This document shows positions 1 through 64,000 of a stretch of DNA of 64,000 nt, one piece after another (position 1 is the first letter of the stretch; each line of letters opens with the position of its first letter). This DNA comes from Dactylosporangium siamense (GTDB lineage: Bacteria > Actinomycetota > Actinomycetes > Mycobacteriales > Micromonosporaceae), in NCBI RefSeq assembly GCF_016862795.1, contig NZ_BONQ01000055.1, positions 1 to 64,000 of the forward strand. Reading direction: 5' to 3'. Under the pieces are notes generated by a model, which was given only the letters and a program-made list of their open reading frames with translations, did not search any database and was not told the origin of the DNA. Position numbers and translations under genes: made by a program.

Positions 1-884
1 GCCGCCGGCATCTGGTAGGTGAACGTGACGGCCACCGACAGGCCCGCCGGGGTCGTGACGATCAGGTTCTTCGCGCCGACCGTGCCGGCCGGGCTGACCG
101 CGGTGATCTGGGTGGCGGAGTCGACGTTGAACGACGTCGCGGCGACGCCGCCGAACGTGACCGCCGTGGCGCCGGTGAGGTTCGTGCCGGTGATGACCAC
201 GGAACTGCCGCCGAGCGTGCTGCCGCTGTTCGGCGACAGCGAGGACACCACCGGCGCGGGCACCGCGTACGTGAACGGTGTCGCGGTCGAGGCGCCGCCG
301 GGAGTGGTGACGACGACGTTCTTCGCGCCCGCCGTGCCGGCCGGGCTGACCGCGGTGATCTGGGTGGCGCTGTCCACGGTGTACGACGTCGCGGCGACAC
401 CGCCGAACGTCACGGCGGAGGCTCCGGTCAACCCGGTGCCGGTGATGACCACCGACGTGCCGCCGGCGGTGCTGCCGGTGCTCGGCGACAGCGCCGACAC
501 GACCGGTTGGGGTGCGTAGGTGAACTGCGGTCCCCCGCTGGACGGGCCGCACAGCGCGGTGGTGACGACGACCGCCACGGCGCCGGCGGCGTGCTCCGGC
601 GCGGTGGCGGTGATCTGGGTGGCGCTGACGACGACGACCGAGGTGGCGGCGGCGCCGCCGAACGTCACAGTGGTCGCGCCGGTGAAGTCGGTGCCGGTGA
701 TGGTGACCGTCGTGCCCGCGGCGCCGGCGGTCGGGCTCACCGCCGTCACGACGGGCACCTCGGCGGCCTGCACGAGACGCGCGGCGCCGGTCTCCGCCTG
801 GGCCGGTGCCACGGCTACCGCCGATGACAGTACGAACAGGCCGGCGGCGAGAACGCCTGCCCAGACCCGGTACAAAGCGGACAT
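1..884 (-). CDS. Secreted IPT/TIG-repeat protein (C-terminus beyond window)
   Basis: Read on the minus strand from an ATG at 884, this opens with a signal peptide (hydrophobic stretch GVLAAGLFVL, cleavage probably after PAQA near residue 30). About 85-residue Ig-like IPT/TIG repeats follow, each with the motif VT.ITGT.FTGAT.VTFGG. At least three repeats are visible, with a DNA period of about 254 bp (equivalent segments near 149, 402 and 657), so they are homologous at the DNA level too. The reading frame stays open to position 1, so the protein is truncated by the window. IPT domains usually serve as surface adhesion or spacer modules. No catalytic domain is visible in this part. Substrate or partner is unknown. 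Confidence 0.8.
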   Translation of the reverse strand, partial: MSALYRVWAGVLAAGLFVLSSAVAVAPAQAETGAARLVQAAEVPVVTAVSPTAGAAGTTVTITGTDFTGATTVTFGGAAATSVVVVSATQITATAPEHAAGAVAVVVTTALCGPSSGGPQFTYAPQPVVSALSPSTGSTAGGTSVVITGTGLTGASAVTFGGVAATSYTVDSATQITAVSPAGTAGAKNVVVTTPGGASTATPFTYAVPAPVVSSLSPNSGSTLGGSSVVITGTNLTGATAVTFGGVAATSFNVDSATQITAVSPAGTVGAKNLIVTTPAGLSVAVTFTYQMPA

Positions 885-1024
885 GGTTCCCCCGAACACC
901 GGCTGCTGATATCACCAGCAAGCTAGTCGAAAATGCGCATATTTATCGCGAATCGACAATCCTGCCACCGGGGAAGCAGCTCCGGCCCGGGTCGAAAGTC
1001 TGGACGACGCAAAGCGCCGTCGCA

Positions 1025-1186
1025 GTGAACGGCCCGGGCGAGACGTTGGCCGAGACCGTCGCGGCGAGCCTGGAACGGCTCGCCGAGCAGCTCGGCACCG
1101 GGCAGGACGCCGGTGACTCCTACGGCGTCCTGCTCAGCCTGTACCGCGCCGACGTCCCGGACCTGCCGGAGGACACAAAGGACTGA
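1025..1186 (+). CDS. Small hypothetical acidic protein
   Basis: A 53-residue ORF starting at GTG 1025, with almost every third base G or C, which argues that it is coding. The product is helical and acidic (ETLAETVAASLERLAEQL... ending DLPEDTKD). The frame is open further upstream, but codon bias falls off there, so I start at 1025. No strong ribosome-binding site is visible. I do not recognise the family. An antisense ORF over the same DNA has no supporting features. Confidence 0.4.
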   Translation: MNGPGETLAETVAASLERLAEQLGTGQDAGDSYGVLLSLYRADVPDLPEDTKD

Positions 1187-1240
1187 ACGCAACCGGTTAC
1201 GCGACTGCCCGTTGCCGGGTGCCGCCGACGCGAAACGCGC

Positions 1241-1885
1241 TCAGGCGGAGTCCGGCGCGTACTGCTGCACGCCCATCGCGATCGCCGCGGCGATGTCCTC
1301 GTCACTGGTGCCCCAGGCCGCCTGGATCACCGCGCCCCAGGCGTGGCACGCGCCGATCGCGAACTCCTTCACCTCGGGCAGGCTCTCCCACGTCGCCGGG
1401 TCCAGGTCGGCGCCGTGCAGGTGCCGGTCCAGGCCGAACAGCGCGATGTCCCAGCCGCCGCCGATGCCGATCGTGCCGCCGGGCCCGTACTGGCGCACCA
1501 TCTCGTCGATGAACCCGGCCGGCGAGGAGTGCTCCAGCTCCAGCACGGTGCCGTCGTCGCCGTCGGGCGTGAGGCGCAGCTCGACCTCGGTGTCCACGCC
1601 CCCGCCGAAGGACCAGGTCACCTGCAGCAGGCGCGGCTGCTCGCAGCGCACGATCTCGCCACCGGCGTTGTCCTTGATCTGGAACCGGCCGCCCAGGCGC
1701 AGGTCGCCGTCGACCTGGCCCAGCCAGCGGGCCAGCCGTGAGGGGTCGGTGCAGGCATCCCACACGTCCTCGATCGTGGCGGGGTACCTGCGGCGCAACA
1801 GCACCGAACGGCCCTCGCCCGAAGCGACCGGGTGGTTGCCGATCGCGCGGTGCGCGGCGTTGATCTGGTTGACGATGTCGGTCAC
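1241..1885 (-). CDS. AHSA1/SRPBCC-domain protein
   Basis: A 214-residue protein with the START-like AHSA1 fold. The N-terminal half shows the typical R-x-Y-P-A-T-I-E-D-V-W-D-A-C-T-D-P and L-A-R-W-L-G pattern at about residues 33-56, then G-G-R-F-Q-I and a C-terminal helical extension. Such proteins bind hydrophobic ligands or act as co-chaperone-like factors, and the ligand cannot be told from sequence. The ATG overlaps the stop of the ArsR gene by 4 nt (ATGA, 1882-1885), so the pair is translationally coupled. ArsR plus AHSA1 is a common actinobacterial toxin-antitoxin-like or stress pair, and the regulator probably controls both genes. Confidence 0.85.
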   Translation of the reverse strand: MTDIVNQINAAHRAIGNHPVASGEGRSVLLRRRYPATIEDVWDACTDPSRLARWLGQVDGDLRLGGRFQIKDNAGGEIVRCEQPRLLQVTWSFGGGVDTEVELRLTPDGDDGTVLELEHSSPAGFIDEMVRQYGPGGTIGIGGGWDIALFGLDRHLHGADLDPATWESLPEVKEFAIGACHAWGAVIQAAWGTSDEDIAAAIAMGVQQYAPDSA

Positions 1886-2232
1886 GATCTGGGCCCTTCT
1901 GGAGGAGTCGGTGGTGTGCGCCTGCCCCGGGCGAGCTCGGTGCCCAGCGCGTCCAGCCGCTGCGACCAGAACCCGCGGAACCGCTCGAGCCAGGCGTCGA
2001 CCTCTTGCAGCGGCGCGGCGTCCACGGCATACAGGCGGCGGGTGCCGTCGGCGCGCACGGTCGCGAATCCGGACTCCCGCAGCACCTTCAGGTGTTGTGA
2101 CACCGCCGGCTGGGAGATCCCGAACTCCGCCCGCACGGCGTCACTGACCGCGCCGGCGGGCTGTTCCCCGTCGGCGAGCAGCTCCAGGATCCGGCGCCGC
2201 ACCGGGTCGCCGAGCACGTCGAACGCATGCAC
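1882..2232 (-). CDS. ArsR-family transcriptional regulator
   Basis: A 116-residue winged-helix repressor. Residues 5-85 form the ArsR HTH with L-G-D-P-V-R-R-R-I-L-E-L-L at the start and the recognition helix region I-S-Q-P-A-V-S-Q-H-L-K-V-L. No cysteine pair typical of metal sensing is present, so it belongs to the non-metal subgroup usually paired with AHSA1 proteins. It overlaps the downstream AHSA1 gene by 4 nt. A short promoter region of about 30 bp separates it from the end of the debranching-enzyme gene, so any operator must lie around 2233-2264 (AT-rich segment GGCTTATATAAGTCAAGG). Confidence 0.9.
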   Translation of the reverse strand: MHAFDVLGDPVRRRILELLADGEQPAGAVSDAVRAEFGISQPAVSQHLKVLRESGFATVRADGTRRLYAVDAAPLQEVDAWLERFRGFWSQRLDALGTELARGRRTPPTPPEGPRS

Positions 2233-2264
2233 GGCACGACAATGTCACCCCTGGCTTATATAAG

Positions 2265-4205
2265 TCAAGGCTGAACTATGGTGAGCCCGGCCGGACCGTC
2301 GTGGACGGTGACCGCTCCATCGGCCGAGATGCTCACGTCGAGCTCGCCGCCGCCGACCCGCAGGCCCCGCACCCGGTAGGCGCCGACCGGCGACGGGCTG
2401 AGCGGGGCGAGCCGCAGGAGGCCGGCGGGCATGTCGACGTCCAGGCCGAGCAGCGCGGTCAGCACCGCCGGGCCGGCCGCCGCGGCCCACGCCTGCGGCC
2501 GGCAGGACGCCGGGTAGGGTGCCGGGCCGTCGTCGCCGCCGAAGAGCTCCGGCAGCCGGAAGTCGAACCGTGCGGCGGCGTCCAGCACCGCCCGGATCAC
2601 CACGGCCGCATCCTGCCGGTGTCCGTCGCGGACCAGGCCGAGCAGGGCGATCGCGGTGTCGTGCGGCCAGACCGAGCCGAGGTGGTAGGACAGGAAGTTG
2701 TACCCGGCTGAGGACGGCGCGATGGTCCGGATGCCGAACGGTGACCGCAGCCCGGCGAGGTGCCCGGCGACCCGGGCGCTCTCCCCCGGCGTGAGCAGGC
2801 CGGTGCCGAGCAGGTGGCCGATGTTCGAGGTGATGCTGTCGACCTGTTCGCCGGCGCCGTCGAGCGCGACCGCGGGATAACCGCCGGGGCACCAGAACGC
2901 CGAGCGGAACCGCTCCGCGAGCCCCCGCGCCCAGTCGCGCCACCCGGCGGCCCCCGGGCGGCCGAACGCCTCCAGCAGCCAGGCGCCGTCCACGGCGGCG
3001 CGGTAGGCGTACCCCTGGACCTCACACAACGCCAAGGGCCCCTTCGCGATGCGACCGTCGGCGTGCTGGACGCCGTCGCCGGAGTCCTTCCAGCCGTGGT
3101 TGGCGAGGCCCTTCGCGCTGGACTGGTAGGCGATGAAGCCGTCGTGGCCGGCGAGCCAGGCCAGGGCCCGTTCGACGTGCGGCAGCAGCGGCTCGACCTC
3201 CGCGGCCGGCAGGCCCCAGCGGTACGCGTCGGCGGCGGTGCTGACGAACAGCGCGGTGGCGTCGACCGTGCCGTAGTAGACCGGCGGCAGCCAGTGGGCG
3301 GCGTCGACAGGGCGCACCTCGTGCAGGATCTTGCCGGGCTCCTCGTCGGTCTCCGGGTCGTGCCGGACGCCCTGCCGGCCCGCGAGCGCGCGCAGCGTCC
3401 CGGCGGCCACGGCCGTGCCGAGCGGCAGGGCCAGCCGGGCGGCCCAGAGCGAGTCGCGGCCGAACAGGGTGAGATACCAGGGGCTGCCCGCCGCGTAATA
3501 GACGTGCTCGCCGTCGGCGTGCCGCAGCGCGTCGAGGTCCTCCACGCCGGTGCGCACGAGGGCGTCGAGCCGGCGGTCGTCGGCGGTGACGCGCAGCCGG
3601 CTGGGCTCGGCGACCCGGGTGATCGGCGCGACGTCGGTGCGGGTGAAGCCCAGCAGCACGCTCCAGCTGTCCCGGGGCGCGACGGTGACCCGCCAGCGCA
3701 GCGCCCCGGCGGCGTCCGGCGCCGGGTCCGCCGTGACGGAGACCCGCATCCCGTCCCGCGCCGCGGCCGGGGTGCCGCCGAGGTCCACAGTGGACCCGGT
3801 ATCCCTGCCGTCCTTCACCGCGCCCATGGTCGCGTAATCGGTTTCGCACGTCGCGGCGATCTCGACGGTGAGCGTCGCGTGGGACAGGTTGGTCAGGGTG
3901 AGGGTCTCGGTGCCGCCGCGCGGCCCGACCTCGCGGCGGCGATCGAGCGTGACGGTCGGGTCGGGCCCGTCGTCGCCGAGGGCGGGCAGCACCGCGGTGA
4001 ACCGGGCCGAGGCCGCGCCCGTCCGGCGGACCTGGACCGGGACCGGTTCGGCGCCCTCGACGGTCACGATCAGCCTGGACAGCACCCGGCGGTCGTCGAC
4101 GTAGAGACCGTCGGCACCGCCGCGGAGCTGGCCCGAACGGTCGGAGAGCCAGGTCGCCGGTGCGGCGACACACGTCACGTGCTCATGCAGGTAGGGCTGC
4201 GCCAT
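2265..4205 (-). CDS. Glycogen-debranching-type amylo-alpha-1,6-glucosidase
   Basis: 646 residues from ATG 4205, preceded by the Shine-Dalgarno AGAGGA. An upstream in-frame ATG at 4397 would run through the operators and the lacI gene and is rejected. Residues about 5-195 match the N-terminal beta domain of bacterial/archaeal debranching enzymes. Residues about 235-620 form the (alpha/alpha)6 barrel, with F-G-R-D-S at 248-252, the N-H-G-W-K-D-S-G-D motif at 369-377 and S-V-W-P-H-D-T later. No signal peptide, so it is cytosolic. It is divergent from lacI and the ABC importer, which suggests it processes imported branched alpha-glucans or oligosaccharides. Two LacI-type palindromes lie directly upstream. 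Confidence 0.88.
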   Translation of the reverse strand: MAQPYLHEHVTCVAAPATWLSDRSGQLRGGADGLYVDDRRVLSRLIVTVEGAEPVPVQVRRTGAASARFTAVLPALGDDGPDPTVTLDRRREVGPRGGTETLTLTNLSHATLTVEIAATCETDYATMGAVKDGRDTGSTVDLGGTPAAARDGMRVSVTADPAPDAAGALRWRVTVAPRDSWSVLLGFTRTDVAPITRVAEPSRLRVTADDRRLDALVRTGVEDLDALRHADGEHVYYAAGSPWYLTLFGRDSLWAARLALPLGTAVAAGTLRALAGRQGVRHDPETDEEPGKILHEVRPVDAAHWLPPVYYGTVDATALFVSTAADAYRWGLPAAEVEPLLPHVERALAWLAGHDGFIAYQSSAKGLANHGWKDSGDGVQHADGRIAKGPLALCEVQGYAYRAAVDGAWLLEAFGRPGAAGWRDWARGLAERFRSAFWCPGGYPAVALDGAGEQVDSITSNIGHLLGTGLLTPGESARVAGHLAGLRSPFGIRTIAPSSAGYNFLSYHLGSVWPHDTAIALLGLVRDGHRQDAAVVIRAVLDAAARFDFRLPELFGGDDGPAPYPASCRPQAWAAAAGPAVLTALLGLDVDMPAGLLRLAPLSPSPVGAYRVRGLRVGGGELDVSISADGAVTVHDGPAGLTIVQP

Positions 4206-4256
4206 GGGGTCCTCTTGACAAGCCGGTGGTGGGGTGAGACTGTCCGGACATCCATG

Positions 4257-4268
4257 TTGAACGTTCAA
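4257..4268. promoter_or_regulatory. LacI-type operator TTGAACGTTCAA, copy 1
   Basis: Perfect 12-bp palindrome with a central CG, 52 bp upstream of the debranching-enzyme start. A second identical copy lies 35 bp away at 4292. This is the usual form of a LacI-family operator, and the divergent lacI gene at 4324 is the obvious candidate regulator. Confidence 0.75.
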
Positions 4269-4291
4269 ACCGGCAATCCGCAACACCTGAT

Positions 4292-4303
4292 TTGAACGTT
4301 CAA
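4292..4303. promoter_or_regulatory. LacI-type operator TTGAACGTTCAA, copy 2
   Basis: Exact repeat of the palindrome at 4257-4268, ending 20 bp before the lacI start codon. Two operators flanking the divergent promoters would allow looping or co-operative repression of both directions, including autoregulation. Confidence 0.75.
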
Positions 4304-4323
4304 CACGACATTGGGAGGAAACC

Positions 4324-5328
4324 ATGCACCCGCCGACCGTCGAGGACGTCGCACGGGCCGCCGGCGTGTCCCGGCAGACCGTGTCCAACGTGCTCAACGC
4401 GCCGCAGCGGGTGCGGCCCGAGACCCGGGCCCGGGTCGAGACGGCGATCGAGCAGCTCGGCTACCGGCCCAACCGGGTCGCGCAGTCCCTGCGGGCCGCC
4501 ACCTCACGCATGATCGGCTACCGGATCGAGCCGATGCACCCGCACGCCCTGGGCAGCATCCACGACCGCTTCCTGCACGCCCTCGCCGAGGCCGGCCGGG
4601 CCGCCGACCGTCACCTGCTGCTGTTCACCGCCGACGACCCGCAGGACGAGGTCGCCAACGTGCAGGCCCTGCACCGGGCCGGCGCGATCGACGGGGTGGT
4701 GCTCTACGGCATCCAGTCCGGCGACCCGCGACCGCCGGGGCTGCGCCAGCTGCGCATCCCGTTCGCCGCGTTCGGCCGGACCGGCGCCGACGCCGAGCAC
4801 CCGTGGGTCGACATCGACAACGCCGCCGGCACGGCCGCCGCGGTCGAGCACCTCGTCACCGGTGGCCACCGGCGCATCGCGTTCGTCGGCTACCCGCAGG
4901 GCGCGGCGGTCGGCGACCGGCGCGCCGACGGCTGGCGCACCGCCCTGGACCAGCACGGCCTGCTCGACGGCTCGCACCACCTCGACCTGCGCGGCGAGGA
5001 CTCCCTCGCCACCGGGTCGCGGCTGGCGGAGGTGCTGCTGGACCACCCCACCCCACCCACCGCCGTCGTCGCCGCCACCGACACGCTCGCCGCGGGCGTG
5101 CTGCGCACCGTGCGGCAACGGCACGCCCGGCTCGCCGTCGTCGGCTTCGACGACACCCCGACCGCCGGCGCCCTCGACCTGTCCAGCGTGCGGCAGCCGA
5201 TCGAGGCCGTCGGCCACGCGATGATCCGCGCCCTGCTCGGCCCCGTCCCGGGCGAGACGCCCGGCGAGCCGACCGGGCAACTGCTGGCACCCGAGCTGAT
5301 CGTCCGGGCCTCCAGCGCCCCGCATTGA
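4324..5328 (+). CDS. LacI-family transcriptional regulator (sugar island 1)
   Basis: 334 residues with the ribosome-binding site GGGAGGAA before ATG 4324. Residues 4-50 are the LacI HTH and hinge (TVEDVARAAGVSRQTVSNVLN...), and residues about 60-330 are the periplasmic-binding-protein-like effector domain. The linker SLRAATSRMIGYRIEP replaces the common TIG motif. Downstream, with 32 bp between, is the sugar-binding lipoprotein gene, so the regulator and importer are likely co-transcribed. Effector is unknown, probably an alpha-glucoside given the neighbouring debranching enzyme. Confidence 0.92.
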   Translation: MHPPTVEDVARAAGVSRQTVSNVLNAPQRVRPETRARVETAIEQLGYRPNRVAQSLRAATSRMIGYRIEPMHPHALGSIHDRFLHALAEAGRAADRHLLLFTADDPQDEVANVQALHRAGAIDGVVLYGIQSGDPRPPGLRQLRIPFAAFGRTGADAEHPWVDIDNAAGTAAAVEHLVTGGHRRIAFVGYPQGAAVGDRRADGWRTALDQHGLLDGSHHLDLRGEDSLATGSRLAEVLLDHPTPPTAVVAATDTLAAGVLRTVRQRHARLAVVGFDDTPTAGALDLSSVRQPIEAVGHAMIRALLGPVPGETPGEPTGQLLAPELIVRASSAPH

Positions 5329-5360
5329 GTGTTTCTCCGACCCCCCTGGGAGCGACCGCC

Positions 5361-6581
5361 ATGATCCGACCATCCCGCCTGCTGACCATCCTGCTGTCCA
5401 CCGTGCTGCTCACCGCCGCCTGCGGCGACGACGGCGGCGGCGGCACCGAGGGCAACGCCACCGGCGCCAAGCTCACGATGTTCGCGTTCTCCTCCTCCCC
5501 CGCCGAGGACGCCGTGCTGCGCAAGGCCGTCGACGACTACAACAAGCAGGGCCGCAACACCGTCGACCTGAAGGTTCTGCCCGAATACGACACGGCACTG
5601 ACCACCGCGCTGTCCGGCGGCGAACCACCGGACGTCTTCTACGTCAACGACAACAAGCTGCCCGACTTCGGCAAGAACGGCGTCCTCGAGCCGATCGGCG
5701 ACAAGGTCGACAACCCCGGCGACTTCTACGACACGCTCAAGCAGTCCTTCACCTACAAGGGCACCTACTACTGCGCGCCGAAGGACTTCTCGACGCTGCA
5801 GCTGGTCTACAACACCGCCGACTTCACCGCCGCCGGCCTCACCCCGCCGACGACCTGGGACGAGCTGACCGCGGCCGCGAAGGCACTGACCAAGCCGGGG
5901 CACCCGGGTCTCGTCCTCGGGCCGGAGTTCTACCGCTGGGGCGTGTTCATGGCGCAGGCCGGCGCCTGGCCGACGAACGACGACGTCACCAAGATGACGA
6001 TGGACACCGCGGAGATGCGCACCGCCCTGCAGTACGTGACCGACAACCACAAGGCCGGCTGGTTCGGCACCCCGGCGGCGGTCGGCGCGGGCTGGGGCGG
6101 CGAGGCGTTCGGCAAGGCGCTCACCTCCATGACGATCGAGGGCAACTGGATCGTCGGGGCGATGAAGAACGACTTCCCGAACACGAAGTACGCCGTCGCC
6201 GAACTCCCCGCCGGCCCCAAGGGCAAGGGCACCATGTCGTACTCGGTCTGCTACGGCGTGGCCAAGGCGGCCAAGAACAAGGCCGCCGCGCTCGACTTCG
6301 TCAAGTTCCTCACCTCGCCCGACGAGCAGTACACCGTCACCAAGGAGTTCCCGGTCATGCCGTCGCGCAAGTCCCTCGCGGACAAGTGGCTGGCCGACAA
6401 GCCGGAGCTCAAGGCGTTCGTCGCCGGCGGCGACTACGCGAAGAAGTCCGTGTTCGTGCCCGGCTTCAGCACCGCGATCGACACGTTCAACGACGGGATC
6501 CAGGGCCTCGCCAAGGGCAACAAGCAGGTCGGCGACGTCATCACCAGCACGCAGAAAGCCGGGACCGACATCCTCGGCTGA
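5361..6581 (+). CDS. Sugar ABC transporter substrate-binding lipoprotein (MalE-like)
   Basis: 406 residues from ATG 5361 (GGGAG upstream). A lipoprotein signal peptide ends in the lipobox L-T-A-A-C with the lipid-anchored Cys at residue 21, then a Gly-rich linker. The mature protein has the family-1 extracellular solute-binding fold (features such as PDVFYVND, WDELTAAAKALT, EGNWIVGAMK). It should capture an oligosaccharide outside the membrane and deliver it to the two permeases that follow. No ATPase is encoded here, so a shared MsiK-type ATPase elsewhere is probably used, as is usual in actinomycetes. Confidence 0.92.
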   Translation: MIRPSRLLTILLSTVLLTAACGDDGGGGTEGNATGAKLTMFAFSSSPAEDAVLRKAVDDYNKQGRNTVDLKVLPEYDTALTTALSGGEPPDVFYVNDNKLPDFGKNGVLEPIGDKVDNPGDFYDTLKQSFTYKGTYYCAPKDFSTLQLVYNTADFTAAGLTPPTTWDELTAAAKALTKPGHPGLVLGPEFYRWGVFMAQAGAWPTNDDVTKMTMDTAEMRTALQYVTDNHKAGWFGTPAAVGAGWGGEAFGKALTSMTIEGNWIVGAMKNDFPNTKYAVAELPAGPKGKGTMSYSVCYGVAKAAKNKAAALDFVKFLTSPDEQYTVTKEFPVMPSRKSLADKWLADKPELKAFVAGGDYAKKSVFVPGFSTAIDTFNDGIQGLAKGNKQVGDVITSTQKAGTDILG

Positions 6582-6592
6582 TCCTCTCGACC

Positions 6593-6626
6593 GGGGCCGC
6601 CGCCGTCCCCCCGCGGTGGCGGCCCC
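6593..6626 (+). promoter_or_regulatory. Intercistronic stem-loop between binding protein and permease genes
   Basis: GGGGCCGCC and GGCGGCCCC form a 9-bp GC stem in the 63-bp gap after the binding-protein gene. There is no U-tract. Hairpins here are known to favour a high binding-protein to permease ratio by partial termination or mRNA protection. That role is inferred. Confidence 0.5.
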
Positions 6627-6644
6627 TCCCCCTGGGAGTCCCGC

Positions 6645-7652
6645 ATGTCACGCATCCACGGCCGGCAGGGACTGGCCGGCTGGCTCTTCATGTCCCCCGC
6701 GATCATCGGACTCGGCGTGTTCATGGTCGCGCCGATCGCCCTCGCCCTGTGGGTCAGCTTCCGCGACTGGAGCGGGCTCACCCCGCTCGGCGCCTCCGAA
6801 CCCGCCGGCGCCGCCAACTACGCCGATCTGCTGACCGACTCCAGCGTCGTGCGCGGTGACTTCGCCAAGAGCCTGCGCAACAACCTGTACTACGTGCTCG
6901 GCGTGGTGCCCGCGCAGACGTTCCTGGCGTTCCTGCTCGCGCTGGTCGTCAACGCCCGGCTGCTCAAGGGCCGCACGTTCTTCCGCACCGCGTTCTACTT
7001 CCCGTCGGTGACCAGCTCGATCGCGGTCGCGTTCATCTTCATCTTCCTGTTCAGCCCGACCGGCGTGGTCAACACCGTGCTGTCGGCGGTGCTGCCCGGC
7101 AAGGTCGACCTGGTCTGGCTCGACGACTCCGACGGGCTGCTGCACCTGCTGCTGCGCGCGGTCGGTGTCGACGCCGCACCGGGCGCGCTGCGCGGCGAGT
7201 TCATGGACCTGTCGTGGTGGGACTGGCTGTCCGGGCCCAGCGTCGCGCTCAGCTCCGTCATGATCCTCGCCACCTGGACCACCACCGGCACGTTCATGCT
7301 GATGTTCCTCGCCGGACTGCAGAACGTCCCCGAGGAGCTCGAGGAGGCCGCGTCCATCGACGGCGCCTCGCCCCGGCAGCGGTTCTTCCGCATCACCCTG
7401 CCACTGCTCAAGCCGACGCTGTTCCTGGTGCTGACCCTCGGCATCATCGGCACCTGGCAGGTCTTCGACCAGGTCTACGCGATGACGTCGGGCGGGCCGC
7501 AGAAGACCACGCTCACCCCGGCGTACCTCATCTACCGCGAAGGCTTCCAGAACAGTGCGATGGGCCGCGCCGCCGCCATCGCGTTCGTCGTGCTCGTCAT
7601 CATCCTGGTCTTCACCGGCGTGCAGCGCCTCGTGCTGCGGAAGGAGCGCTGA
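6645..7652 (+). CDS. Sugar ABC transporter permease (MalF-like)
   Basis: 335 residues with about six to seven hydrophobic segments starting near residue 10 (LAGWLFMSPAIIGLGVFMVA). The EAA loop characteristic of importer permeases appears as EEAASIDGASPRQRFFRITLP near residues 230-250, where the ATPase docks. An extra extracytoplasmic insertion after the third helix (about residues 150-190) is unusual but common in actinobacterial MalF homologues. Only 1 bp separates it from the next permease gene, so the two are co-translated. Confidence 0.93.
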   Translation: MSRIHGRQGLAGWLFMSPAIIGLGVFMVAPIALALWVSFRDWSGLTPLGASEPAGAANYADLLTDSSVVRGDFAKSLRNNLYYVLGVVPAQTFLAFLLALVVNARLLKGRTFFRTAFYFPSVTSSIAVAFIFIFLFSPTGVVNTVLSAVLPGKVDLVWLDDSDGLLHLLLRAVGVDAAPGALRGEFMDLSWWDWLSGPSVALSSVMILATWTTTGTFMLMFLAGLQNVPEELEEAASIDGASPRQRFFRITLPLLKPTLFLVLTLGIIGTWQVFDQVYAMTSGGPQKTTLTPAYLIYREGFQNSAMGRAAAIAFVVLVIILVFTGVQRLVLRKER

Positions 7653-7653
7653 C

Positions 7654-8484
7654 GTGGTGTTCAGAAGGGCGCTGCGCTACGGCCTGCTCATCGCCTTCGC
7701 CGTCGTGTTCATCTACCCGTTCCTGCTGTCACTGGGCACGTCGTTCAAGTCCCGGCCCGAGGTCGCGACGAGCTCGGTGTCCCCGTGGCCGCGCTCATTC
7801 GACCTGCGCGCGTGGACCGACGTCCTCGTGCACAGCGACTTTCCACTGTGGACGTTCAACTCGATCGTCGTGACGGTCGCCGCGACCCTCGGCCGGGTCT
7901 TCATCGACTCGCTCGCCGGCTACGCCCTGGCCCGCCTCAACTTCCGCGGCCGGGGCGTCCTCTTCGCCGGGATCATCTCCGTGCTCGCGGTGCCGCCGAT
8001 CGTGCTGACCGTGCCACGGTTCCTGGTGCTCAAGGAGCTGAGCCTGCTCAACTCCTACACCGGCCTGATCCTGCCGCTCGCGGTCGACGCGATGGGCATC
8101 TTCCTGATGCGGCAGTTCTTCGTCGAGCTGCCCCGCGAGCTGGAGGAGGCGGCCCGCATCGACGGCGCCTCGATCTTCCAGGCCTACTGGCACGTCGTGC
8201 TGCCCCTGGCCCGGCCCGCGCTGCTGACCCTGACGATCCTGTCGTTCCAGGGCGTGTGGAACGAATTCCTGATGCCGCTCATCGTGGTGCGGGCCAGTCC
8301 CTCGCACTGGACGCTCCCCTTTGGACTGTCCACGTTGGGCCGTGGCGGGGCGGGCGGGCAGAGCTTCGACTATCCGGTGATGATGGCCGGTTCCATCCTG
8401 ACCATCATCCCGGTGGCGATCGTGTTCGTCATTTTCCAGCGGTACTTCGTCCGCAGCGTCGCCAGCAGCGGCGTGAAGGGCTGA
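7654..8484 (+). CDS. Sugar ABC transporter permease (MalG-like)
   Basis: 276 residues from GTG 7654, chosen because GGAAGGAG lies just upstream and the previous gene stops at 7652. Six membrane segments and the EAA loop motif EEAARIDGASIFQAYWHVV are visible, followed by the MalG-type C-terminus (ending RYFVRSVASSGVKG). It pairs with the MalF-like protein to form the transmembrane channel of the importer. Confidence 0.93.
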   Translation: MVFRRALRYGLLIAFAVVFIYPFLLSLGTSFKSRPEVATSSVSPWPRSFDLRAWTDVLVHSDFPLWTFNSIVVTVAATLGRVFIDSLAGYALARLNFRGRGVLFAGIISVLAVPPIVLTVPRFLVLKELSLLNSYTGLILPLAVDAMGIFLMRQFFVELPRELEEAARIDGASIFQAYWHVVLPLARPALLTLTILSFQGVWNEFLMPLIVVRASPSHWTLPFGLSTLGRGGAGGQSFDYPVMMAGSILTIIPVAIVFVIFQRYFVRSVASSGVKG

Positions 8485-8491
8485 ACCGGTG

Positions 8492-8845
8492 CTACAGCAG
8501 GCTCAGCACCGCGGTGACGGGATCGACGTCGGCGGGCAACGCCGGCCCGATCGCACAACAGGTCGCGGTGCCCGACGCGACCTGGGTCCGGCCGGCGTCG
8601 CGGATGACCTGCACCGGCAGGCCCGCGTCGCCGGCCCGGGCGCACAGGTCGGCGAGGTCCGCCTCCCCGCCGACCTTCAGCACCACCTTCGGCTGGCCGG
8701 CGCTCAACCAGTCGCCGAACACCGCACCGTGCGGCCCGGCGAGCACCGCCGCGACCGCCGCGTGCGCGACCTGTGCCGCGATCTTGCCCTTGCCCATGCC
8801 GAGGTCGGTGCGCACGACCAGGACCATCTTCGGTTCGCTGTTCAC
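8492..8845 (-). CDS. Peptidyl-tRNA hydrolase 2 (archaeal/eukaryal type)
   Basis: 117 residues from GTG 8845; an in-frame start at 8911 would add 22 residues that do not fit the family. Motifs are K-M-V-L-V-V-R-T-D-L-G-M-G-K-G-K-I-A-A-Q at the N-terminus and the D-A-G-R-T-Q-V turn near the end, both diagnostic of Pth2. The enzyme hydrolyses the ester bond of peptidyl-tRNA released by stalled ribosomes. Most bacteria use the unrelated Pth1, and Pth2 is an extra copy in many actinobacteria. It is convergent with the MalG-like gene (7 bp apart) and lies next to the phytase. Confidence 0.88.
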   Translation of the reverse strand: MNSEPKMVLVVRTDLGMGKGKIAAQVAHAAVAAVLAGPHGAVFGDWLSAGQPKVVLKVGGEADLADLCARAGDAGLPVQVIRDAGRTQVASGTATCCAIGPALPADVDPVTAVLSLL

Positions 8846-8907
8846 GACCCCGGATGCTATCGCGGGTGACCCGCGCACGGCCCGGACGACCGTGCGCGGG
8901 TCGCACG

Positions 8908-10188
8908 TCACGACGTGCGGGCGCCGCGCAGGAAGCCGGCGTCGAGGAACTTGAAGTTGGTGTTCTCCCGGTCACCGGCCGCCGGCGTGTTCTCACCGTC
9001 GTGCACGACCAGCAGCCCGCCGGGGAAGCCGGGCAGGGCGGTGGCGGTCACGGCCGCGCCGTCGCAGGCCTGGGATCCGTCGGCGCGGGCGCCGTCGACG
9101 ACCGCGAACCGGCCGGTCGGGCGCAGCGTCAGCCGGTCGTAGGTGTAGAACGTGTCGTCGCCCTGGCTGGACACCAGCAGCGTGCCGGTCAGCGGGCCGG
9201 TGCGTAGGATGGTGAGCCCCTCGACGTCCGCGGCGATGCGGCCGCCGTAGCCCGGGTCGGCGGCGTAGTCCACGACGCAGTCGTCCTCGGCCTCGTCGAA
9301 GCGGGCCGGGACGCCGAACTCGCGGGTGCGTTCCACCGACTGCGGGGCACCGCGGAAGCGGCCGCCCCACACCGCGACCCGCCACAGGCCGACGGTCTCC
9401 TGCGCCAGGTACGCCACCCGGGTCGCCGGGTCCACGACGGTGCCCTCGACCTGCGGCCCGTCGCCGGGGTCGGCGCACGGTGACCACGCCGAGCCGTCCG
9501 GCAGCCGGAACGTCGAGGGCAGGGTCAGCCGGTCGACCCGCTGGTAGGTCACCGCGGAGCCCTTCGCGACGAGCTTGAACAGCCCGACGTCGCTGGTGCT
9601 GCGGCGACTGACGACCGCATACGGGGTGCCGTCGAAGTCCCGGTAGGTGCCCAGCCCGTAGGCGGTGCGCTGCTCGTTGACCTCGGCCTGCCCGGTGCTG
9701 AACGCGAACGGGACGTCGGGTGCGGTCACGTCGGTGAGCGTCCCGGTCGCCGGGTCGATGCGGTAGAAGCGCAGCTGGTCGCGGCCGCGGTCGGTGACGA
9801 CGGCCAGGTCGACGGTCCGGCCGCCGAGCCGGAAGTCCTGCACCAGGTCGACGTTGTTGAACCGGCCGGACTCGTCGTCCTCGCCGGGCGCCGGCGGGGT
9901 CGCGATCGCCTGCCGTTCGCGGCCCGCGAGGTCGTAGACGCGCAGGCCGCCGTTCTTGGCGGTGGCGATGACCCGGCTGGCGCCGCGGTCACGCTCGTTG
10001 ACCCAGATCGCGGGGTCGTCGGCGTTGGCGTCGCCGCCGGCCTCGTCGTCGTACAGGGCCGGTGTCTCCACGCGTGGGGTCACGGTCCGCAGTCCCGGCG
10101 TGGCCTGGACGGCCGGTGCGGCCTGCGCGGCCGCGGGAATGAGCAACAATGGCACGGCCACGGCCGTGAGCGTCAAGAGTCGTCGCAT
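8908..10188 (-). CDS. Secreted beta-propeller phytase
   Basis: 426 residues with a Sec signal peptide (residues 1-23, ending AAAQA). The mature chain has hallmarks of the six-bladed beta-propeller phytase family: D-A-N-A-D-D-P-A-I-W near residue 53, A-T-A-K-N-G-G-L, the central T-A-Y-G-L-G-T-Y, and D-V-E-G-L-T-I in the C-terminal half. These enzymes use Ca2+ to remove phosphate from myo-inositol hexakisphosphate outside the cell. The gene lies on the same strand as, and downstream of, a PiT phosphate transporter cluster. A strong hairpin at 10220-10252 in between suggests a separate or attenuated transcript. Function is secure; regulation is inferred. Confidence 0.92.
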   Translation of the reverse strand: MRRLLTLTAVAVPLLLIPAAAQAAPAVQATPGLRTVTPRVETPALYDDEAGGDANADDPAIWVNERDRGASRVIATAKNGGLRVYDLAGRERQAIATPPAPGEDDESGRFNNVDLVQDFRLGGRTVDLAVVTDRGRDQLRFYRIDPATGTLTDVTAPDVPFAFSTGQAEVNEQRTAYGLGTYRDFDGTPYAVVSRRSTSDVGLFKLVAKGSAVTYQRVDRLTLPSTFRLPDGSAWSPCADPGDGPQVEGTVVDPATRVAYLAQETVGLWRVAVWGGRFRGAPQSVERTREFGVPARFDEAEDDCVVDYAADPGYGGRIAADVEGLTILRTGPLTGTLLVSSQGDDTFYTYDRLTLRPTGRFAVVDGARADGSQACDGAAVTATALPGFPGGLLVVHDGENTPAAGDRENTNFKFLDAGFLRGARTS

Positions 10189-10219
10189 CGACCGAAACTA
10201 TGGTGCGCCGCCGTCGCGC

Positions 10220-10252
10220 AGGCGAACGCCGATGAAACACCGGCGTTCGCCT
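10220..10252 (-). terminator. Hairpin between DUF3349 gene and phytase gene
   Basis: AGGCGAACGCCG and CGGCGTTCGCCT form a perfect 12-bp stem with an 8-nt loop (ATGAAACA), 11 nt after the DUF3349 stop. It fits a terminator for the phosphate-transport operon, or an attenuator ahead of the phytase gene. Confidence 0.65.
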
Positions 10253-10263
10253 GTGCCGATGGT

Positions 10264-10593
10264 TCAGTCGGTCGGCGGGTCGGCGAGGGGCCAGCCGCCG
10301 GCGGCGAGACGGGCGGACACGCGGGCGACGTCCTCGGCCGAGGCCGGTTGCAGCACCGCGTCGTTGATCATCGCCTCGATGTCGGTGGTGCTGATCGGGT
10401 CGGCGGTGCGCTGCGACTCGTCCGCGAGGTCCTGAGCGATCTTGTGGATCTCGGTGTCGGTCAGTTTGCGGCGCAGCAGCCCGAGCAGCGCCACGTAGTC
10501 CTGGCGGGGCACGCCGGACGGGTAGCCGGCCCGCAGCCACTCCACGGTGCGGGTCAGGAAGTTCGAGCGGAGCTCACCCACGGCGGTCCTCAC
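10264..10593 (-). CDS. DUF3349-family protein
   Basis: 109 residues with the DUF3349 core W-L-R-A-G-Y-P-S-G-V-P and Y-V-A-L-L-G-L-L-R-R-K-L-T at residues about 19-45. This is a small helical domain known from actinobacteria with no proven function. It overlaps the upstream membrane-protein gene by 4 nt (GTGA), so it is translationally coupled to the PiT operon. The context suggests a cytosolic accessory of phosphate transport. Confidence 0.8.
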   Translation of the reverse strand: MRTAVGELRSNFLTRTVEWLRAGYPSGVPRQDYVALLGLLRRKLTDTEIHKIAQDLADESQRTADPISTTDIEAMINDAVLQPASAEDVARVSARLAAGGWPLADPPTD

Positions 10594-10904
10594 TTGTCCA
10601 CGATGGTCGGGTACACGTGCTCGAAGCTGATCGCCTTGCCGAAGCCCGACGCGACGATGAAGGTGATGCCCAGGGCCACGCCGAACAGCACGATGGCGAA
10701 GCAGGCGTAGCCGGCGACGGTGCCGATGGGGTGTGCCCGCGGTCCGGAGGCGCCCGCCTGGTGCTCCTCGGCGTCACCGCCGGCGCCGTAGGCGAGGGAC
10801 CTCACGCCGAGGGCGAACAGGGCCGGCAGGCCGGCGCCCAGGATGAGCCCCGCCAGCAGGACCTTCCAGGCGGCCTCGAGCGCGAATCCAAGGTTGTGCT
10901 GCAT
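10590..10904 (-). CDS. Small two-TM membrane protein of the PiT operon
   Basis: 104 residues with two hydrophobic segments (about 13-36 and 60-85) and a Gly/Ala-rich, charged loop between them. The ribosome-binding site GAGAGGA lies upstream of ATG 10904, only 14 bp after the PiT gene. I do not recognise the family. Its fixed position between pit and the DUF3349 gene suggests an accessory subunit or regulator of the transporter, which is inference. Confidence 0.75.
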   Translation of the reverse strand: MQHNLGFALEAAWKVLLAGLILGAGLPALFALGVRSLAYGAGGDAEEHQAGASGPRAHPIGTVAGYACFAIVLFGVALGITFIVASGFGKAISFEHVYPTIVDK

Positions 10905-10918
10905 CTCGCCCGGTCCTC

Positions 10919-12127
10919 TCAGCGATCCGCGTCGGCGAGCTCGCGCCGGGCGTCCCAGTCGTCATTGACGTTGTTGTGGTCGACCGGCTGCCGGCGCGAC
11001 CGCAGGTACATGTATGCGGCAGCGGCGATCAGCAGCAGGAAGATGGCGATCGCGCCGGCGAGACCGCCGATCGCGTGGCCGATCCACCACATGATCGCGC
11101 CGACGATCGCCGCCGCCGGCAGCGTGGTCAGCCATGCGGCGACCATGCGCCCGGCCACCGCCCAGCGCACCAGCGCGCCCGGCCGGCCCACGCCGCTGCC
11201 GAGGATCGAGCCGGTCGCGACGTGCGTGGTGGACAGCGCGAAGCCCAGGTGGCTCGAGGTCAGGATCACCGCCGCCGACGCCGACTCGGCCGCCAGGCCC
11301 TGCGGCGGGGAGATCTCCACGAGGCCCTTGCCCAGGGTCCTGATGATCCGCCAGCCACCGAGGTAGGTGCCCGCCGCGATCGTCACGGCGCACGCGGCCT
11401 TCACCCAGAACGGGATGTTCTTGGTGTCGGTCCAGTCGCCGGTCGCGATCAGGGCCAGCGTGATCACGCCCATGGTCTTCTGCGCGTCGTTGGTGCCGTG
11501 CGCGAGCGACACCAGCGACGCGCTGCCGATCTGCCCCCACCGGAACCCGTTGTCGGTGAACCGGCGGGCGACCCCGGTGGTGATCCGGTAGATCAGCCAG
11601 GTGCCGACCGCGGCGATGACACCGGCGATCACCGGCGACATGATCGCTGGCAGAATGACCTTGCCGATGACGCCGTCGAGCTTGCTGCCGTTGCCGTTCC
11701 AGTTGACGCCGGCCCAGCCGAGTCCGGCGATCGAGGCGCCGATGAGCCCGCCGAACAGCGCGTGCGACGAGCTGGACGGCAGCCCGAGCAGCCAGGTCAG
11801 CAGGTTCCAGGTGATGCCGCCGACGAGGCCGGCCAGGATGATCAGCAACAGTGCTGATCCGCCGTCGGCGACCAGGTCCGGTTTCGGGGTGCCGTTGGAG
11901 TTCTGGATCTTCACGACGGCGTTGCTCACCGTCAGTGCGACCTCGACGGACAGGAAGGCACCCACCAGGTTCAGGATGCCCGACAGGAGCACGGCGACCT
12001 TCGGCCGCAGGGCGTGCGTGGCGATGGAGGTCGCCATGGCGTTGGCGGTGTCGTGGAACCCGTTCGTGAAGTCGAACCCGAGCGCCGTCACGATCACCAG
12101 GATGAGGACCACGGTTGTTTCGGTCAC
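10919..12127 (-). CDS. PiT-family inorganic phosphate transporter
   Basis: 402 residues from GTG 12127, with about ten membrane segments. Both inverted PiT signature repeats are present: G-F-H-D-T-A-N-A-M-A-T at residues about 24-34 and S-L-A-H-G-T-N-D-A-Q-K-T-M-G in the second half. These residues form the phosphate and cation sites of the low-affinity, proton- or metal-coupled phosphate importer. It heads an operon with two small genes. No clear PHO box was seen in the short upstream region (12128-12226). Together with the phytase this makes a phosphate-acquisition cluster. Confidence 0.92.
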   Translation of the reverse strand: MTETTVVLILVIVTALGFDFTNGFHDTANAMATSIATHALRPKVAVLLSGILNLVGAFLSVEVALTVSNAVVKIQNSNGTPKPDLVADGGSALLLIILAGLVGGITWNLLTWLLGLPSSSSHALFGGLIGASIAGLGWAGVNWNGNGSKLDGVIGKVILPAIMSPVIAGVIAAVGTWLIYRITTGVARRFTDNGFRWGQIGSASLVSLAHGTNDAQKTMGVITLALIATGDWTDTKNIPFWVKAACAVTIAAGTYLGGWRIIRTLGKGLVEISPPQGLAAESASAAVILTSSHLGFALSTTHVATGSILGSGVGRPGALVRWAVAGRMVAAWLTTLPAAAIVGAIMWWIGHAIGGLAGAIAIFLLLIAAAAYMYLRSRRQPVDHNNVNDDWDARRELADADR

Positions 12128-12226
12128 GTCTCGATCGTCACCCGGTCCACCGGCTCCGGCCAGCGGGGGGACCGTGCCAACACGCGAGTTCGCCGGACCG
12201 TCACGGCCCGGTCACCCGCCCGGCGG

Positions 12227-13153
12227 TCAGGGGCGCCGCAGGGCGTAACGCACGCGGGTCCAGCCGTCGTCGTGGCTGACGGCGAGCGCCTCGCTCAGCT
12301 GCCGGGCGATCCACAGGCCGCGGCCGCCGATGAGCAGCTCGGCCGGGGGCCGGTAGCCGACGAGCGGGTCGGCGGGGCCGGGACCGTCGTCGGCGATCTC
12401 GCACACCAGCGCCGGGTCGGCGGCCCAGACCCGCAGCTCCCGCCGGGTGCCGCCGTGCAGCACGGCGTTGGCGACGATCTCGCTGGTGACGAGCAGGAGC
12501 TCGTCGAGCCGGCCGGCGTCGGGCCAGCCGTGCTCGGCGGCGACCCGCCCGACCAGCCAGCGGGCGTCGGCGACGCTGTCGCCGAGCGTCGCGACGAGCG
12601 CCGGCGGGCCGTCGACCGGTGGCATCGGCTCGGGCACCGCGTCGAGGAACTCCGCCGGCGGGCGGTAGGCCGTGTTGCCGCCGGGTTCCGCCGCGGTCAG
12701 CGTCGGGTGGGTGCGGCGGGCGTCGGCGAGCACGGCGCCGGGCAGGACCCGGGTGTCGTAGGGGCAGACGATCCAGGCGGGCGCGTCGGCGAACACCGCG
12801 TTGACCACGGACTCGTAGCGGGTCCAGGTCGTGTGCCGGGCCGGCGGGCCGAAGCCGACCTCGCCGATGATGCGGACCGCCTCGTGTCCACGGCTGGTCG
12901 CGTCGGCCAGGAGCCGCCCCCAGCCCGCGATGGTGCGCGCCGGTCGCTGGTACCACTCGTCCCGGTCGATGAACTGCACCGCCGTCGCGGCCTGGCCGAG
13001 CGCGTCGCGCAGCAGTCCCGCGTTGTTGTGGGTGACGGCGGCCATGACCGCGTCGTCGCGCTGCAGCCCGTCGCGGACGAACGGCACGAGCACGTCGGTG
13101 AAGCGCGCGTCGGTGCCGTAGAAGAACGCGTCATGGGTCAGCTGGTCCTGCAT
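12227..13153 (-). CDS. MEDS-domain/HATPase_c anti-sigma-type regulator
   Basis: 308 residues from ATG 13153, with GGAGG 9 nt upstream; an ATG two codons earlier is also possible. Residues about 5-165 form a MEDS (DcmR-type sensory) domain, with H-D-A-F-F-Y-G-T-D and F-V-R-D-G-L-Q-R-D-D-A-V. Residues about 195-308 form an RsbW-like ATPase with E-I-V-A-N-A-V-L-H-G (N box), D-D-G-P-G and G-G-R-G-L-W-I-A-R. Such proteins probably phosphorylate or bind anti-sigma antagonists in response to a small ligand bound by MEDS. It is divergent from the EAL-HDOD gene, with 154 bp between. Sigma partner is unknown. Confidence 0.88.
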   Translation of the reverse strand: MQDQLTHDAFFYGTDARFTDVLVPFVRDGLQRDDAVMAAVTHNNAGLLRDALGQAATAVQFIDRDEWYQRPARTIAGWGRLLADATSRGHEAVRIIGEVGFGPPARHTTWTRYESVVNAVFADAPAWIVCPYDTRVLPGAVLADARRTHPTLTAAEPGGNTAYRPPAEFLDAVPEPMPPVDGPPALVATLGDSVADARWLVGRVAAEHGWPDAGRLDELLLVTSEIVANAVLHGGTRRELRVWAADPALVCEIADDGPGPADPLVGYRPPAELLIGGRGLWIARQLSEALAVSHDDGWTRVRYALRRP

Positions 13154-13307
13154 CCCCATCAGCCTCCACCGGCGTCCCCGCCGACCCGTCCAGATCGACG
13201 AAGTCCGGGTCACGCAGGTCCACCGTACTCCCAACTCGGCCATCTGCGGCAAAGGGTGTATTGACCATTCCGCACCATTCGGACGGTTTTAGCGCGATTA
13301 TGGCCTG

Positions 13308-14567
13308 GTGAGCGAGCATGCGGAGGCACCTGGCAGCGGTCACGTCGTGCACGTCGCCCGGCAGCCCATCTACGACCGCAACGGCGTCGTCGTCGCCGAC
13401 GAGCTGCTGTTCCGGGCCCGGGCGACCTCGTCCGGCGCGGACCGCAGCGACTCCCACGCCACCGCCCGGGTGCTGGTCGCCGCGTTCACCGAGTTCGGGC
13501 TGCGCGACCTGTCCGGCGGGCGGGACTGCTTCGTCAACCTGACCCGCGACTTCCTCACCGGCCGGCTGCCGCTGCCGTTCGACGGCACCCAGGCCGTCCT
13601 CGAGGTCCTGGAGACGACCACCGTCGACGACGAGGTCATCGCCGGCGTCACCGCCCTCGTCGAGCACGGGTACACCATCGCGCTGGACGATTTTGTCCTC
13701 GGCGGCGGCCACGAACCGCTGCTCCCCCTCGCCAGCTACGTGAAGATCGACCTGCTGCACGCCTCGGAGCCCGAGGTCCGCGCCGCCGTCGCCGAGTGCC
13801 GCCGGCACGGCCACCTGCGGCTCGTCGCGGAGCGCCTGGAAACCCCCGACGCGCTCCGGCTCGCGTTCACCCTCGGCTTCGAGCTGTTCCAGGGCGACAT
13901 CCTGGGCCGCCCGCACGTCAACTCGACCGTCACGCTCGCCCCGGCCCGGCTCACCCGGCTGCGGATGCTGCACGCGCTCAGCGCCGACGACGTCGACATG
14001 GACGAGGTCGTCGACCTCGTCGGCGGCGACGCGGCGCTGAGCCTGCGACTGCTGCGCGCCACCAACAACGCCGCGACCGGCCGCGCCCGGACCGTGTCGT
14101 CGATCCGGGACACCGTCGTCGCGCTCGGGCTCAACCGGATCCGGCAGTGGGTCACGCTGATGCTGGTCGCCGACCTCACCGAGGCCGACCCCGAACAGCT
14201 CAGCGGCGTGCTGGTCCGGGCCAGGTTCGCCCAGTTCCTCGCCGGCGCCGTGGGCCTGCCCGGCGACGTCGCCTACATCGGCGGGCTGCTGTCCGCGATC
14301 GCCGACCTCTTCGACGAGCCCGCCGACCGGATGCTGCAGGGCCTGCCCCTCGACGCGACCCTGGTCGACGCCCTGACCACCGGCCGCGGCCCGCTCGGCG
14401 ACGTGCTGCGCACCGCCCGCGCGTACATGATGCCGTCGGCGGAGATGCCACCGGCCGGGACCCTGCCGGCGCAGACGTCCGTGGACACCGCGGACATGGC
14501 CATGGCCTACCTGTCGGCGATCCACTCGACGAACACCACCCTCGCCGAGCTCACCGCCGACGTGTAG
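13308..14567 (+). CDS. EAL-HDOD signalling protein (YuxH type), copy 1
   Basis: 419 residues from GTG 13308. Residues about 15-205 resemble an EAL domain but the EAL motif reads E-L-L and only part of the catalytic set remains (A-L-D-D-F near 127). This subtype is generally thought not to hydrolyse c-di-GMP. Residues about 208-400 form an HDOD domain (L-V-G-G-D-A-A-L-S-L-R-L-L-R-A-T-N and V-A-L-G-L-N-R-I-R-Q-W-V-T-L-M). A close paralogue lies at 60875. The next gene, an SDR, follows after 10 bp. Role is probably c-di-GMP-linked signalling or scaffolding. Confidence 0.88.
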   Translation: MSEHAEAPGSGHVVHVARQPIYDRNGVVVADELLFRARATSSGADRSDSHATARVLVAAFTEFGLRDLSGGRDCFVNLTRDFLTGRLPLPFDGTQAVLEVLETTTVDDEVIAGVTALVEHGYTIALDDFVLGGGHEPLLPLASYVKIDLLHASEPEVRAAVAECRRHGHLRLVAERLETPDALRLAFTLGFELFQGDILGRPHVNSTVTLAPARLTRLRMLHALSADDVDMDEVVDLVGGDAALSLRLLRATNNAATGRARTVSSIRDTVVALGLNRIRQWVTLMLVADLTEADPEQLSGVLVRARFAQFLAGAVGLPGDVAYIGGLLSAIADLFDEPADRMLQGLPLDATLVDALTTGRGPLGDVLRTARAYMMPSAEMPPAGTLPAQTSVDTADMAMAYLSAIHSTNTTLAELTADV

Positions 14568-14577
14568 CGTCCCCGCG

Positions 14578-15330
14578 ATGACGGCTGCAGGAGTGGTACT
14601 GGTGACCGGCGCCTCGCGCGGTCTCGGCGCGTCGATCGCGCGGACCCTGGCCGCCGACGGCTGGGCCGTCGCCGTCAACTACCGGCACGGCGCGGACGCG
14701 GCCGGCGCGGTCGTCGACGGCATCCGCGCCGCCGGTGGCACCGCCGCGGCTTTCGAGGCCGACGTGACCGACGAGGCGTCGGTCGCCGCCCTCGCCGCCG
14801 CGGTGACCGACCGGCTCGGGCCGGTCACCGCGCTCGTCGCCAACGCCACCGGCCCGCAGCCGGAGGTCGCCGTCGAGGACCTCACCTGGGACGACCACCT
14901 CGGCCAGCTGCTGTTCTTCGTGAAGAGCCCGACGCTGCTGGTCCAGGCCGCGGTGCCGGCGATGCGGGCCGCCGGCACCGGCCGGGTCGTGCTGATCGGC
15001 TCCGACATGGTCGACCGGGCCCTGCCCGGCTGGTCGGCCTACGTGGCGGCCAAGGCGGCCCAGGTCGGCCTGGCCCGCACCTGGGCCCGCGAGCTCGGCC
15101 CGCACGGCGTCACCGTCAACGTCGTCGCCCCCGGCTGGGTCCCGGTCGAGCGGCACGCCGGCGTCGGCGAGGACGCCGTCGAGCAGTACGTCGCCGGGGT
15201 CCCGCTGGGCCGCGTCGGCCGCCCCGAGGACGTCGCCGCCGCGGTGCGCTGGCTGCTGTCGGACGCCGCGTCGTTCGTCACCGGCGAACGCGTCACCGTC
15301 AACGGCGGACACACCGCCGGCACGTCATGA
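14578..15330 (+). CDS. Short-chain dehydrogenase/reductase (FabG-like)
   Basis: 250 residues with the Rossmann cofactor motif V-T-G-A-S-R-G-L-G at residues about 9-17, the N-A-x-G-like N-A-T-G near 90, the catalytic Ser in I-G-S-D-M and the Y-x-x-x-K pair in S-A-Y-V-A-A-K. The C-terminus F-V-T-G-E-R-V-T-V-N-G-G is typical of FabG-like 3-oxoacyl or ketone reductases. The R in the first strand/turn favours NADP(H). It starts 10 bp after the EAL-HDOD gene and overlaps the end of the convergent hydrolase gene by 6 bp. Substrate is unknown. Confidence 0.88.
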   Translation: MTAAGVVLVTGASRGLGASIARTLAADGWAVAVNYRHGADAAGAVVDGIRAAGGTAAAFEADVTDEASVAALAAAVTDRLGPVTALVANATGPQPEVAVEDLTWDDHLGQLLFFVKSPTLLVQAAVPAMRAAGTGRVVLIGSDMVDRALPGWSAYVAAKAAQVGLARTWARELGPHGVTVNVVAPGWVPVERHAGVGEDAVEQYVAGVPLGRVGRPEDVAAAVRWLLSDAASFVTGERVTVNGGHTAGTS

Positions 15331-16197
15331 CCCGGTCAGCACCTCGCTGATCCTCGCGGCCGGCTTCGGGTCGGTCAGGATCGTGTAGTGGTTGCAGTCC
15401 GGGATCAGCTCGGCCCGCAGCGGGCTCTGCGCCGTCCACCGCTCGACCAGGGGCCGCGGCAGGATCCCGGGTTCCTGGCCGAACATGCCCCGCGGCGCGT
15501 ACAGCAGGTCGGCGGGCAGCGTGAGCGCCTCCAGGTCCGCGCCGAACGTGGCGGCGTTGACGATCAGGTCCCGGCCGTCCGCTGCGACCGCGGCCGGGTC
15601 GACCCGGGAGCGGATCGCGCCCGGGTCGCCGGTGATGTCGTAGCGGGCGTACGCGTCGAGGTCGTCGTTCCAGGACGCGGCCATGGCCGGATGGTTGCGG
15701 AACAGCTCGACGTAGGCCTCCTCGGTCGGAAACGTCATCCGCAGCCGCAGGATCGCCGGGCCCAGGGTCGCCTCCAGGACCGCGTCGGGGTCGGCGCCGG
15801 CGGGAACCGGCAGCGGCAGGCCACCGTCGATGAGCACCAGGCGGGTGAACAGGTCGGGGAACCTGGTCGCCGCCCGCAGCGCCGCGTACGCGCCCATCGA
15901 CTGCCCGGTCAGGACGACCGGACGGCCGACCTGCCGGGCGGTCGCGGCGAGGTCCTCGGCGTGGCGGTCCATGCCGAACGGGCCGGGCAGGGTGTTGCTG
16001 CGGCCGCGACCGCGCAGGTCCAGGGCGAGCAGCGTCCAGCCGGCCGGCAGGGCCCGGGCGACCGCCGCGAACGACATCGCCGAGGCGGTGATGCCGTGCG
16101 CGGCGAGCACGACCGGACCGCCGTCGCCGGGGACGGCCGGCCCGGACCGCAGGGCGTGCAGCGGGCCGTCCGGGGTGGGGATCTCGACGGTGTCCAT
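15325..16197 (-). CDS. Alpha/beta-hydrolase (cytosolic)
   Basis: 290 residues from ATG 16197, with GGAG just upstream. The upstream in-frame GTG at 16257 lies closer to the previous gene and lacks a binding site. Motifs are the oxyanion A-A-H-G-I-T, the nucleophile elbow G-Q-S-M-G, and the catalytic His in C-N-H-Y-T-I. No signal peptide. It follows the secreted hydrolase gene with 23 bp between, so the pair is probably one operon. The exact substrate (ester, lactone or similar) cannot be assigned. Confidence 0.85.
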   Translation of the reverse strand: MDTVEIPTPDGPLHALRSGPAVPGDGGPVVLAAHGITASAMSFAAVARALPAGWTLLALDLRGRGRSNTLPGPFGMDRHAEDLAATARQVGRPVVLTGQSMGAYAALRAATRFPDLFTRLVLIDGGLPLPVPAGADPDAVLEATLGPAILRLRMTFPTEEAYVELFRNHPAMAASWNDDLDAYARYDITGDPGAIRSRVDPAAVAADGRDLIVNAATFGADLEALTLPADLLYAPRGMFGQEPGILPRPLVERWTAQSPLRAELIPDCNHYTILTDPKPAARISEVLTGS

Positions 16198-16220
16198 GGT
16201 GCTCCGTTGGGTCGTGGGAA

Positions 16221-17027
16221 TCAGGGGACGAGGGCGTTGCGGCGCACGTCGGACCACGTGCGGGTGTCCGTGCAGATGCCGCAGGACGGACCGTAGAACT
16301 CGGCGCGGGCCGCGGTGTCGCCCATCAGCTGGAAGCGGAACCAGGCGGTGGTCGGCGCCGCGAACGGGCCCGGGTCACCGACGACCGTGAAGTGGTCGGC
16401 GCCCCTGACCTCAGCGTAGATCGCCGGGATGTGGGTCGCGTCGTTGTAGAACGCCTTCACCAGGAACGGAAAGACGATGCTGTCGTGCTGCCCGGCCAGC
16501 AGCAGCGCCGGCACGTGCACGTCGTCGATGTCGGCCAGGGGGCCGGGCTGGATCGGCAGGATCGCGTCGATGCGCGGGTCGGCGCCGACGACGATCGCGG
16601 CGGCGCCGCCCTGCGAGTGCCCGGACGCGCCGATGTGCGCCAGGTCGACCTTGCCCCGGAAGATGCTGCCCGGGTCGGCGTCGGCTGCGGCGAGGGCGTC
16701 GATGCCGAGCCGCATCGAGATGCCGAGGTTGGAGGCGGGGGTGTTGGCGGCCGAGACGATGAAGCCGTGGCTGGCCCAGTACAGCAGCAGGTCCCGGTAG
16801 ACCAGCGGCGCGGCGCCGGTGCCGTTGCCCCACACGATCACCGGGTGGCGGCGCGGGCTCGAGGCGATGTCACGCGGGTAGTACAGGGTGTTGACCGCGC
16901 CGATCTGCACGGCGGTGGCGTAGGGACCGGGGGCGTCCCAGGGGTCCGCGGCCGCGGCGGGCGTCGCGGGGACCAGGATCGCCGCCGCCACGCACACGGC
17001 GGCGGCGAGGCGGAAACGGTGAGACAT
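16221..17027 (-). CDS. Secreted alpha/beta-hydrolase, cutinase/PETase-like
   Basis: 268 residues from ATG 17027, with the strong site GAGGAGG upstream. The signal peptide is residues 1-26 (ending PAAAA). The mature enzyme shows Y-P-R-D near the start, the nucleophile motif G-H-S-Q-G-G, the acid in G-Q-H-D-S-I and the His in G-A-D-H-F-T. Two C-terminal cysteines (C-G-I-C) could form a disulfide. This arrangement fits the polyester-hydrolase/cutinase-like branch of dienelactone-hydrolase-type enzymes acting on extracellular esters. It is divergent from a PucR-type regulator, which may control it. Confidence 0.8.
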   Translation of the reverse strand: MSHRFRLAAAVCVAAAILVPATPAAAADPWDAPGPYATAVQIGAVNTLYYPRDIASSPRRHPVIVWGNGTGAAPLVYRDLLLYWASHGFIVSAANTPASNLGISMRLGIDALAAADADPGSIFRGKVDLAHIGASGHSQGGAAAIVVGADPRIDAILPIQPGPLADIDDVHVPALLLAGQHDSIVFPFLVKAFYNDATHIPAIYAEVRGADHFTVVGDPGPFAAPTTAWFRFQLMGDTAARAEFYGPSCGICTDTRTWSDVRRNALVP

Positions 17028-17143
17028 GGTGCCTCCTCGTTGCTTTGGGGGTCCTTGCATCGTCGGGGTTCACCCGTGCCGGTGTCTGTGCGCATCTGCG
17101 GCAATGATTGACGCGCCGGTTTGGGCAATGTGACGATGCCCGG

Positions 17144-18256
17144 ATGCCGGACCTGCATGATCGGATGGCGTCCCGGCTCGACCGGCTGACCACCGAGATC
17201 GTCACCGGATGTGCCGCCGACGTGCCCTTCTACCGTGGCCTGCCGGCCGCGGCGCTGGACGGTCCGGTCCGCGACTCGGTGAGCGCCGTGTTGGGCCTCC
17301 TGCTGAGGATGCTGCGCGACCCCGGCCCGCTGCGCCCCACGGACCTGACCTGGGTGGTGGAGCTGTCCGCCCGCCGGGCCCGCGACCATCTGCCCCTGGA
17401 GGCGGCGCTCGCGGCGTACCTCATCGGCGCCAGGGCGTGGTGGCGCACGGTCACCGGGGTCGCCGACCCCGACGAGCTCGCCGTGGCCGGGGCCCGCCTG
17501 CTCGACGGCCTGGCGGTGGTGATGCCCGCCGTCGTCGTCGCCCACCTCCAGGCGCAGGAGGACCTGCACAGCGAGTCCGCCCGGTCCCGGCGGGAGCTGC
17601 ACGCCGCGCTCCTGCACGGCGGCCCGTTCCAGACCCTGGCGCAGGACGCCCGGCTCGAGGTCGGCCGCCGGCACACGGTGCTCGTCGCGCGCTTCTCACC
17701 GCGCCCGCCGGACCGGCTCGTCCAGGTGGCGCTCGACGCGCACGCCGGCACCCCGGTCCTTGTCGACCACGTCGACGGCGTCGCCCTGCTCCCGGACGGC
17801 GTCGACGCCGACGCGCTCGTCGCGAGCCTGCACGAGGCCCTCCAGACCACGGTCCTGGCGGGGATCGCCGAGGCCGCCACACCCGCCGCGATCCCGGCCG
17901 CCGCCGCGGAGGCCCGCGAGGTCCTCGACCTGGTCGGCCGCCTCGGGCGCGGATCCGGCCTGTACCGCTTCGACGACGTCCTCGTGGAATACCAGCTCGC
18001 CCGTCCCGGGCCGGGCCTGCACCGGCTCGCCGCGAAGCTCGACCCGCTGGGCGGGCACCCGTATCTGCTGGAGACGCTGCGCAGCTTCGTGCGGCACGGC
18101 CACAACCGCCGCCAGGCCGCCCTGGAGCTGCACATCCACCGCAACACCCTGGACTACCGGCTGCACCGCATCGCCACGATGACCGGCCTCGATCCGGCCG
18201 TGCCCGCCGACGCCCGGGTGCTTGCGGCCGCGCTCACCGCCACGGAACTGCGCTGA
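17144..18256 (+). CDS. PucR/CdaR-type helix-turn-helix regulator
   Basis: About 370 residues from ATG 17144; an ATG at 17108 in frame is the alternative. The N-terminal two thirds are an all-helical RsbRD-like sensory region followed by a GGDEF-fold remnant typical of the CdaR class. The C-terminal HTH_30 region contains L-R-S-F-V-R-H-G-H-N-R-R-Q-A-A and H-I-H-R-N-T-L-D-Y-R-L-H-R-I. It is divergent from the secreted hydrolase with a 116-bp intergenic region in which GGCAATG occurs twice (around 17099 and 17124), a possible half-site pair. Ligand is unknown. Confidence 0.88.
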   Translation: MPDLHDRMASRLDRLTTEIVTGCAADVPFYRGLPAAALDGPVRDSVSAVLGLLLRMLRDPGPLRPTDLTWVVELSARRARDHLPLEAALAAYLIGARAWWRTVTGVADPDELAVAGARLLDGLAVVMPAVVVAHLQAQEDLHSESARSRRELHAALLHGGPFQTLAQDARLEVGRRHTVLVARFSPRPPDRLVQVALDAHAGTPVLVDHVDGVALLPDGVDADALVASLHEALQTTVLAGIAEAATPAAIPAAAAEAREVLDLVGRLGRGSGLYRFDDVLVEYQLARPGPGLHRLAAKLDPLGGHPYLLETLRSFVRHGHNRRQAALELHIHRNTLDYRLHRIATMTGLDPAVPADARVLAAALTATELR

Positions 18257-18262
18257 GGGTCC

Positions 18263-19549
18263 TCAGGGGCGCGGCGCGGCGTTGGCGACCGCGATGCTCT
18301 CCATGGCACGCAGGACCCGCTCGCCGTCCGTCGGTGACAGGTAGTCGGCGTCGAGCTGGATCGTGAGCCGCATGGTGCCGGGCGCGTCGTCGACGTGCAC
18401 GAAGAGCGGCTCGACCGCCGGCGCGTCCTGCTTCGACAGCCAGCGCAGCCCGGCCGGCGCGGGATCGGGCTCGGCGGCGTCCAGGTCCTGCTCCCGGTTG
18501 GGGCCGCGGCGGTCGTTGTAGAAGCAGCCGATGTCGACGGCGACCCGCTCCCGCAGCTCGCCGACGTCGTCCGGATCGAAGTACGCGTACTTGTACGCGG
18601 ACAAAGTCAGCCGCCCGGTCCGCTCCAGCAGCTCGTCGAACGGGGTGCCGGCGACGTGCACCATGAGCAGCCCGGCCTGGACCAGGGTGCACACGACGTC
18701 GGACAGCCCGGCGCGGAAGCGGTTGCTGACCGTCGGGCGGATCGCCACCGGGTCGATGCCGCTGACCTGGGCGATGGCCGCGACGTACAGCGTGGTCAGC
18801 ACCGTGGACGAGTCGACACCGGTGCGCCGCACGATGGCGCGCACCGCGCGGTGCAGGTCCGGTGAGGTGAACTCGCCCTGCCAGAACCGCGGCGAGGTGC
18901 GGGCGACCGGCTCGGGGAACCGCCGGGGCCCGAGCGCGCGCAGGATGCCCTCCCAGTACCGCAACGCGGCCGCGTTGTGCCGTCGGCCGGCCGGGGACCG
19001 CTGCCATCCGGCCTGGTCCAGGGGCTGCTGCCCGGTCAGCGGGGACGTGTCACGGGACGACACGCCGGCGAGCATGGCGGCGGCGCCGGTGGCGTCGAGG
19101 GCGAAGTGGCTCAGCAGCGCCACCAGGTGGGTCAGCCGGCCGCCGCCGCGGATCGCCGCCATGCGGATCGGCCACTCCGCGGTGAAGTCCAGGGCGGTGT
19201 CGCGATACCGGTCGTGCACCTCACCCGCGACCGCTGCGGGGTCGCGGTCACCGGCGTCGATCACCTCCAGCGTGATCTCGCCGACGCCGGCGACCACCTG
19301 GGTCGGACGTTCCCCGCCGGCCAGCCGCAGCCTGGTGCGCAGCGACGGGAACCGGCTGAGCAGGTAGCGCAGCTCGTCGGCGACCCCCTCCACGGTGCTG
19401 TCCGGCGGGAGCGGCTGCACTCCGCCCAGCGGCAGCCAGGTCTGCTGCCGCTTGATGGCGAGCCAGTTCTCCGTCTGCCCCCACGACAGAGGTCCCTCAC
19501 CGGCGCCGTCGCCCTCGAACCGCACCACGACCCGCTCCGGTGCCTCCAT
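18263..19549 (-). CDS. Stand-alone condensation-domain protein
   Basis: 428 residues from ATG 19549; a further ATG at 19585 is in frame but has no binding site. The chain matches the NRPS condensation/acyltransferase fold (about 30-430). The catalytic HHxxxDG motif reads S-H-F-A-L-D-A: the second His and the Asp are kept, while the first His and the Gly are replaced. Late motifs include Y-V-A-A-I-A-Q and N-R-F-R. No adenylation, carrier or thioesterase domain lies nearby, so it is not part of a visible NRPS cluster. It could acylate a free carrier or be a lipid-ester acyltransferase of the PapA kind. Convergent with the PucR-type gene (6 bp apart). Confidence 0.72.
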   Translation of the reverse strand: MEAPERVVVRFEGDGAGEGPLSWGQTENWLAIKRQQTWLPLGGVQPLPPDSTVEGVADELRYLLSRFPSLRTRLRLAGGERPTQVVAGVGEITLEVIDAGDRDPAAVAGEVHDRYRDTALDFTAEWPIRMAAIRGGGRLTHLVALLSHFALDATGAAAMLAGVSSRDTSPLTGQQPLDQAGWQRSPAGRRHNAAALRYWEGILRALGPRRFPEPVARTSPRFWQGEFTSPDLHRAVRAIVRRTGVDSSTVLTTLYVAAIAQVSGIDPVAIRPTVSNRFRAGLSDVVCTLVQAGLLMVHVAGTPFDELLERTGRLTLSAYKYAYFDPDDVGELRERVAVDIGCFYNDRRGPNREQDLDAAEPDPAPAGLRWLSKQDAPAVEPLFVHVDDAPGTMRLTIQLDADYLSPTDGERVLRAMESIAVANAAPRP

Positions 19550-19680
19550 GCGCCCGCCCGTCCCTGATTGCGCTGTTTCACGCATGAGTCACGCAAAACA
19601 TCGACGACTTCTTGCCAGATTCGACGTTCAAGGTTGCAGATTTGTCAGTGGCCGTCAATGCCCCGCGATACGGTGGGCCG

Positions 19681-20211
19681 ATGCTGACAACCCGGGTCGG
19701 TGGCCTGGCCGACGCACCCGCCACCGCCCGCCTGTGGACCGCCGCGAACATCGCCCGCCGGGCACACCTCGGCCTGCCACTCGGACCCGTCGCCGGCGCC
19801 CCGTCACCGCCCGTCGCCGAGGACCGCGTCCGCGACCGCCTGGCCACCCCGGGCACCGTCCTGATCCTCGCCCAGGACGACAGCGCGACGCCCGTGGACC
19901 CGGTCGCGATGGCTCTCGTCGTGCAGGCCCTCGACCAGGACGGCGCCGGCCCCGACCCGCTGCCCGGCGTCGCCCACGTGTCGATGGTCGCCGTTCACCC
20001 CGACCGCTGGGGCCAACACCTCGGCGGCCTCGTGATGCAACGCGCCCACACCGAGGCAGGCCACGCCGGCTACACCCGCGCCCAGCTGTGGACCCACGAG
20101 TCCAACCACCGCGCCCAGCGCCTCTACGAACGCCTCGGCTGGACCCCGTCCGGCCGCACCACCACCGACGACCACGGCGAACAGATCCGCCACTACACCC
20201 GGGACCTGTGA
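19681..20211 (+). CDS. GNAT-family N-acetyltransferase
   Basis: 176 residues from ATG 19681. Motif A for acetyl-CoA binding is V-S-M-V-A-V-H-P-D-R-W-G-Q-H-L-G-G, where the usual R/Q-x-x-G-x-G/A is slightly changed (W-G-Q-H-L-G). The C-terminal W-T-H-E-S-N-H-R-A-Q-R-L-Y-E-R-L-G-W is typical of motif B. Acceptor substrate is unknown. Upstream frames are open to 19612, but the bias and motif layout favour 19681. Confidence 0.85.
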   Translation: MLTTRVGGLADAPATARLWTAANIARRAHLGLPLGPVAGAPSPPVAEDRVRDRLATPGTVLILAQDDSATPVDPVAMALVVQALDQDGAGPDPLPGVAHVSMVAVHPDRWGQHLGGLVMQRAHTEAGHAGYTRAQLWTHESNHRAQRLYERLGWTPSGRTTTDDHGEQIRHYTRDL

Positions 20212-20320
20212 TCCGCCCCTACGACGGGCGGCACGGTCGCCGGTCGGCGGCTGCTGAGCGATTCGACGGTCGTCACTACTTGACATGCCGGAGAGGCCGA
20301 CGCAACACTTTGGCCATTGC

Positions 20321-20334
20321 TGAGAGCGCTCTCA
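20321..20334. promoter_or_regulatory. CebR-like LacI-family operator TGAGAGCGCTCTCA
   Basis: Perfect 14-bp palindrome 47 bp upstream of the secreted CBM13 protein gene. It differs at only two symmetric bases from the well-known streptomycete CebR site TGGGAGCGCTCCCA, which controls cellulose/cello-oligosaccharide utilisation. No matching regulator is in the window, so it would be controlled in trans. Confidence 0.75.
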
Positions 20335-20380
20335 CCGCCATGACGGCGCCCGGCAGATGAGCAGAGAGAGCAGGTAGGCC

Positions 20381-22582
20381 ATGAGAGCCATACCAAGAAC
20401 GCTGTATCGCGTCCTGGTCATGACAACGTTGACAGCCCTGGCCGCGTTCGGGCTCACCATGACCACGGCGGACGCGGCCGTGGTCGGCAACCCCATCCTC
20501 GGACCCGGCGGGAAATGCGTCGACGTCGCCGGAGACGACACCGGGGTCAACGGCGCCGCCGTCCAGCTGTGGGACTGCCAGAGCGCCGCCGCCGACCAGC
20601 ACTACACCTGGAACGGCACCGCGCTGACCGCCATCGGCCGCTGCCTCGACATCACCAGCGGCGGCACCGCCAACGGCGTCAAACTGCAGCTGTGGGACTG
20701 CAACGGCACCGGCGCCCAGCAATGGGCCGCACAGGCCGACGGCTCACTGCGCAACCCGCAGTCCGGCCGCTGCATGGACTCCCCCGGCGGCGCCACCGCC
20801 AACGGCACCCGCCTGCAGATCTGGGACTGCAACGGCTCCGGCGCGCAGAAGTTCGCGCTCCAGACGACCCAGCCGCCGACCGGCACCTGCCCGACCTACT
20901 CCGAGACCCCCGACTTCGGACCCAACGTCAAGATCTTCGACCACAACTCCAGTGACGCGACCATCCAGGCCGCACTGAACACCGTGTTCGAGGCCACGAA
21001 GTCGACGCAGACCGCACAGTTCCAGACCCGCCGCGACGCGCTGCTGTTCAAGCCGAGCGCGACCCCGTACAACGTCGGCGCCAACATCGGGTTCAACACC
21101 TCGATCTCCGGGCTCGGCCTCAACCCCGACGACACCCGGATCAACGGCGCCGTGACCGTCGACGCGTTCAACGCCAGCGACGCCGGCAACGCCACCCAGA
21201 ACTTCTGGCGCTCCACCGAGAACCTGTCCGTCAACACGCTCGGCGGCACCAACCGGTGGGCCGTCGCGCAGGCCGCACCGTTCCGGCGCATGCACATCAT
21301 CGGCGGGCTCAACCTGTTCCCCGCCAGCTACGGCTGGGCCAGCGGCGGCTACATCTCCGACTCGAAGATCGACGGCAACAGCGAGTCCGCGTCGCAGCAG
21401 CAGTGGTACACCAAGGACAGCCAGCTCGGCAGCTGGAGCGGCTCCAACTGGAACATGGTCTTCTCCGGCACCCCCGGCGCGCCGGCGACGAACTTCAACA
21501 CCAACCCCGCGGCCGGCCCGCGCTACACGACCCTCGCCACCACGCCCGTCTCCCGCGACGTGCCGTACCTCTACATCGACGGCGCCGGCAAGTACCGCGT
21601 GTTCCTGCCGAACCTGCGCACCAACGCCTCCGGGCCCAGCTGGGCCGGCGGTTCCACGCCCGGCACCTCCGTGTCGATGAGCACCTTCTTCGTCGCCAAG
21701 CCCAGCGACTCCGCCGCCACCATCAACACCGCACTCGCCAACGGCTGCAACGTCTTCTTCACCCCCGGCGTGTACCACGTCAACCAGACGCTGCACGTCA
21801 CCAAGGCGAACACGACCGTCCTCGGCATCGGGTACGCCACCATCATCCCGGACAACGGCGTCAACGCGATGGACGTCGCCGACGTCGACGGGGTCCGGAT
21901 CAAGGGCCTGCTCTTCGACGCCGGCACCACCAACAGCGACACCCTGCTCAAGGTCGGCCTGTCCAAGACCGGCGTCTCGCACGCCGGCAACCCGACCACC
22001 ATCCAGGACGTGTTCTTCCGCATCGGCGGCATGGTCGGCGGCAAGGCCACCAACAGCCTGGTCGTCAACACCAACAACACCATCGTCGACCACACCTGGG
22101 CATGGCGCGCCGACCACGGCAGCGGCGTCGGCTGGACCGTCAACACCGCCGACACCGGGCTCATCGTCAACGGCGACAACGTCCTGGCCACCGGCCTGTT
22201 CGTCGAGCACTACCAGAAGAACGAGGTCATCTGGAACGGTGCGAACGGTCGCATCATCTTCTTCCAGAACGAGATGCCCTACGACCCGCCGAACCAGGCC
22301 GCCTGGATGAACGGCTCGACCCAGGGCTACCCCGCCATCAAGGTCGCCTCCGGGGTCACCACCTTCGAGGCGTGGGGTCTGGGCAGCTACTGCTTCTTCA
22401 ACGTCAACAACACCGTCGTCTCGGCCCGCGCGTTCGAGGTGCCCGCGGTCGCCGGCGTGAAGTTCCACAACATGGCCGTCGTCTCCCTCGGCGGCGTCGG
22501 CACCATCTCCCACGTCATCAACAACACCGGCGCCGCCGCCAACTCGACCACCAACAACGTGTACCTGCTCAACTTCCCGTAA
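20381..22582 (+). CDS. Secreted CBM13 (ricin-type) plus right-handed beta-helix protein
   Basis: 733 residues. The signal peptide is residues 1-32 (ending TADAA). Residues about 38-160 are a ricin-type beta-trefoil with three Q-L-W-D-C / Q-I-W-D-C Q-x-W repeats, a CBM13 sugar-binding module. Residues about 170-733 are rich in Asn/Thr and show pectate-lyase/GH55-like beta-helix patterns (F-F-T-P-G-V-Y-H-V-N-Q-T-L, G-I-G-Y-A-T-I-I-P, G-L-L-F-D-A-G-T-T-N). It is probably an exo-acting polysaccharide-degrading enzyme; the exact family is uncertain. A CebR-like operator upstream points to glucan, perhaps beta-glucan. A terminator follows at 22591. Confidence 0.82.
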   Translation: MRAIPRTLYRVLVMTTLTALAAFGLTMTTADAAVVGNPILGPGGKCVDVAGDDTGVNGAAVQLWDCQSAAADQHYTWNGTALTAIGRCLDITSGGTANGVKLQLWDCNGTGAQQWAAQADGSLRNPQSGRCMDSPGGATANGTRLQIWDCNGSGAQKFALQTTQPPTGTCPTYSETPDFGPNVKIFDHNSSDATIQAALNTVFEATKSTQTAQFQTRRDALLFKPSATPYNVGANIGFNTSISGLGLNPDDTRINGAVTVDAFNASDAGNATQNFWRSTENLSVNTLGGTNRWAVAQAAPFRRMHIIGGLNLFPASYGWASGGYISDSKIDGNSESASQQQWYTKDSQLGSWSGSNWNMVFSGTPGAPATNFNTNPAAGPRYTTLATTPVSRDVPYLYIDGAGKYRVFLPNLRTNASGPSWAGGSTPGTSVSMSTFFVAKPSDSAATINTALANGCNVFFTPGVYHVNQTLHVTKANTTVLGIGYATIIPDNGVNAMDVADVDGVRIKGLLFDAGTTNSDTLLKVGLSKTGVSHAGNPTTIQDVFFRIGGMVGGKATNSLVVNTNNTIVDHTWAWRADHGSGVGWTVNTADTGLIVNGDNVLATGLFVEHYQKNEVIWNGANGRIIFFQNEMPYDPPNQAAWMNGSTQGYPAIKVASGVTTFEAWGLGSYCFFNVNNTVVSARAFEVPAVAGVKFHNMAVVSLGGVGTISHVINNTGAAANSTTNNVYLLNFP

Positions 22583-22590
22583 CCGATATC

Positions 22591-22616
22591 GCGGGGGCCG
22601 CTCCGGCGGCCCCCGC
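22591..22616 (+). terminator. GC-rich terminator after CBM13 protein gene
   Basis: GCGGGGGCC and GGCCCCCGC form a 9-bp stem with an 8-nt loop, 8 nt after the stop. There is no U-run, as is common for actinomycete terminators. Confidence 0.65.
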
Positions 22617-22670
22617 CCCGGTGGACGATGAAACATGCAACCGCGGGTCTCGGCTATGGAACGTCTCACC

Positions 22671-22687
22671 CCGTTGCACTGCAATGG
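22671..22687. promoter_or_regulatory. Palindrome CCGTTGCACTGCAATGG just upstream of NmrA-type gene
   Basis: Inner arms TTGCA and TGCAA are perfect around a central C, and the outer CC/GG pairs extend the symmetry with one mismatch. It ends 4 bp before ATG 22692 and so overlaps the place where a ribosome-binding site would be. It may be an operator or act at the RNA level. The binding factor is unknown. Confidence 0.4.
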
Positions 22688-22691
22688 ATGC

Positions 22692-23483
22692 ATGAACGAG
22701 ATCCTGGTCCTCGGCGGCACCGGCAAGACCGGCCGCCGCATCGTGCACCGCCTCCACGCCGCCGGCATCCCGGTCCGGGTCGGCTCCCGGACCGCACCGA
22801 TCCCCTTCGACTGGACCGACCGGGCCACCTGGGCCCCCGCGCTCAGCGGCATCGAAACCGTTTACGTGTCGTACTACCCGGACCTGGCCGTGCCGGGCGC
22901 ACCCGACGACATCGGCGCGTTCACCACGGCCGCGGTGGACGCCGGCGTGTCCCGGCTGGTCCTGCTGTCCGGCCGCGGCGAGGACGAGGCCGCGACCTGC
23001 GAACGCGTCGTGCAGGGCGCCGGCATCGACTGGACGGTCCTGCGCTGCAGCTGGTTCAACCAGAACTTCAGCGAGGACTACCTCCTCGACGCCGTCCTCG
23101 CCGGCGAGGTCGCCCTGCCCGTCGCCGACGTGCCGGAGCCGTTCGTGGACGCCGACGACATCGCCGACGTCGCCGTGGCCGCACTGACCCAGGACGGGCA
23201 CGCCGGGCAGGTGTACGAGCTCACCGGGCCCCGCCTGCTCACCTTCGCCGACGCGGTCGCCGAGATCGCCGCCGCGACCGGCCGGCCCGTCACGTTCGTC
23301 CAGGTCCCACCGCAGGACTACGCCGCCGCGCTGCCACCCGAGGTCGCGGAGCTGCTCATGTACCTGTTCACCACGGTCCTGGACGGCCGCAACGCCCACC
23401 TGACCGGCGACCTGCGGCGGGTGCTGGGCCGGGAGCCCCGCGACTTCGCCGAGTACGCGAAGGCGACCGCCGACGTCTGGTAA
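22692..23483 (+). CDS. NmrA-family NAD(P)-binding oxidoreductase
   Basis: 263 residues from ATG 22692. Extended upstream starts would swallow a palindrome and lack coding bias. The Rossmann motif V-L-G-G-T-G-K-T-G-R-R lies at residues about 5-15. The later pattern (L-S-G-R-G-E-D, L-R-C-S-W-F-N-Q-N-F, V-D-A-D-D-I-A-D-V-A) is that of NmrA/azoreductase-like atypical SDRs, which lack the Y-x-x-x-K pair. It probably senses or reduces small substrates using NAD(P)H. It precedes a second NmrA-type gene by 41 bp. Confidence 0.87.
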   Translation: MNEILVLGGTGKTGRRIVHRLHAAGIPVRVGSRTAPIPFDWTDRATWAPALSGIETVYVSYYPDLAVPGAPDDIGAFTTAAVDAGVSRLVLLSGRGEDEAATCERVVQGAGIDWTVLRCSWFNQNFSEDYLLDAVLAGEVALPVADVPEPFVDADDIADVAVAALTQDGHAGQVYELTGPRLLTFADAVAEIAAATGRPVTFVQVPPQDYAAALPPEVAELLMYLFTTVLDGRNAHLTGDLRRVLGREPRDFAEYAKATADVW

Positions 23484-23524
23484 ATCGCTGGCGCGACCGG
23501 CCCGGCCGGGTGTTGCATGCCGCC

Positions 23525-24340
23525 ATGATCATTGTCACCGGCGCATCCGGCGCCCTCGGCCGGCTCGTCGTCGAGCAGCTGCTGACCCGCTTCCCGGACC
23601 GGCCGGTCGGGGCCGCCGTCCGCGACCCCGGCCGGTGCGCCGACCTGGCCGCCCGCGGCGTCGACGTCCGCCACGGCGACTACGACGATCCCGCCACGCT
23701 GCGCACCGCGTTGCGGGGCGCGGACCGGCTGCTGCTCATCTCCTCCCCCACCCTGGATCCGGACATCAGGACCCGCCAGCATCTCGCGGTGATCGAGGCG
23801 GCCGTTGCGTGCGGGGTGCGGGCCGTCGCGTACACCAGCTTCCTGGGCGCCGACCAGCCCGGCGCGGCGCAGGGCCCGAACGCCGCCCACCACGCGACCG
23901 AACGCGCGATCGTCGACAGTGGACTGTCCGGCACGATGCTGCGGAACCCGTTCTACACCGACGCGTTCGTCAACGCCGGTCTCCGCGACGCGGTCACCTC
24001 GGGCACCCTGACCAGCAGCACCGGCGGTCGCGGGCTGAACACCGCACTGCGGTCCGACCTTGCCGCAGCGGCCGCCAATGTCCTGACCGACGACGCCCAC
24101 CTCGGCCACGGCTACGACCTGACCGGTCCCCTGTGGACGTATCCGCAACTGGCCGCGGAGCTCACCTCGGTCAGCGGCCGGCCCGTCGCGTCCGTCGACG
24201 CCGCGGTGGACACCCCACTGGGGTTCCTGATGAACCTGGCCAGGGCCGGCCTGCTCGAACGGCAGACCACGGACCTGGAGCGCGTCCTCGGCCGGCCGCC
24301 GACCACGCTCCGGCAGGCGGTGACCGCCGCCCTCGCCTGA
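23525..24340 (+). CDS. NmrA/QorB-like quinone reductase-type protein
   Basis: 271 residues from ATG 23525. The N-terminus I-I-V-T-G-A-S-G-A-L-G-R binds NAD(P). Features such as V-R-H-G-D-Y-D-D-P-A-T-L and A-Y-T-S-F-L-G-A-D match the QorB (YtfG) subgroup, NAD(P)H:quinone oxidoreductase type 2. The neighbouring NmrA gene and common orientation suggest an operon for detoxifying electrophiles or quinones. The assignment to QorB rather than a generic NmrA protein is moderately sure. Confidence 0.87.
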   Translation: MIIVTGASGALGRLVVEQLLTRFPDRPVGAAVRDPGRCADLAARGVDVRHGDYDDPATLRTALRGADRLLLISSPTLDPDIRTRQHLAVIEAAVACGVRAVAYTSFLGADQPGAAQGPNAAHHATERAIVDSGLSGTMLRNPFYTDAFVNAGLRDAVTSGTLTSSTGGRGLNTALRSDLAAAAANVLTDDAHLGHGYDLTGPLWTYPQLAAELTSVSGRPVASVDAAVDTPLGFLMNLARAGLLERQTTDLERVLGRPPTTLRQAVTAALA

Positions 24341-24485
24341 TTTCGGGCCTGCGGTGCGGGCCACACCGCGTAGGGCATCCTAGGACACTAGGCTCTAGAG
24401 CTCGACGGCTACCCAGCGCGGCGCCGGCCACCATCGGCGGGTGGATCAACTCCTGGCCACCCGCCGCCGCCGGGTGGCCGCCGCG

Positions 24486-25139
24486 TCAGCCGGAGCCGGG
24501 CCGCCGGTGCAGCAGCAGCTCGGAGGCGACCGGGCGGAACCCGGCGGCCTGGAACGCGCGGATGCTGCGGGCGTTGCCGGCCGCCTGCTGTGACCAGATC
24601 GGCTCCCCCGCCGGGACGAGGTGGCGGGCGGCGGTGGCCAGGGCCCGGCCGAGCCCACGGTGGCGCACCGCCTCGTCGACCTCGATCGCGGTCTCCCAGC
24701 GGCCCGCCACCCCACGGCCGAGCAGGACGATCCCGCCGTCGGTGGTCCACACCCGCACGTCGTCGCGACGGTCCAGGGCCCGGCGGACGCGGGGATGCGC
24801 CGGGTCGGTGAGCTCCCGCAGCCGCACCGGCGGGTCGCCGGGCAGCGACGGCGCCACGGTCAGCAGGTCGATCGTGTCGGTGCCCCGGCTGGTGCGGTCG
24901 AGCAGCGCGGACAGGAACCGCGGGTGCATGGCGGCGGCGAGCGGGTCGCAGTCGACCACGGCGAGGGCCGAGCGCACCCACTGCGGATCCTCGTCGGTGA
25001 ACACCACCGAGTGGGCGGTGAACGCGACCACCCCCGCGTCCCGCGGTCCCGGCTGCGCGACGACGGTCACGCCGCCGTCGGCGGGCGGGAACCGCCCCGC
25101 TGCCGCCGCGTCGAGGAACTGTGCGAGGGTCGCCGCCAT
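24486..25139 (-). CDS. GNAT-family acetyltransferase
   Basis: 217 residues. The N-terminal half is a degenerate GNAT-like fold. The C-terminal half carries motif A: E-T-A-I-E-V-D-E-A-V-R-H-R-G-L-G-R-A-L, with the acetyl-CoA loop R-H-R-G-L-G-R-A. N-A-R-S-I-R-A-F-Q-A-A-G-F-R-P is motif B. Acceptor is unknown. The 145-bp stretch after the preceding gene holds three CTAG tetranucleotides in 19 bp (24380-24398), a rare word in such genomes. Confidence 0.82.
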   Translation of the reverse strand: MAATLAQFLDAAAAGRFPPADGGVTVVAQPGPRDAGVVAFTAHSVVFTDEDPQWVRSALAVVDCDPLAAAMHPRFLSALLDRTSRGTDTIDLLTVAPSLPGDPPVRLRELTDPAHPRVRRALDRRDDVRVWTTDGGIVLLGRGVAGRWETAIEVDEAVRHRGLGRALATAARHLVPAGEPIWSQQAAGNARSIRAFQAAGFRPVASELLLHRRPGSG

Positions 25140-25223
25140 CCGGCCACCCTACGGCGAACTTCTCAGGACCCCCGCCGCACCGCCGATGAAGCGACCGCAG
25201 CGGCGCATCCGGTGGGAGGCGAC

Positions 25224-26672
25224 ATGGCGGACAAGACGGTCCAGACCCGGGGCTGGACGCTGTGGTCACGCAGCGGCTACCGGGGCCCCAGCGACCTCAG
25301 ACCCGGCTCCGTGGGGACGCCACACGTCGACGACGAGCCGCCCGACGAGGCGACACCGGTGCCCGCCGGTGCGCCGGTCGCGGGCCGCCGGAGGCCCGCC
25401 CGGCCGGCCGGCGCCGGCGGCCTCATCGACCGGATCATCGCCGACCGCTCGATCCGCATCGAGTACCAGGCCATCCACGACACCGAGCACGGCCAGGTCG
25501 TGGGGTTCGAGGCCCTCACCCGGGGGCCGGAAGGGCCGCTGCGCTCACCGGTGCAGCTGTTCGCCGCCGCGCAGGCCGTGGGCAGGCTCGGCGAGCTGGA
25601 CTGGATCTGCCGGGTGACCGCGTTCCGGGAGATGCTCGACGCCGGGCTGCCGCCGTCGATCTCGCTGTTCGTCAACGTCGAGGCCGACTCGCTGATCGAA
25701 CCCTGCCCGCCCGACCTGCTGCCGACCGTGCAGGAGGCCGAGCAGCGGCTGCGGGTGTACGTGGACCTGACCGGCCGGGCCATCTCCCGCTTCCCGTGCC
25801 AGGCCCTGGAGACCGCGCGCCGGGCCCGCGCCGCGAACTGGGGCGTCGCCATCAACGACATCGAGTTCAGTGCCGCCGGCGCCGCGCTGCTGCCGACCCT
25901 GGAACCCGACGTGGTCAAGCTCAACCATCAGCTGATCTCCAGCGGGCTCGGGCCGGCCAACATCGCGCTGATCGCCGCGATGGCCGAGTGCGAGCGGACC
26001 CGCGCGGCCCTGCTGGTGGAGCGGGTGGAGAACACCGACGCGTCGATGATCGCCCGGGCCGCCGGCTCGTACTTCCAGCAGGGTCACCTCCTCGGCCGGC
26101 CGGGGCCGCTGCCGGAGCACCTCCCGCAGCCGCTGCACCCGATCCCGCTGCTGGTCCACCCGGACCCGGACGAGGCGGTCAGCACCCCGTGGAGCGTGCT
26201 GTCGGCCGGCGGCGCCCGGCAGACCTCGGCCGTCAGCCAGGCCGGGCTCGACCACCTGATCCTGGGCATCACCACCAGAGCCGCCGTCGGCGACCAGGCA
26301 CCCGCGGTCGCGGTCGTCACTCCGGCCGGCGCGGCGACGATGGCGCCGGAACGGCAGGTGATGTTCACGATGCTGCTGGAACGCTGCCCGCTCGTCATCA
26401 TCGTCGGCCCGGACGTGTCGGCGTGGAGCAGCTGGCGGGTCAGGGCCGCCGACATGCCGTCCGGGCACGCGTTCGCGCCCGAGACCTGTTTCGTGGTCCT
26501 GTCCCCCGGGCTGGCGATGGCCGTCGCCGGCCGGCCGCACGGCGGGCACCCACAGGACCCACCGGTGTGGGACATCGCCGTCAGCCAGAGTCCCGACCTG
26601 TGCCGCACGGTGATGCGGCAGATCCTGCGCACCGTGGACACCCTCGCCGGCGGCGTCCACCACCCCGGCTGA
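25224..26672 (+). CDS. EAL-domain protein with C-terminal DICT sensory domain
   Basis: 482 residues from ATG 25224 (GGGAGG upstream). Residues 1-65 are a basic, Pro-rich tail. Residues about 66-310 form an EAL domain with an intact E-A-L at 96-98, but the D-D-F-G loop reads N-D-I-E and the sequence lacks several metal ligands, so c-di-GMP hydrolysis is doubtful. Residues about 325-480 form a DICT domain (T-P-W-S-V-L-S-A-G-G-A-R and P-L-V-I-I-V-G-P-D-V), usually linked to light or redox signalling. This is a third EAL-type protein in the window. Confidence 0.85.
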   Translation: MADKTVQTRGWTLWSRSGYRGPSDLRPGSVGTPHVDDEPPDEATPVPAGAPVAGRRRPARPAGAGGLIDRIIADRSIRIEYQAIHDTEHGQVVGFEALTRGPEGPLRSPVQLFAAAQAVGRLGELDWICRVTAFREMLDAGLPPSISLFVNVEADSLIEPCPPDLLPTVQEAEQRLRVYVDLTGRAISRFPCQALETARRARAANWGVAINDIEFSAAGAALLPTLEPDVVKLNHQLISSGLGPANIALIAAMAECERTRAALLVERVENTDASMIARAAGSYFQQGHLLGRPGPLPEHLPQPLHPIPLLVHPDPDEAVSTPWSVLSAGGARQTSAVSQAGLDHLILGITTRAAVGDQAPAVAVVTPAGAATMAPERQVMFTMLLERCPLVIIVGPDVSAWSSWRVRAADMPSGHAFAPETCFVVLSPGLAMAVAGRPHGGHPQDPPVWDIAVSQSPDLCRTVMRQILRTVDTLAGGVHHPG

Positions 26673-26678
26673 CGGCCG

Positions 26679-28886
26679 CTACGGGGACCGGGTCACCGCC
26701 GCGCGGTCGTCGTGACGGCGGGGCTCCGGCGTGCCGGCCAGCCGCTGCTGCTCCTCCGCCACGATCATCCGGGCCAGCTGCACCTCGGAGATGTCCACGG
26801 CACCCGGCGAGGCCTGCGCGATCTCGCTGTGCCGGACGTACGCGTCGAACAGCTGCGCCTTCGAACCGAGGATCTCGATCATCCGCTCATCGACCGAGTC
26901 CGCGATCAGCAGGCGGTGCACCTGGACCGTGCGCACCTGACCCATCCGGTGCGCCCGGGCGATCGCCTGCGCCTCGATGGACGGCTTCACCTGCGGCTCG
27001 CACAGGATCACCACCGAGGCCGCCTGGATGTTCACGCCGACCCCGGCCGCCTCGATCTGGCAGACCAGGACGGCCGGCTTCTTCGCGGCGGTGAACTCGT
27101 CCACGATGCGCTGGCGGTCGGCGACCGGCGTCGAGCCGGTGATCGGCCCGCGGGCGGCATCGCCGAGGGCGGCGCCCACCACGGCGAGGACGTCGCGGAA
27201 ATAGGAGAAGACGACGACCTTGCGCTTCGCGGCCATGGCCTCGTGGGCGAGCTCGAGCAACCGGGTGAGCTTTGCCGAGTCGTTCGGCCGGTGTACGGCG
27301 AACGCCGCCCGCCGCATCGCCATGAAGTTCCCTTCCCGCACCGCGGTCCGGTACGCCGCCGCGTCCTCGGCGCCGAACTCCTCCCACTCGTCGACCTGCA
27401 CCAGCTCCGGCAGCTCGGTGAGCACGTCGGGCTGGTTGCGGCGCAGGTACACCGGCGCCGCCGCGCGCCGGAACGCCTCGACACTGATCGCCGCGTGCTC
27501 GGGCCCCATGTCGGCGGCGATCTCCGGCCGCAGGTGGTCGATCAGCGCCCGGAACTCGTCGATCCGGTTCTCCATCGGGGTGCCGGTGAGGAACAGCACC
27601 CGGTCGGACTCCGCCGCGACCCGGTTGACCGCCTGCGAGCGCTTCGCGTCGGGGTTCTTCACGTAGTGCGCCTCGTCGACGATCAGCATGGCGGGCCTGG
27701 GCGGGGGCAGCTTCAGCGCGCCGAGCGAGCCGAACGTGACCACGCCGACACCGCCCTGGGCCCGCCACCGGGCGGCGGCCCGCGCCCGGCCGTTGCCGTG
27801 CAGCGTGACGACCGGGATCGTCGAGTGCTTGGCGACCTCGCGGCTCCAGTTGATCAGGACGCTGGCCGGGCACACGACGAGGAAGTGGGTGGCGCCACGC
27901 GCGGCCAGGTGCGCCATCGCGGCGATGGCCTGGACCGTCTTGCCGAGCCCCATCTCGTCGCCGAGGACGACGCGCCGCTGTACCAACGCGAAACGTGCAC
28001 CGAAGGACTGGTAGCCACGCAGTCGCAGGTTGTCGCTGAGCCGGGACGTGTCCAGCTGCTGCGCGCCGACCCGCTCGACGATGTCCGCGGGCAGGAACCC
28101 CTCACTGGCGGCGACGTCACCGCCGAGCCCGACGACCTGACTGAGCAGGCCGTAGTAGTCCGCCGAGCGCTGCTCGAAGTCGCGCCAGACCTGCCGGTCG
28201 GTCGGGGTGCGCAGCGCGCGGAGGTCCCGGGCCGCCTGCGGCACGGCGGTGTCCAGCAGCGCGCCGATCCGCCGCGCGGCGTCCTCGGCGACGGCCTTGT
28301 CCGCGGCCCGCATGAACAGCCGGCGCAGCGGCCCGACCCCGGCCGGCGCGGCGACCGGCCGCAGCGCGGCGAGGTCCGCGGCGAGGCGTCCGGCGTCGGC
28401 CTCGTGCGCCCCGGCCGCGTGCCACACCATGCCGAAGCTGGCGAGGGCCCGCACCAACCGGGTCATCTCGGGGTTCTTCGGGTCGAACTCGATCCGGAAC
28501 TGCAGCGAGTCCTGCGCCGCCCGTTTGAGCTGCTCGGCGGCGTGAATGGTCTTGCGGGCCGTGCCCTCACCGATGCCGGGCACGCCGACCAGCCGCGCCG
28601 GCCCGGCCCGCAGCACGTCGGCCACCGAACGGATGCCGTGGGCGGGCAGCTCGTCCAGCCTGGCCCGGCCGTCCACGGTGTCCTTGACCGTGTCGACCGA
28701 CATCTGCTCGAGCGCGGTCCACACCTGGGGCTCGCGCGCGACCTCATACGCCGCGACGACCTCCGCACGGCCCGCGCCGACGGTGTCGACGATCGCTTCG
28801 GCGTCGGCCTGCACCTCGGCCGCACGGGCGAGCAACGCCCGCACCTCCCTGCGACTCCAGGCCGTCATGGGGGGCTGCGGAGACAT
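26679..28886 (-). CDS. SNF2-family DNA helicase/ATPase with HhH domain
   Basis: 735 residues from ATG 28886; the in-frame ATG at 28868 is an alternative. Residues about 90-112 form a helix-hairpin-helix (L-V-G-V-P-G-I-G-E-G-T-A-R). The SNF2 core begins near 290, with Walker A G-D-E-M-G-L-G-K-T at 309-317, D-E-A-H (motif II) near 405, L-T-G-T-P-M-E-N, and a C-terminal helicase half ending in A-R-A-H-R-M-G-Q. The layout resembles SMARCAL1/HARP-like annealing helicases. Probable role is remodelling or rewinding DNA during repair. It is convergent with the EAL-DICT gene (6 bp apart). Confidence 0.88.
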   Translation of the reverse strand: MSPQPPMTAWSRREVRALLARAAEVQADAEAIVDTVGAGRAEVVAAYEVAREPQVWTALEQMSVDTVKDTVDGRARLDELPAHGIRSVADVLRAGPARLVGVPGIGEGTARKTIHAAEQLKRAAQDSLQFRIEFDPKNPEMTRLVRALASFGMVWHAAGAHEADAGRLAADLAALRPVAAPAGVGPLRRLFMRAADKAVAEDAARRIGALLDTAVPQAARDLRALRTPTDRQVWRDFEQRSADYYGLLSQVVGLGGDVAASEGFLPADIVERVGAQQLDTSRLSDNLRLRGYQSFGARFALVQRRVVLGDEMGLGKTVQAIAAMAHLAARGATHFLVVCPASVLINWSREVAKHSTIPVVTLHGNGRARAAARWRAQGGVGVVTFGSLGALKLPPPRPAMLIVDEAHYVKNPDAKRSQAVNRVAAESDRVLFLTGTPMENRIDEFRALIDHLRPEIAADMGPEHAAISVEAFRRAAAPVYLRRNQPDVLTELPELVQVDEWEEFGAEDAAAYRTAVREGNFMAMRRAAFAVHRPNDSAKLTRLLELAHEAMAAKRKVVVFSYFRDVLAVVGAALGDAARGPITGSTPVADRQRIVDEFTAAKKPAVLVCQIEAAGVGVNIQAASVVILCEPQVKPSIEAQAIARAHRMGQVRTVQVHRLLIADSVDERMIEILGSKAQLFDAYVRHSEIAQASPGAVDISEVQLARMIVAEEQQRLAGTPEPRRHDDRAAVTRSP

Positions 28887-29090
28887 GCCCTTGAACGTAC
28901 CGACAGACCGCCCGCGGCGCTCGCCGGATATCACCGCCGAACACCGGGCGTCAGGCGGGCGTGATGTCGACGAGAGCCGCACCCGCCGACGACGACCACC
29001 CCCACCGCCTGACGCCGCAGCGGGTCGACACCCGGGAAGTCCACGGCCAGCAACACTCGCTCGCACTGCGTCAACGGCCGTGCGCCCATG

Positions 29091-29226
29091 CCACGATCAT
29101 TCCACCGGCAGCGTCACGGCCCGCCGCGAGCCGGGGCGTCCGGGCTGGGGCAGCCACGATCATTCCACCGGCAGCCGTCACGGCCCGCCGCGGGCCAGGC
29201 CTTCCGGCGGGGCGTCCGGGCCGGGC
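29091..29226. repeat. Imperfect tandem duplication of a gene 3' end
   Basis: CCACGATCATTCCACCGGCA starts at 29091 and again at 29154 (63-bp period). Both copies continue with G(C)CGTCACGGCCCGCCGCG and later GGGGCGTCCGGGC. The upper copy contains the real stop codon (29178-29180) and last codons of the downstream-strand gene. The lower copy is a decayed version with about 16 bp missing. Confidence 0.8.
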
Positions 29227-29969
29227 AGCGCCGACAGTTCGTGATAGGCGGCCAGGACCGCGGCGGTCCGTTCGGCCACCTCGGCGACCGCGTCCGGGGC
29301 GAACGGGTCACCGTCGTCCACCCGCCGGGCCCGGCGCAGCGCGCCGCGGACCTGCTCGGTGCGGTGCTGCTGGTGGGCGTGTTCGCCGGAGATCTCGGCC
29401 AGCCGGTGCAGCGCCCCGAGCCGCTCGGCGATCGCCCCGGTCAGCTCGTCGTGGCGGGCGCGGATCTCGGCGCGGCGGTCCGCGACCTCCGCGCGCAGCG
29501 GCGCCCGCTCCGGCAGGCCGCGCACCGCCTCGTCCAGGTCCTTCAGCGCCCGGTCCGTCCCGGCCCGCCGGACCAGCAGCACGGCGAGGCCCCACCGGGC
29601 CCGGTCGAGCGCCGGCCCGATGTCGGTGGGCTCGGCCATCGCGCCGAGGGCCGGCCACGCCGCGCGGATGCGCCCGATCGACTGCCGGGCCTCGCTCCAG
29701 GCGCCCCGCTCGTGCTGCGGCACGACGACCAGGCCGTGTCGCGGGGCGAGGACGGACGGCGCCAGCCCACGCGCGCTGGAGCCGATCCCGAACAACGCCA
29801 CCGTCGACATCACCGCCAGCAGCGGCGACACCGGCCACAGCGCCAGGCCGACCGGCGGGAGCAGCCACCACCAGCGCACCAGCCGCAGCGTCCACCGGGC
29901 ATCCGGATCGCCGACCACGAAGTCCGCCGGCTCACGGGAGGTATGGGTGCCCACGGGCAGATCATCCAC
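29178..29969 (-). CDS. Membrane protein with cytosolic coiled-coil tail
   Basis: 263 residues from GTG 29969. Two hydrophobic helices at about 33-50 and 52-70 (WWWLLPPVGLALWPVSPLLAV) are followed by a long, Arg/Glu/Ala-rich helical tail (about 90-250) with heptad character. I do not recognise the family. The start overlaps the stop of a preceding 63-codon ORF by 8 nt, so the two are probably co-translated. The 3' end of the gene is partly duplicated downstream (29091-29151). Confidence 0.7.
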   Translation of the reverse strand: MDDLPVGTHTSREPADFVVGDPDARWTLRLVRWWWLLPPVGLALWPVSPLLAVMSTVALFGIGSSARGLAPSVLAPRHGLVVVPQHERGAWSEARQSIGRIRAAWPALGAMAEPTDIGPALDRARWGLAVLLVRRAGTDRALKDLDEAVRGLPERAPLRAEVADRRAEIRARHDELTGAIAERLGALHRLAEISGEHAHQQHRTEQVRGALRRARRVDDGDPFAPDAVAEVAERTAAVLAAYHELSALPGPDAPPEGLARGGP

Positions 29970-30153
29970 TACCGCGGGCCGGTGCGACCACCTCGACAGT
30001 CGCCGGGCACCGCATCAGCCGGGTGCCGACCACGGTGATCACGGCGGCATCCACGGTGACGCCGAACCGCTGCAGCGCGGGCCCGTCCAGCAACGCCACC
30101 ATGCCGAGGACCGTGACCGGATCCGTCACGATCACCGTCACCGCCGTGGGCAT
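29962..30153 (-). CDS. Small hypothetical protein coupled to membrane-protein gene
   Basis: 63 residues from ATG 30153; GTG 30165 is an alternative. Third positions are mostly G or C. The product is beta-rich and hydrophobic (V-T-V-I-V-T-D-P-V-T-V-L-G, V-T-V-D-A-A-V-I-T-V-V-G), ending ARGSG. Its TGA stop lies inside the start region of the 263-residue membrane-protein gene (8-nt overlap). Function is unknown. It could also be an antisense artefact, but the coding bias and overlap favour a real gene. Confidence 0.5.
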   Translation of the reverse strand: MPTAVTVIVTDPVTVLGMVALLDGPALQRFGVTVDAAVITVVGTRLMRCPATVEVVAPARGSG

Positions 30154-30312
30154 CGGGTCGGACACGTCACCATCGCAGAGCGACCGCCTGTTTCGAGCCT
30201 GACGGCACGCAGCACGGCCCGGCAACGGTTCCGTGACAGGTGGTTGTGAGGGTGTTGTGGAGGCACGGCGGATCAACGGACCGGCGGCGCCGGCGGTGGT
30301 TGAATCGCGCGC

Positions 30313-31095
30313 ATGCGGACGTCCTTGCAGCGCACCGTCTACACGATCTACGCACGCCGGCTCCGTGCCCAGCTCACCGGCGCGGACCTGCCACGGCACA
30401 TCGCGATCGTCATGGACGGCAACCGCCGCTGGGCCCGGCAGGCGGGTTTCGAGGACGCCAGGATCGGCCACCGCTACGGCGCCGAACACCTCGACGAGGT
30501 GCTGCGCTGGTGCGCCGAGATGGGCGTCCGGCACGTCACCGTGTTCGTGGCATCCGTCGACAACCTGCGCAAACGCGCCGCCGACGAGGTCGGCAACCTG
30601 ATGCGCATGATGGAGGAGGTGGTCGCCGAGCGCCTGCGGAAGCCGACCAGCATCTGGCAGGTGCACCTGGCCGGCCGGCTGGACGTCCTGCCCGACTCCA
30701 CCCGCCATGCCCTGAAGCTGGCTGAGGAGGCCACCCGGGACAACGGCGCGGACTTCCACCTCACCATCGCCATCGGCTACGACGGCCGCGAGGAGATCGT
30801 CAACGCCATCCGGTCGCTGCTGGAGACGGCGGCACGGGCCGGTCACGGCATCGACGACGTCGCGCAGCGGCTGAGCGCCGACCAGATCGCCGCGCACCTC
30901 TACACCAGTGGTCAGCCCGACCCCGACCTGGTCATCCGCACCAGCGGGGAGCGCCGGATGTCGGGCTTCCTGCTGTGGCAGGCCGCGTACTCCGAACTGC
31001 ACTTCTGCGACGTCTACTGGCCCGGATTCCGGAAGGTCGACTTTCTCCGCGCGCTGCGGTCGTACGCCGCCCGGCACCGGCGGTTCGGCGCGTAG
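30313..31095 (+). CDS. Cis-prenyltransferase (undecaprenyl diphosphate synthase family)
   Basis: 260 residues with the conserved I-A-I-V-M-D-G-N-R-R-W-A at about 30-41, whose Asp35 is the Mg2+ and diphosphate ligand, and with the C-terminal R-T-S-G-E-R-R-M-S-G-F-L-L-W-Q-A-A-Y-S-E motif. The enzyme condenses isopentenyl diphosphate onto an allylic primer in Z configuration, making a lipid carrier for cell-wall or glycan assembly, or a shorter Z-prenyl product. Actinobacteria often carry several paralogues, so I leave the symbol empty. No clear ribosome-binding site is seen before ATG 30313. Confidence 0.92.
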   Translation: MRTSLQRTVYTIYARRLRAQLTGADLPRHIAIVMDGNRRWARQAGFEDARIGHRYGAEHLDEVLRWCAEMGVRHVTVFVASVDNLRKRAADEVGNLMRMMEEVVAERLRKPTSIWQVHLAGRLDVLPDSTRHALKLAEEATRDNGADFHLTIAIGYDGREEIVNAIRSLLETAARAGHGIDDVAQRLSADQIAAHLYTSGQPDPDLVIRTSGERRMSGFLLWQAAYSELHFCDVYWPGFRKVDFLRALRSYAARHRRFGA

Positions 31096-31098
31096 TCC

Positions 31099-31743
31099 TC
31101 ACGCCGGTGACAGGTGGCTGACGACGTCGACGACCCCGTCGACGCGCTCGATCCGGTGGATCAGCGCGGGGACGAGCGAGCCGTGCTCCACCTCGCCCAG
31201 CAGGGTCACCACCCCGTCGTCGACCTCCACCCGCAGCTGGGACCTCTGCACGCCGGCCACCCCTTTGAGCGCCTCGTCGACGATCTCGCGGCGGATGTCC
31301 GCGTCGGTGCGCAGGAACACCTTCAACAGGTCCCGGCGGGTCACCATGCCGATCAGCCGGCCCGAGCCGTCGACGACCGGGAGCCGCTTGAGCTCGTCGT
31401 GCTCCATGGCCCGGGCCGCGGCGACGAGGGACGTGGTGCTGGTGACGGTGACGGCCGGGGCGTTCATCAGCTCGCCGGCGGCGGTGGCCTGCGCCTTGCC
31501 GCGCGCCTGGCGGGTGTGCCGGCCCTCGAACGACCGCGGCTGGTCACCGTCCCCGGCGAACTCGATCTTCGGCACCAGGTCGGCCGACGACACCACGCCG
31601 ACGACCCGGTCGGACCCGTCGACGACCGGCACCGCGTTGATCGCATGGGCCTCCAGGAGGTCGACGATCTCCTTGAACGGCGTGTCCTCCCGCACCGATA
31701 TCGCGCCGATCGTCATCACGTCGGCGACGTTCCAGCGGCTCAT
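31099..31743 (-). CDS. CBS-pair protein with C-terminal BON domain
   Basis: 214 residues from ATG 31743 with a strong GGGAGGA site; longer upstream frames lack one. Two CBS motifs lie at about 8-60 (V-M-T...A-I-N-A-V-P-V-V-D-G) and 90-145 (K-R-L-P-V-V-D-G-S-G-R-L-I-G), with a charged insert between. The C-terminal part (about 150-214) is a BON domain (V-E-V-D-D-G-V-V-T-L-L-G-E-V). CBS pairs bind adenosine nucleotides. Next to a universal stress protein, this resembles the hypoxia/dormancy gene sets of actinobacteria. Cytosolic. Confidence 0.88.
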   Translation of the reverse strand: MSRWNVADVMTIGAISVREDTPFKEIVDLLEAHAINAVPVVDGSDRVVGVVSSADLVPKIEFAGDGDQPRSFEGRHTRQARGKAQATAAGELMNAPAVTVTSTTSLVAAARAMEHDELKRLPVVDGSGRLIGMVTRRDLLKVFLRTDADIRREIVDEALKGVAGVQRSQLRVEVDDGVVTLLGEVEHGSLVPALIHRIERVDGVVDVVSHLSPA

Positions 31744-31934
31744 GGCGTTCCTCCCTCGTGCGGCTCCTGCGCCGAACGTATGGCTCCCCGGACTCCCGCG
31801 GCAGGGCACAACGACACCTCCGCGGGTGACGTCCGGCCGGTCCCGCGAATCCGGGTCCATCGGCCCTGCCCGGGACCGGCGACCGTGTCTACGTTCCGCG
31901 ATGAGGGAGTTGTGAACCCGTAAGGAGGGAACCC

Positions 31935-32786
31935 ATGAACGCCAACCGGATCGTGGTCGGCTACGACGGCTCCGACGAGGCCCGCAAGGCGGTGGACTGG
32001 GCCGCTGTGGAGGCCGAGCGGTCCCTCGCCCAGTTGCAGATCGTGCACGGCTACCAAGCCGTGTGGCCCGGCATCTACTACGACGTCACGGCGGAGCTCA
32101 TCGAGGCGGCCGAACGCGACGGTCAGCGGATCGTCGCCGAAGCGGTCGCCCGGGTCCGGGAACACCACGTCGGCATCGACGTCATCGGCACCGCCCTGCA
32201 CGCCCCGGGTGCGGCGACGCTGCTTGACCTGAGCGGCGCCGCGAGCCTGCTGGTCGTCGGCAACCGCGGCGGCGGCGGGGTCAGCAACCTGCTGCTGGGT
32301 TCGGTGAGCCAGCAGGTCGCGACGCACGCCCGCACCCCGGTCGCGGTCGTGCGCGGGCACTGGGACGCGACCGGCGGCCCGGTCGTGGTCGGGGTCGACG
32401 GGTCGGCGTCGGCGGAGGTGGGCCTACGGCTCGCGTTCGAGGCCGCCGCCGCCCGTGACACCGGGCTCGTGGCGATCCGCGCGTACCTGCCGCCGTCACC
32501 GGCGTTGATCCCCGCCGACGCCGCCGAAGCGGCCGAACGGGCGGTGCTGGAGTCGTCGCTGATGGGCTGGCGCGAGCGGTACCCCGGCGTCAAGGTCGAG
32601 GCACTCGTGGCCGTCGGCCGGGCCGCGAAGGTCCTCATCGGCGTGTCGCACACGGCGCAGCTCCTCGTGGTCGGCAGCCGCGGGCACGGTGGCTTCACCG
32701 GGCTGTTGCTGGGCTCCGTCGGGCAGCAGCTGATGCACTACGCGGAATGCCCGGTGCTGATCGCGCACGCGCCTGCGGCCGGGTGA
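31935..32786 (+). CDS. Tandem-domain universal stress protein
   Basis: 283 residues with the site AAGGAGGG before ATG 31935. Two Usp domains: residues about 4-145 and 150-280. Each has the ATP-binding pattern near its end, G-N-R-G-G-G-G-V-S-N-L-L-L-G-S-V-S in the first and G-S-R-G-H-G-G-F-T-G-L-L-L-G-S-V in the second. This is the ATP-binding form typical of dormancy or stress regulons. It is divergent from the CBS-BON gene, with a 190-bp promoter region that includes CGGGACCGGCGACCG (31871), loosely like a DosR box. It lies beside a LuxR-type two-component system. Confidence 0.92.
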   Translation: MNANRIVVGYDGSDEARKAVDWAAVEAERSLAQLQIVHGYQAVWPGIYYDVTAELIEAAERDGQRIVAEAVARVREHHVGIDVIGTALHAPGAATLLDLSGAASLLVVGNRGGGGVSNLLLGSVSQQVATHARTPVAVVRGHWDATGGPVVVGVDGSASAEVGLRLAFEAAAARDTGLVAIRAYLPPSPALIPADAAEAAERAVLESSLMGWRERYPGVKVEALVAVGRAAKVLIGVSHTAQLLVVGSRGHGGFTGLLLGSVGQQLMHYAECPVLIAHAPAAG

Positions 32787-32801
32787 GCCGGCCGGGTGAG
32801 A

Positions 32802-33464
32802 TCAGGGACGGCGGGGGGTGACCAGGCCCGACTCGTAGGCGATGACCACCAGCTGGGCGCGGTCCCGGGCGTGCAGTTTGGTCATGGCGCGGTTGACGTG
32901 GGTCTTCGCGGTCACCGGGCTGATCACCATGCGGGCGGCGATCTGGTCGTTGGACAGGCCCTGCGCGACCAGGGTGACGGCCTCGCGTTCGCGGCCGGTC
33001 AGCCCGCGCAGCGCGGTCGCGGCGCCGGGGTGCGGTGGCTGGGCGACGTAGCGGTCGATCAGTTTGCGGGTGATCGACGGCGCGAGCAGCGCGTCGCCCC
33101 GCGCCGCGACCCGGACGGCGTGCAGGAAGTCCTCGGGCTCGATGTCCTTGACGAGGAAGCCGGCCGCGCCGGCCCGCAGCGCGTCGAAGACGTGTTCGTC
33201 CAGCCCGTAGTTGGTCAGGATGACGACGTGCACCGCGGCCAGGGCCGGGTCCGCCACGATGCGCCGGGTCGCCTCGATGCCGTCGACGACCGGCATCTGG
33301 ATGTCGACGAGCGCGATGTCCGGCAGGTGCCGCCGCGCCAGCGCCACGCCTTCGGCGCCGTCGGCGGCCTCGGCCACCACCGTGATGTCGTCCTCGGCGT
33401 CGAGCAGGGCGCGGAACCCGCTGCGGATGAGCGGCTGGTCGTCGACGAGCAGGACCCGGATCAC
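32802..33464 (-). CDS. LuxR/NarL-type response regulator, system 1
   Basis: 220 residues from GTG 33464, which overlaps the kinase stop by 4 nt (GTGA). The receiver domain is residues 1-120, with the phosphorylated Asp at 54 (A-L-V-D-I-Q-M-P) and Lys in F-L-V-K-D-I. The LuxR HTH lies at about 150-215 (L-T-G-R-E-R-E-A-V-T-L-V-A-Q-G-L-S-N-D-Q-I-A). It is phosphorylated by the upstream kinase. Candidate binding sites lie at 34620-34665. Confidence 0.92.
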   Translation of the reverse strand: MIRVLLVDDQPLIRSGFRALLDAEDDITVVAEAADGAEGVALARRHLPDIALVDIQMPVVDGIEATRRIVADPALAAVHVVILTNYGLDEHVFDALRAGAAGFLVKDIEPEDFLHAVRVAARGDALLAPSITRKLIDRYVAQPPHPGAATALRGLTGREREAVTLVAQGLSNDQIAARMVISPVTAKTHVNRAMTKLHARDRAQLVVIAYESGLVTPRRP

Positions 33465-34561
33465 GGGGCACCCTCGACCGGCAGCTCGGCCTGCACCGTG
33501 AACCCGCCCTCGCGGCGCGCCTCCGCCCGCAGCCGGCCGCCGAGCGCGGTCACGCGTTCGCGCATCCCGAGCAGGCCGACCCCGGGCACCGGCGCCGTGC
33601 CGGGCGTCGCGCGGCCGTCGTCGTCGACCTGGAGGTGCACCGCGCCGGGCCGGTACGCGACCCGCACCGACGTGGTCGTGGCAGCGGCGTGCCTGGCGAC
33701 GTTGGTCAGCGACTCCTGCACGATCCGGTAGGCGGTGCGGTCCACCGCGGCCGGCAGGTCGGTGCGCTGCCCCTCGATCGTCAGGGTCGCCGGCGGGACC
33801 GCCCGCCGCACCAGGTCCGGCAGCTGGTCGAGGCCGCACCGCTCGGTCCCGCCGTCGTCGCGCAGTGTCTCCAGGGTCGCGCGGAGCTCCCGGGCCGCTT
33901 CCCGCCCGGCGTCCCGGATCGCCAGCAGGGCCTCCGGGACCTGCTCGCCCCGCTTCTGCGCCAGGTGCACCGCCGCCTCCGCCTGCACCTTGATCACCGA
34001 GATCTGGTGGGTGAGCGAGTCGTGCAGCTCCCGGGCGATGTGCAGCCGCTCCTCGTCGGCCCGCCGCAGCGCGCTCTCCTCGCGGCCGCGCTCGGCCTCG
34101 TCGGCCCGGCGTTCGGCCTGGCGCAACGCCTCACCCGCCGCGCCGGCGGCGATCAGCCAGGCCAGCTCGAGCACCCCTCTCGCCTGTGCGAACGCCCGGG
34201 CCGCGTCGTGCAGCCCGGACGCCATCGCGGCGAGGGGCAGGGCGGCCAGCATGATCACGCTCGTCACCACGGTGGCGGTGCGGTGGCCCGCCCGCACGGC
34301 CGCGTACACCGCGATCAGGTAGCCGACGGCGAACACGTTGTAGCCGGCCGCCTGGTACCCCACCGCGCACGACCCGGTGACGATCAGGACGGCGACCGGG
34401 GCGCGCCGGCGCACGGCCAGTGCCAGCCCGCCCGCGACGAGCAGCACCCCGCCGATGACGCCGGGGCCGGTGCTCTGCTCGGACAGGCCGGCCAGCAGCA
34501 GGATCGCGGCGACGCCGGCGGCGACCACCCAGTCCCGGACCCCGATCCGCGCACCGCCCAT
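33461..34561 (-). CDS. Sensor histidine kinase (HisKA_3), system 1
   Basis: 366 residues. About five membrane segments in residues 8-145 with very short loops imply intramembrane or membrane-potential sensing. A coiled coil then leads to the HisKA_3 box H-I-A-R-E-L-H-D-S-L-T-H with phospho-acceptor His180, and to a HATPase_c domain (about 270-366; N-V-A-R-H-A, G-V-G-L-L-G-M-R-E-R). It is coupled to the response regulator downstream and divergent from a small membrane-protein gene at 34759. Signal is unknown. Confidence 0.92.
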   Translation of the reverse strand: MGGARIGVRDWVVAAGVAAILLLAGLSEQSTGPGVIGGVLLVAGGLALAVRRRAPVAVLIVTGSCAVGYQAAGYNVFAVGYLIAVYAAVRAGHRTATVVTSVIMLAALPLAAMASGLHDAARAFAQARGVLELAWLIAAGAAGEALRQAERRADEAERGREESALRRADEERLHIARELHDSLTHQISVIKVQAEAAVHLAQKRGEQVPEALLAIRDAGREAARELRATLETLRDDGGTERCGLDQLPDLVRRAVPPATLTIEGQRTDLPAAVDRTAYRIVQESLTNVARHAAATTTSVRVAYRPGAVHLQVDDDGRATPGTAPVPGVGLLGMRERVTALGGRLRAEARREGGFTVQAELPVEGAP

Positions 34562-34619
34562 GCAGGCACAGTAGCCGGGTCTTCACCGTGGCGAATCATG
34601 CCTGACGGCCACGGCCGGA

Positions 34620-34665
34620 TACCACGACCGTGGTAGATCCCGGCGCCGCTACCACGTCCGCGGCA
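34620..34665. promoter_or_regulatory. Repeated near-palindromes TACCACG-N2-CGTGGTA
   Basis: TACCACGACCGTGGTA (34620-34635) is followed exactly 30 bp later, about three helical turns, by TACCACGTCCGCGGCA (34650-34665). They lie between the divergent kinase operon and the small membrane-protein gene. This fits dimer sites for the adjacent LuxR-type regulator. The link to that regulator is inferred from position. Confidence 0.55.
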
Positions 34666-34758
34666 GCGCGAAGTGCCCACGCCGGCACGATGCGGTGCGG
34701 GGGTCGGGGCGGCCACGATCGACGGCATCCAGCCTTCGCACAGACGAGGAGCCCCGCC

Positions 34759-35085
34759 ATGTCCGTCCGCCTCCTGCTCGCCGAGTCCGTCAGCTCGTCC
34801 ACCCTGACCACCGACCGGCTCGTGGCCACCGCGGCGGCGTTCGTGGCGCTGGCCGGCGCGGTCACCGGCGCGCTCGCCCTGGCCCGCGCGTCCCGCCGGC
34901 GCACCGTTGTCGCCCTGTCGGCCGGTGCGATCGGCGTGCTGGTCGGCGTCCTCGTCCTGGCCACCGCCGACGGTGGGCCGGGCACCGGCAACGGTGTCGT
35001 CGGGGGCTACGCGGCCATCGTGTTCGGGCTGGCCGCCGTGGTCCTCGGTGGCCTGGCCGTCGCGCATTCCCGCCGCGCGGCCTGA
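34759..35085 (+). CDS. Small multi-TM membrane protein
   Basis: 108 residues from ATG 34759, with the site GAGGAG; upstream frames are non-coding in character. Three hydrophobic segments (about 20-40, 48-64, 76-98) separated by short charged loops. It resembles the small DUF6223-like membrane proteins often placed beside two-component systems, but I am not sure of the family. Likely a target of the divergent two-component system. Confidence 0.72.
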   Translation: MSVRLLLAESVSSSTLTTDRLVATAAAFVALAGAVTGALALARASRRRTVVALSAGAIGVLVGVLVLATADGGPGTGNGVVGGYAAIVFGLAAVVLGGLAVAHSRRAA

Positions 35086-35473
35086 GCTTGTCCGGCCCCG
35101 CTCTGGTCGAAGAGCGAAACCATCGACTACGGGACCGGTCGGTACCAGGCTTCCGAAACAGAAATCTTGAACTACCTGGTGGATTAGGTGTCGCGGGCGA
35201 CCTGTAATCCACCAGGTAGTTCGATGCGCGGGGTTCGACTGGCGAAGCTTTGTTCGATTTGGGTTGTTTGTGATCAACGGCGGTGTGGCACCACCGAATG
35301 ATGACCGCGACGGCGGTGGATCATGCGAGTGCGGACCTGGCTTGGGATCACCGCAAGACGGCAGTCAGGGTGACCGCGCCACCCTGCCGCACGGCCGCAG
35401 GCCGGGCGGTGCCATCAAGTCCCCGCGCCTCCAGCTGAATATTCGCAGGGCGTGACGGCCAGCACCGCGAACC
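35086..35473. other. Convergent intergenic region with lower GC content
   Basis: 388 bp between two converging units. It holds the 18-bp perfect inverted repeat described separately and an AT-richer stretch around 35236-35280 (GCTTTGTTCGATTTGGGTTG). A 63-codon open frame at 35264 has poor third-position bias and no recognisable product. I see no convincing gene here. It may be the footprint of a lost mobile element. Confidence 0.6.
35169..35222. repeat. 18-bp perfect inverted repeat (hairpin) with 18-nt loop
   Basis: Left arm GAACTACCTGGTGGATTA (35169-35186) and right arm TAATCCACCAGGTAGTTC (35205-35222) are perfectly complementary. The loop itself contains GTCGC and GCGAC. The arms are far less GC-rich than normal terminators of this genome. 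It may be a bidirectional terminator, a REP/MITE-like element or a recombination site. Confidence 0.85.
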
Positions 35474-36115
35474 TCAGCCCCGGCCGAGGCCGGCGTCGCG
35501 GGCCCGGACGATGGCCTCGGCCCGGGTCGCCACCTGCAGCTTGGCGAAGATGGTGGAGATGTGGTTGCCGACGGTCTTGCCGGCCAGGCCGAGCCGGGTC
35601 GCGATGGTGGCGTTGGGCAGGCCGGCGGCGATGAGGTCGAGGACCTCGCGTTCGCGGCGGGTGAGGTCCGGAAACGCCTGCCCGGTCGCCGGTGCCGGCG
35701 CCGCGAAGAAGCTCAGCATGCGGCGGGCGACCCCAGGGCCGAAGACGGCGCCGCCGGCGGCGACGGTGACGATCGCGTGGGAGATCTCCTCCTGCGACGC
35801 GCCCTTGATGAGATAGCCGCGGGCGCCGGCGCGCATGGCGGCGAAGATGGAGTCGTCGTCCCCGAACATGCTCAGCACGAGCACGGCGACGGCCGGCGCC
35901 AGACGGGTGATCTCGGCGGTGGCGGCGACGCCGTCGAGGTCGGGCATGCGCAGGTCCATGACGAGGACGTCGGGCTGTGCGGTGACCGCGACCCGGACCG
36001 CCTCCCGGCCGGTGGCCGCCTCGGCGACCATTTCCAGGCCGGGCAGGGACGCGAACAACGCGCGCAGCCCGTCCCGCACGACCGGGTGGTCGTCCGCGAC
36101 AGCGACGCGGGTCAT
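35474..36115 (-). CDS. LuxR/NarL-type response regulator, system 2
   Basis: 213 residues from ATG 36115, the fourth of four tandemly repeated ATGA copies and the only one whose frame stays open. The receiver domain has D-D-H at 8-10, phospho-Asp54 (L-V-M-D-L-R-M-P) and Lys in Y-L-I-K-G-A. The LuxR HTH is at about 148-210 (L-T-R-R-E-R-E-V-L-D-L-I-A-A-G-L). It probably evolved from a normal 4-nt overlap with the kinase stop. A GTG at 36151 in frame would add 12 repeat-encoded residues. Confidence 0.92.
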   Translation of the reverse strand: MTRVAVADDHPVVRDGLRALFASLPGLEMVAEAATGREAVRVAVTAQPDVLVMDLRMPDLDGVAATAEITRLAPAVAVLVLSMFGDDDSIFAAMRAGARGYLIKGASQEEISHAIVTVAAGGAVFGPGVARRMLSFFAAPAPATGQAFPDLTRREREVLDLIAAGLPNATIATRLGLAGKTVGNHISTIFAKLQVATRAEAIVRARDAGLGRG

Positions 36116-36187
36116 GATGCCACCGCACCGCGGGTCATGATGCCACCGCACCGCGGGTCATGACGGCCACCGCGACGCGGGTCATGA
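36111..36187. repeat. Four tandem copies of a start/stop codon unit at kinase-regulator junction
   Basis: GTCATGA occurs at 36111, 36134, 36157 and 36181 within a 23/23/24-nt repeat (CCGCGGGTCATGATGCCACCG and variants). On the minus strand each copy gives ATGACCCGC. The copy at 36185 is the kinase stop overlap. The copies at 36161 and 36138 run into the TGA at 36138-36136, 36115-36113 or nearby frames, and only the last gives the regulator. Confidence 0.85.
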
Positions 36188-38140
36188 CGGCACCGCCAGC
36201 GGCAGGACGGCGACGACCCGCCCGCCGGTCGGGGTCGGGCCCGCGACACAGGTGCCGCCGAGCTCGGTCGCGCGTTCCCGGATCGAGGTCAGTCCGACGC
36301 CGGGGATCCAGGGCCCGTCGGGCGATCCGTCGTCGACGACCGACAGCCGGACCGCCGAGTCGACGGCAAGTTCGACCCGGGCGGCGCCGGCGTTCGCGTG
36401 CCGGGCCACGTTCGTCAGGGCCTCGGTGCCGATGCGGTACACGGCGACCTCCACCGCGGCGGGCAGCGCCGGCAGCGTGTCGGGTGCGTCGACGGTGACC
36501 GCGAGGGGCAGCGTCGCCCCGTGCCGGCGCAGGGCACCGGCGAGGCCGAGCTCGTCGAGTGTCGGTGGGCGCAACCCGTACACCAGGCGGCGGACGTCAT
36601 CGATCGCCTCCCGGATGTCACGGCGGAGCTCGGCCAGCAGCGCCGTGGCCTGTTCGGGTGCCCCGGTCACGAGGTTGTGTGCGGCGTCGGCCTTGAACCC
36701 GGCGCCGGTGAGCGCGGGCCCGAGCCCGTCGTGCAGGTCGCGGTGCAGGCGGCGGCGTTCCTCCTCGCGGGCGGCGACGATGCGCTCCCGGGACGCCTGC
36801 ACCTCCTCGGCGAGCGCGGAGGCGTGCAGCGCGGTGGCGAGGGGCCCGGCGAGCAGGTCGAGGACGGCGTGGTCCGCGGCGGCGAGCCGGCGGTCGCCGG
36901 ACCGGACCCCGACGAGCAGCTCGCCGACCCGGGCACCGTGGAAGGTCAGGGGCACAGTGTGCAGGCTAGCCGGTGGTTGGCCGGCCGCGGCGAGTTCCCG
37001 CCCGTCGCGGCGCAGCGCGGCGAACGGCAGCCGCAGCGCGTCGCGGATGCCGTCCAGGACCCCGGTCAGGTCGTCGGCGGCCAGGCGCGCGCCGACCCGC
37101 GACACGGCGAGGACGGGGTCGGACCGGGAGCCGTACAGCAGCCGGTCGACCCGCCGCTGCGACCAGACCCGGACCGGGTTGAACGCCAGCGCGATCAGCA
37201 GCGTCGCGAGCAGCGGGGCGCCGGCACCGCGCAGCAGCGCGTCGAAGAGGGTCAGCAGCCCGGCGTACGCGCCGATGACGGCGAGGCTCAGCGCCAGGTA
37301 GAGCACGGTGCGGGACAGCACCAGCCGGATGTCGAGCAGCTGGTGGCGCAGGATCGCGATGGTGACCGCCACCGGCACGAGCGGGATGGCGAGCAGCAGC
37401 AGGATCGGTCCGCCGCCGACCAGCCACCGCGGCAGGTTCAGTCCGACCGCCACGATCAGCGCCCAGACCAGCCACAGCAGTTGCCGGCGGAGCTGTTCGT
37501 CGCCGCGCCGGTAACGCACCACCAGCGCACCGATCGCGCCGAGCAACGCAAACAGCGGCGCCAGGTTCGCGGCGAACCACAGCGGCCCGAGCGCGTCGTA
37601 GAACGGCAGCTCGATGTACGAGTGCACGGCCCGATCGGCGATGACCAACGGGGAAGGCCCGGTGGCCATCGCGGCGGTGAAGCACACCCCGACGGCGACG
37701 GTCGCCCGAAACAGCCAGCGCCAGGGCGGCGAGACCGGCCGGCCGGTCGGGAAGACCTGCAGGGCGAGGGGCAGGAACATGCAGATCCCCCACGGCCACG
37801 CCGCGTAGAACACGCTGGCCAGCAGCCGCAGCGTCCACTCCGGCCAGCCATGGGTGATGCCGAGCAGCAGCACCGGCGTGATCGCGGCCGTCGTGAGCGG
37901 CGCGAGCCCGGCGCCGAGCAGGAGCCAGCCGACCCGGTTGGCGGGCCGCTGCACCGCGAGGATCCCGCCGCAGCCGGCGAAGCCCACCCCGATCGCGGTG
38001 TTGGTGAGCATGTAGGAGTCGACCAAGTCACCCAGCGACACCCGCTGACCGGCCACGCCGGCGACGGCGACCAGCACCTCCACGCCGGCGAGGGCGCACA
38101 ACGTCCAGGCCAAGGGTCTCCGCGAGCTCACGCAAACCAT
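36182..38140 (-). CDS. Large membrane sensor histidine kinase, system 2
   Basis: 652 residues. About nine to ten membrane segments in residues 10-325, then a GAF-like domain (about 335-440), the HisKA_3 helix R-R-R-L-H-R-D-L-H-D-G-L-G-P with phospho-His470, and HATPase_c (about 560-652; N-V-A-R-H-A, D-D-G-S). Start is uncertain: ATG 38140 has no clear binding site, and GTG three codons later is equally good. It is divergent from two small membrane-protein genes at 38292 and 39017, the likely targets, mirroring the layout of system 1. Confidence 0.9.
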   Translation of the reverse strand: MVCVSSRRPLAWTLCALAGVEVLVAVAGVAGQRVSLGDLVDSYMLTNTAIGVGFAGCGGILAVQRPANRVGWLLLGAGLAPLTTAAITPVLLLGITHGWPEWTLRLLASVFYAAWPWGICMFLPLALQVFPTGRPVSPPWRWLFRATVAVGVCFTAAMATGPSPLVIADRAVHSYIELPFYDALGPLWFAANLAPLFALLGAIGALVVRYRRGDEQLRRQLLWLVWALIVAVGLNLPRWLVGGGPILLLLAIPLVPVAVTIAILRHQLLDIRLVLSRTVLYLALSLAVIGAYAGLLTLFDALLRGAGAPLLATLLIALAFNPVRVWSQRRVDRLLYGSRSDPVLAVSRVGARLAADDLTGVLDGIRDALRLPFAALRRDGRELAAAGQPPASLHTVPLTFHGARVGELLVGVRSGDRRLAAADHAVLDLLAGPLATALHASALAEEVQASRERIVAAREEERRRLHRDLHDGLGPALTGAGFKADAAHNLVTGAPEQATALLAELRRDIREAIDDVRRLVYGLRPPTLDELGLAGALRRHGATLPLAVTVDAPDTLPALPAAVEVAVYRIGTEALTNVARHANAGAARVELAVDSAVRLSVVDDGSPDGPWIPGVGLTSIRERATELGGTCVAGPTPTGGRVVAVLPLAVPS

Positions 38141-38291
38141 GGTGCGGCACGAGCCGCGTTCGGGGATGGGGGCAGGCCCCTACCCGACCGGGCGGAATTC
38201 CCCGGGCGCTCGGGGACGGCGCCTCAACCGGTCGGGGGCGGGCCGGCGCGACAGTCGACGGCATCATCGACCGCCTCCGAAAGGACGCGCC

Positions 38292-39002
38292 ATGTCCGTC
38301 GCCACCGCCGCACCACCGGCCACCGCCACGCGCGACACCCGCACCGCCCGCCGGGTCGCCGCCGCCGTGCTGCTGCCGCTCGGCCCGCTGTCCGTCGCCG
38401 TCCTGCGGGGCGTCCTGCCGTACTTCCACGCCGCCGACAACCGGGAGACGGTCACCCAGACCGCGGCCCACCTCGGCCGGCAGGACACTGTGCTCTGGCT
38501 CAGCGTCGTCGCGCTCGCCGCGTTGATCCCCTCGGCGCTGGCGGCGGGCCGGCTCGCCCAGCGACGCGCTCCGGTGCTGGCGCTGCTCGGCGTCGGCCTG
38601 CTGGTGCCGGCGTTCGCCGCCCTGTTCTTCTTCGCCGGTGACCCGACGATCCGGGCCGTCGCCGGCGGGGCGGTCGACACCGACACCGCCGTGCGGGTGC
38701 TCGACGCGCAGACCGCCCTGGCGCCGCTCGGCGCCGCCGCGTTCATGTTCGTCGCCGGGCACATCCTCGGCATGGTCCTGCTCGGCGCCGCCCTGTGGCG
38801 CGCGCACGCCGTCCCGGTCTGGGCCGCCGTCGCGGCCATCGTGTCGCAGCCGCTGCACCTCGCGTTCGTCCTGATCGGCAACCAGCCGCTGGACGCCGCC
38901 GCGTGGGGGCTGACCGCGCTCGGGTTCGCCGTCGCGGCGGTGCGTGTCCTGCGCACCCCGGACGACGACTGGGATCTCGCCCCCGTTTCCCGTGCTGTTT
39001 GA
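38292..39002 (+). CDS. Multi-spanning membrane protein
   Basis: 236 residues from ATG 38292, with GAAAGGA upstream. Six hydrophobic segments are visible between residues 23 and 222 (for example VAAAVLLPLGPLSVAVL, ALLGVGLLVPAFAALFFF, FMFVAGHILGMVLLGAAL). The N-terminal 20 residues are Ala/Thr-rich and soluble. I do not recognise the family. It is divergent from the large sensor kinase and is followed after 14 bp by another small membrane protein, so it is probably regulated by system 2. Confidence 0.8.
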   Translation: MSVATAAPPATATRDTRTARRVAAAVLLPLGPLSVAVLRGVLPYFHAADNRETVTQTAAHLGRQDTVLWLSVVALAALIPSALAAGRLAQRRAPVLALLGVGLLVPAFAALFFFAGDPTIRAVAGGAVDTDTAVRVLDAQTALAPLGAAAFMFVAGHILGMVLLGAALWRAHAVPVWAAVAAIVSQPLHLAFVLIGNQPLDAAAWGLTALGFAVAAVRVLRTPDDDWDLAPVSRAV

Positions 39003-39016
39003 GAGAGGAAATCATC

Positions 39017-39367
39017 ATGCGCACATTCCGGATCGGACTGGTCATCGCCGCACTGCTGGGCGTCGCCGACATCGCCGCCGCGATCGCGGGAGGTGGTGAC
39101 ACGCCACCGCTGCCGGTCGCCGCCGCGGCCGTCGCGCTCGGCCTGATCACCCTCGTCGCGGTCGGCTACGGCTGGCGTGGTCGCCGCTCGGCGGTCGCCA
39201 CCGTCGTGGTCACGCGGGTGCTGTCGGCGCTCGGCGCGGTGCCGGCGTTCTTCGCCGACGACGTGCCGGCGGCGTTCGTCGCGTCCGCGGCGGTACTGGT
39301 GGTGCTGACCGCCGTGGTCGCCGCCCTGCTCGCCCCGCGCCTTCGCCGACGACCCGCCACTGTGTAA
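39017..39367 (+). CDS. Small membrane protein
   Basis: 116 residues from ATG 39017 with the site GAGAGGAA. Four hydrophobic segments (about 5-24, 32-49, 58-76, 86-106), with an Arg-rich cytosolic end (LAPRLRRRP). Unrecognised family. It is probably co-transcribed with the preceding membrane-protein gene and ends at a strong bidirectional terminator. Confidence 0.8.
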   Translation: MRTFRIGLVIAALLGVADIAAAIAGGGDTPPLPVAAAAVALGLITLVAVGYGWRGRRSAVATVVVTRVLSALGAVPAFFADDVPAAFVASAAVLVVLTAVVAALLAPRLRRRPATV

Positions 39368-39373
39368 CGCCGG

Positions 39374-39403
39374 CCGGCGTGCACCACCGACGGTGCACGC
39401 CGG
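39374..39403. terminator. Bidirectional terminator between membrane protein and soxR
   Basis: CCGGCGTGCACC and GGTGCACGCCGG form a perfect 12-bp stem with a 6-nt loop (ACCGAC), placed 6 nt after the + strand stop and 9 nt from the soxR stop. Confidence 0.75.
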
Positions 39404-39412
39404 ACCCGGTGC

Positions 39413-39889
39413 TCAGGCGTCACCCGACGGCGCCACGGGTGGCTGAAGGCGGCGGGCACCCGGACCTTCGCGGCCGAGCATGTCGCGCGGGTTGGTCAGG
39501 TGGCAGACCCGCAGCGACAGGCAGCCGCAGCCGATGCACTCGGTGAGGTCGTCCCGCAGTGCCTGCAGCTGCGCGATGCGCGCGTCGAGCTCGGCCCGCC
39601 AGCCCATGGACAGCAGGGCCCAGTCCTCGCGGGTCGGGGTGCGTTCGCTCGGCAGCCGGTCCAGGGCGTCGCGGATCACGGCCAGGGAGATCCCGACGTG
39701 CTGGGACGCGCGGATGAAGGCGACCCGGCGCAGCGTGTCGCGGCTGTACCGGCGCTGGTTGCTCGGTGTCCTCGTGCTGCGGATGAGCCCGTGCCGCTCG
39801 TAGAAGTGCAGGGCGGAGATCGCCACGCCGCTGCGGTCGGCGACCTGGCCGACGGTGAGCTCGTGGAACGTGGTGCGGGGCCTCGGCAT
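39413..39889 (-). CDS. soxR: Redox-sensing MerR-family activator SoxR
   Basis: 158 residues from ATG 39889. The MerR HTH is residues 10-78 (L-T-V-G-Q-V-A-D-R-S-G-V-A-I-S-A-L-H-F-Y-E-R-H-G-L-I), followed by a dimerisation helix and the [2Fe-2S] cluster motif C118-x2-C121-x-C123-x5-C129. Oxidation of the cluster by redox-cycling compounds switches on target promoters. The divergent promoter (39906-39936) carries a sox box with the long 19-bp spacer. Its adjacent target is now a pseudogene, so in this strain SoxR must act on other loci or none. Confidence 0.94.
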   Translation of the reverse strand: MPRPRTTFHELTVGQVADRSGVAISALHFYERHGLIRSTRTPSNQRRYSRDTLRRVAFIRASQHVGISLAVIRDALDRLPSERTPTREDWALLSMGWRAELDARIAQLQALRDDLTECIGCGCLSLRVCHLTNPRDMLGREGPGARRLQPPVAPSGDA

Positions 39890-39905
39890 GCGTCGAACAT
39901 AGCGC

Positions 39906-39936
39906 TTGACCTCAACCATAGTTGAGGCCAGAGGAT
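39906..39936 (+). promoter_or_regulatory. SoxR box within a 19-bp-spacer promoter
   Basis: CCTCAACCATAGTTGAGG (39910-39927) is a near-perfect palindrome matching the sox box CCTCAAG..CTTGAGG. It lies between -35 TTGACC (39906-39911) and -10 GAGGAT (39931-39936), separated by 19 bp, the over-long spacing used by MerR-type activators. It drives the + strand NmrA pseudogene at 39974. Confidence 0.85.
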
Positions 39937-39973
39937 CGGTGTCGGCCACCCGGCACGATCAAGGAGTCGACCT

Positions 39974-40349
39974 GTGACCACCGTCCTCGTCATCGGCGCC
40001 ACCGGGAAGCAGGGCGGCGCCGTCGCGCGGCTGCTCCTCGACCACGGCCACGAGGTCACCGCCTTCGTGCGCTCGCCCGGGTCGCCGGGCAGCGCATCGA
40101 CGTCGTGTCCGACCGGGTGACCGGCGAGGAGGCGGCCCGGATCCTCGGCGACGTGCTCGGCCGGGAGATCCCCTACCGGCAGCTGCCGCTGGACCAGGTC
40201 CGGCAGTGGGCCGGCGACGAGATCGCCGACATGTTCCAGCGTTTCGAGGACAACACCGACTTCCTCGACGCCGTGGCGCTGCACGCCGCGCACCCGGAGG
40301 TGGCGCCGACTGGGCCCGCACGGTCGACTGGGACCGCGTCCTGGGATGC
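39974..40349 (+). pseudogene. NmrA-family reductase pseudogene (central deletion plus frameshifts)
   Basis: AAGGAG precedes GTG 39974. The first 40 codons encode a good NmrA N-terminus (T-T-V-L-V-I-G-A-T-G-K-Q-G-G-A-V), but the frame stops at 40118-40120. The protein then resumes in another frame directly at the family's C-terminal part (Q-R-I-D-V-V-S-D-R-V-T-G-E-E-A-A, I-P-Y-R-Q-L-P, D-M-F-Q-R-F-E-D-N-T). A second shift moves to the third frame for the terminal D-W-A-R-T-V-D-W-D-R-V-L. About 150 residues of the usual roughly 290 are missing. Promoter, sox box and terminator are intact, so inactivation looks recent. Confidence 0.85.
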
Positions 40350-40380
40350 GCTGGAGGGCGCCGGCCCGGCGCCCTCCAGC
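40350..40380. terminator. Strong terminator hairpin between pseudogene and amidase gene
   Basis: GCTGGAGGGCGCCGG and CCGGCGCCCTCCAGC form a 15-bp stem with almost no loop. It lies 8 bp from the stop of the convergent amidase gene and probably serves both directions. Confidence 0.8.
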
Positions 40381-40387
40381 GAAATCG

Positions 40388-42424
40388 TTACAGGGTGGTC
40401 TCGCCGGTGAGGCCGAAGAAGTCGTGCCATTTGGCGCCGCCGAGGAAGCCGGTGCCGGTGGACAGCCCGACGTAGACGTCGTTGGTGGCGGCCTTGGTGA
40501 AGACGATGATGTCGTCCTTGCCGTCGCCGTTGACGTCACCGAGGTACGGGAACTCCCCGGCGGTGCAGAAGAAGTCGTTCCACTTCACCGTGGTGCCGAC
40601 GAACGCGGTACCGGTGGACACGGCGGCGTAGACGTCGGCGTCGGCGTTGCAGGTGAACGTGACGATGTCGGCCTTGCCGTCGCCGTTGACGTCACCGACC
40701 CGCGGCTGCTCGCTGCCGACGGCGAACAGGTCGTGCCATTTGAGCGGGGCGCCGAAGCCGGCGCCGGTGGACAGCGCGACGATCACGTCGGCCGCGGTCG
40801 TAGGGCCTTGGGTGAAGGTGATGATGTCGGCCTTGCCGTCGCCGTCGACGTCACCGACCGCCGGGTACTCGCCCGGGATCGAGAAGTACTCGTGCCACTT
40901 CACGCCGGGCCCGAACGACGTACCGGTGGACAACGCCACGTACACGTCGGCGGCGGCGTCGTGGGTGAACGTGATGATGTCATCGCGACCGTCGCCGTTG
41001 ACGTCGCCGACCGCTGGGACCTCCGCGCCCGGGGCGAACCAGTCGTGCCACTTCGCGCCGCCGGCGAACGAGGTGCCGTTCGACAACCCGACGTACACGT
41101 CGCCGAGGGTGCCGCCGGTGAACACGACGATGTCGTCCTTGCCGTCGCCGTTGAAGTCGCCGGTCAACGGGGTTTCCCCCGTCAGGCCGAAGAAGTCGTT
41201 CCACTTCACCGACGTGCCGGCGAACGCGGTGCCGGTCGAGGTCGAGACGTAGACGTCGTTGAGGCTGCCCTGGTTGAACGTGACGATGTCGTCCTTGCCG
41301 TCACCGGTGAAGTCAGTGGGTGAACCGGCGTAGTACCTGCCGCCCGTACCCCCGCCGCCGCCCGCGTTGACCAGGGAGATGTAGTAGTTCCAGTTCCAGT
41401 TGGGACCGGGGTCCGTGTGGTCGTTGCCGGGGATCTCGTTGTGCCCCTTGATCCCGGTCCGGTTCTTCGGGATGCCGTACTTGTCGCAGAGGTAGCGGGT
41501 CAGGGCCGCCGACGAGCGGTACATCGCGTCGGTGAACCAGGCCGGGTTGTCGACGTAGCCCTCGTGCTCGATGCCGACGCCGTACGCGTTGGCGGAGCGG
41601 GCGTGGTATGCGGTGTCGCCCTCCCGGACCATCTGCGTGATCTCGCCGTTGCTGGACTTGACCACGTAGTGCGCGCTGACCCCGGCGGACGGGTTCTGGA
41701 ACCAGTTGACCGTGCCGGCGTAGGAGCCCTGGGTCACGTGGATGACGACGGTGGTGATCCGGCTGGACCGCCCCGCGCCGTAGTTGGCGCCGTTGGCGGC
41801 GACCCAGCGGGCCGGGCCGTACTCCGGGACCGCGGCGGCGAGCGAGGAGCCCCCGGTCGGCGCGGTCGAGGCATAGCGGCCTAGCTCCGGCGCCACGGAA
41901 CGGCCCACAACAGCGCCCGGAATCCCTTGCCGCAGAATGTCGTAAACGTTGTCGGCGTAGAGGCGGGCGGTGGCGTCGTCGACGGACGCGCTGTATCGCG
42001 CGACGACCGGGTACCACGCGCCGATCCGGCCGCGATCGCCCGCTTTCAGGCCCGCGGCGTCGGCGAGGTCGCGCAGGACCGCCGCGCCGCCGCGGATGTT
42101 GGCCGGTGTGTCCGATCGCAGCGCGGCCGCGGGCACGCCGGTGAGGGTCGCGGCGCGTTCCAGGCTGTGGTTGGTGGGGTTGCTGGCCAGGTGCATCACG
42201 CCGAACCCGTTGGCCTGGCTCGGTTTGCCGCCGTGCGCGTCGAGGCGGGTCTCGCCGTAGCCGACCGCGACGAGCAGGTCCCGCGGCACGCCGGACTCGG
42301 CGGCCGCCTTGGCGAAGGCCGCGTTCAGGCCGTCGACGGGCGCGGCGTGGGCGGTGGCCGCGGATCCCGCGACGAGCACACCGGCGAGCAGGACGACGGC
42401 GCCGCGGCGCCACCAGTTGGCCAT
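40388..42424 (-). CDS. Secreted SLT-like/amidase_2 peptidoglycan hydrolase with FG-GAP module
   Basis: 678 residues from ATG 42424 (GGGAGA site). Signal peptide 1-27. Residues about 30-170 resemble a lytic-transglycosylase (SLT) fold with Glu58 in G-Y-G-E-T-R-L-D and G-F-G-V-M-H-L. Residues 222-350 are an N-acetylmuramoyl-L-alanine amidase_2 domain, with Zn ligands probably His229 (V-V-I-H-V-T-Q) and His336 (G-N-D-H-T-D-P-G). After a Gly linker, residues about 370-678 hold six FG-GAP/VCBS repeats, each with the Ca-binding D-x-N-x-D-G-x-x-D. It should cut peptidoglycan outside the cell. It follows the lysozyme-like FG-GAP gene by 29 bp and shares its operator at 43933. Confidence 0.9.
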   Translation of the reverse strand: MANWWRRGAVVLLAGVLVAGSAATAHAAPVDGLNAAFAKAAAESGVPRDLLVAVGYGETRLDAHGGKPSQANGFGVMHLASNPTNHSLERAATLTGVPAAALRSDTPANIRGGAAVLRDLADAAGLKAGDRGRIGAWYPVVARYSASVDDATARLYADNVYDILRQGIPGAVVGRSVAPELGRYASTAPTGGSSLAAAVPEYGPARWVAANGANYGAGRSSRITTVVIHVTQGSYAGTVNWFQNPSAGVSAHYVVKSSNGEITQMVREGDTAYHARSANAYGVGIEHEGYVDNPAWFTDAMYRSSAALTRYLCDKYGIPKNRTGIKGHNEIPGNDHTDPGPNWNWNYYISLVNAGGGGGTGGRYYAGSPTDFTGDGKDDIVTFNQGSLNDVYVSTSTGTAFAGTSVKWNDFFGLTGETPLTGDFNGDGKDDIVVFTGGTLGDVYVGLSNGTSFAGGAKWHDWFAPGAEVPAVGDVNGDGRDDIITFTHDAAADVYVALSTGTSFGPGVKWHEYFSIPGEYPAVGDVDGDGKADIITFTQGPTTAADVIVALSTGAGFGAPLKWHDLFAVGSEQPRVGDVNGDGKADIVTFTCNADADVYAAVSTGTAFVGTTVKWNDFFCTAGEFPYLGDVNGDGKDDIIVFTKAATNDVYVGLSTGTGFLGGAKWHDFFGLTGETTL

Positions 42425-42453
42425 GGGGGTCTCCCATCGGAGGTGCGGAGGTT

Positions 42454-43914
42454 TCACAGCGTCGCCTCGCCGTTGAGGCCGAAGAAGTCGTGCCACTTGG
42501 CGCCGCCGAGGAAGCCGGTGCCGGTGGAGATGCCGACGTACACGTCGTTGGTGGCGCCCTTGGTGAACACGACGATGTCGTCCTTACCGTCGCCGTTGGC
42601 GTCGGCGAGATACGGGAACTCCCCCGCGGTGCAGAAGAAGTCGTTCCACTTCACTGTGGTGCCGACGAACGCGGCGCCGTTGGACACCGCGGCGTAGACG
42701 TCGGCGTTGGCGTCGCAGGTGAAGGTGACGATGTCGGCCTTGCCGTCGCCGTTGACGTCGCCGACCCGGGGCAGCTCGGTGCCGACCGCGAACAGGTCGT
42801 GCCACTTCAGGCCGGGCCCGAACGACGTGCCCGTGGACAGCGCGACGATCACGTCCGCCGCCGACGCCGACCCCTGGGTGAAGGTGATGAGGTCGGCCCT
42901 GCCGTCGCCGTTGACGTCGCCGACCGCCGGGTACTCGCCGGACGGCGCGAAGAACTCGTGCCACTTCTGTCCGGGGCCGAACGACGTGCCGGTGGACAGC
43001 GCGACATAGACATCACCGGACGGGTTGTGGGTGAACGCGACGATGTCGTCCTTACCGTCGCCGTTGACGTCGCCGACGGCACCGATCTCGGCGCCGGGGG
43101 CGAACCAGTCGTGCCACTTCGCGCCGCCGGCGAACGACGTGCCGGTGGACAGGCCCACGTACACGTCGCCGGTGTTGCTGTGCGCGAACGTGATGATGTC
43201 GTCCTTGCCGTCGCCGTTGACGTCGCCGGTGGTGGCCGTCTCGCCGCCGATGGAGAAGAAGTCGTTCCACTTCACCGAGGTGCCGGCGAACGCGGTGCCG
43301 GTGGAGGTGCTGACGTAGACGTCGGCGAGCGCGTTCTGGGTGAACGTGAGGATGTCGTCCCTGCCGTCGCCGTTGACGTCGGTGGGCGAGCCGCCGGCGA
43401 TGGCCGCGGTGCGCGCGGCCTCGTTGAGCAGGGTCCGGGCCTTCGCGGCGACCTGGTCGTAGCGGTCGGGGAAGCCGGAGCGCTGCACGCACTGGGCGAC
43501 CTGGCCGGCGCTGTAGCCGGGGTTGTTGCGGTCGCAGGTGATCGCGCGGGTGACGTACTGCGTCGACGCGTACACCGGGTCCATGATCTGTTCCTGGGTG
43601 CCCCAGCCGTAGTCCCAGCGTTGCTGGAACACGCCGAGGGAGGTCTTGTCGCCGCACGGCAGGTTGTTCAGGTGCGACTCGACCCAGCCGGCCTCGAACG
43701 CCGACAGCGTCACCTTGTCGTTGGCGTTGAAGTTGCGGGCGACGCGGTAGACGATCGTGGTGACGGCCGGGTCGTGCCCGGCCGGGATCGACGGGCAGGC
43801 GGCCAGGGTGACGGCCGGCATGTCCGATGTGGACGCCGACGCTGGGGCTGTGGGCGCCACGGCGGCGACGGTCGCGCAGAGCGCGGCCACCAGCGCCAGG
43901 GGGATGCGTCTCAC
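42454..43914 (-). CDS. Secreted lysozyme-like protein with six-repeat FG-GAP module
   Basis: 486 residues from GTG 43914, with GAGGAG upstream. The longer frame to 43962 would include the operator. Signal peptide 1-28. Residues about 48-165 form a transglycosylase-like domain (A-F-E-A-G-W-V-E-S-H-L-N-N-L with Glu74/Glu79, then S-L-G-V-F-Q-Q-R-W-D-Y-G-W-G-T). Residues about 176-486 are six FG-GAP repeats that match the amidase module repeat by repeat, so the whole module was duplicated. Operator GAGAAATCGATTGCTG at 43933-43948 and a promoter at 43981 lie upstream. Likely an extracellular peptidoglycan-active enzyme or binder. Confidence 0.87.
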   Translation of the reverse strand: MRRIPLALVAALCATVAAVAPTAPASASTSDMPAVTLAACPSIPAGHDPAVTTIVYRVARNFNANDKVTLSAFEAGWVESHLNNLPCGDKTSLGVFQQRWDYGWGTQEQIMDPVYASTQYVTRAITCDRNNPGYSAGQVAQCVQRSGFPDRYDQVAAKARTLLNEAARTAAIAGGSPTDVNGDGRDDILTFTQNALADVYVSTSTGTAFAGTSVKWNDFFSIGGETATTGDVNGDGKDDIITFAHSNTGDVYVGLSTGTSFAGGAKWHDWFAPGAEIGAVGDVNGDGKDDIVAFTHNPSGDVYVALSTGTSFGPGQKWHEFFAPSGEYPAVGDVNGDGRADLITFTQGSASAADVIVALSTGTSFGPGLKWHDLFAVGTELPRVGDVNGDGKADIVTFTCDANADVYAAVSNGAAFVGTTVKWNDFFCTAGEFPYLADANGDGKDDIVVFTKGATNDVYVGISTGTGFLGGAKWHDFFGLNGEATL

Positions 43915-43932
43915 GGGGGCTCCTCGGATGCC

Positions 43933-43948
43933 GAGAAATCGATTGCTG
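43933..43948. promoter_or_regulatory. Arabinan-locus operator, copy 1 (GAGAAATCGATTGCTG)
   Basis: Core AATCGATT is palindromic, and the 16-mer is identical to the copy at 53211-53226. It lies between a candidate -35 TTGACA (minus strand, 43981-43976) with -10 GACACT (18-bp spacer) and the start of the lysozyme-like gene. Likely bound by the LacI-family protein encoded at 53449. Confidence 0.75.
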
Positions 43949-44058
43949 CTGAGTGTCCGCACTCAGCACCATCGATGTCAATGGATCCGCTGAAGGAAAG
44001 CTTCATTCACCTCAGTGGATCCGGCAGGAAGCCACAGGTACCGGCACGCAGGCACGAC

Positions 44059-44098
44059 GCATCGCCCGGCGCGCTGGAACGACGGCGCCGGGCGATGC
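44059..44098 (-). terminator. Terminator of the sugar ABC operon
   Basis: GCATCGCCCGGCGC and GCGCCGGGCGATGC make a perfect 14-bp stem with a 12-nt loop, 10 nt after the binding-protein stop (44109). Confidence 0.78.
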
Positions 44099-44108
44099 GA
44101 TGCGCGGG

Positions 44109-45104
44109 TCAGGAGCCGCCGAGCTTGGTGTACACCTCGGCCGCGTTGTCCTTGGTGATCTGCTGGGTGCCGAGGGTCGTGCTGCGCGGCACGTCCTTGC
44201 CGCAGTCGACCAGGATCTTCTTGGCCAGGTCGATCGCCTCGCGGCCGCCGGTGGCGTACTGGAACGTCGCCGAGAGCCGGCCCTGCTCGACCGCCTTGAT
44301 ACCGCCGGACGGCACGGGCAGCGCGTCGATACCGGTGAACTTGATCTTCGTCTCGAGTCCGGCCGCCTTGGCCGCGAGGTAGGCGCCCTCGGCCATCGGG
44401 TCGTTGTGCGCGTAGACGGCGGCGACGTCCGGGTGCGCCTTGAGCAGCGCGTCGGCCACCGACTGGCCCTTCTCCCGCAGCCAGTCACCGGGCTGCGACG
44501 CCACGATCTCGATCTTCGGGTTGCCGGCGATGCCGGCCCGGAAGCCGTCCGCCCGTTCCTTCGCCGGGGTGGAGCCCGGCAGGCCGGCGATCTCGATCAC
44601 CTTGCCGCCGCTGGGCAGCAGGGTCTTGGCGTAGTACTCGCCGGCGGCCTTGCCGATCGCGACGTTGTCGCCGCCGATGAACGCGGTGTACGCGTCGCCC
44701 TCGACCTTGCGGTCCAGCACGATGACCGGGATCTTCTGGTCGTAGGCCTTCTTGACGACCGCGGTGAGCGGCTTCGCCTCGTTGGGCGAGATGATCAGCA
44801 GGTTGATCTTCTGGGTGAGGAAGCTCTCGACGTCGGCGACCTGCTTGCTGTTGTCCTGCGCGGCGTCGGAGACGACCACCTTGAAGCCCGGGACCGCCTT
44901 CGCCGCGGCCGTCACGTCGTTGTTCATGACCTGGCGGTAGGGCTCGGCGTTGTTCGCCTGCGACATGCCGATGAGGAACTCCTTGCCGGTGCCGCAGGCG
45001 GCGCCCGCGGCGTCGCCCGCCTGCTCGGACGGCTTCTCGACGCTGCACGCGGTCGTGATGAGCACGCAGGCGAGCACGACGAACGTGCTGATGCGATGAC
45101 GCAT
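44109..45104 (-). CDS. Pentose/ribose-type ABC transporter binding lipoprotein (RbsB-like)
   Basis: 331 residues from ATG 45104 (CAGGAG site). Lipoprotein signal with lipobox I-T-T-A-C and Cys20. The mature part is a family-4 periplasmic-binding fold typical of monosaccharide importers (I-G-M-S-Q-A-N-N-A-E-P-Y, I-N-L-L-I-I-S-P-N-E-A, V-Y-A-H-N-D-P-M-A-E-G). It is the last gene of an ATPase-permease-binding protein operon under the GAAATCGATTTC operator at 47765, and should supply the sugar handled by the neighbouring kinase and isomerase, proposed as D-arabinose. Confidence 0.92.
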   Translation of the reverse strand: MRHRISTFVVLACVLITTACSVEKPSEQAGDAAGAACGTGKEFLIGMSQANNAEPYRQVMNNDVTAAAKAVPGFKVVVSDAAQDNSKQVADVESFLTQKINLLIISPNEAKPLTAVVKKAYDQKIPVIVLDRKVEGDAYTAFIGGDNVAIGKAAGEYYAKTLLPSGGKVIEIAGLPGSTPAKERADGFRAGIAGNPKIEIVASQPGDWLREKGQSVADALLKAHPDVAAVYAHNDPMAEGAYLAAKAAGLETKIKFTGIDALPVPSGGIKAVEQGRLSATFQYATGGREAIDLAKKILVDCGKDVPRSTTLGTQQITKDNAAEVYTKLGGS

Positions 45105-45138
45105 GGATCGCTCCTGTGAAAAAAGGGGGTGAGGGGTG

Positions 45139-46203
45139 TCAGGCGACGGTGCGGTGCAGCTTCTGCAGGGCGGCGGCGGCCACGATGACCAGGCCCTTGA
45201 TGAGCAGCTGCACATTGGCGTCGATGTTGTTGAGCGCGAGGATGTTGTTGAGGATGCCCAGCAGCAGCGCGCCGGCCAGGGTGCCGCCCATGGACCCGGA
45301 GCCGCCGGACAGTGCGGTGCCGCCGATCACCACCGCGGCGATGGCGTCGAGCTCGTATCCGGCACCGTCGTTGGGGCTGCCCTGGTTGAGCTGGCCCGCG
45401 TGGACGACCCCGGCCACCGCCGCGAGGAGCCCGGCGATGGCGAACACGGCGACCTTGACCCGGGTGACCGGTACACCCGAGAGACGGGCCGCCTTCTCGT
45501 TGCCGCCGATCGCGTACACGTGCCGCGCGAACGCGGTGGTGCGCAGCACGACGATGGCGGCCACACCGATGGCGAGGAACAGCACGGCCGGCACCGGCAC
45601 CACGCCGTTGAACGAGCCGTTGAGGATCTCGAAGGCGGGCGGTGCCTCCTTGGGCCCGTCGCCGTAGGCGATCGGGATGCCGAGCCCGCCGGACCAGATG
45701 CGGGCCAGCCCGCGGGCGACCTGGAGCCCGGCGAGGGTGACGATGAACGACTGGATGCCCAGCCGGGCCGTCGCGTAGCCCTGCAGGGCGCCGAAGGCCG
45801 CGCCGATCGCGAGCACCGCGAGGACCGACGGCAGGATGCCGAGCCCGGAGTCGACCATCAGCGTGGCGGTGCCGACCGCCGACAGGCCGAGGATCGCGCC
45901 GACGGACAGGTCGATGCCGCCGAGCAGGACCACGAACGTCATGCCGACGGCGATGATGCCGATCTCGGACACCGCCCGCACGATGTTGCCGAGGTTGCCG
46001 GTCGACAGGAAGAGGTTTTCGCCGTTGCGGGTCGGCGACGCCGCGATCGCGACAGCGAACACGACGGCGAGGGCAAAGAGGCTCTGCACCGCGAAGAGCC
46101 GGTCGATCAGCTCCCGCCGGCTGCGCGGCCGGCGCAGCCAGCACGCCGCGGAGGCCTTGAGCCCGACGGTGCCGGCGGCCGGGGTCTGCTCGTCGATGGT
46201 CAC
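45139..46203 (-). CDS. Monosaccharide ABC transporter permease (RbsC-like)
   Basis: 354 residues from GTG 46203, which overlaps the ATPase stop by 4 nt (GTGA). Eight to ten membrane segments. The family signature G-G-I-D-L-S-V-G-A-I-L-G-L lies near residue 95, and G-G-T-A-L-S-G-G-S-G-S-M-G-G-T near the C-terminus is typical of RbsC/XylH permeases. An N-terminal cytosolic stretch of about 35 residues precedes the first helix. Confidence 0.92.
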   Translation of the reverse strand: MTIDEQTPAAGTVGLKASAACWLRRPRSRRELIDRLFAVQSLFALAVVFAVAIAASPTRNGENLFLSTGNLGNIVRAVSEIGIIAVGMTFVVLLGGIDLSVGAILGLSAVGTATLMVDSGLGILPSVLAVLAIGAAFGALQGYATARLGIQSFIVTLAGLQVARGLARIWSGGLGIPIAYGDGPKEAPPAFEILNGSFNGVVPVPAVLFLAIGVAAIVVLRTTAFARHVYAIGGNEKAARLSGVPVTRVKVAVFAIAGLLAAVAGVVHAGQLNQGSPNDGAGYELDAIAAVVIGGTALSGGSGSMGGTLAGALLLGILNNILALNNIDANVQLLIKGLVIVAAAALQKLHRTVA

Positions 46204-47744
46204 GCTGACTCCCTCGTGGGACGGCTGTGCTGGCCCATGGCGGCGGCGAGGATGCCCGCCGCGTCGGTGGTGGCGGCGGGCAGGTCGGCGACGGTCCGGC
46301 CGGCCCGCAGCACGACGATGCGGTCGCAGACACCCAGGGGCTCCGGCAGCTCGGAGGAGGCGAGCAGGATGCCCATGCCGTCGTCGGCGAGACGGTGCAG
46401 GAGCCGGTAGATCTCGGCCTTGGCGCCGATGTCGACGCCGCGGGTCGGCTCGTCGAGCAGCAGCAGGCGCGGCCCGGCGAGGAGCTGGCGGGCGAACACG
46501 ACCTTCTGCTGGTTGCCGCCGGACAGCGCGCCGACGGGCACGTTGGCCGACGGGGTCTTGATGGCCAGCTCGGCGATCTTCCCGGCGACGGCGGCACGTT
46601 CCCGCCGGCGCCGGACGATGCCGGCGGTGGTGAGGCGGTGCAGGGCGGTGAGCACGATGCTGCGGCCGGTGGCGTGCCCGAGCACGAGCGCGGAGCCCCG
46701 GCGGTCCTCGGGCACGAACCCGACGCCCCGGCGCAGGGCCTGGCGTGGTGCCGCCGGCGCGTAGGCCACGCCGTCGAGGCGGACCGATCCGCTGCGGCGG
46801 CCCTTGGCGCCCGCCCCGAACAGCGTCTCCAGCAGCTCGGTGCGGCCCGCGCCCATCAGCCCGGCGAGGCCGACGATCTCCCCCGCCCGCACCGTCAGCG
46901 TGGCCCCGGCCGGCTCGCACCGCCCGGGCCGGCGGTGCCTGGGCCGGACCGTGAGGTCGTCGACCTCCAGCAGCGGCGCTCCCGTCTTGGCGTTCGCCGA
47001 GCCGAAGAGCGTCTCCACCGACCGGCCGACCATCAGCGAGATGATCTCGCCGGGGCCGGCGGTGCGCGGGTCGACGGTGCCGGCGACCCCACCGTTGCGC
47101 AGCACCGTCGCCCGGTCGGCGATCGCCTCGATCTCCTCCATGCGGTGGGAGATGTAGACGATGCCGACGCCGCGGCGGCGCAGCTCCTCGATGGTGGCGA
47201 AGAGGCGCCGCACCTCCGCGTCCGCCAGAGCCGCCGTCGGCTCGTCCATGACGAGGACCCGCGCGTCGAGCGACAGCGCCCTGGCGATCTCGACCAGCTG
47301 CTGCTCGCCGACGCGCAGGGCGCCGACCGGGCGGCGCGGGTCGAGGTCGACACCGAGCTGCCGCAGCTGCTCCCGGGCGGTGCGCAGCATCGCCCGGCGG
47401 TCCAGCAGCCGGAGCCTGGTGCGGGGTTCGCGGCCCAGCACCAGGTTCTCCGCCACGGAGAGGCCCGGCACGAGGTCGAGCTCCTGGTGGATGGTGGCGA
47501 TCCCGGCCGCCTGCGCGTCGGCCGGGCGGTGGAACCGCACCGGCGTCCCCGCGACCGTGATCTCGCCGTCGTGGTCGGTGACGACGCCGGACAGCACGTT
47601 CATGAGCGTCGACTTGCCCGCACCGTTCTCGCCGAGCAACGCGTGGACCTCGCCGGCCCGGATCGTGAAGTCGACGTCGCGGCAGGCGACCACGCCGCCG
47701 AACTGCTTCGTGATGCCGGTCATCGTGACAAGCGCCTCGCTCAT
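46200..47744 (-). CDS. Monosaccharide ABC transporter ATPase, double NBD (RbsA-like)
   Basis: 514 residues from ATG 47744. A GTG three codons upstream is the alternative. The first nucleotide-binding domain has Walker A G-E-N-G-A-G-K-S-T near 37-45 and signature L-R-V-G-E-Q-Q-L-V. The second carries the degenerate G-L-M-G-A-G-R-T-E-L and the intact signature G-A-L-S-G-G-N-Q-Q-K, exactly as in RbsA/XylG/AraG proteins. It energises uptake of a monosaccharide. It heads the operon, immediately after a promoter with a perfect 18-bp operator. Confidence 0.93.
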   Translation of the reverse strand: MSEALVTMTGITKQFGGVVACRDVDFTIRAGEVHALLGENGAGKSTLMNVLSGVVTDHDGEITVAGTPVRFHRPADAQAAGIATIHQELDLVPGLSVAENLVLGREPRTRLRLLDRRAMLRTAREQLRQLGVDLDPRRPVGALRVGEQQLVEIARALSLDARVLVMDEPTAALADAEVRRLFATIEELRRRGVGIVYISHRMEEIEAIADRATVLRNGGVAGTVDPRTAGPGEIISLMVGRSVETLFGSANAKTGAPLLEVDDLTVRPRHRRPGRCEPAGATLTVRAGEIVGLAGLMGAGRTELLETLFGAGAKGRRSGSVRLDGVAYAPAAPRQALRRGVGFVPEDRRGSALVLGHATGRSIVLTALHRLTTAGIVRRRRERAAVAGKIAELAIKTPSANVPVGALSGGNQQKVVFARQLLAGPRLLLLDEPTRGVDIGAKAEIYRLLHRLADDGMGILLASSELPEPLGVCDRIVVLRAGRTVADLPAATTDAAGILAAAMGQHSRPTRESA

Positions 47745-47764
47745 GGGCACCACCCCCGGGGCCG

Positions 47765-47782
47765 TGAGAAATCGATTTCTCA
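47765..47782. promoter_or_regulatory. Arabinan-locus operator, copy 2 (perfect 18-bp palindrome)
   Basis: TGAGAAATCGATTTCTCA is fully symmetric and is the best copy of the motif. It lies just downstream of the -10 element of the ABC operon promoter, ideal for repression. Confidence 0.85.
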
Positions 47783-47788
47783 GGTGAG

Positions 47789-47817
47789 AACGTAAGAGAC
47801 GGTCATAGTCCTGTCAA
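47789..47817 (-). promoter_or_regulatory. Promoter of the sugar ABC operon
   Basis: On the minus strand, -35 TTGACA (47817-47812), 17-bp spacer, and -10 TACGTT (47794-47789). A near-consensus housekeeping promoter with the operator covering the expected start point. Confidence 0.75.
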
Positions 47818-47858
47818 CCCCTCGTCGCAATCTCGTAATGTCCGGCATCAATGGCAGG

Positions 47859-49982
47859 TCACGGGATCGCATTGATCGCGGACCACACGGTGCCGGCGAA
47901 TGCCACGTCCCGGCGCACCCCGCTGGACGCGATCCGCCACGTCCCGCCCGGATACTGGCCGGGCGCCCACGCGACGCCGCCGTTGCGCCACAGCGGCTGC
48001 CACGCCGCCATCGCGTGCCCGGCGTCGTACCAGATGTTGTCGCCGCGCCACGCCGACGCCCAGCGGTGCGCCGACACCACCGACAGCCCGCCGGCCTCCG
48101 CCGAGGACAGCATCGACCACGCCGGCATCCCGGTGACGTCCCCGGTCGGTCGCGCCTCCGTGGCCGGGTCGCCGACCATCGGCAGCGCGCCGTCGACGTT
48201 GAACGCGACCTCCCACACGCCGGCCGTCGGCCACCCGTTGACGGACCAGACGACGTCGCTCTGCAGCGCCGGTCCCGTCCATCGGGGCACCACGGAGATG
48301 AGCCAGTCGGCGGTGACCGGTTCGTTGCCGAACGGGATGCCGGCGAGGTTGATCCGGGTCCCGTCCGCGGACACGTCCACTCTGGACGGTGCACCGGCCG
48401 GGTCGGTCACCCCGAACCCACCGACCGCCAGGTAGGGCCCGGTGCCGCGGTAGGACGAGTCGAGCGCCGGCCGGTAGGCGCCGCCGCCCGCCGGGTCGAC
48501 GCCGAGCGAGGCGATCCGCGCGGACGGCCAGGTCCGGATGTCGGCGCGCAGGTAGCCGGTGCTGACCACCCGCCCCCGCGCCACGACCCCGGAGGTCCAC
48601 TGCAGCGGGGCGAGCCACAGCCCGCCCATCCCCCAACCGGCGTGGCTGAGGTACCAGTTCGACCCGTCGACGATCACCTCGGCGGCGTGGGCGTCCAGGA
48701 CCGCGACCTTCTCCGCCCCGTCGAACTGGAAGGGGTCGCGGCTGCGGTAGACGGCGGTGCGCCGGTACGCGGCGCCGTAGTCGGTGCCGTCGCAGCAGAC
48801 GAAGAGGTACCACCATTCGCCGCGCCGCACCACGAACGGCGACTCGGTCTGCCCGGCCGCCTGCCCGGTGTACGGCGACGTGAACGCGGTCCGCCGGGCG
48901 CTCCACGTGGTCAGGTCGGTGCTGGTGCGGTACCCGACGATGTGGTTGCCGCCGTTCGGGGCGGTGGTGGCGGTGTAGTACATGACCCACTGCTCGCCGA
49001 CCCGGGTGACCATCGGGTCCCGCGCCTCCCAGCCGTCGGTGAACAGCGGGTTGGCCGGGCTGCGCGTCCACGTGACCAGATCCGTCGACGTGGCGAGGTG
49101 CATCCGGTAGCGGGTGTAGTCCGGGTTCCCGGCCGCGTAGAACATGAAGTAGACGCCGTTGTCGTGGATGACGTGCGGGGCCCAGATCCACTGCTCCCCC
49201 GCCGCCGGGGACGCCGTGAGGGCGGCCGGCTGTTTCGTCCAGGGCCCGTTCGGGGTGGGCGCGGTGGCGTGCGCGAACAGCGTCTCCTGCAGCGGTGCGC
49301 CCGGCTCGGCGTGGGTGATGCCGAACGCGTGCCACACGCCGGTGCCGCGGTGCTGCACGATGGTGTGGTCGTTGAGGTACCACGCGGCGGATTCGCCCAC
49401 GCTCGGGTCGTACACGCGAGTGAGGGTGCCGCGCGACGGTGTCTCCGCCACGGTTTCATACGTCGACGTGGTGACCGTCGCCAGCGCACCGACCCGTTGC
49501 AGGGTGATCGTGTCGAGGCCGGCGAAGAACCCGGTCGATGCCGGGTTCCGGCCGGTGACCGTCACGGTGAGCCGGTGCGTGCCGGCCGCGAGGGCGACCG
49601 AGCCGAGCGGGACCGCGCCGGTGCGCTGCACCGCCGTGGCGTAGCCGTCGAAGAGCTGACCGATCGCGACCCCGTCGACGGCGAAGCGCAGCGTCCCGTA
49701 GTCGGCCGCCTTCGTCAGGATCCCGCCCAGGTCGTACTGGCCGGGCGTCACCGCGGGCAGCGTGACGGTGACGGAGTCACCGGCGTGGGCGGCCCGCAAC
49801 CACAGCTGCCGCCCGCCGGACCAGGCGACGCCGCAGCAGTTCGGCTGCGACTCCACCGGAGCGGTCGACGACACGGCGGGCAGCAGGCCTTCCGCCTCGA
49901 GGGTGACCGGCGTGTCCGCGGCGAACGCGGGGGCGGGCCCTGCCAGGATCAGCAGGGCCGCCACCAGTGCGATGGCTCTCAC
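47859..49982 (-). CDS. Secreted GH43-like beta-propeller glycosidase with N-terminal sugar-binding domain
   Basis: 707 residues from GTG 49982, overlapping the GH172 gene stop by 4 nt. Signal peptide 1-22. Residues about 25-165 are a jelly-roll carbohydrate-binding-like domain. Residues about 175-500 show the five-bladed GH32/43/68-type propeller, with acidic residues in W-E-A-R-D-P-M-V (Asp) and T-E-S-P-F-V-V-R (Glu) in the expected order. The C-terminal 200 residues form another beta domain. It should hydrolyse a furanosyl or pyranosyl linkage outside the cell. In context an arabinofuranosidase is most likely; GH43 versus a neighbouring family is not certain. Confidence 0.78.
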
Positions 49983-52900
49983 GGCGCGCTCGGCCTGACG
50001 ACCGTGGACGCGCCACCGCCGAAGGTGTCGTGCCACTTCCAGGCGTTCTGCACGAACCGGCCGCCGTCGGACAGCGACACGAACGCGTCGGCCGCCGGGT
50101 CACCGGTGAACGTGACGATGTCGGCCCGGCCGTCGCCGTCGAAGTCGCCGACACCCGGCCGCTCGGCGTTGATGGCGAAGTTGTCGTGCCACTTCACGGG
50201 CGTGCCGAAGCCCGTGCCACTCGACAACGCGACGAACACGTCGGCGGTGCTGCCACGGGTGAAGGCCACCAGGTCGTCGCGACCGTCGCCGTTGACGTCG
50301 CCGGTCGACACCACGTCACCGCCGAAGCCGGACCGCCACAGCCAGCCGTCGCCGACGAACCGGCCGCCGTCGGACAGCGCCACGTAGAAGCTGCCGCCGG
50401 TGCCGCCGGTGAAGGTCGCGATGTCGTCGCGGCCGTCGCCGTCGAAGTCGCCGACGAGCGGCGTCTCGGTGCCGATGGCGAACCGGTCGTGCCACCTGAT
50501 GCCGGGTCCGAAGCCGCTGCCGGTCGACAGCGCCACGTACACGTCCGCGTTGGCGCCGCGGGTGAAGGTGATGATGTCGGTGCGGCCGTCGCCGTCGACG
50601 TCCCCGACGAGCGGCACCTCCGCGTCGACGGCGAAGAAGTCGTGCCACTTGGCGCCGCCGCCGAAGCCGCCGCTGCCGTTGCCGAGCGCCACGTAGACGT
50701 CGGCGAGCGACCCCCGGGTGAAGGTGATGAGGTCGGTCCGGCCGTCGCCGTTGACGTCGCCGGTGAACGGCACCTCGCCGTCGATGGCGAAGAAGTCGTT
50801 GCCCTTCACCGACGCCCCGAACGACGTGCCGGTCGAGGTGGCACTGAACACGTCCGAGTCGGCGCCGCGGGTGAACGCGACCGCGTCGTCGCGGCCGTCG
50901 CCGTTGACGTCGCTGACGACCCGGCCGCGGACGCTGCCGGACACGACCCCGGAGGCGGGCCCGGCGTTGCCCGCGGCGTCGACCGCGACCACCCGGTAGT
51001 ACCAGGTCTGCCCGATCGGCAGCGGACCGTGCCGGAAGCCGGTGCCGGCGACGGTGCCGCGCAGGTTCGCCGCGGTGACCGGCACGGACGAGTTCGTCGA
51101 GCCGTAGACGCGGTAGCTGGTGACGCCCACGTTGTCGCTCGCCTCGCTCCAGGTGAGCCCGATCGCGTGGGTGCGCCCGCCGGTGACGGCGAGTCCGGTG
51201 ACCGCGCCGGGCGCGGTGGTGTCCAGGTACGGCGCGACCATGCTCGACGCCGTGTAGCGCGACGCCGTCCACGCGCCGCCGACCGGGGTGAGCGTGACCG
51301 TCACCGCCGACTTGCCGGCGGTGAGCGCGGCGGGCAGCGTGAACTCGTCGGTGAGCCAGCGCTGGATCTCGTTGCCGAGCGGCTGCAGCCAGGTGCCGGC
51401 GCTCACCCCGTCGACGGCGACCGCCGCCTGCTGGTAGGCGCGTTGCTGGTCGCCGGTGCGGCGCAGCCGGACCCCGGAGTTGCCCGGTTCGACCGCGACC
51501 CGGAAGGAGATCGCCGAGGTGCCGGAGCGGACCTGGCCGGTGCTGGACACGTCGTCGTTGTCACCTTCGAAGACGGAGGTCAGCTGGTACTGCGTGGCGG
51601 CACCGTCGGCGTAGCCGTGGGCGCTGCGGCTGGCGGCGTCGCCCGTCAGCACCGTGTCGGTCTGGCGGACCGCGGCGGTCGGCTGGGTGTAGAGGAACGC
51701 GGTCGAGGCGTAGTCGGCCGGTTCGTTGGCGGTCGGCCCGTGCTCGATGCCGAACCGCAGGCCGCTGGTGTAGGCGACGGCGTCGCCGAGCATGAGCCGG
51801 TAGGCGGCGTCGCACTCGTCGGCGCAGCCCCCGGTGCGGAACCGGTGCCCGGTGTTGCCGGTGAAGACGCCCGAGTACTCGCCGCGGTTGAAGTACCAGC
51901 CGGACTCGTAGAAGTCCTCGGTGCCGGTGCCGTACCACTGTGGGCTGGAAGCGCCGTCGACGTGGATGCGTTCGTCGCCCTCGAGGTAGTTGCGGGTGTT
52001 GCCGCCGGTGATGTGCGCCCGCATGGTCTGCGACACCCCGACGAGGCGGCCCCGGCCGGCCTGGTCGGCCATGATCCAGTCCTTGCCGGCGACGGTCTCG
52101 GCGCGGCGCGACTGGGTGGTGAAGTAGCCGACGTCGCTGGACCAGGTGGTGGGCGCGGACGTCACCTCGGCCTGGATGCCGCCGATCGACGCGCCGCCGG
52201 TGTTGGCGATCGCGACGGTGGCGTTGGCGCCGAACGGCATCGGCCACCAGGCGCTGTACCAGCCGCCGGGTGCGGCGTCCATGGCGAACATGAGCGAACG
52301 CACGGTCCGCTCGCCGAGCCCGGCGCCGAAGAACTCCGCCACGGGGGCGTCGACGGTGGTGCGGCCGTCGAACGTGATCCGCAGCCGCAGCGCGGTGAGG
52401 GTCGCCTCGGTGGCGGCGCCGTCGGGGATGCGCAGCCGCAGCGCGCTGATCGCCCGCGGCCCGCTCAGCGCGGCCAGGGTGGCCTGCCCGCCAGCCGGGG
52501 CGGTGACGGTCGCGGTGGCGGTGGTGGCGCCGGCCTGGGGCGGTTTCGGGTCGCGCAGGCCCGCCTGGCGGAGGTTGTCGACGACGTCGAGGGCCTGGTC
52601 GGCGGGGTTGAAGCGGGTGATGCCGTTCGCGTCGGCGAAGGTGCGGTAGCCGACGTGGTAGAAGAGCGGGTTGTTCTGGGTGACGATCCGCATGCTGGTG
52701 CGGTACGGCATCGGCACCTTGACCGTGACACCGCCGGAGGTCTGGTCGGCGTTGGTCACCAGGGGCCAGACGAACGGGGCGCCGAGGTTGCCGTTGACGA
52801 GGTTCTGCAGGCCGGTGTTGACGACGGTGACGCCGTCGAGCTCGACGCGGATCCAGCCGGTGGCACTGACGTCGCCGTTGTCGCGGGTGAACCAGATCGA

Positions 52901-53194
52901 CTGGATCTCGCCGGCGCCGCGGTCCTCGGCGATCGTGCAGCCGCCGTCGGTGCGCAGGCACGAGTAGGTGCCGCCGAAGCCGTCGTCGTTGGAGCCGTCG
53001 CGGCCGAAGCCGGAGAACTGTTTCGTCCGGGTGCCGGCGGACAGCGTCGGCAGCCGGTCGAGGCGCCGGTAGGTGTCCCAGCCGACCGGTCCCTTGTCGT
53101 CCGGCACCGCCGCGCCTGCGGGCGCGGGGGCGGCGACGGCCATGAGCAGCGGGAGCAGCAGGGCCGCGACGACGGTTCTTCGCAACAGGCGCAT
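49979..53194 (-). CDS. Secreted GH172 (DUF2961) enzyme with FN3 and FG-GAP modules
   Basis: 1071 residues from ATG 53194 (GGAAGGGA site). Signal peptide 1-28. Residues about 32-510 form the DUF2961/GH172 domain, with the near-invariant Y-G-T-G-T-E-D-F-Y at about 421-429 (Glu426) and [12 protein letters not shown] earlier. GH172 enzymes act on furanosides: difructose anhydride or D-arabinofuranosyl chains. Residues about 515-655 are a beta domain, about 660-750 a fibronectin III module and about 758-1071 six FG-GAP repeats, related to those of the two peptidoglycan hydrolases. First gene of an operon with the GH43-like enzyme, under the operator at 53211. Confidence 0.85.
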
Positions 53195-53210
53195 GGGTGG
53201 CGTCCCTTCC

Positions 53211-53226
53211 GAGAAATCGATTGCTG
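53211..53226. promoter_or_regulatory. Arabinan-locus operator, copy 3 (GAGAAATCGATTGCTG)
   Basis: Identical 16-mer to copy 1 at 43933. It lies directly downstream of a candidate promoter for the GH172 operon. Confidence 0.78.
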
Positions 53227-53228
53227 CC

Positions 53229-53257
53229 AGTAGACGACTTACATACGCCTGCGTCAA
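53229..53257 (-). promoter_or_regulatory. Promoter of the GH172-GH43 operon
   Basis: Minus strand -35 TTGACG (53257-53252), 17-bp spacer, -10 TCTACT (53234-53229). The operator at 53211-53226 begins 3 bp after the -10, the same layout as in the ABC operon. Confidence 0.6.
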
Positions 53258-53348
53258 TATGTCAGAAGCTTACGATCGGTCAGGGCGGCCGGCCCGCCTC
53301 GAGCGCCGGCGGCACGGCGGTCGGCGCGCCCGTCGCCAACCACGGGGC

Positions 53349-53360
53349 GAAATCGATTTC
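53349..53360. promoter_or_regulatory. Arabinan-locus operator, copy 4 (GAAATCGATTTC)
   Basis: Perfect 12-bp palindrome 88 bp upstream of the LacI-family start codon, suggesting autoregulation. Confidence 0.78.
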
Positions 53361-53448
53361 CGGCCACACCGGGCGGCCCGTCACCGGTAGGCACGACCGT
53401 CCGGCGTGGCATTATTGCGCTCCGGAGATGTCGGGAAGGATTGGGATC

Positions 53449-54444
53449 ATGGCGACCATCTACGACGTCGCGCAGCGCGCACAGGTCTCCCCGGCCACCG
53501 TCTCCCGGGTGCTCAACGGGCGGTCCAGCGTCGACCCCGACATGGCCACCCGGGTCCAGGAGGCGGTCCGCGAGCTGGACTACCGCCCCAATTCCGTGGC
53601 GCGCAACCTGCGCCGCAGCCGCACCACGCTGTGGGCGGTGATCATCTCCGACGTCGGCAACCCCTTCTTCACCGCGATGGTGCGCGGCGTCGAGGACGTC
53701 GGCCAGCGGGCCGGCTACTCGGTCGTGCTGTGCAACAGCGACGAGGACCCGGCCAAGGAGGCGCAGTACGTCACCGCCGCCCTGCAGGACCAGATGGCCG
53801 GGGTCATCATCTCCAGCTCCGGCGACCCGGCCAACGTGCGGCGGCTGATCGAGGCCGGCACGCCGGTCGTGGCGATCGACCGGCAGGTCAGCGGGGCCAA
53901 CATCGACAGCGTCCTGGTCGACAACGAGCACGGCGCGCACATGGCCACCGAGCACCTCATCGAGGGCGGGTACCACCGCATCGCCTGCATCACGGGACCC
54001 CGCAAGGTGTCCACGGCCGCGCAGCGGCTGCGCGGCTACCAGCAGGCGTTGAAGGCGCACGGCTTCGGCGCACCGGCGCGGCTGGTGCGCTACTCCGACT
54101 ACCGCGAGGAGGGCGGCTACGCCGCGATGGCGTCACTGCTGGACGCGGGTGACCCACCGGACGCGGTCTTCGCCGCCAACAACCTCATGACCGTCGGCGC
54201 GCTCGAGTGCCTGGTCGACCGGGGCATCACGGTGCCCGCCGGGATCGGCGTCATCGGCTTCGACGAGATCCCGTGGGCGCACCTGGTCCGGCCCTCGCTG
54301 TCGACGGTCTCGCAACCGACCTACGAGCTGGGCCGGACCGCGGCGATGCTCCTCGCGGAGCGGATCACCGAGCCGGACCGGCCCCCGTCGACCGTCACCC
54401 TGCAGACGACGCTCAAGGTCCGCGAGAGCAGCCTCAGATCTTGA
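53449..54444 (+). CDS. LacI-family regulator, proposed master of the 40-58 kb regulon
   Basis: 331 residues from ATG 53449, with GGAAGGA upstream; an ATG at 53428 is weaker. HTH and hinge are residues 2-60 (T-I-Y-D-V-A-Q-R-A-Q-V-S-P-A-T-V-S-R-V-L-N-G and Y-R-P-N-S-V-A-R-N-L-R). The effector domain begins at V-I-I-S-D-V-G-N-P-F-F and contains F-A-A-N-N-L-M-T and G-F-D-E-I-P-W. It sits between the GH172 and isomerase operons and has the shared palindrome in front of it. Likely inducer is a pentose or arabinan fragment (inferred). Confidence 0.92.
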   Translation: MATIYDVAQRAQVSPATVSRVLNGRSSVDPDMATRVQEAVRELDYRPNSVARNLRRSRTTLWAVIISDVGNPFFTAMVRGVEDVGQRAGYSVVLCNSDEDPAKEAQYVTAALQDQMAGVIISSSGDPANVRRLIEAGTPVVAIDRQVSGANIDSVLVDNEHGAHMATEHLIEGGYHRIACITGPRKVSTAAQRLRGYQQALKAHGFGAPARLVRYSDYREEGGYAAMASLLDAGDPPDAVFAANNLMTVGALECLVDRGITVPAGIGVIGFDEIPWAHLVRPSLSTVSQPTYELGRTAAMLLAERITEPDRPPSTVTLQTTLKVRESSLRS

Positions 54445-56074
54445 CGTCGCCGCACAGGTGCACGACGACCCCGAGCTCGTGGAACAGCGCCGCCTTCGCC
54501 AGCAGGGCACGGTCGGCGGCCCCGGCGTCCGGGGCGTAGGCGACCTGCACGTGGTTGGCCTTGTGCCGGGCCATCAGCTGGTCGCGGCCCACGCCGTGCA
54601 GCACCGCGTGCATGATCGGCCACTGCCGGTCGGTCGCGTCGAGCCGGCGCTGGGACTCCTGCGCCGGCAGGCCGCGCACGGTGGCCCGGCCCAGGTCGAC
54701 GTGCAGCACGGCATCCATGATGAACACCCGCGACCACACGATCTCGCCCGGTTTCGACACTCCGCTCAGCGTGCCGCCGCCCAGGGGGAAGAACATCGGC
54801 GGCTGCCGCATGCTGTAGCTCTTGTCGTAGCCGCCGTTGTGCGAGGCGGGCACGGAGCCGGAGATCTCGAAGACCCAGACGAACTCGCCCTCGTAGTCCG
54901 CACCCCACCGGATGTCGTGCAGCGTGGTCGCCGGGTCGAAGCCCATCGCGTTCCACAACCGGTTGGTGACCAGCGCGTCGACGGCCACGCCCTCATCGAC
55001 CTCGTTGAAGTGTGGCAGCGGGGCGCCGGCGTAGAGCTCCCGGCCGCCGTCGCGGCTGCGCACGGGCGGGCGCTCCACGTTGTTCAGCAGGCCCTCGGCC
55101 AGGTCGCTGGCCGGCACCACGTCCTTGAGGCCCTGCTGGTACTGGATGCCGACCGCGTCGAGCCCGAAGTCGTCGCTGATCCGCAGCGCCGCGATGTACA
55201 TCTTGAACTGGCTCGTTGTCTGCGCCTCGGTGAGCTCGCCGGCCTCGTCGGTGCCGAAGTGGAACGTGAAGCCGCGCTCGTCCAGCCACGCCTTGACCGC
55301 CGCCGCCTCCTCGTCGGTCACCTTGAGCATCTCCGCGACCAGGGCGCTCTGCGACAGCCGCTCCTTGAAGATGCCGAGGGGGTTGAGCAGCTCGTCGTCG
55401 AAGATGGCGTTGTACATGCCCATGCAGCCCTCGTCGAAGACGCCGATGACGGCCTTCTCGTCGCGCAGCTGCCGGGCCAGCGCGGTGCCGAGCACCACCT
55501 CGGGCTCGGATTCGTCCAGCGGCGGCAGGTCCCGCACGTGCGACAGGTCGTGCTCCACGGTGCCGGTGTCCAGCCAGCGGCGCAGCCCGTCCACGGCCCA
55601 GTCGTCGGTGAAGTCCTCGCTCCACAGCGCGGAATGCCCGACGCCGGCCTTGGTGAGGCTGGCGGTGAGGTTGAGCAGGCCGACCAGGCCGGGGAACGCG
55701 CCGGACCAGTTCGCCACGACGAGGATCGGGCCCTCGTGGGTGCGCAGCCCCGCCAGGACGTGGTGGCTGTACTGCCAGACCGCCTCGACGACGATGAGCG
55801 GCGCGTCGCGCGGGATGGTCTTGAACACCTCGATGCCCATGCGCTGGCTGTCGATGAACCCGTGCTGCTTCGCCGGGTCGAACGCGTGCGTGCGGCTGGC
55901 GCTCCAGCCGAGCCGTCCGAGCGCCGCGGTCACGTCGGCCTCCAGCTGCTGCTGGGTGGGCCAGCAGCGGATGTTCGCGCTCGGCCGCAGGTCGCCGCTG
56001 ACCACCAGGTACGCGGTGGCGGGCTCGGCGGCCGGGCGCCGCAGCGGCACCGGGAGCTGATACGGACTCGTCAT
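54434..56074 (-). CDS. L-fucose/D-arabinose isomerase-like enzyme
   Basis: 546 residues from ATG 56074 (GGAGGAA site), overlapping the kinase stop by 4 nt. The fold and length match the FucI/AraA-like ketol-isomerase group, in which fucose isomerases also accept D-arabinose. Notable segments are F-D-E-G-C-M-G-M-Y-N, W-S-G-A-F-P-G-L-V-G and, near the C-terminus, V-H-L-C-G-D-V-K-I. Metal ligands cannot be assigned with confidence because similarity is distant. Expected reaction: D-arabinose to D-ribulose (or a 6-deoxy sugar equivalent). Its 3' end overlaps the convergent LacI gene by 11 bp. Confidence 0.75.
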   Translation of the reverse strand: MTSPYQLPVPLRRPAAEPATAYLVVSGDLRPSANIRCWPTQQQLEADVTAALGRLGWSASRTHAFDPAKQHGFIDSQRMGIEVFKTIPRDAPLIVVEAVWQYSHHVLAGLRTHEGPILVVANWSGAFPGLVGLLNLTASLTKAGVGHSALWSEDFTDDWAVDGLRRWLDTGTVEHDLSHVRDLPPLDESEPEVVLGTALARQLRDEKAVIGVFDEGCMGMYNAIFDDELLNPLGIFKERLSQSALVAEMLKVTDEEAAAVKAWLDERGFTFHFGTDEAGELTEAQTTSQFKMYIAALRISDDFGLDAVGIQYQQGLKDVVPASDLAEGLLNNVERPPVRSRDGGRELYAGAPLPHFNEVDEGVAVDALVTNRLWNAMGFDPATTLHDIRWGADYEGEFVWVFEISGSVPASHNGGYDKSYSMRQPPMFFPLGGGTLSGVSKPGEIVWSRVFIMDAVLHVDLGRATVRGLPAQESQRRLDATDRQWPIMHAVLHGVGRDQLMARHKANHVQVAYAPDAGAADRALLAKAALFHELGVVVHLCGDVKI

Positions 56075-57558
56075 GGTTCCTCCGAAGGTGCGGGGGTGCT
56101 GGCCAGGGTGTGGGCGATGGCGGCGGTGGCCGGGTACAGGTCGAGGTACAGCCGGAACAGCCGCTCGTAGGTCTCGGCGGTGCGCGGGTCGGGCTGGACC
56201 GTCGCGACGTTCGGGTTCCAGCGGTCGATGTCCGCGGTCCGGGCCGCGAGATATGCGGCGCCGTAGCTCGCGCCGATGGTCTTCTCGGGCATCAGCTGCG
56301 CCATGCCGGTCACGTCCGACACGATCTGCGCCCACAGGCCGCCCTGGGTGCCGCCGCCGACCGCGACGATCCGCTCGATGCGCCCGCCGGCCCGCTCGAG
56401 CTCCTCGATGTTGTGGCGCACGCCGAACGCGGTGGCCTCCAGGACCGCCCGGTACAGGTCGCCGCGGGTGTGCCGCAGGGTCAGCCCGGCGATCACGCCG
56501 CGCGCGTCGGGGTCGGCGATCGGGGTGCGCTCGCCGGCGAAGTACGGCAGCATCAGCAGCCCGCGGGCGCCGGGCCCGGATGCGGCCGCCTCCTGGAGCA
56601 GCTGCGGATAGCCGGGCGCGCCGAGCAGGTCGTGCAGCCAGGTGGTGATCGCGCCGGACGTCGCCATGCCCGCGGCGAGGTTGCGGGTCCCGGGGAACGC
56701 ACCGGTCGTGCCCCACAGCACCGGCGAGGTGTTGCGCACCTCGGTGGTGTGCACCAGGAACATCGTCGTGCCGTACATGAGCATGAGGTCGCCGAGGCGT
56801 TGCGCGCCGACGCTCACCGCCTCGGTCCAGGCGTCGATCGTGCCGGCGACGACGGGCGTGCCGGCCGGCAGCCCGGTCTGCGCGGCGGCCACGGCGGTGA
56901 CGGTGCCGACGACGTCGGCGGGCCAGACCAGCGGCGGCAGTTCGAGCGGCCCGGCGAGGTCCGCGGCCCACGGCCGGTGCCAGTCCTGCGCGGCGGTGTC
57001 GTACATCGGGGTGCACTGGCTGGCCGAGTGCTGGTCCAGGTAGTAGGCGCCGGTGAGCTGCCAGCCGAGCCAGGTCGCCGGCATGAACAGGCGCCGGGCG
57101 CGGGCCCACTGGTCCGGCTCGTGCTCGGCGAGCCAGGCGAGCTTCGGCCCGACGCTCTGGGTGGACAGCGCGGAGCCGGTCCGTTCCCGGATCGGGCCGG
57201 CGCCGCCGAGCTGCGCGGTCAGCCGGGCGATCTGTGCGGTGGCGCGGGTGTCGACGCCGTACAGGATGCCGGGCCGCAACGGGGTGCCGGCCTCGTCGGT
57301 GATCACGACGCACGGGCCCATGCCGCTGACGCCGACCGCTGTGACTTCGCTGTGGGCCACGGACAGCAGCTCGCGGATGATGGAGACGGCCTCGTCCCAC
57401 CAGATCCCCGCGTCCATCTCGACGTGTCCCGGCCGCGGATGGCGCACCTCGTGGGCGCGGGTGGCGCTCGCCAGGATCGTGCCGTCCAGCGCGACGAGCA
57501 CCCCTTTCGTGCTCGAGGTGCCGACATCGATGCCCACGATCGTCGCCGTGTTCGACAT
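56071..57558 (-). CDS. FGGY-family sugar kinase (xylulokinase/ribulokinase-like)
   Basis: 495 residues. The N-terminal ATPase-like motif I-V-G-I-D-V-G-T-S-S-T-K-G-V-L is at about 7-21, with G-V-S-G-M-G-P near 78, the catalytic Asp probably in G-T-I-D-A-W-T-E-A near 238 and the second-domain V-G-G-G-T-Q-G-G-L-W-A-Q near 398. FGGY kinases phosphorylate ketoses or polyols. Coupled by a 4-nt overlap to the isomerase, it should phosphorylate that enzyme's ketose product, for example D-ribulose. The operator at 57574 lies 16 bp upstream of the start. Confidence 0.9.
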   Translation of the reverse strand: MSNTATIVGIDVGTSSTKGVLVALDGTILASATRAHEVRHPRPGHVEMDAGIWWDEAVSIIRELLSVAHSEVTAVGVSGMGPCVVITDEAGTPLRPGILYGVDTRATAQIARLTAQLGGAGPIRERTGSALSTQSVGPKLAWLAEHEPDQWARARRLFMPATWLGWQLTGAYYLDQHSASQCTPMYDTAAQDWHRPWAADLAGPLELPPLVWPADVVGTVTAVAAAQTGLPAGTPVVAGTIDAWTEAVSVGAQRLGDLMLMYGTTMFLVHTTEVRNTSPVLWGTTGAFPGTRNLAAGMATSGAITTWLHDLLGAPGYPQLLQEAAASGPGARGLLMLPYFAGERTPIADPDARGVIAGLTLRHTRGDLYRAVLEATAFGVRHNIEELERAGGRIERIVAVGGGTQGGLWAQIVSDVTGMAQLMPEKTIGASYGAAYLAARTADIDRWNPNVATVQPDPRTAETYERLFRLYLDLYPATAAIAHTLASTPAPSEEP

Positions 57559-57573
57559 GGCAACAAGATGTCA

Positions 57574-57585
57574 GAAATCGATTTC
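57574..57585. promoter_or_regulatory. Arabinan-locus operator, copy 5 (GAAATCGATTTC)
   Basis: Perfect 12-bp palindrome 16 bp upstream of the kinase start, just inside a possible minus-strand -35 TTGACG (57593-57588). Completes the set of five copies in the block. Confidence 0.8.
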
Positions 57586-57684
57586 CCCGTCAATGCCGGG
57601 CGTCGATGCGTGGGGCCTGGCGTGGGTCTGTCGAGAACGCGGGACCGGCTCCGTCCCAGGTGCATGAACACACCTGAAGGAACC

Positions 57685-58182
57685 ATGGGACCGGACGAGA
57701 TCACCGAGGTGCTGCACCGGCCGTACAGCCAGGAGCTGCTGGCCCGCGACGTGACCCGGCTGGCGTACGTCGCCAAGGACGGCACGCCCCGCACCGTGCC
57801 GATCGCGTTCACCTGGAACGGCACCCAGATCGTCATGTGCACCTCGACGAACGCGCCGAAACTGTCGTCACTGCGGCACAACCCGATGGTCGCCCTGACC
57901 ATCGACACCGAGGTGCACCCGCCCAAGATCCTGCTCATCCGCGGCCGGGCCGAGCTGGACGTCGTCGACGGCATCCCGGCGGAGTACCTGCAGATCAACG
58001 GCAGCTACGAGATGACGGCCGAGCAGCGGGTCCACTGGGAGGCCGAGGTCCGCTCCCTGTACGACGGCATGGTCCGCATCGTCGTGACCCCGACCTGGGC
58101 GAAACTGATCGACTTCGAGACGACCCTCCCGAGCGCGGTCGAGGAGCTGATCCGCGCCCGGGAGGAGCGGCAGCGCGCCTGA
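57685..58182 (+). CDS. Pyridoxamine-5'-phosphate-oxidase-fold (FMN-binding) protein
   Basis: 165 residues from ATG 57685 (GAAGGA upstream; ATG 57664 is in frame). Split-barrel fold of the PNPOx-like family: V-T-R-L-A-Y-V-A-K-D-G-T-P-R-T-V-P-I near the start, then R-H-N-P-M-V-A-L-T-I-D, typical of FMN- or F420-binding reductases and heme-binding relatives. Substrate is unknown. Convergent with the phosphoketolase gene (10 bp apart). Confidence 0.87.
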   Translation: MGPDEITEVLHRPYSQELLARDVTRLAYVAKDGTPRTVPIAFTWNGTQIVMCTSTNAPKLSSLRHNPMVALTIDTEVHPPKILLIRGRAELDVVDGIPAEYLQINGSYEMTAEQRVHWEAEVRSLYDGMVRIVVTPTWAKLIDFETTLPSAVEELIRAREERQRA

Positions 58183-58192
58183 ACGGCGCGGC

Positions 58193-60592
58193 TCAGAGGG
58201 TCCAGTTCCGGATCTCGGGCAGGTCCTCGAGGTGCTCCACCACATACGTCTCGTGCTCGGCGAGCTTCTGCTCGCACCACGCCTTGAGCTCGGTGGCGCC
58301 GCGGGGCAGCCGCGCGGCGTTGTTGATGGCGTCCATGACGAGGTGGTAGCGCGACGCCCGGTTGCGGACCGTCATGTCGAACGGGGTCGTGGTGGTGCCC
58401 TCCTCGATGAAGCCGCGGACCCGGAACCGGTCCACGTCGGGGCGGCCGTGCACGAGCTGGTGGATCGCGCCCGGGTAGCCGTGGAAGGCGAACACGACGT
58501 CGACGCGGTCGGTGAACAGCTCCGTGAACCGGGTCGGGCTCATCCCGTGCGGGTGGTCCTTCGGCCGGGGCAGCGTCATCAGGTCCACGACGTTGACGAC
58601 CCGCACCTTGAGCTTCGGCAGCCGCTCCCGCAGGATCTGGGCCGCCGCCACGGTCTCCATCGTGACGATGTCACCGGCGCAGGCCAGGACGATGTCCGGG
58701 TCGGTGGCGCCGTCGTCGGTGCCGGCCCAGTCCCAGATGCCGGCGCCCTCCGCGCAGTGGGCGGCGGCCTCCTCAATGCTCAACCACTGCAGCTGCGGCT
58801 GCTTGTCGATGACGATGAGGTTGATGTACGACCGCGACCGCAGGCAGTGGTCGGCGACGGACAGCAGGGTGTTGGCGTCCGGCGGCAGGTACACCCGGGC
58901 CACGTCGCCGCGCTGGGTGAGCACCACCTGGATGAGGCCGGGACCCTGGTGGGAGAAGCCGTTGTGGTCGTTGCGCCAGGCGGTGGAGGTGAGCAGCACG
59001 TTGAGGCTGGGAACCTTCGCCCGCCACGGCAGCCGCTTCGCCTCCTGCAGCCACTTGCCGTGCTGGACCGTCTGCGACGCGGACACCATCGCGAACGCCT
59101 CATAGGTGGCGAACATGCCGTGCCGGCCGGTGAGGTTGTAACCCTCCAGCCAGCCGTGGCAGTTGTGCTCGGACAGCACCTCCATGACCCGCCCGTCGCG
59201 GCCGATCGCGACGTCCGCGTCGGTGACCCGCTCCATGAACGCCCGGTCGGACGCCTCGAAGACGGCGCCGAGCCGGTTGCTGTTGGTCTCGTCCGGGCAG
59301 AACAGCCGGAACCGGTCCGGGTTGTCGCGGTACACGTCGCGCAGCAGCTCCCCGAGCCGCCGGGTGGACTCCGCGTGGGCACCGCCGGGCTTCTTCACCT
59401 CGACGGCGTAGTCGCGGAAGTCGGGCAGGTCGAGGGCGCGGGTGAGCAGGCCGCCGTTGGCGTGCGGGCTGGCGCTCATCCGCAGGTGGCCGTCGGGGGC
59501 GAGACCGCGCACGAGCGCGACCGGCGCACCGGCGGCGTCGAAGAGCTCCTCCGGCCGGTACGAGCGCATCCAGCGCTCCAGGATCGCCAGGTGCTCCGGG
59601 TTGTCCCTCACCCCGGACAGCGGCACCTGGTGCGACCGCCACGTGCCGGTGACCTGGACGCCGTCGACCTGGTCGGGTCCGGTCCAGCCCTTCGGCGACC
59701 GCAGGACGATCAGCGGCCAGTGCGGCCGCCGGCCGTTCCAGCCGCCGTCGCGGGCGGAGCGCTGGATCGCGCGGATCTTTCCCCACGCCTCGGCGAGCGT
59801 GGCCGCGAACCGGTGGTGCATGCCCGGCAGGTCGTCGCCGCCGACCTCGAGCACCTCGTAGCCGTGGCCCTCGAACAGCGACCGGACCTCGGCCGGGTCC
59901 TTGCGGCCCAGCACCGTCGGCCCGGCGATCTTCGCGTCGTTGAGGTGCAGGATCGGCAGGACCGCACCGTCATGGGTGGGGTTGATGAAGGAGATGCCCT
60001 TCCAGGACCCTTCGAGCGGACCGGTCTCCGCCTCACCGTCGCCGACGACCGCGATCGTCAGCAGGTCCGGGTTGTCCATCACGGAGCCGAACGCGTGCAC
60101 CAGCACGTAGCCGAGCTCGCCACCCTCGTGGATGGAGCCCGGTGTCGTGACGGACACGTGGCTGGGGATGCCACCGGGGCTGGAGAACTGCCGGAACAGC
60201 CGCAGCAGCCCGTCGGTGTCCTGGGACACCGCCGGGTAGATGTCGCTGTAGGTGCCCTCCAGGTAGCCGGCCGCGACCAGAGCCGGACCACCGTGACCGG
60301 GCCCGGCCAGGTAGATCGCCTCCTGGCCGGTCCGCCGGATCAACCGGGACACGTGCGCGTAGATCAGCGACAGGCCGGGGCTGGTGCCCCAGTGGCCGAG
60401 CAGCCGCGGCTTGATGTCGTCCGGCTCGAGAGCCCGGCGCAGCAGCGGGTTGGCCTTGAGGTAGATCTGGCCGATGGTCAGGTAATTGTTCGCTCGCCAC
60501 CACGCGTCCAGCTGGGCGATCTCGTCGTCACTGGGCCGGGCGAGCGCTTCGGTCAGCTGCTCGTCGGTGGTGCGGTCCGCGACACTGGTCAC
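58193..60592 (-). CDS. Xylulose-5-phosphate/fructose-6-phosphate phosphoketolase
   Basis: 799 residues from GTG 60592, the usual family length; earlier frames are not family-like. Signatures are G-H-W-G-T-S-P-G-L near 70, E-G-G-E-L-G-Y-V-L, the thiamine-diphosphate/Mg motif G-D-G-E-A-E-T-G-P-L-E-G-S-W, and G-Y-P-G-A-I-H-Q-L near the end. It splits xylulose 5-phosphate with phosphate into acetyl phosphate and glyceraldehyde 3-phosphate. Lying 0.6 kb beyond the kinase-isomerase operon, it could be the exit route for pentose phosphate, although no shared operator was found upstream. Confidence 0.94.
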   Translation of the reverse strand: MTSVADRTTDEQLTEALARPSDDEIAQLDAWWRANNYLTIGQIYLKANPLLRRALEPDDIKPRLLGHWGTSPGLSLIYAHVSRLIRRTGQEAIYLAGPGHGGPALVAAGYLEGTYSDIYPAVSQDTDGLLRLFRQFSSPGGIPSHVSVTTPGSIHEGGELGYVLVHAFGSVMDNPDLLTIAVVGDGEAETGPLEGSWKGISFINPTHDGAVLPILHLNDAKIAGPTVLGRKDPAEVRSLFEGHGYEVLEVGGDDLPGMHHRFAATLAEAWGKIRAIQRSARDGGWNGRRPHWPLIVLRSPKGWTGPDQVDGVQVTGTWRSHQVPLSGVRDNPEHLAILERWMRSYRPEELFDAAGAPVALVRGLAPDGHLRMSASPHANGGLLTRALDLPDFRDYAVEVKKPGGAHAESTRRLGELLRDVYRDNPDRFRLFCPDETNSNRLGAVFEASDRAFMERVTDADVAIGRDGRVMEVLSEHNCHGWLEGYNLTGRHGMFATYEAFAMVSASQTVQHGKWLQEAKRLPWRAKVPSLNVLLTSTAWRNDHNGFSHQGPGLIQVVLTQRGDVARVYLPPDANTLLSVADHCLRSRSYINLIVIDKQPQLQWLSIEEAAAHCAEGAGIWDWAGTDDGATDPDIVLACAGDIVTMETVAAAQILRERLPKLKVRVVNVVDLMTLPRPKDHPHGMSPTRFTELFTDRVDVVFAFHGYPGAIHQLVHGRPDVDRFRVRGFIEEGTTTTPFDMTVRNRASRYHLVMDAINNAARLPRGATELKAWCEQKLAEHETYVVEHLEDLPEIRNWTL

Positions 60593-60874
60593 CGGACGTC
60601 CCTTCGTCGATGTGCGTGCAGTCCGTCCCGGGCCCGAGGTTACGCGGCACGGCGGGGGCCCGCCGCCGGTCTGCGGCGGCCACCTCGACAATCGCCCGGA
60701 CACGGTTCCGGCGGCAGGGCCGGAAGTCCCCCGCCCCCGGGCCCACGGGCCCGGCGGCGACCGGCTGTCAGGCGATCGGCGCGGTTCACGCACATTCGGC
60801 CGTCGCCACCGCGTACCCGCGCCGGTCACCATTGGCTACACAAGGTGTTCGGTCACACACGGATCGGGAAGTCC

Positions 60875-62089
60875 ATGTCGCATGTCATCCCTGAGGTCAC
60901 CGATGTCCACGTCGGGCGCCAGGCGATCTACGACCGGCAGGGTGATGTCGCCGCCTACGAGCTGTTGTTCCGCAACGCGCCCGGTGCCCGGTCCGCGACG
61001 AACGGCGGGGTGCTGGCGACCAGCCAGGTGATGGTCGCCGCGTTCACCACCGTCGGCCTGGACGACCTCGCCGGCGGGCGGCGCTGCTTCATCAACCTGA
61101 CCGCGGACTTCCTGCTCGGCGAGCTCCCCGTGCCGTTCGCCCCCGAACACGCCGTGCTGGAGGTGCTGGAGACGGTCGACGTCGACGACCGTCTCGTCGC
61201 GGGCGTCGCCGCCCTGGTCGAGCGCGGCTACGTCATCGCGCTCGACGACTTCGTGTCCGGCTCCGGGCACGAGCGGCTGTTCGAGCTGGCCAGCTACGTG
61301 AAGGTCGACTTCCTGGGCACCACCGCCGCGCAACGGCAGGCGATCCTCGACGTCCGCAAGGCCCACCCGCACCTGCGGTTCGTGGCCGAACGGCTCGAGA
61401 CCCCGGCCGACGTCACCGAGGCGCACGAGCGCGGCTACGACCTCTTCCAGGGCTACGCCCTCAGCCGTCCCGCGGTCGTCACGGCCCGCACCCTGAGCGC
61501 GTCGCGGCTGCGCTGCGTGCACCTGCTGGGGCTGCTCATGGCGCCCGACGTCGGCCTGGATCGGGTCGTGTCGATCGTGTCGAGCGACCCGGCGCTGAGC
61601 TACCGCATGCTGCAGGCGGTCAACACGGCCGCGACGGGCACCGCGCACCGCGTGTCGTCGGTCCACGAGGCGGTCGTCATGCTCGGCACCGCGCAGATCC
61701 GCGACTGGGTCACGCTCATGCTGATCGGCGACCTCACCGAGGCCGGCGAGGAGCAGACGGCCGACATCCTCGTCCACGCGCAGCTGTGCCGGCTGATCGC
61801 CGAGAGCGGTGGCCTGTCCGGCGACGAGGCGTTCACCGCCGGCCTGCTCGACGCCGTCGCCGGGCTGCTCGGACTGCCCGTCGACACCCTCGCCGCCAAG
61901 CTCCCCCTCGCCGCGATGGTCCGCGACGCGCTGCTGCACGGCACCGGCCCGCTCGGCGACGTCCTCGCCGCCGTCAACGCCCACGAGCACGGCACCGCCG
62001 CCGACGTCACCAACGACGACGTCCTCTTCCAGCAGCTGGCCGCCCTGGCCTGGGCCACCCGGACCGTCCAGGCCATCCGCTCCAACTGA
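60875..62089 (+). CDS. EAL-HDOD signalling protein (YuxH type), copy 2
   Basis: 404 residues from ATG 60875. Same architecture as the protein at 13308: a degenerate EAL domain (about 10-200; A-Y-E-L-L-F-R in place of EAL, I-A-L-D-D-F-V-S-G) and an HDOD domain (about 205-395; S-S-D-P-A-L-S-Y-R-M-L-Q-A-V-N and M-L-G-T-A-Q-I-R-D-W-V-T-L-M). The two copies share long similar stretches, so they are paralogues from duplication, yet they lie 47 kb apart. Longer upstream frames belong to the antisense of the phosphoketolase gene. Confidence 0.88.
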   Translation: MSHVIPEVTDVHVGRQAIYDRQGDVAAYELLFRNAPGARSATNGGVLATSQVMVAAFTTVGLDDLAGGRRCFINLTADFLLGELPVPFAPEHAVLEVLETVDVDDRLVAGVAALVERGYVIALDDFVSGSGHERLFELASYVKVDFLGTTAAQRQAILDVRKAHPHLRFVAERLETPADVTEAHERGYDLFQGYALSRPAVVTARTLSASRLRCVHLLGLLMAPDVGLDRVVSIVSSDPALSYRMLQAVNTAATGTAHRVSSVHEAVVMLGTAQIRDWVTLMLIGDLTEAGEEQTADILVHAQLCRLIAESGGLSGDEAFTAGLLDAVAGLLGLPVDTLAAKLPLAAMVRDALLHGTGPLGDVLAAVNAHEHGTAADVTNDDVLFQQLAALAWATRTVQAIRSN

Positions 62090-62104
62090 CCGCCAGGCGT
62101 GCGG

Positions 62105-63037
62105 TCAGCCGGGCTGGCCGGGGCGGTCCACGATCGCCAGTCGCAGCTGGGCGGTGTCACTGATGATCCGGCCGCCCGGACCGCTCACCCGTTCGCCGAG
62201 GTAGGCATATGTTGCCCGGTCGAAGATGATTTCGCTGCGGGTGCCTTTGCCGTCGATGCCGACGGAGACGCCCGTCCGCCCCGCTGCGTCGGTGACGGAC
62301 TCGACGACGGTCAGGCCGTTGACGCGGGCCAGGGCGGTGAACACCGCCGCGGCCGACGCGGGCGGCAGGTAGCCCTCCCGCAGCAGGTCACCGGCGATCG
62401 ACCAGGCGTAGGAGTCCGGCGTGGACTTGGTCGACCGGTCGGACCCGTAGCGCTGCGTGATGAGGTCCTTGAACCAGCGCAGCATCCCGTCGGTGTCGGT
62501 CGGCAGGTCGGCGCGGTACACGGGCTGGCACGGGTGCCCCGGCGGGCAGGTGATGACGACCCGTTCCTCCGGACCGCCGGACTTCCGCCGGTCCGTGACG
62601 AGGCCGTCGCGGGTCCCGTCGGCGGACAGCCAGCTCCGGCGCAGGAACGTCACCAGCGGCCCGCCGTCATCCGCCGGGCCCTCGGAGTTGACGTGGATGG
62701 ACTCGACGAAGACGAACTGGTCCGGTCGGACGCTGAGCGCCGGGGTACCGCCGACGTAGGCCGCCGCGTTGCGCAGCACGAGCTCCGACCGGGTGACCGG
62801 CGACGCCGACGGGTCCGGCGCAGCGGTGGGCGGCACGGCGGTGGGGTGGTCCGGACGGCCGGGCATCAGCCCGACCGCGAGGGCGAGCGCCGCGGCGGCG
62901 GCCACCGGCGCGAGCAGCCACCCGCGGCGGTGCCGGCGGGGCGGGGCGGCGAGCGCGGCCCGGGCGCGGGCCATGGCGATCGGATCGGCGGGGGTCTGGC
63001 CGGCCCGGAAGGAGCGCAGTTCGTCGAGCTCATTCAT
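62105..63037 (-). CDS. CU044_5270-like membrane-anchored partner of ECF sigma factor
   Basis: 310 residues from ATG 63037, overlapping the sigma-factor stop by 8 nt. A cytosolic N-terminus of about 40 residues (Asp/Arg-rich) is followed by one membrane helix (about 44-62), a Pro/Thr/Ser linker, and an extracytoplasmic beta domain. The layout matches the CU044_5270 family that regularly follows SigE-like ECF factors and may act as an anti-sigma or sensor. It lacks a recognisable zinc ASD motif, so the mechanism is uncertain. Confidence 0.82.
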   Translation of the reverse strand: MNELDELRSFRAGQTPADPIAMARARAALAAPPRRHRRGWLLAPVAAAAALALAVGLMPGRPDHPTAVPPTAAPDPSASPVTRSELVLRNAAAYVGGTPALSVRPDQFVFVESIHVNSEGPADDGGPLVTFLRRSWLSADGTRDGLVTDRRKSGGPEERVVITCPPGHPCQPVYRADLPTDTDGMLRWFKDLITQRYGSDRSTKSTPDSYAWSIAGDLLREGYLPPASAAAVFTALARVNGLTVVESVTDAAGRTGVSVGIDGKGTRSEIIFDRATYAYLGERVSGPGGRIISDTAQLRLAIVDRPGQPG

Positions 63038-63629
63038 GGAAGGATCCGTTCTCGGAGAGGTCGATGAGCGCGTGGCGGAGGCGCTTGCGGGCGCTGTTGA
63101 GCCGGGACCGGACCGTGCCGATCGGGATGTCGAGGGCGGCGGCGATGTCCGCGTATCCCAGGTCCTGCCAGGCCAGCAGGAGCAGCACGTCGCGTTCCCC
63201 GGTCGACAGCCGGGCCAGCACGGCCGCGATCCGGCGGTGGGCCGCGGTCGCGGCGGCCCGGGCGACGACGCGCTCGTCCTGGTCGTCGATCGGGTCCACC
63301 CCGACGCGGGCGAGCGCGCGGTAGTGGCGGAGCTCCGTGCGGCGCTGGCGGTGCACGAGGTTGGTCGCGATGCCGAACAGCCAGGGCCGCGCGTCGGGCT
63401 GGGCGAGGTCATATCGCGCCCGCCGGCGAAACGCCACCAGGAACGTCTCGGCGTTGAGGTCGTCGGCGACCGAGTGCCCGACGCGGCGGGCGAGGTAGCC
63501 GTGGATGGCGGGCGCGTGACGGTCGAAGATGCCACCGAACGCGTCCGGGTCGTCCAGTGAGTGCCGGATCAGCTCGTTGTCGGCCGGTCGCGGGCCTGAT
63601 GCTCGTTCGAGCGCTATCGGTACCGCCAC
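63030..63629 (-). CDS. ECF-type RNA polymerase sigma factor
   Basis: 199 residues. Region 2 is at about 28-95 (F-D-R-H-A-P-A-I-H-G-Y-L-A-R-R, D-L-N-A-E-T-F-L-V-A-F, P-W-L-F-G-I-A-T-N) and region 4 at about 135-190 (L-S-T-G-E-R-D-V-L-L-L, Y-A-D-I-A-A-A-L-D-I-P-I-G-T-V-R-S-R-L). It directs RNA polymerase to a small set of promoters. Translationally coupled to the CU044_5270-like partner. Confidence 0.92.
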   Translation of the reverse strand: MAVPIALERASGPRPADNELIRHSLDDPDAFGGIFDRHAPAIHGYLARRVGHSVADDLNAETFLVAFRRRARYDLAQPDARPWLFGIATNLVHRQRRTELRHYRALARVGVDPIDDQDERVVARAAATAAHRRIAAVLARLSTGERDVLLLLAWQDLGYADIAAALDIPIGTVRSRLNSARKRLRHALIDLSENGSFHE

Positions 63630-63711
63630 GGGCGCTCACCCCCTCATGAAGACGCACAAACAGCATGTCGTCTGTCATTGCCCGCAGGGTCGCGACGGGT
63701 TCGAAATCCGT

Positions 63712-64000
63712 CTACGCGACTCGATGCGGCGCGCGGTCCGGGGCCGCGGGAAGGCGGGCCGGGCGGCGGGAGAGCAGGTATCCGGTCAGTGCGGCGGTGA
63801 GGCCGGCCACGCCTGCCGCGGCGAAGCCGCCCGCCGGGGTGGTGAGGTCGATCGCCACACCGACCAGCGGGGAGCCGATCGCGAAGCCCGCGCTCAGCGC
63901 CGAGGAATGCAGCCCGGCCGCCTCGCCACGCACGCCGGCCGGGGCCAGCCGGCTCACCGCGTCGGCGACCGTGGCCAGGGTCGGCGCGGTGAGCAGGCCG
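63712..64000 (-). CDS. MFS transporter, C-terminal end (partial)
   Basis: About 95 codons of the C-terminus are inside the window and the frame remains open to the edge. The visible part reads A-D-A-V-S-R-L-A-P-A-G-V-R-G-E-A-A-G-L, then two membrane helices (S-S-A-L-S-A-G-F-A-I-G-S-P-L-V-G-V-A-I-D and F-A-A-A-G-V-A-G-L-T-A-A-L), as in the last helices of drug/sugar MFS exporters. Substrate cannot be told. Confidence 0.75.
   Translation of the reverse strand, partial: GLLTAPTLATVADAVSRLAPAGVRGEAAGLHSSALSAGFAIGSPLVGVAIDLTTPAGGFAAAGVAGLTAALTGYLLSRRPARLPAAPDRAPHRVA

Follow-up and report, generated by a model that had tools for sequence, protein, structure and literature searches.

The genes at positions 40388-57558 of a Dactylosporangium siamense contig combine secreted hydrolases with a sugar importer, an isomerase and a kinase, and raise the question whether lysis of a cell wall and use of its sugar are joined here under one regulator. 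The initial annotation of this region had proposed a system that degrades the walls of mycolata and consumes their D-arabinose. We analysed the region within a window of 64,000 nucleotides (positions 1 to 64,000, forward strand, of contig NZ_BONQ01000055.1, assembly GCF_016862795.1), together with the whole 12.7-Mb genome of this soil actinomycete and genomes of its relatives.

Results

Gene content and a shared operator

All genes named in the initial annotation were found in the region when it was searched with Pfam and NCBIfam profiles (Table 1). The GH172-family furanosidase, the GH43-like glycosidase and the FGGY kinase were recovered as such, and of the monosaccharide importer the RbsB-type sugar-binding protein, the permease and the ATPase were all recognised. 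Proteins are called secreted on the basis of signal-like N-termini judged by eye.

Table 1. Genes and operator sites of the D. siamense region (positions in the window)
Feature	Position	Strand	Evidence or location
Secreted Amidase_2 (N-acetylmuramoyl-L-alanine amidase), FG-GAP tail	40388..42424	-	PF01510 E 2e-33, FG-GAP repeats; second gene behind the 43935 operator
Secreted muramidase-like protein (LYT), FG-GAP tail	42454..43914	-	FG-GAP; PDB 8b2h E 0.003
Operator GAAATCGATTGC	43935..43946		Unit LYT-amidase; 21 bp before LYT start
RbsB-type sugar-binding lipoprotein (SBP)	44109..45104	-	PF13407 E 5.8e-51; best NCBIfam RbsB, below cut-off
Monosaccharide ABC permease	45139..46203	-	PF02653 E 5.6e-41
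Monosaccharide ABC ATPase, double cassette	46200..47744	-	PF00005 E 3.2e-50; xylose/arabinose/ribose-type, below cut-offs
Operator GAAATCGATTTC	47768..47779		Unit ATPase-permease-SBP; 24 bp before start
Secreted GH43-like five-bladed propeller glycosidase, N-terminal CBM-like domain	47859..49982	-	PF04616 49.6 bits; PF00251 33.9 bits
Secreted GH172 (DUF2961), middle region like PDB 1k85, FG-GAP tail	49979..53194	-	PF11175 E 1.7e-62; FG-GAP; 1k85 E 1.1e-06
Operator GAAATCGATTGC	53213..53224		Unit GH172-GH43-like; 19 bp before start
Operator GAAATCGATTTC	53349..53360		89 bp before lacI
LacI-family regulator	53449..54444	+	PF00356 E 7.6e-17, PF13377 E 5e-37
FucI/AraA-fold aldose-ketose isomerase	54434..56074	-	Predicted D-arabinose isomerase (sequence and model)
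FGGY kinase, predicted D-ribulokinase	56071..57558	-	PF00370 E 1.5e-41, PF02782 E 1.2e-33; XylB-type below cut-off
Operator GAAATCGATTTC	57574..57585		Unit kinase-isomerase; 16 bp before start

The palindrome GAAATCGATT(T/G)C is located upstream of each of the five predicted transcription units, one site per unit. The five sites give 10 strand matches with at most one mismatch compared to 0.10 expected (100 shuffles), confirming the common operator set that had been proposed. In the whole genome the exact operator occurs in only eight places, five of which lie in the region. Since the pattern was derived from the window itself, the independent test lies in the sites outside it. The 12-bp operator was not found in the literature searched, and neither was a paper with both 'D-arabinan' and 'LacI', most subscription journals being outside the reach of this search. 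The phosphoketolase gene at 58193-60832 was excluded from the regulon because it has no operator and a plus-strand gene lies in between.

Probable regulon members on other contigs

Of the three operator sites outside the region, two are found at a locus on another contig (C50) that encodes a GH116 enzyme, a LacI regulator and a MalEFG-type oligosaccharide importer. This is the single GH116 gene of the genome; it lies 109 bp from an operator and is assigned at the family level only. The third site is located 47 bp before an M23 peptidase gene on a further contig. The five-operator cluster at 40388-57558 is real, but its boundaries had been drawn too narrowly, as the regulon extends onto these two contigs. 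A second kinase/isomerase pair, downstream in the C50 locus and without an operator of its own, is a less sure member.

No GH183 was found above cut-off in the D. siamense genome (best score 37.9 bits versus 39.5, in a sigma-factor-like protein), and therefore no known endo-D-arabinanase. A search of the genome for Emb arabinosyltransferases (PF04602, the only arabinosyltransferase family searched) was also negative, with Corynebacterium glutamicum as a positive control, which suggests that the target is a foreign wall rather than the organism's own.

The two furanosidases

The DUF2961 domain of the GH172 protein scores 211.5 bits against a curated cut-off of 27, and the middle region resembles an entry that we take to be an FnIII domain (PDB 1k85). 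Its subtype was judged by residue comparison with characterised enzymes. Aligned to 7v1v and ExoMA1, the protein keeps the equivalents of alphaFFase1 Glu270, Glu291, Asp292 and Trp298 (EGD and GTGTED...W); that of Trp267 is replaced by Asn. A Tyr stands at the position of the fructosidase Gly299 and of Asn253 of the D-arabinosidase ExoMA1. According to PMC10509167, Gly299 makes room for fructose and is tied to fructofuranoside binding. Among 54 distinct GH172 relatives (57 counted, three genes twice), this position is Asn in 30, Tyr in 21 and Cys in one, two lack the motif, and Gly is found in none of the 52 that have it. These residues lead us to predict an exo-alpha-D-arabinofuranosidase.

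The start of the GH43-like gene overlaps the GH172 stop. Its product exceeds the PF04616 cut-off (49.6 versus 32.2 bits), with a best stretch of only 62-218 of 288, and also matches GH32 (PF00251); the CBM-like part matches PDB 7ehg (E 1.6e-09). The acids in the NDH, RDP and ESPF motifs (D, D, E) are invariant in 24 of 24 GH43-like sequences, including two pairs with identical cores, and stand in GH32-like contexts. We take RDP to be a GH32-like motif and the three acids to be the base Asp, the pKa-modulating Asp and the acid Glu. An AlphaFold2 model, built from only four rows and unreliable in its C-terminal half, gave Foldseek matches of only 12-18% identity among the 50 listed, with no nearest family standing out. 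The protein appears to share the modelled five-bladed propeller, and may share the three catalytic acids, with GH43, GH32, GH117 and GH130 glycosidases, but is divergent from them, with 12-18% identity among the matches listed and the GH32-like RDP. As a substitute for GH183 it is a weakened candidate, since in one relative (G011) a GH183 gene lies beside a GH43-like gene in one locus, although genomes G136, G218, G297 and G236 do not belong to the 140 in which GH183 was matched.

Isomerase and kinase

The proposed fucose/D-arabinose-type isomerase has a FucI fold by AlphaFold2 and Foldseek, but stays below the cut-offs of the Pfam fucose isomerase models (PF07881, 20.5 versus 28 bits; PF02952, 14.9 versus 29.3). 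Its 66%-identical homologue in Microbacterium arabinogalactanolyticum passes PF02952 with 37.5 bits. The model (pLDDT 90) matched the Bacillus pallidus D-arabinose isomerase 3a9r best, followed by FucI and then AraA; the eight top hits, the best of them with E 3.9e-21, are all isomerases of D-arabinose or L-fucose, at 14-16% identity, a TM of about 0.5 and a large overall rmsd. The end of the kinase gene overlaps the start of the isomerase gene. Use of L-arabinose or L-fucose was rejected as improbable, because both the operator and the homologies indicate D-arabinan loci.

Peptidoglycan hydrolases

Two secreted peptidoglycan hydrolases had been proposed. The amidase is clear from its Amidase_2 domain; its N-terminal region has no Pfam match and resembles the lytic transglycosylase 9vi7 weakly (E 0.021). 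For the second protein, LYT, the assignment is marginal: its start at 43914 lies directly behind an operator and is followed by a signal-like N-terminus, but no Pfam domain was found in the 150 residues after the signal, and the match to PDB 8b2h covers one stretch. We take this entry to be a GH184 muramidase. The link of 8b2h to GH184 comes from the title of PMC10394673 and one mention of the entry there.

The FG-GAP tails of these proteins are related, with 93% identity between M23 and amidase, 81% between LYT and amidase and about 49-56% between GH172 and the others. Among M23 orthologues (at least 73% identity), 9 of 10 have a site with at most one mismatch upstream; where the genes are clustered, 330-420 bp separate M23 from the operator, which is closer to a divergent GH gene. 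In genome G288 (L183), M23 and amidase genes lie elsewhere, and no site with at most two mismatches was found in 7 kb. Because peptidoglycan hydrolases occur in six of the seven closest relative loci and an operator precedes nearly all M23 orthologues, they look like genuine members of the regulon. Operators directly before the muramidase-like and M23 genes, and synteny kept in relatives, likewise support the proposal that wall lysis is joined to arabinan use.

Comparison with known loci and distribution among relatives

In M. arabinogalactanolyticum, all four exact operator sites lie within 14 kb carrying GH183, GH172, GH116, kinase and isomerase genes. By content rather than by locus tag, this matches the published D-arabinan locus, for which PMC10509167 reports induction both by D-arabinose and by an extract of mycobacterial walls. 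The isomerase and kinase are called putative there too, and the terms 'LacI', 'regulator' and 'peptidoglycan' do not occur in PMC10509167. The D. siamense cluster shares with this locus the operator, the isomerase, the kinase, GH172, GH116 (on another contig) and an importer. In contrast, passages of PMC10509167 give the Microbacterium GH172 no signal sequence, have sugars probably imported as oligosaccharides and assign the endo cut to GH183, whereas in D. siamense GH172 is secreted with an FG-GAP tail, the cluster importer is of the monosaccharide type, and peptidoglycan hydrolases and the GH43-like enzyme are added. Judged by its genes, the cluster is a variation of the known actinobacterial D-arabinan locus in which the furanosidases are secreted, the importer is of the monosaccharide type, peptidoglycan hydrolases and a divergent GH43-like enzyme are present, and no GH183 exceeds the cut-off. 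Dysgonomonas gadei PUL42 and the GH172/DUF4185 proteins of Mycosynbacter amalyticus likewise involve GH172 exo-D-arabinofuranosidases, which the authors link to predators of acid-fast bacteria; they belong to other bacterial groups with other import systems, and the passages of PMC10115798 concerned describe no shared operator or co-regulated hydrolases.

A site with at most one mismatch was found in 69 of 80 isomerase loci (135 sites versus 1.67 expected). Apart from eight of the 11 loci without a site, the second kinase/isomerase pair of D. siamense likewise lacks one. GH183, GH116, GH172 or GH43-like genes were present in 42 of the 80 loci and absent from the other 38 (flanks up to 10 kb). 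Among 300 family genomes, which are related to one another, the exact operator occurs in 44 of the 51 with the isomerase (E 1e-100) versus 67 of the 249 without (tallied by hand). Because of this relatedness, a Fisher value for the contrast should not be read as an actual probability. The operator is therefore not exclusive, as two sites in relatives (L123 and L125) also adjoin seemingly unrelated genes. Synteny is conserved in Micromonospora and other genera, and one relative (L167) carries GH183, MalEFG, M23, GH43-like, isomerase, GH116, kinase and LacI genes within 20 kb.

Discussion

All the data largely support the initial interpretation. With a probability of about 0.8, the cluster belongs to a LacI-repressed regulon that digests the arabinogalactan-peptidoglycan wall of mycolata and uses its D-arabinose. 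The gene content, the shared operator, the catalytic residues and the conserved synteny are read directly from the DNA. For the activities, the transcription units, the inducer and the order of events, we infer the following scheme. The secreted amidase, the muramidase-like protein and, in trans, M23 would open the peptidoglycan. Secreted GH172 would release alpha-D-arabinofuranose, and the GH43-like enzyme may cleave a different furanoside linkage in the polymer that GH172 attacks, in its D-arabinan or possibly its galactan. Free D-arabinose would be taken up by the RbsB-type importer, isomerised to D-ribulose and phosphorylated by the FGGY kinase to D-ribulose-5-phosphate, which would enter the pentose phosphate pathway. 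Under the same operator, the C50 locus would contribute an oligosaccharide importer of the MalEFG type and a GH116 that acts on beta-D-arabinofuranose. The inducer that makes the LacI repressor(s) leave the operators is probably D-arabinose or D-ribulose.

Arabinose is a known component of the whole-cell sugars of Micromonosporaceae, and the genes could accordingly remodel or recycle an arabinose-containing polymer of the own wall. We consider this highly unlikely given the lack of PF04602 with a positive control, and an importer, kinase and isomerase that suggest growth on the sugar; moreover, an isomerase in only 51 of 300 family genomes is too patchily distributed for a core function in the own wall. 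Somewhat more weight, though still little, goes to a regulon for D-arabinose and D-arabinan whose peptidoglycan hydrolases just happen to lie nearby, or act in growth of the cell itself rather than in digesting the walls of other bacteria. L164 lacks such hydrolases, as do 12 of the 13 more distant GH43-like loci that were examined out of 22, and PMC10509167 describes the Microbacterium locus without any. Yet of the eight genomic sites one stands 21 bp before LYT and another 47 bp before M23 in trans, operators occur 122-156 bp before in-trans M23 genes in three more genomes (L181, L182 and L184), and the FG-GAP tails are held in common.

Fructan or difructose-anhydride use by GH172 together with a GH32/43-like partner would agree with the RDP motif and GH32 match of the GH43-like protein, and the founder of GH172 is a difructose dianhydride enzyme according to passages of PMC8605356. 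Such a system was rejected on the absence of Gly299, and we give it hardly any credence. Fructose use needs no isomerase plus FGGY kinase. D-arabinose over fructose, as the initial annotation had it, is favoured because the operator is that of the D-arabinan locus, isomerase and kinase are homologous to the ones there, and Tyr occupies the Gly299 position.

Wall digestion coupled to D-arabinose use may fit a predatory or necrotrophic lifestyle. Tentatively, D-arabinose could serve as a prey signal: through LacI, a sugar of the mycolata wall would cause dedicated peptidoglycan hydrolases to be expressed together with D-arabinosidases that share an FG-GAP wall-targeting module with them, with the GH43-like protein as a new D-arabinan (or galactan) furanosidase family replacing GH183. 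If the regulon is as proposed above, wall lysis and wall-sugar use would be tied together in it, and the 12-bp operator would be a regulatory signature for finding D-arabinan degraders across actinobacteria. The candidate enzymes, namely the GH43-like propeller, the secreted GH172 and the three FG-GAP proteins, may then act on the mycobacterial wall core.

Gene content and operators of the own genome

Pfam and NCBIfam searches confirmed the gene list of the initial annotation for the window (72.5% GC), namely a secreted Amidase_2 protein and another secreted FG-GAP protein (muramidase-like), a ribose-type SBP/permease/ATPase, a GH43-like protein, GH172, LacI and an FGGY kinase. The isomerase was assigned to the FucI/AraA fold as a divergent representative. 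The source is most likely a Dactylosporangium (Micromonosporaceae), since genome G125, from its genus, shows operator coordinates that coincide with those of Dactylosporangium sp. AC04546 (L004). Judged from start codons and overlaps, these genes would form five transcription units. The palindrome GAAATCGATT(T/G)C occurs once per predicted unit (n = 5), and with up to one mismatch the window has 10 strand matches compared to 0.10 expected, which bears out the operator set that the genes had been proposed to share.

In the whole genome (12.7 Mb, 98.8% complete; the window is contig C55) we found only 8 operator sites, including sites on two further contigs, C50 and C20. C50 encodes a GH116, a LacI regulator and an importer of the SBP_bac_8 type (two permease genes), followed by another LacI, a kinase and another isomerase (71% identity). 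On C20 the operator precedes an M23 peptidase with an FG-GAP tail. The regulon therefore covers three contigs; the system first annotated is real, but its extent was drawn too narrowly. The regulon would thus gain a third peptidoglycan hydrolase and GH116, a family known for an exo-beta-D-arabinofuranosidase. Membership of the C50 kinase/isomerase pair is less sure because no site with up to two mismatches was found in the surrounding 19 kb (L095). Downstream of the system, separated from it by a plus-strand PNPOx-like gene (read by eye), lies an XFP xylulose-5-phosphate/fructose-6-phosphate phosphoketolase without an operator, which could receive the pentose phosphate.

Locations of predicted units, operators and neighbouring features; distances are from operator to chosen start
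Feature	Location	Distance (bp)
Unit muramidase-like gene-amidase	window	21
Unit ATPase-permease-SBP	window	24
Unit GH172-GH43-like	window (GH172, 49979-53194)	19
Unit lacI	window	89
Unit kinase-isomerase	window	16
Phosphoketolase	window, 58193-60832 (-)	
Operator	C50:184830	
Operator	C50:186005	
Operator before M23 gene	C20:21210	47
M. arabinogalactanolyticum operator locus	C7:1112906-1126838	
Operators of muramidase-like gene and GH172	L166, 894 and 1059	
Isolated operators in relatives	L123, 10000; L125, 9998	
Sigma-70 region 2 protein	C17, L097:270-2321 (-)	

Conservation of the operator and the published D-arabinan locus

Among the best 80 of 594 isomerase loci, 69 harbour a site with at most one mismatch (135 sites, where first-order random sequences give an expectation of 1.67). 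Of the 80 loci, 42 encode one or more of GH183, GH116, GH172 and GH43-like, and the other 38 encode none within the fetched flanks. In 300 genomes of the family, 51 encode the isomerase (E 1e-100 or better) and 111 contain the exact operator, which accompanies the isomerase in 44 of 51 genomes and is found in 67 of the 249 lacking it (hand tally; Fisher odds ratio 17, p 2e-15, uncorrected for kinship of the genomes). The reversed pattern gave 2 sites in the same 300 genomes.

Isolated operators also lie beside seemingly unrelated genes of relatives, in one case a Gfo/Idh-like oxidoreductase (L125, by eye). This points to further members of the regulon or to use of the same site by additional LacI-type regulators. 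A separate observation is that one sigma-70 region 2 protein resembles half of DUF4185 in its C-terminal part, at 38.5 bits, which does not reach the cut-off; similar half-length matches occur in long frames of many family genomes.

The 80 loci include that of Microbacterium arabinogalactanolyticum JCM9171 (L075; isomerase 66% identical). All 4 exact operator sites of this genome fall within one locus. It encodes GH183 enzymes, GH116 and an ExoMA1-type GH172 along with the kinase and isomerase, and by content would correspond to the published locus. According to PMC10509167, the latter is induced by D-arabinose and by mycobacterial wall extract, its isomerase and kinase are termed putative, and ExoMA1 and ExoMA2 are exo-alpha- and exo-beta-D-arabinofuranosidases, respectively. 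A term search of its text did not return 'LacI', 'regulator' or 'peptidoglycan', and neither the hydrolase coupling nor the operator was met in the literature searched.

Predicted substrates of the glycosidases

Aligned to 7v1v and ExoMA1, with catalytic residues as given in PMC8605356, the window GH172 keeps the acid/base Glu (EGD), the nucleophile Glu and Asp (GTGTED) and the Trp. PMC10509167 credits Gly299 with alpha-D-Fruf tolerance and the equivalent Asn253 with alpha-D-Araf specificity. The window protein has Tyr here; 54 distinct relatives have Asn (30), Tyr (21, all of the secreted type), Cys (1) or Gly (0), and 2 lack the motif. From the sequence we infer D-Araf specificity for this GH172, Tyr itself not being proven D-Araf-specific.

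For the GH43-like protein, the candidate activities are endo-D-arabinanase and galactofuranosidase. Its N-terminal domain is CBM-like (PDB 7ehg, E 1.6e-09) and sits on GH172 instead in 11 of 13 fetched distant loci (L168-L180); both enzymes may thus have the same polymer as target. All 24 sequences compared, among them two pairs with identical cores, keep the NDH, RDP and ESPF acids unchanged. The predicted model is confident in the propeller, with low confidence in the remainder, and Foldseek ranks GH32, GH130, GH43 and GH117 structures close together (12-18% identity). PMC10115798 counts a GH43_31 as one of its galactofuranosidases. We tentatively favour D-arabinan, at a little under even odds; galactan is the less likely of the two. 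Eight of the distant loci (L168-L174, L180) represent a second Micromonospora-type locus with a GH172 bearing the CBM-like domain, an importer and a CBM-less GH43-like protein (~55% identity); their fetched stretches contain no peptidoglycan hydrolases and no exact operators.

Probable coupling to peptidoglycan hydrolases

Full-length GH43-like orthologues (73-79%) were found in 7 other genomes of the 300. Six of these 7 loci (L161-L167) carry at least one of the M23, muramidase-like and amidase genes, with operators in promoter regions between hydrolase and GH or lacI genes; L166 has one site each for the muramidase-like gene and GH172, and L164 has none of the three genes. More distant GH43-like domains occur in 22 places, and 1 of the 13 fetched has a hydrolase gene (L176).

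A search of 12 chosen genomes for the M23 catalytic region gave one match apiece of at least 73% in 10 of them, remaining hits being below 50%. An upstream site (at most one mismatch) precedes 9 of these 10 orthologues: at 330-420 bp, closer to the divergent gene, in the five clustered ones, and at 47-156 bp in the four that stand alone in trans (own genome, G128, G119, G110). No site was found within 7 kb of the M23 gene of G288. In G119 and G110, a secreted-type GH172, cut by the stretch end, adjoins M23 (L181, L182).

The FG-GAP tail of M23 is 93% identical to that of the amidase, although M23 lies on another contig; the muramidase-like and amidase tails share 81%, and GH172 shares about 49-56% with all three. 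This likeness, even across contigs, favours a common targeting module. The GH172 tail also resembled PDB 9oee (E 4.9e-10) and 8w20 (E 1.2e-06), labelled 'Secreted esterase', which we take to be umbrella-toxin lectin propellers of Streptomyces; this would fit a surface-targeting role.

Taken together, the system is a variant of the known D-arabinan locus, and its probable hydrolase coupling and its operator are new as far as the literature searched shows. The target polymer is probably foreign, because PF04602 (Emb), the sole arabinosyltransferase family covered, had no match in the genome while the control was positive. Predation by this organism is a hypothesis only.
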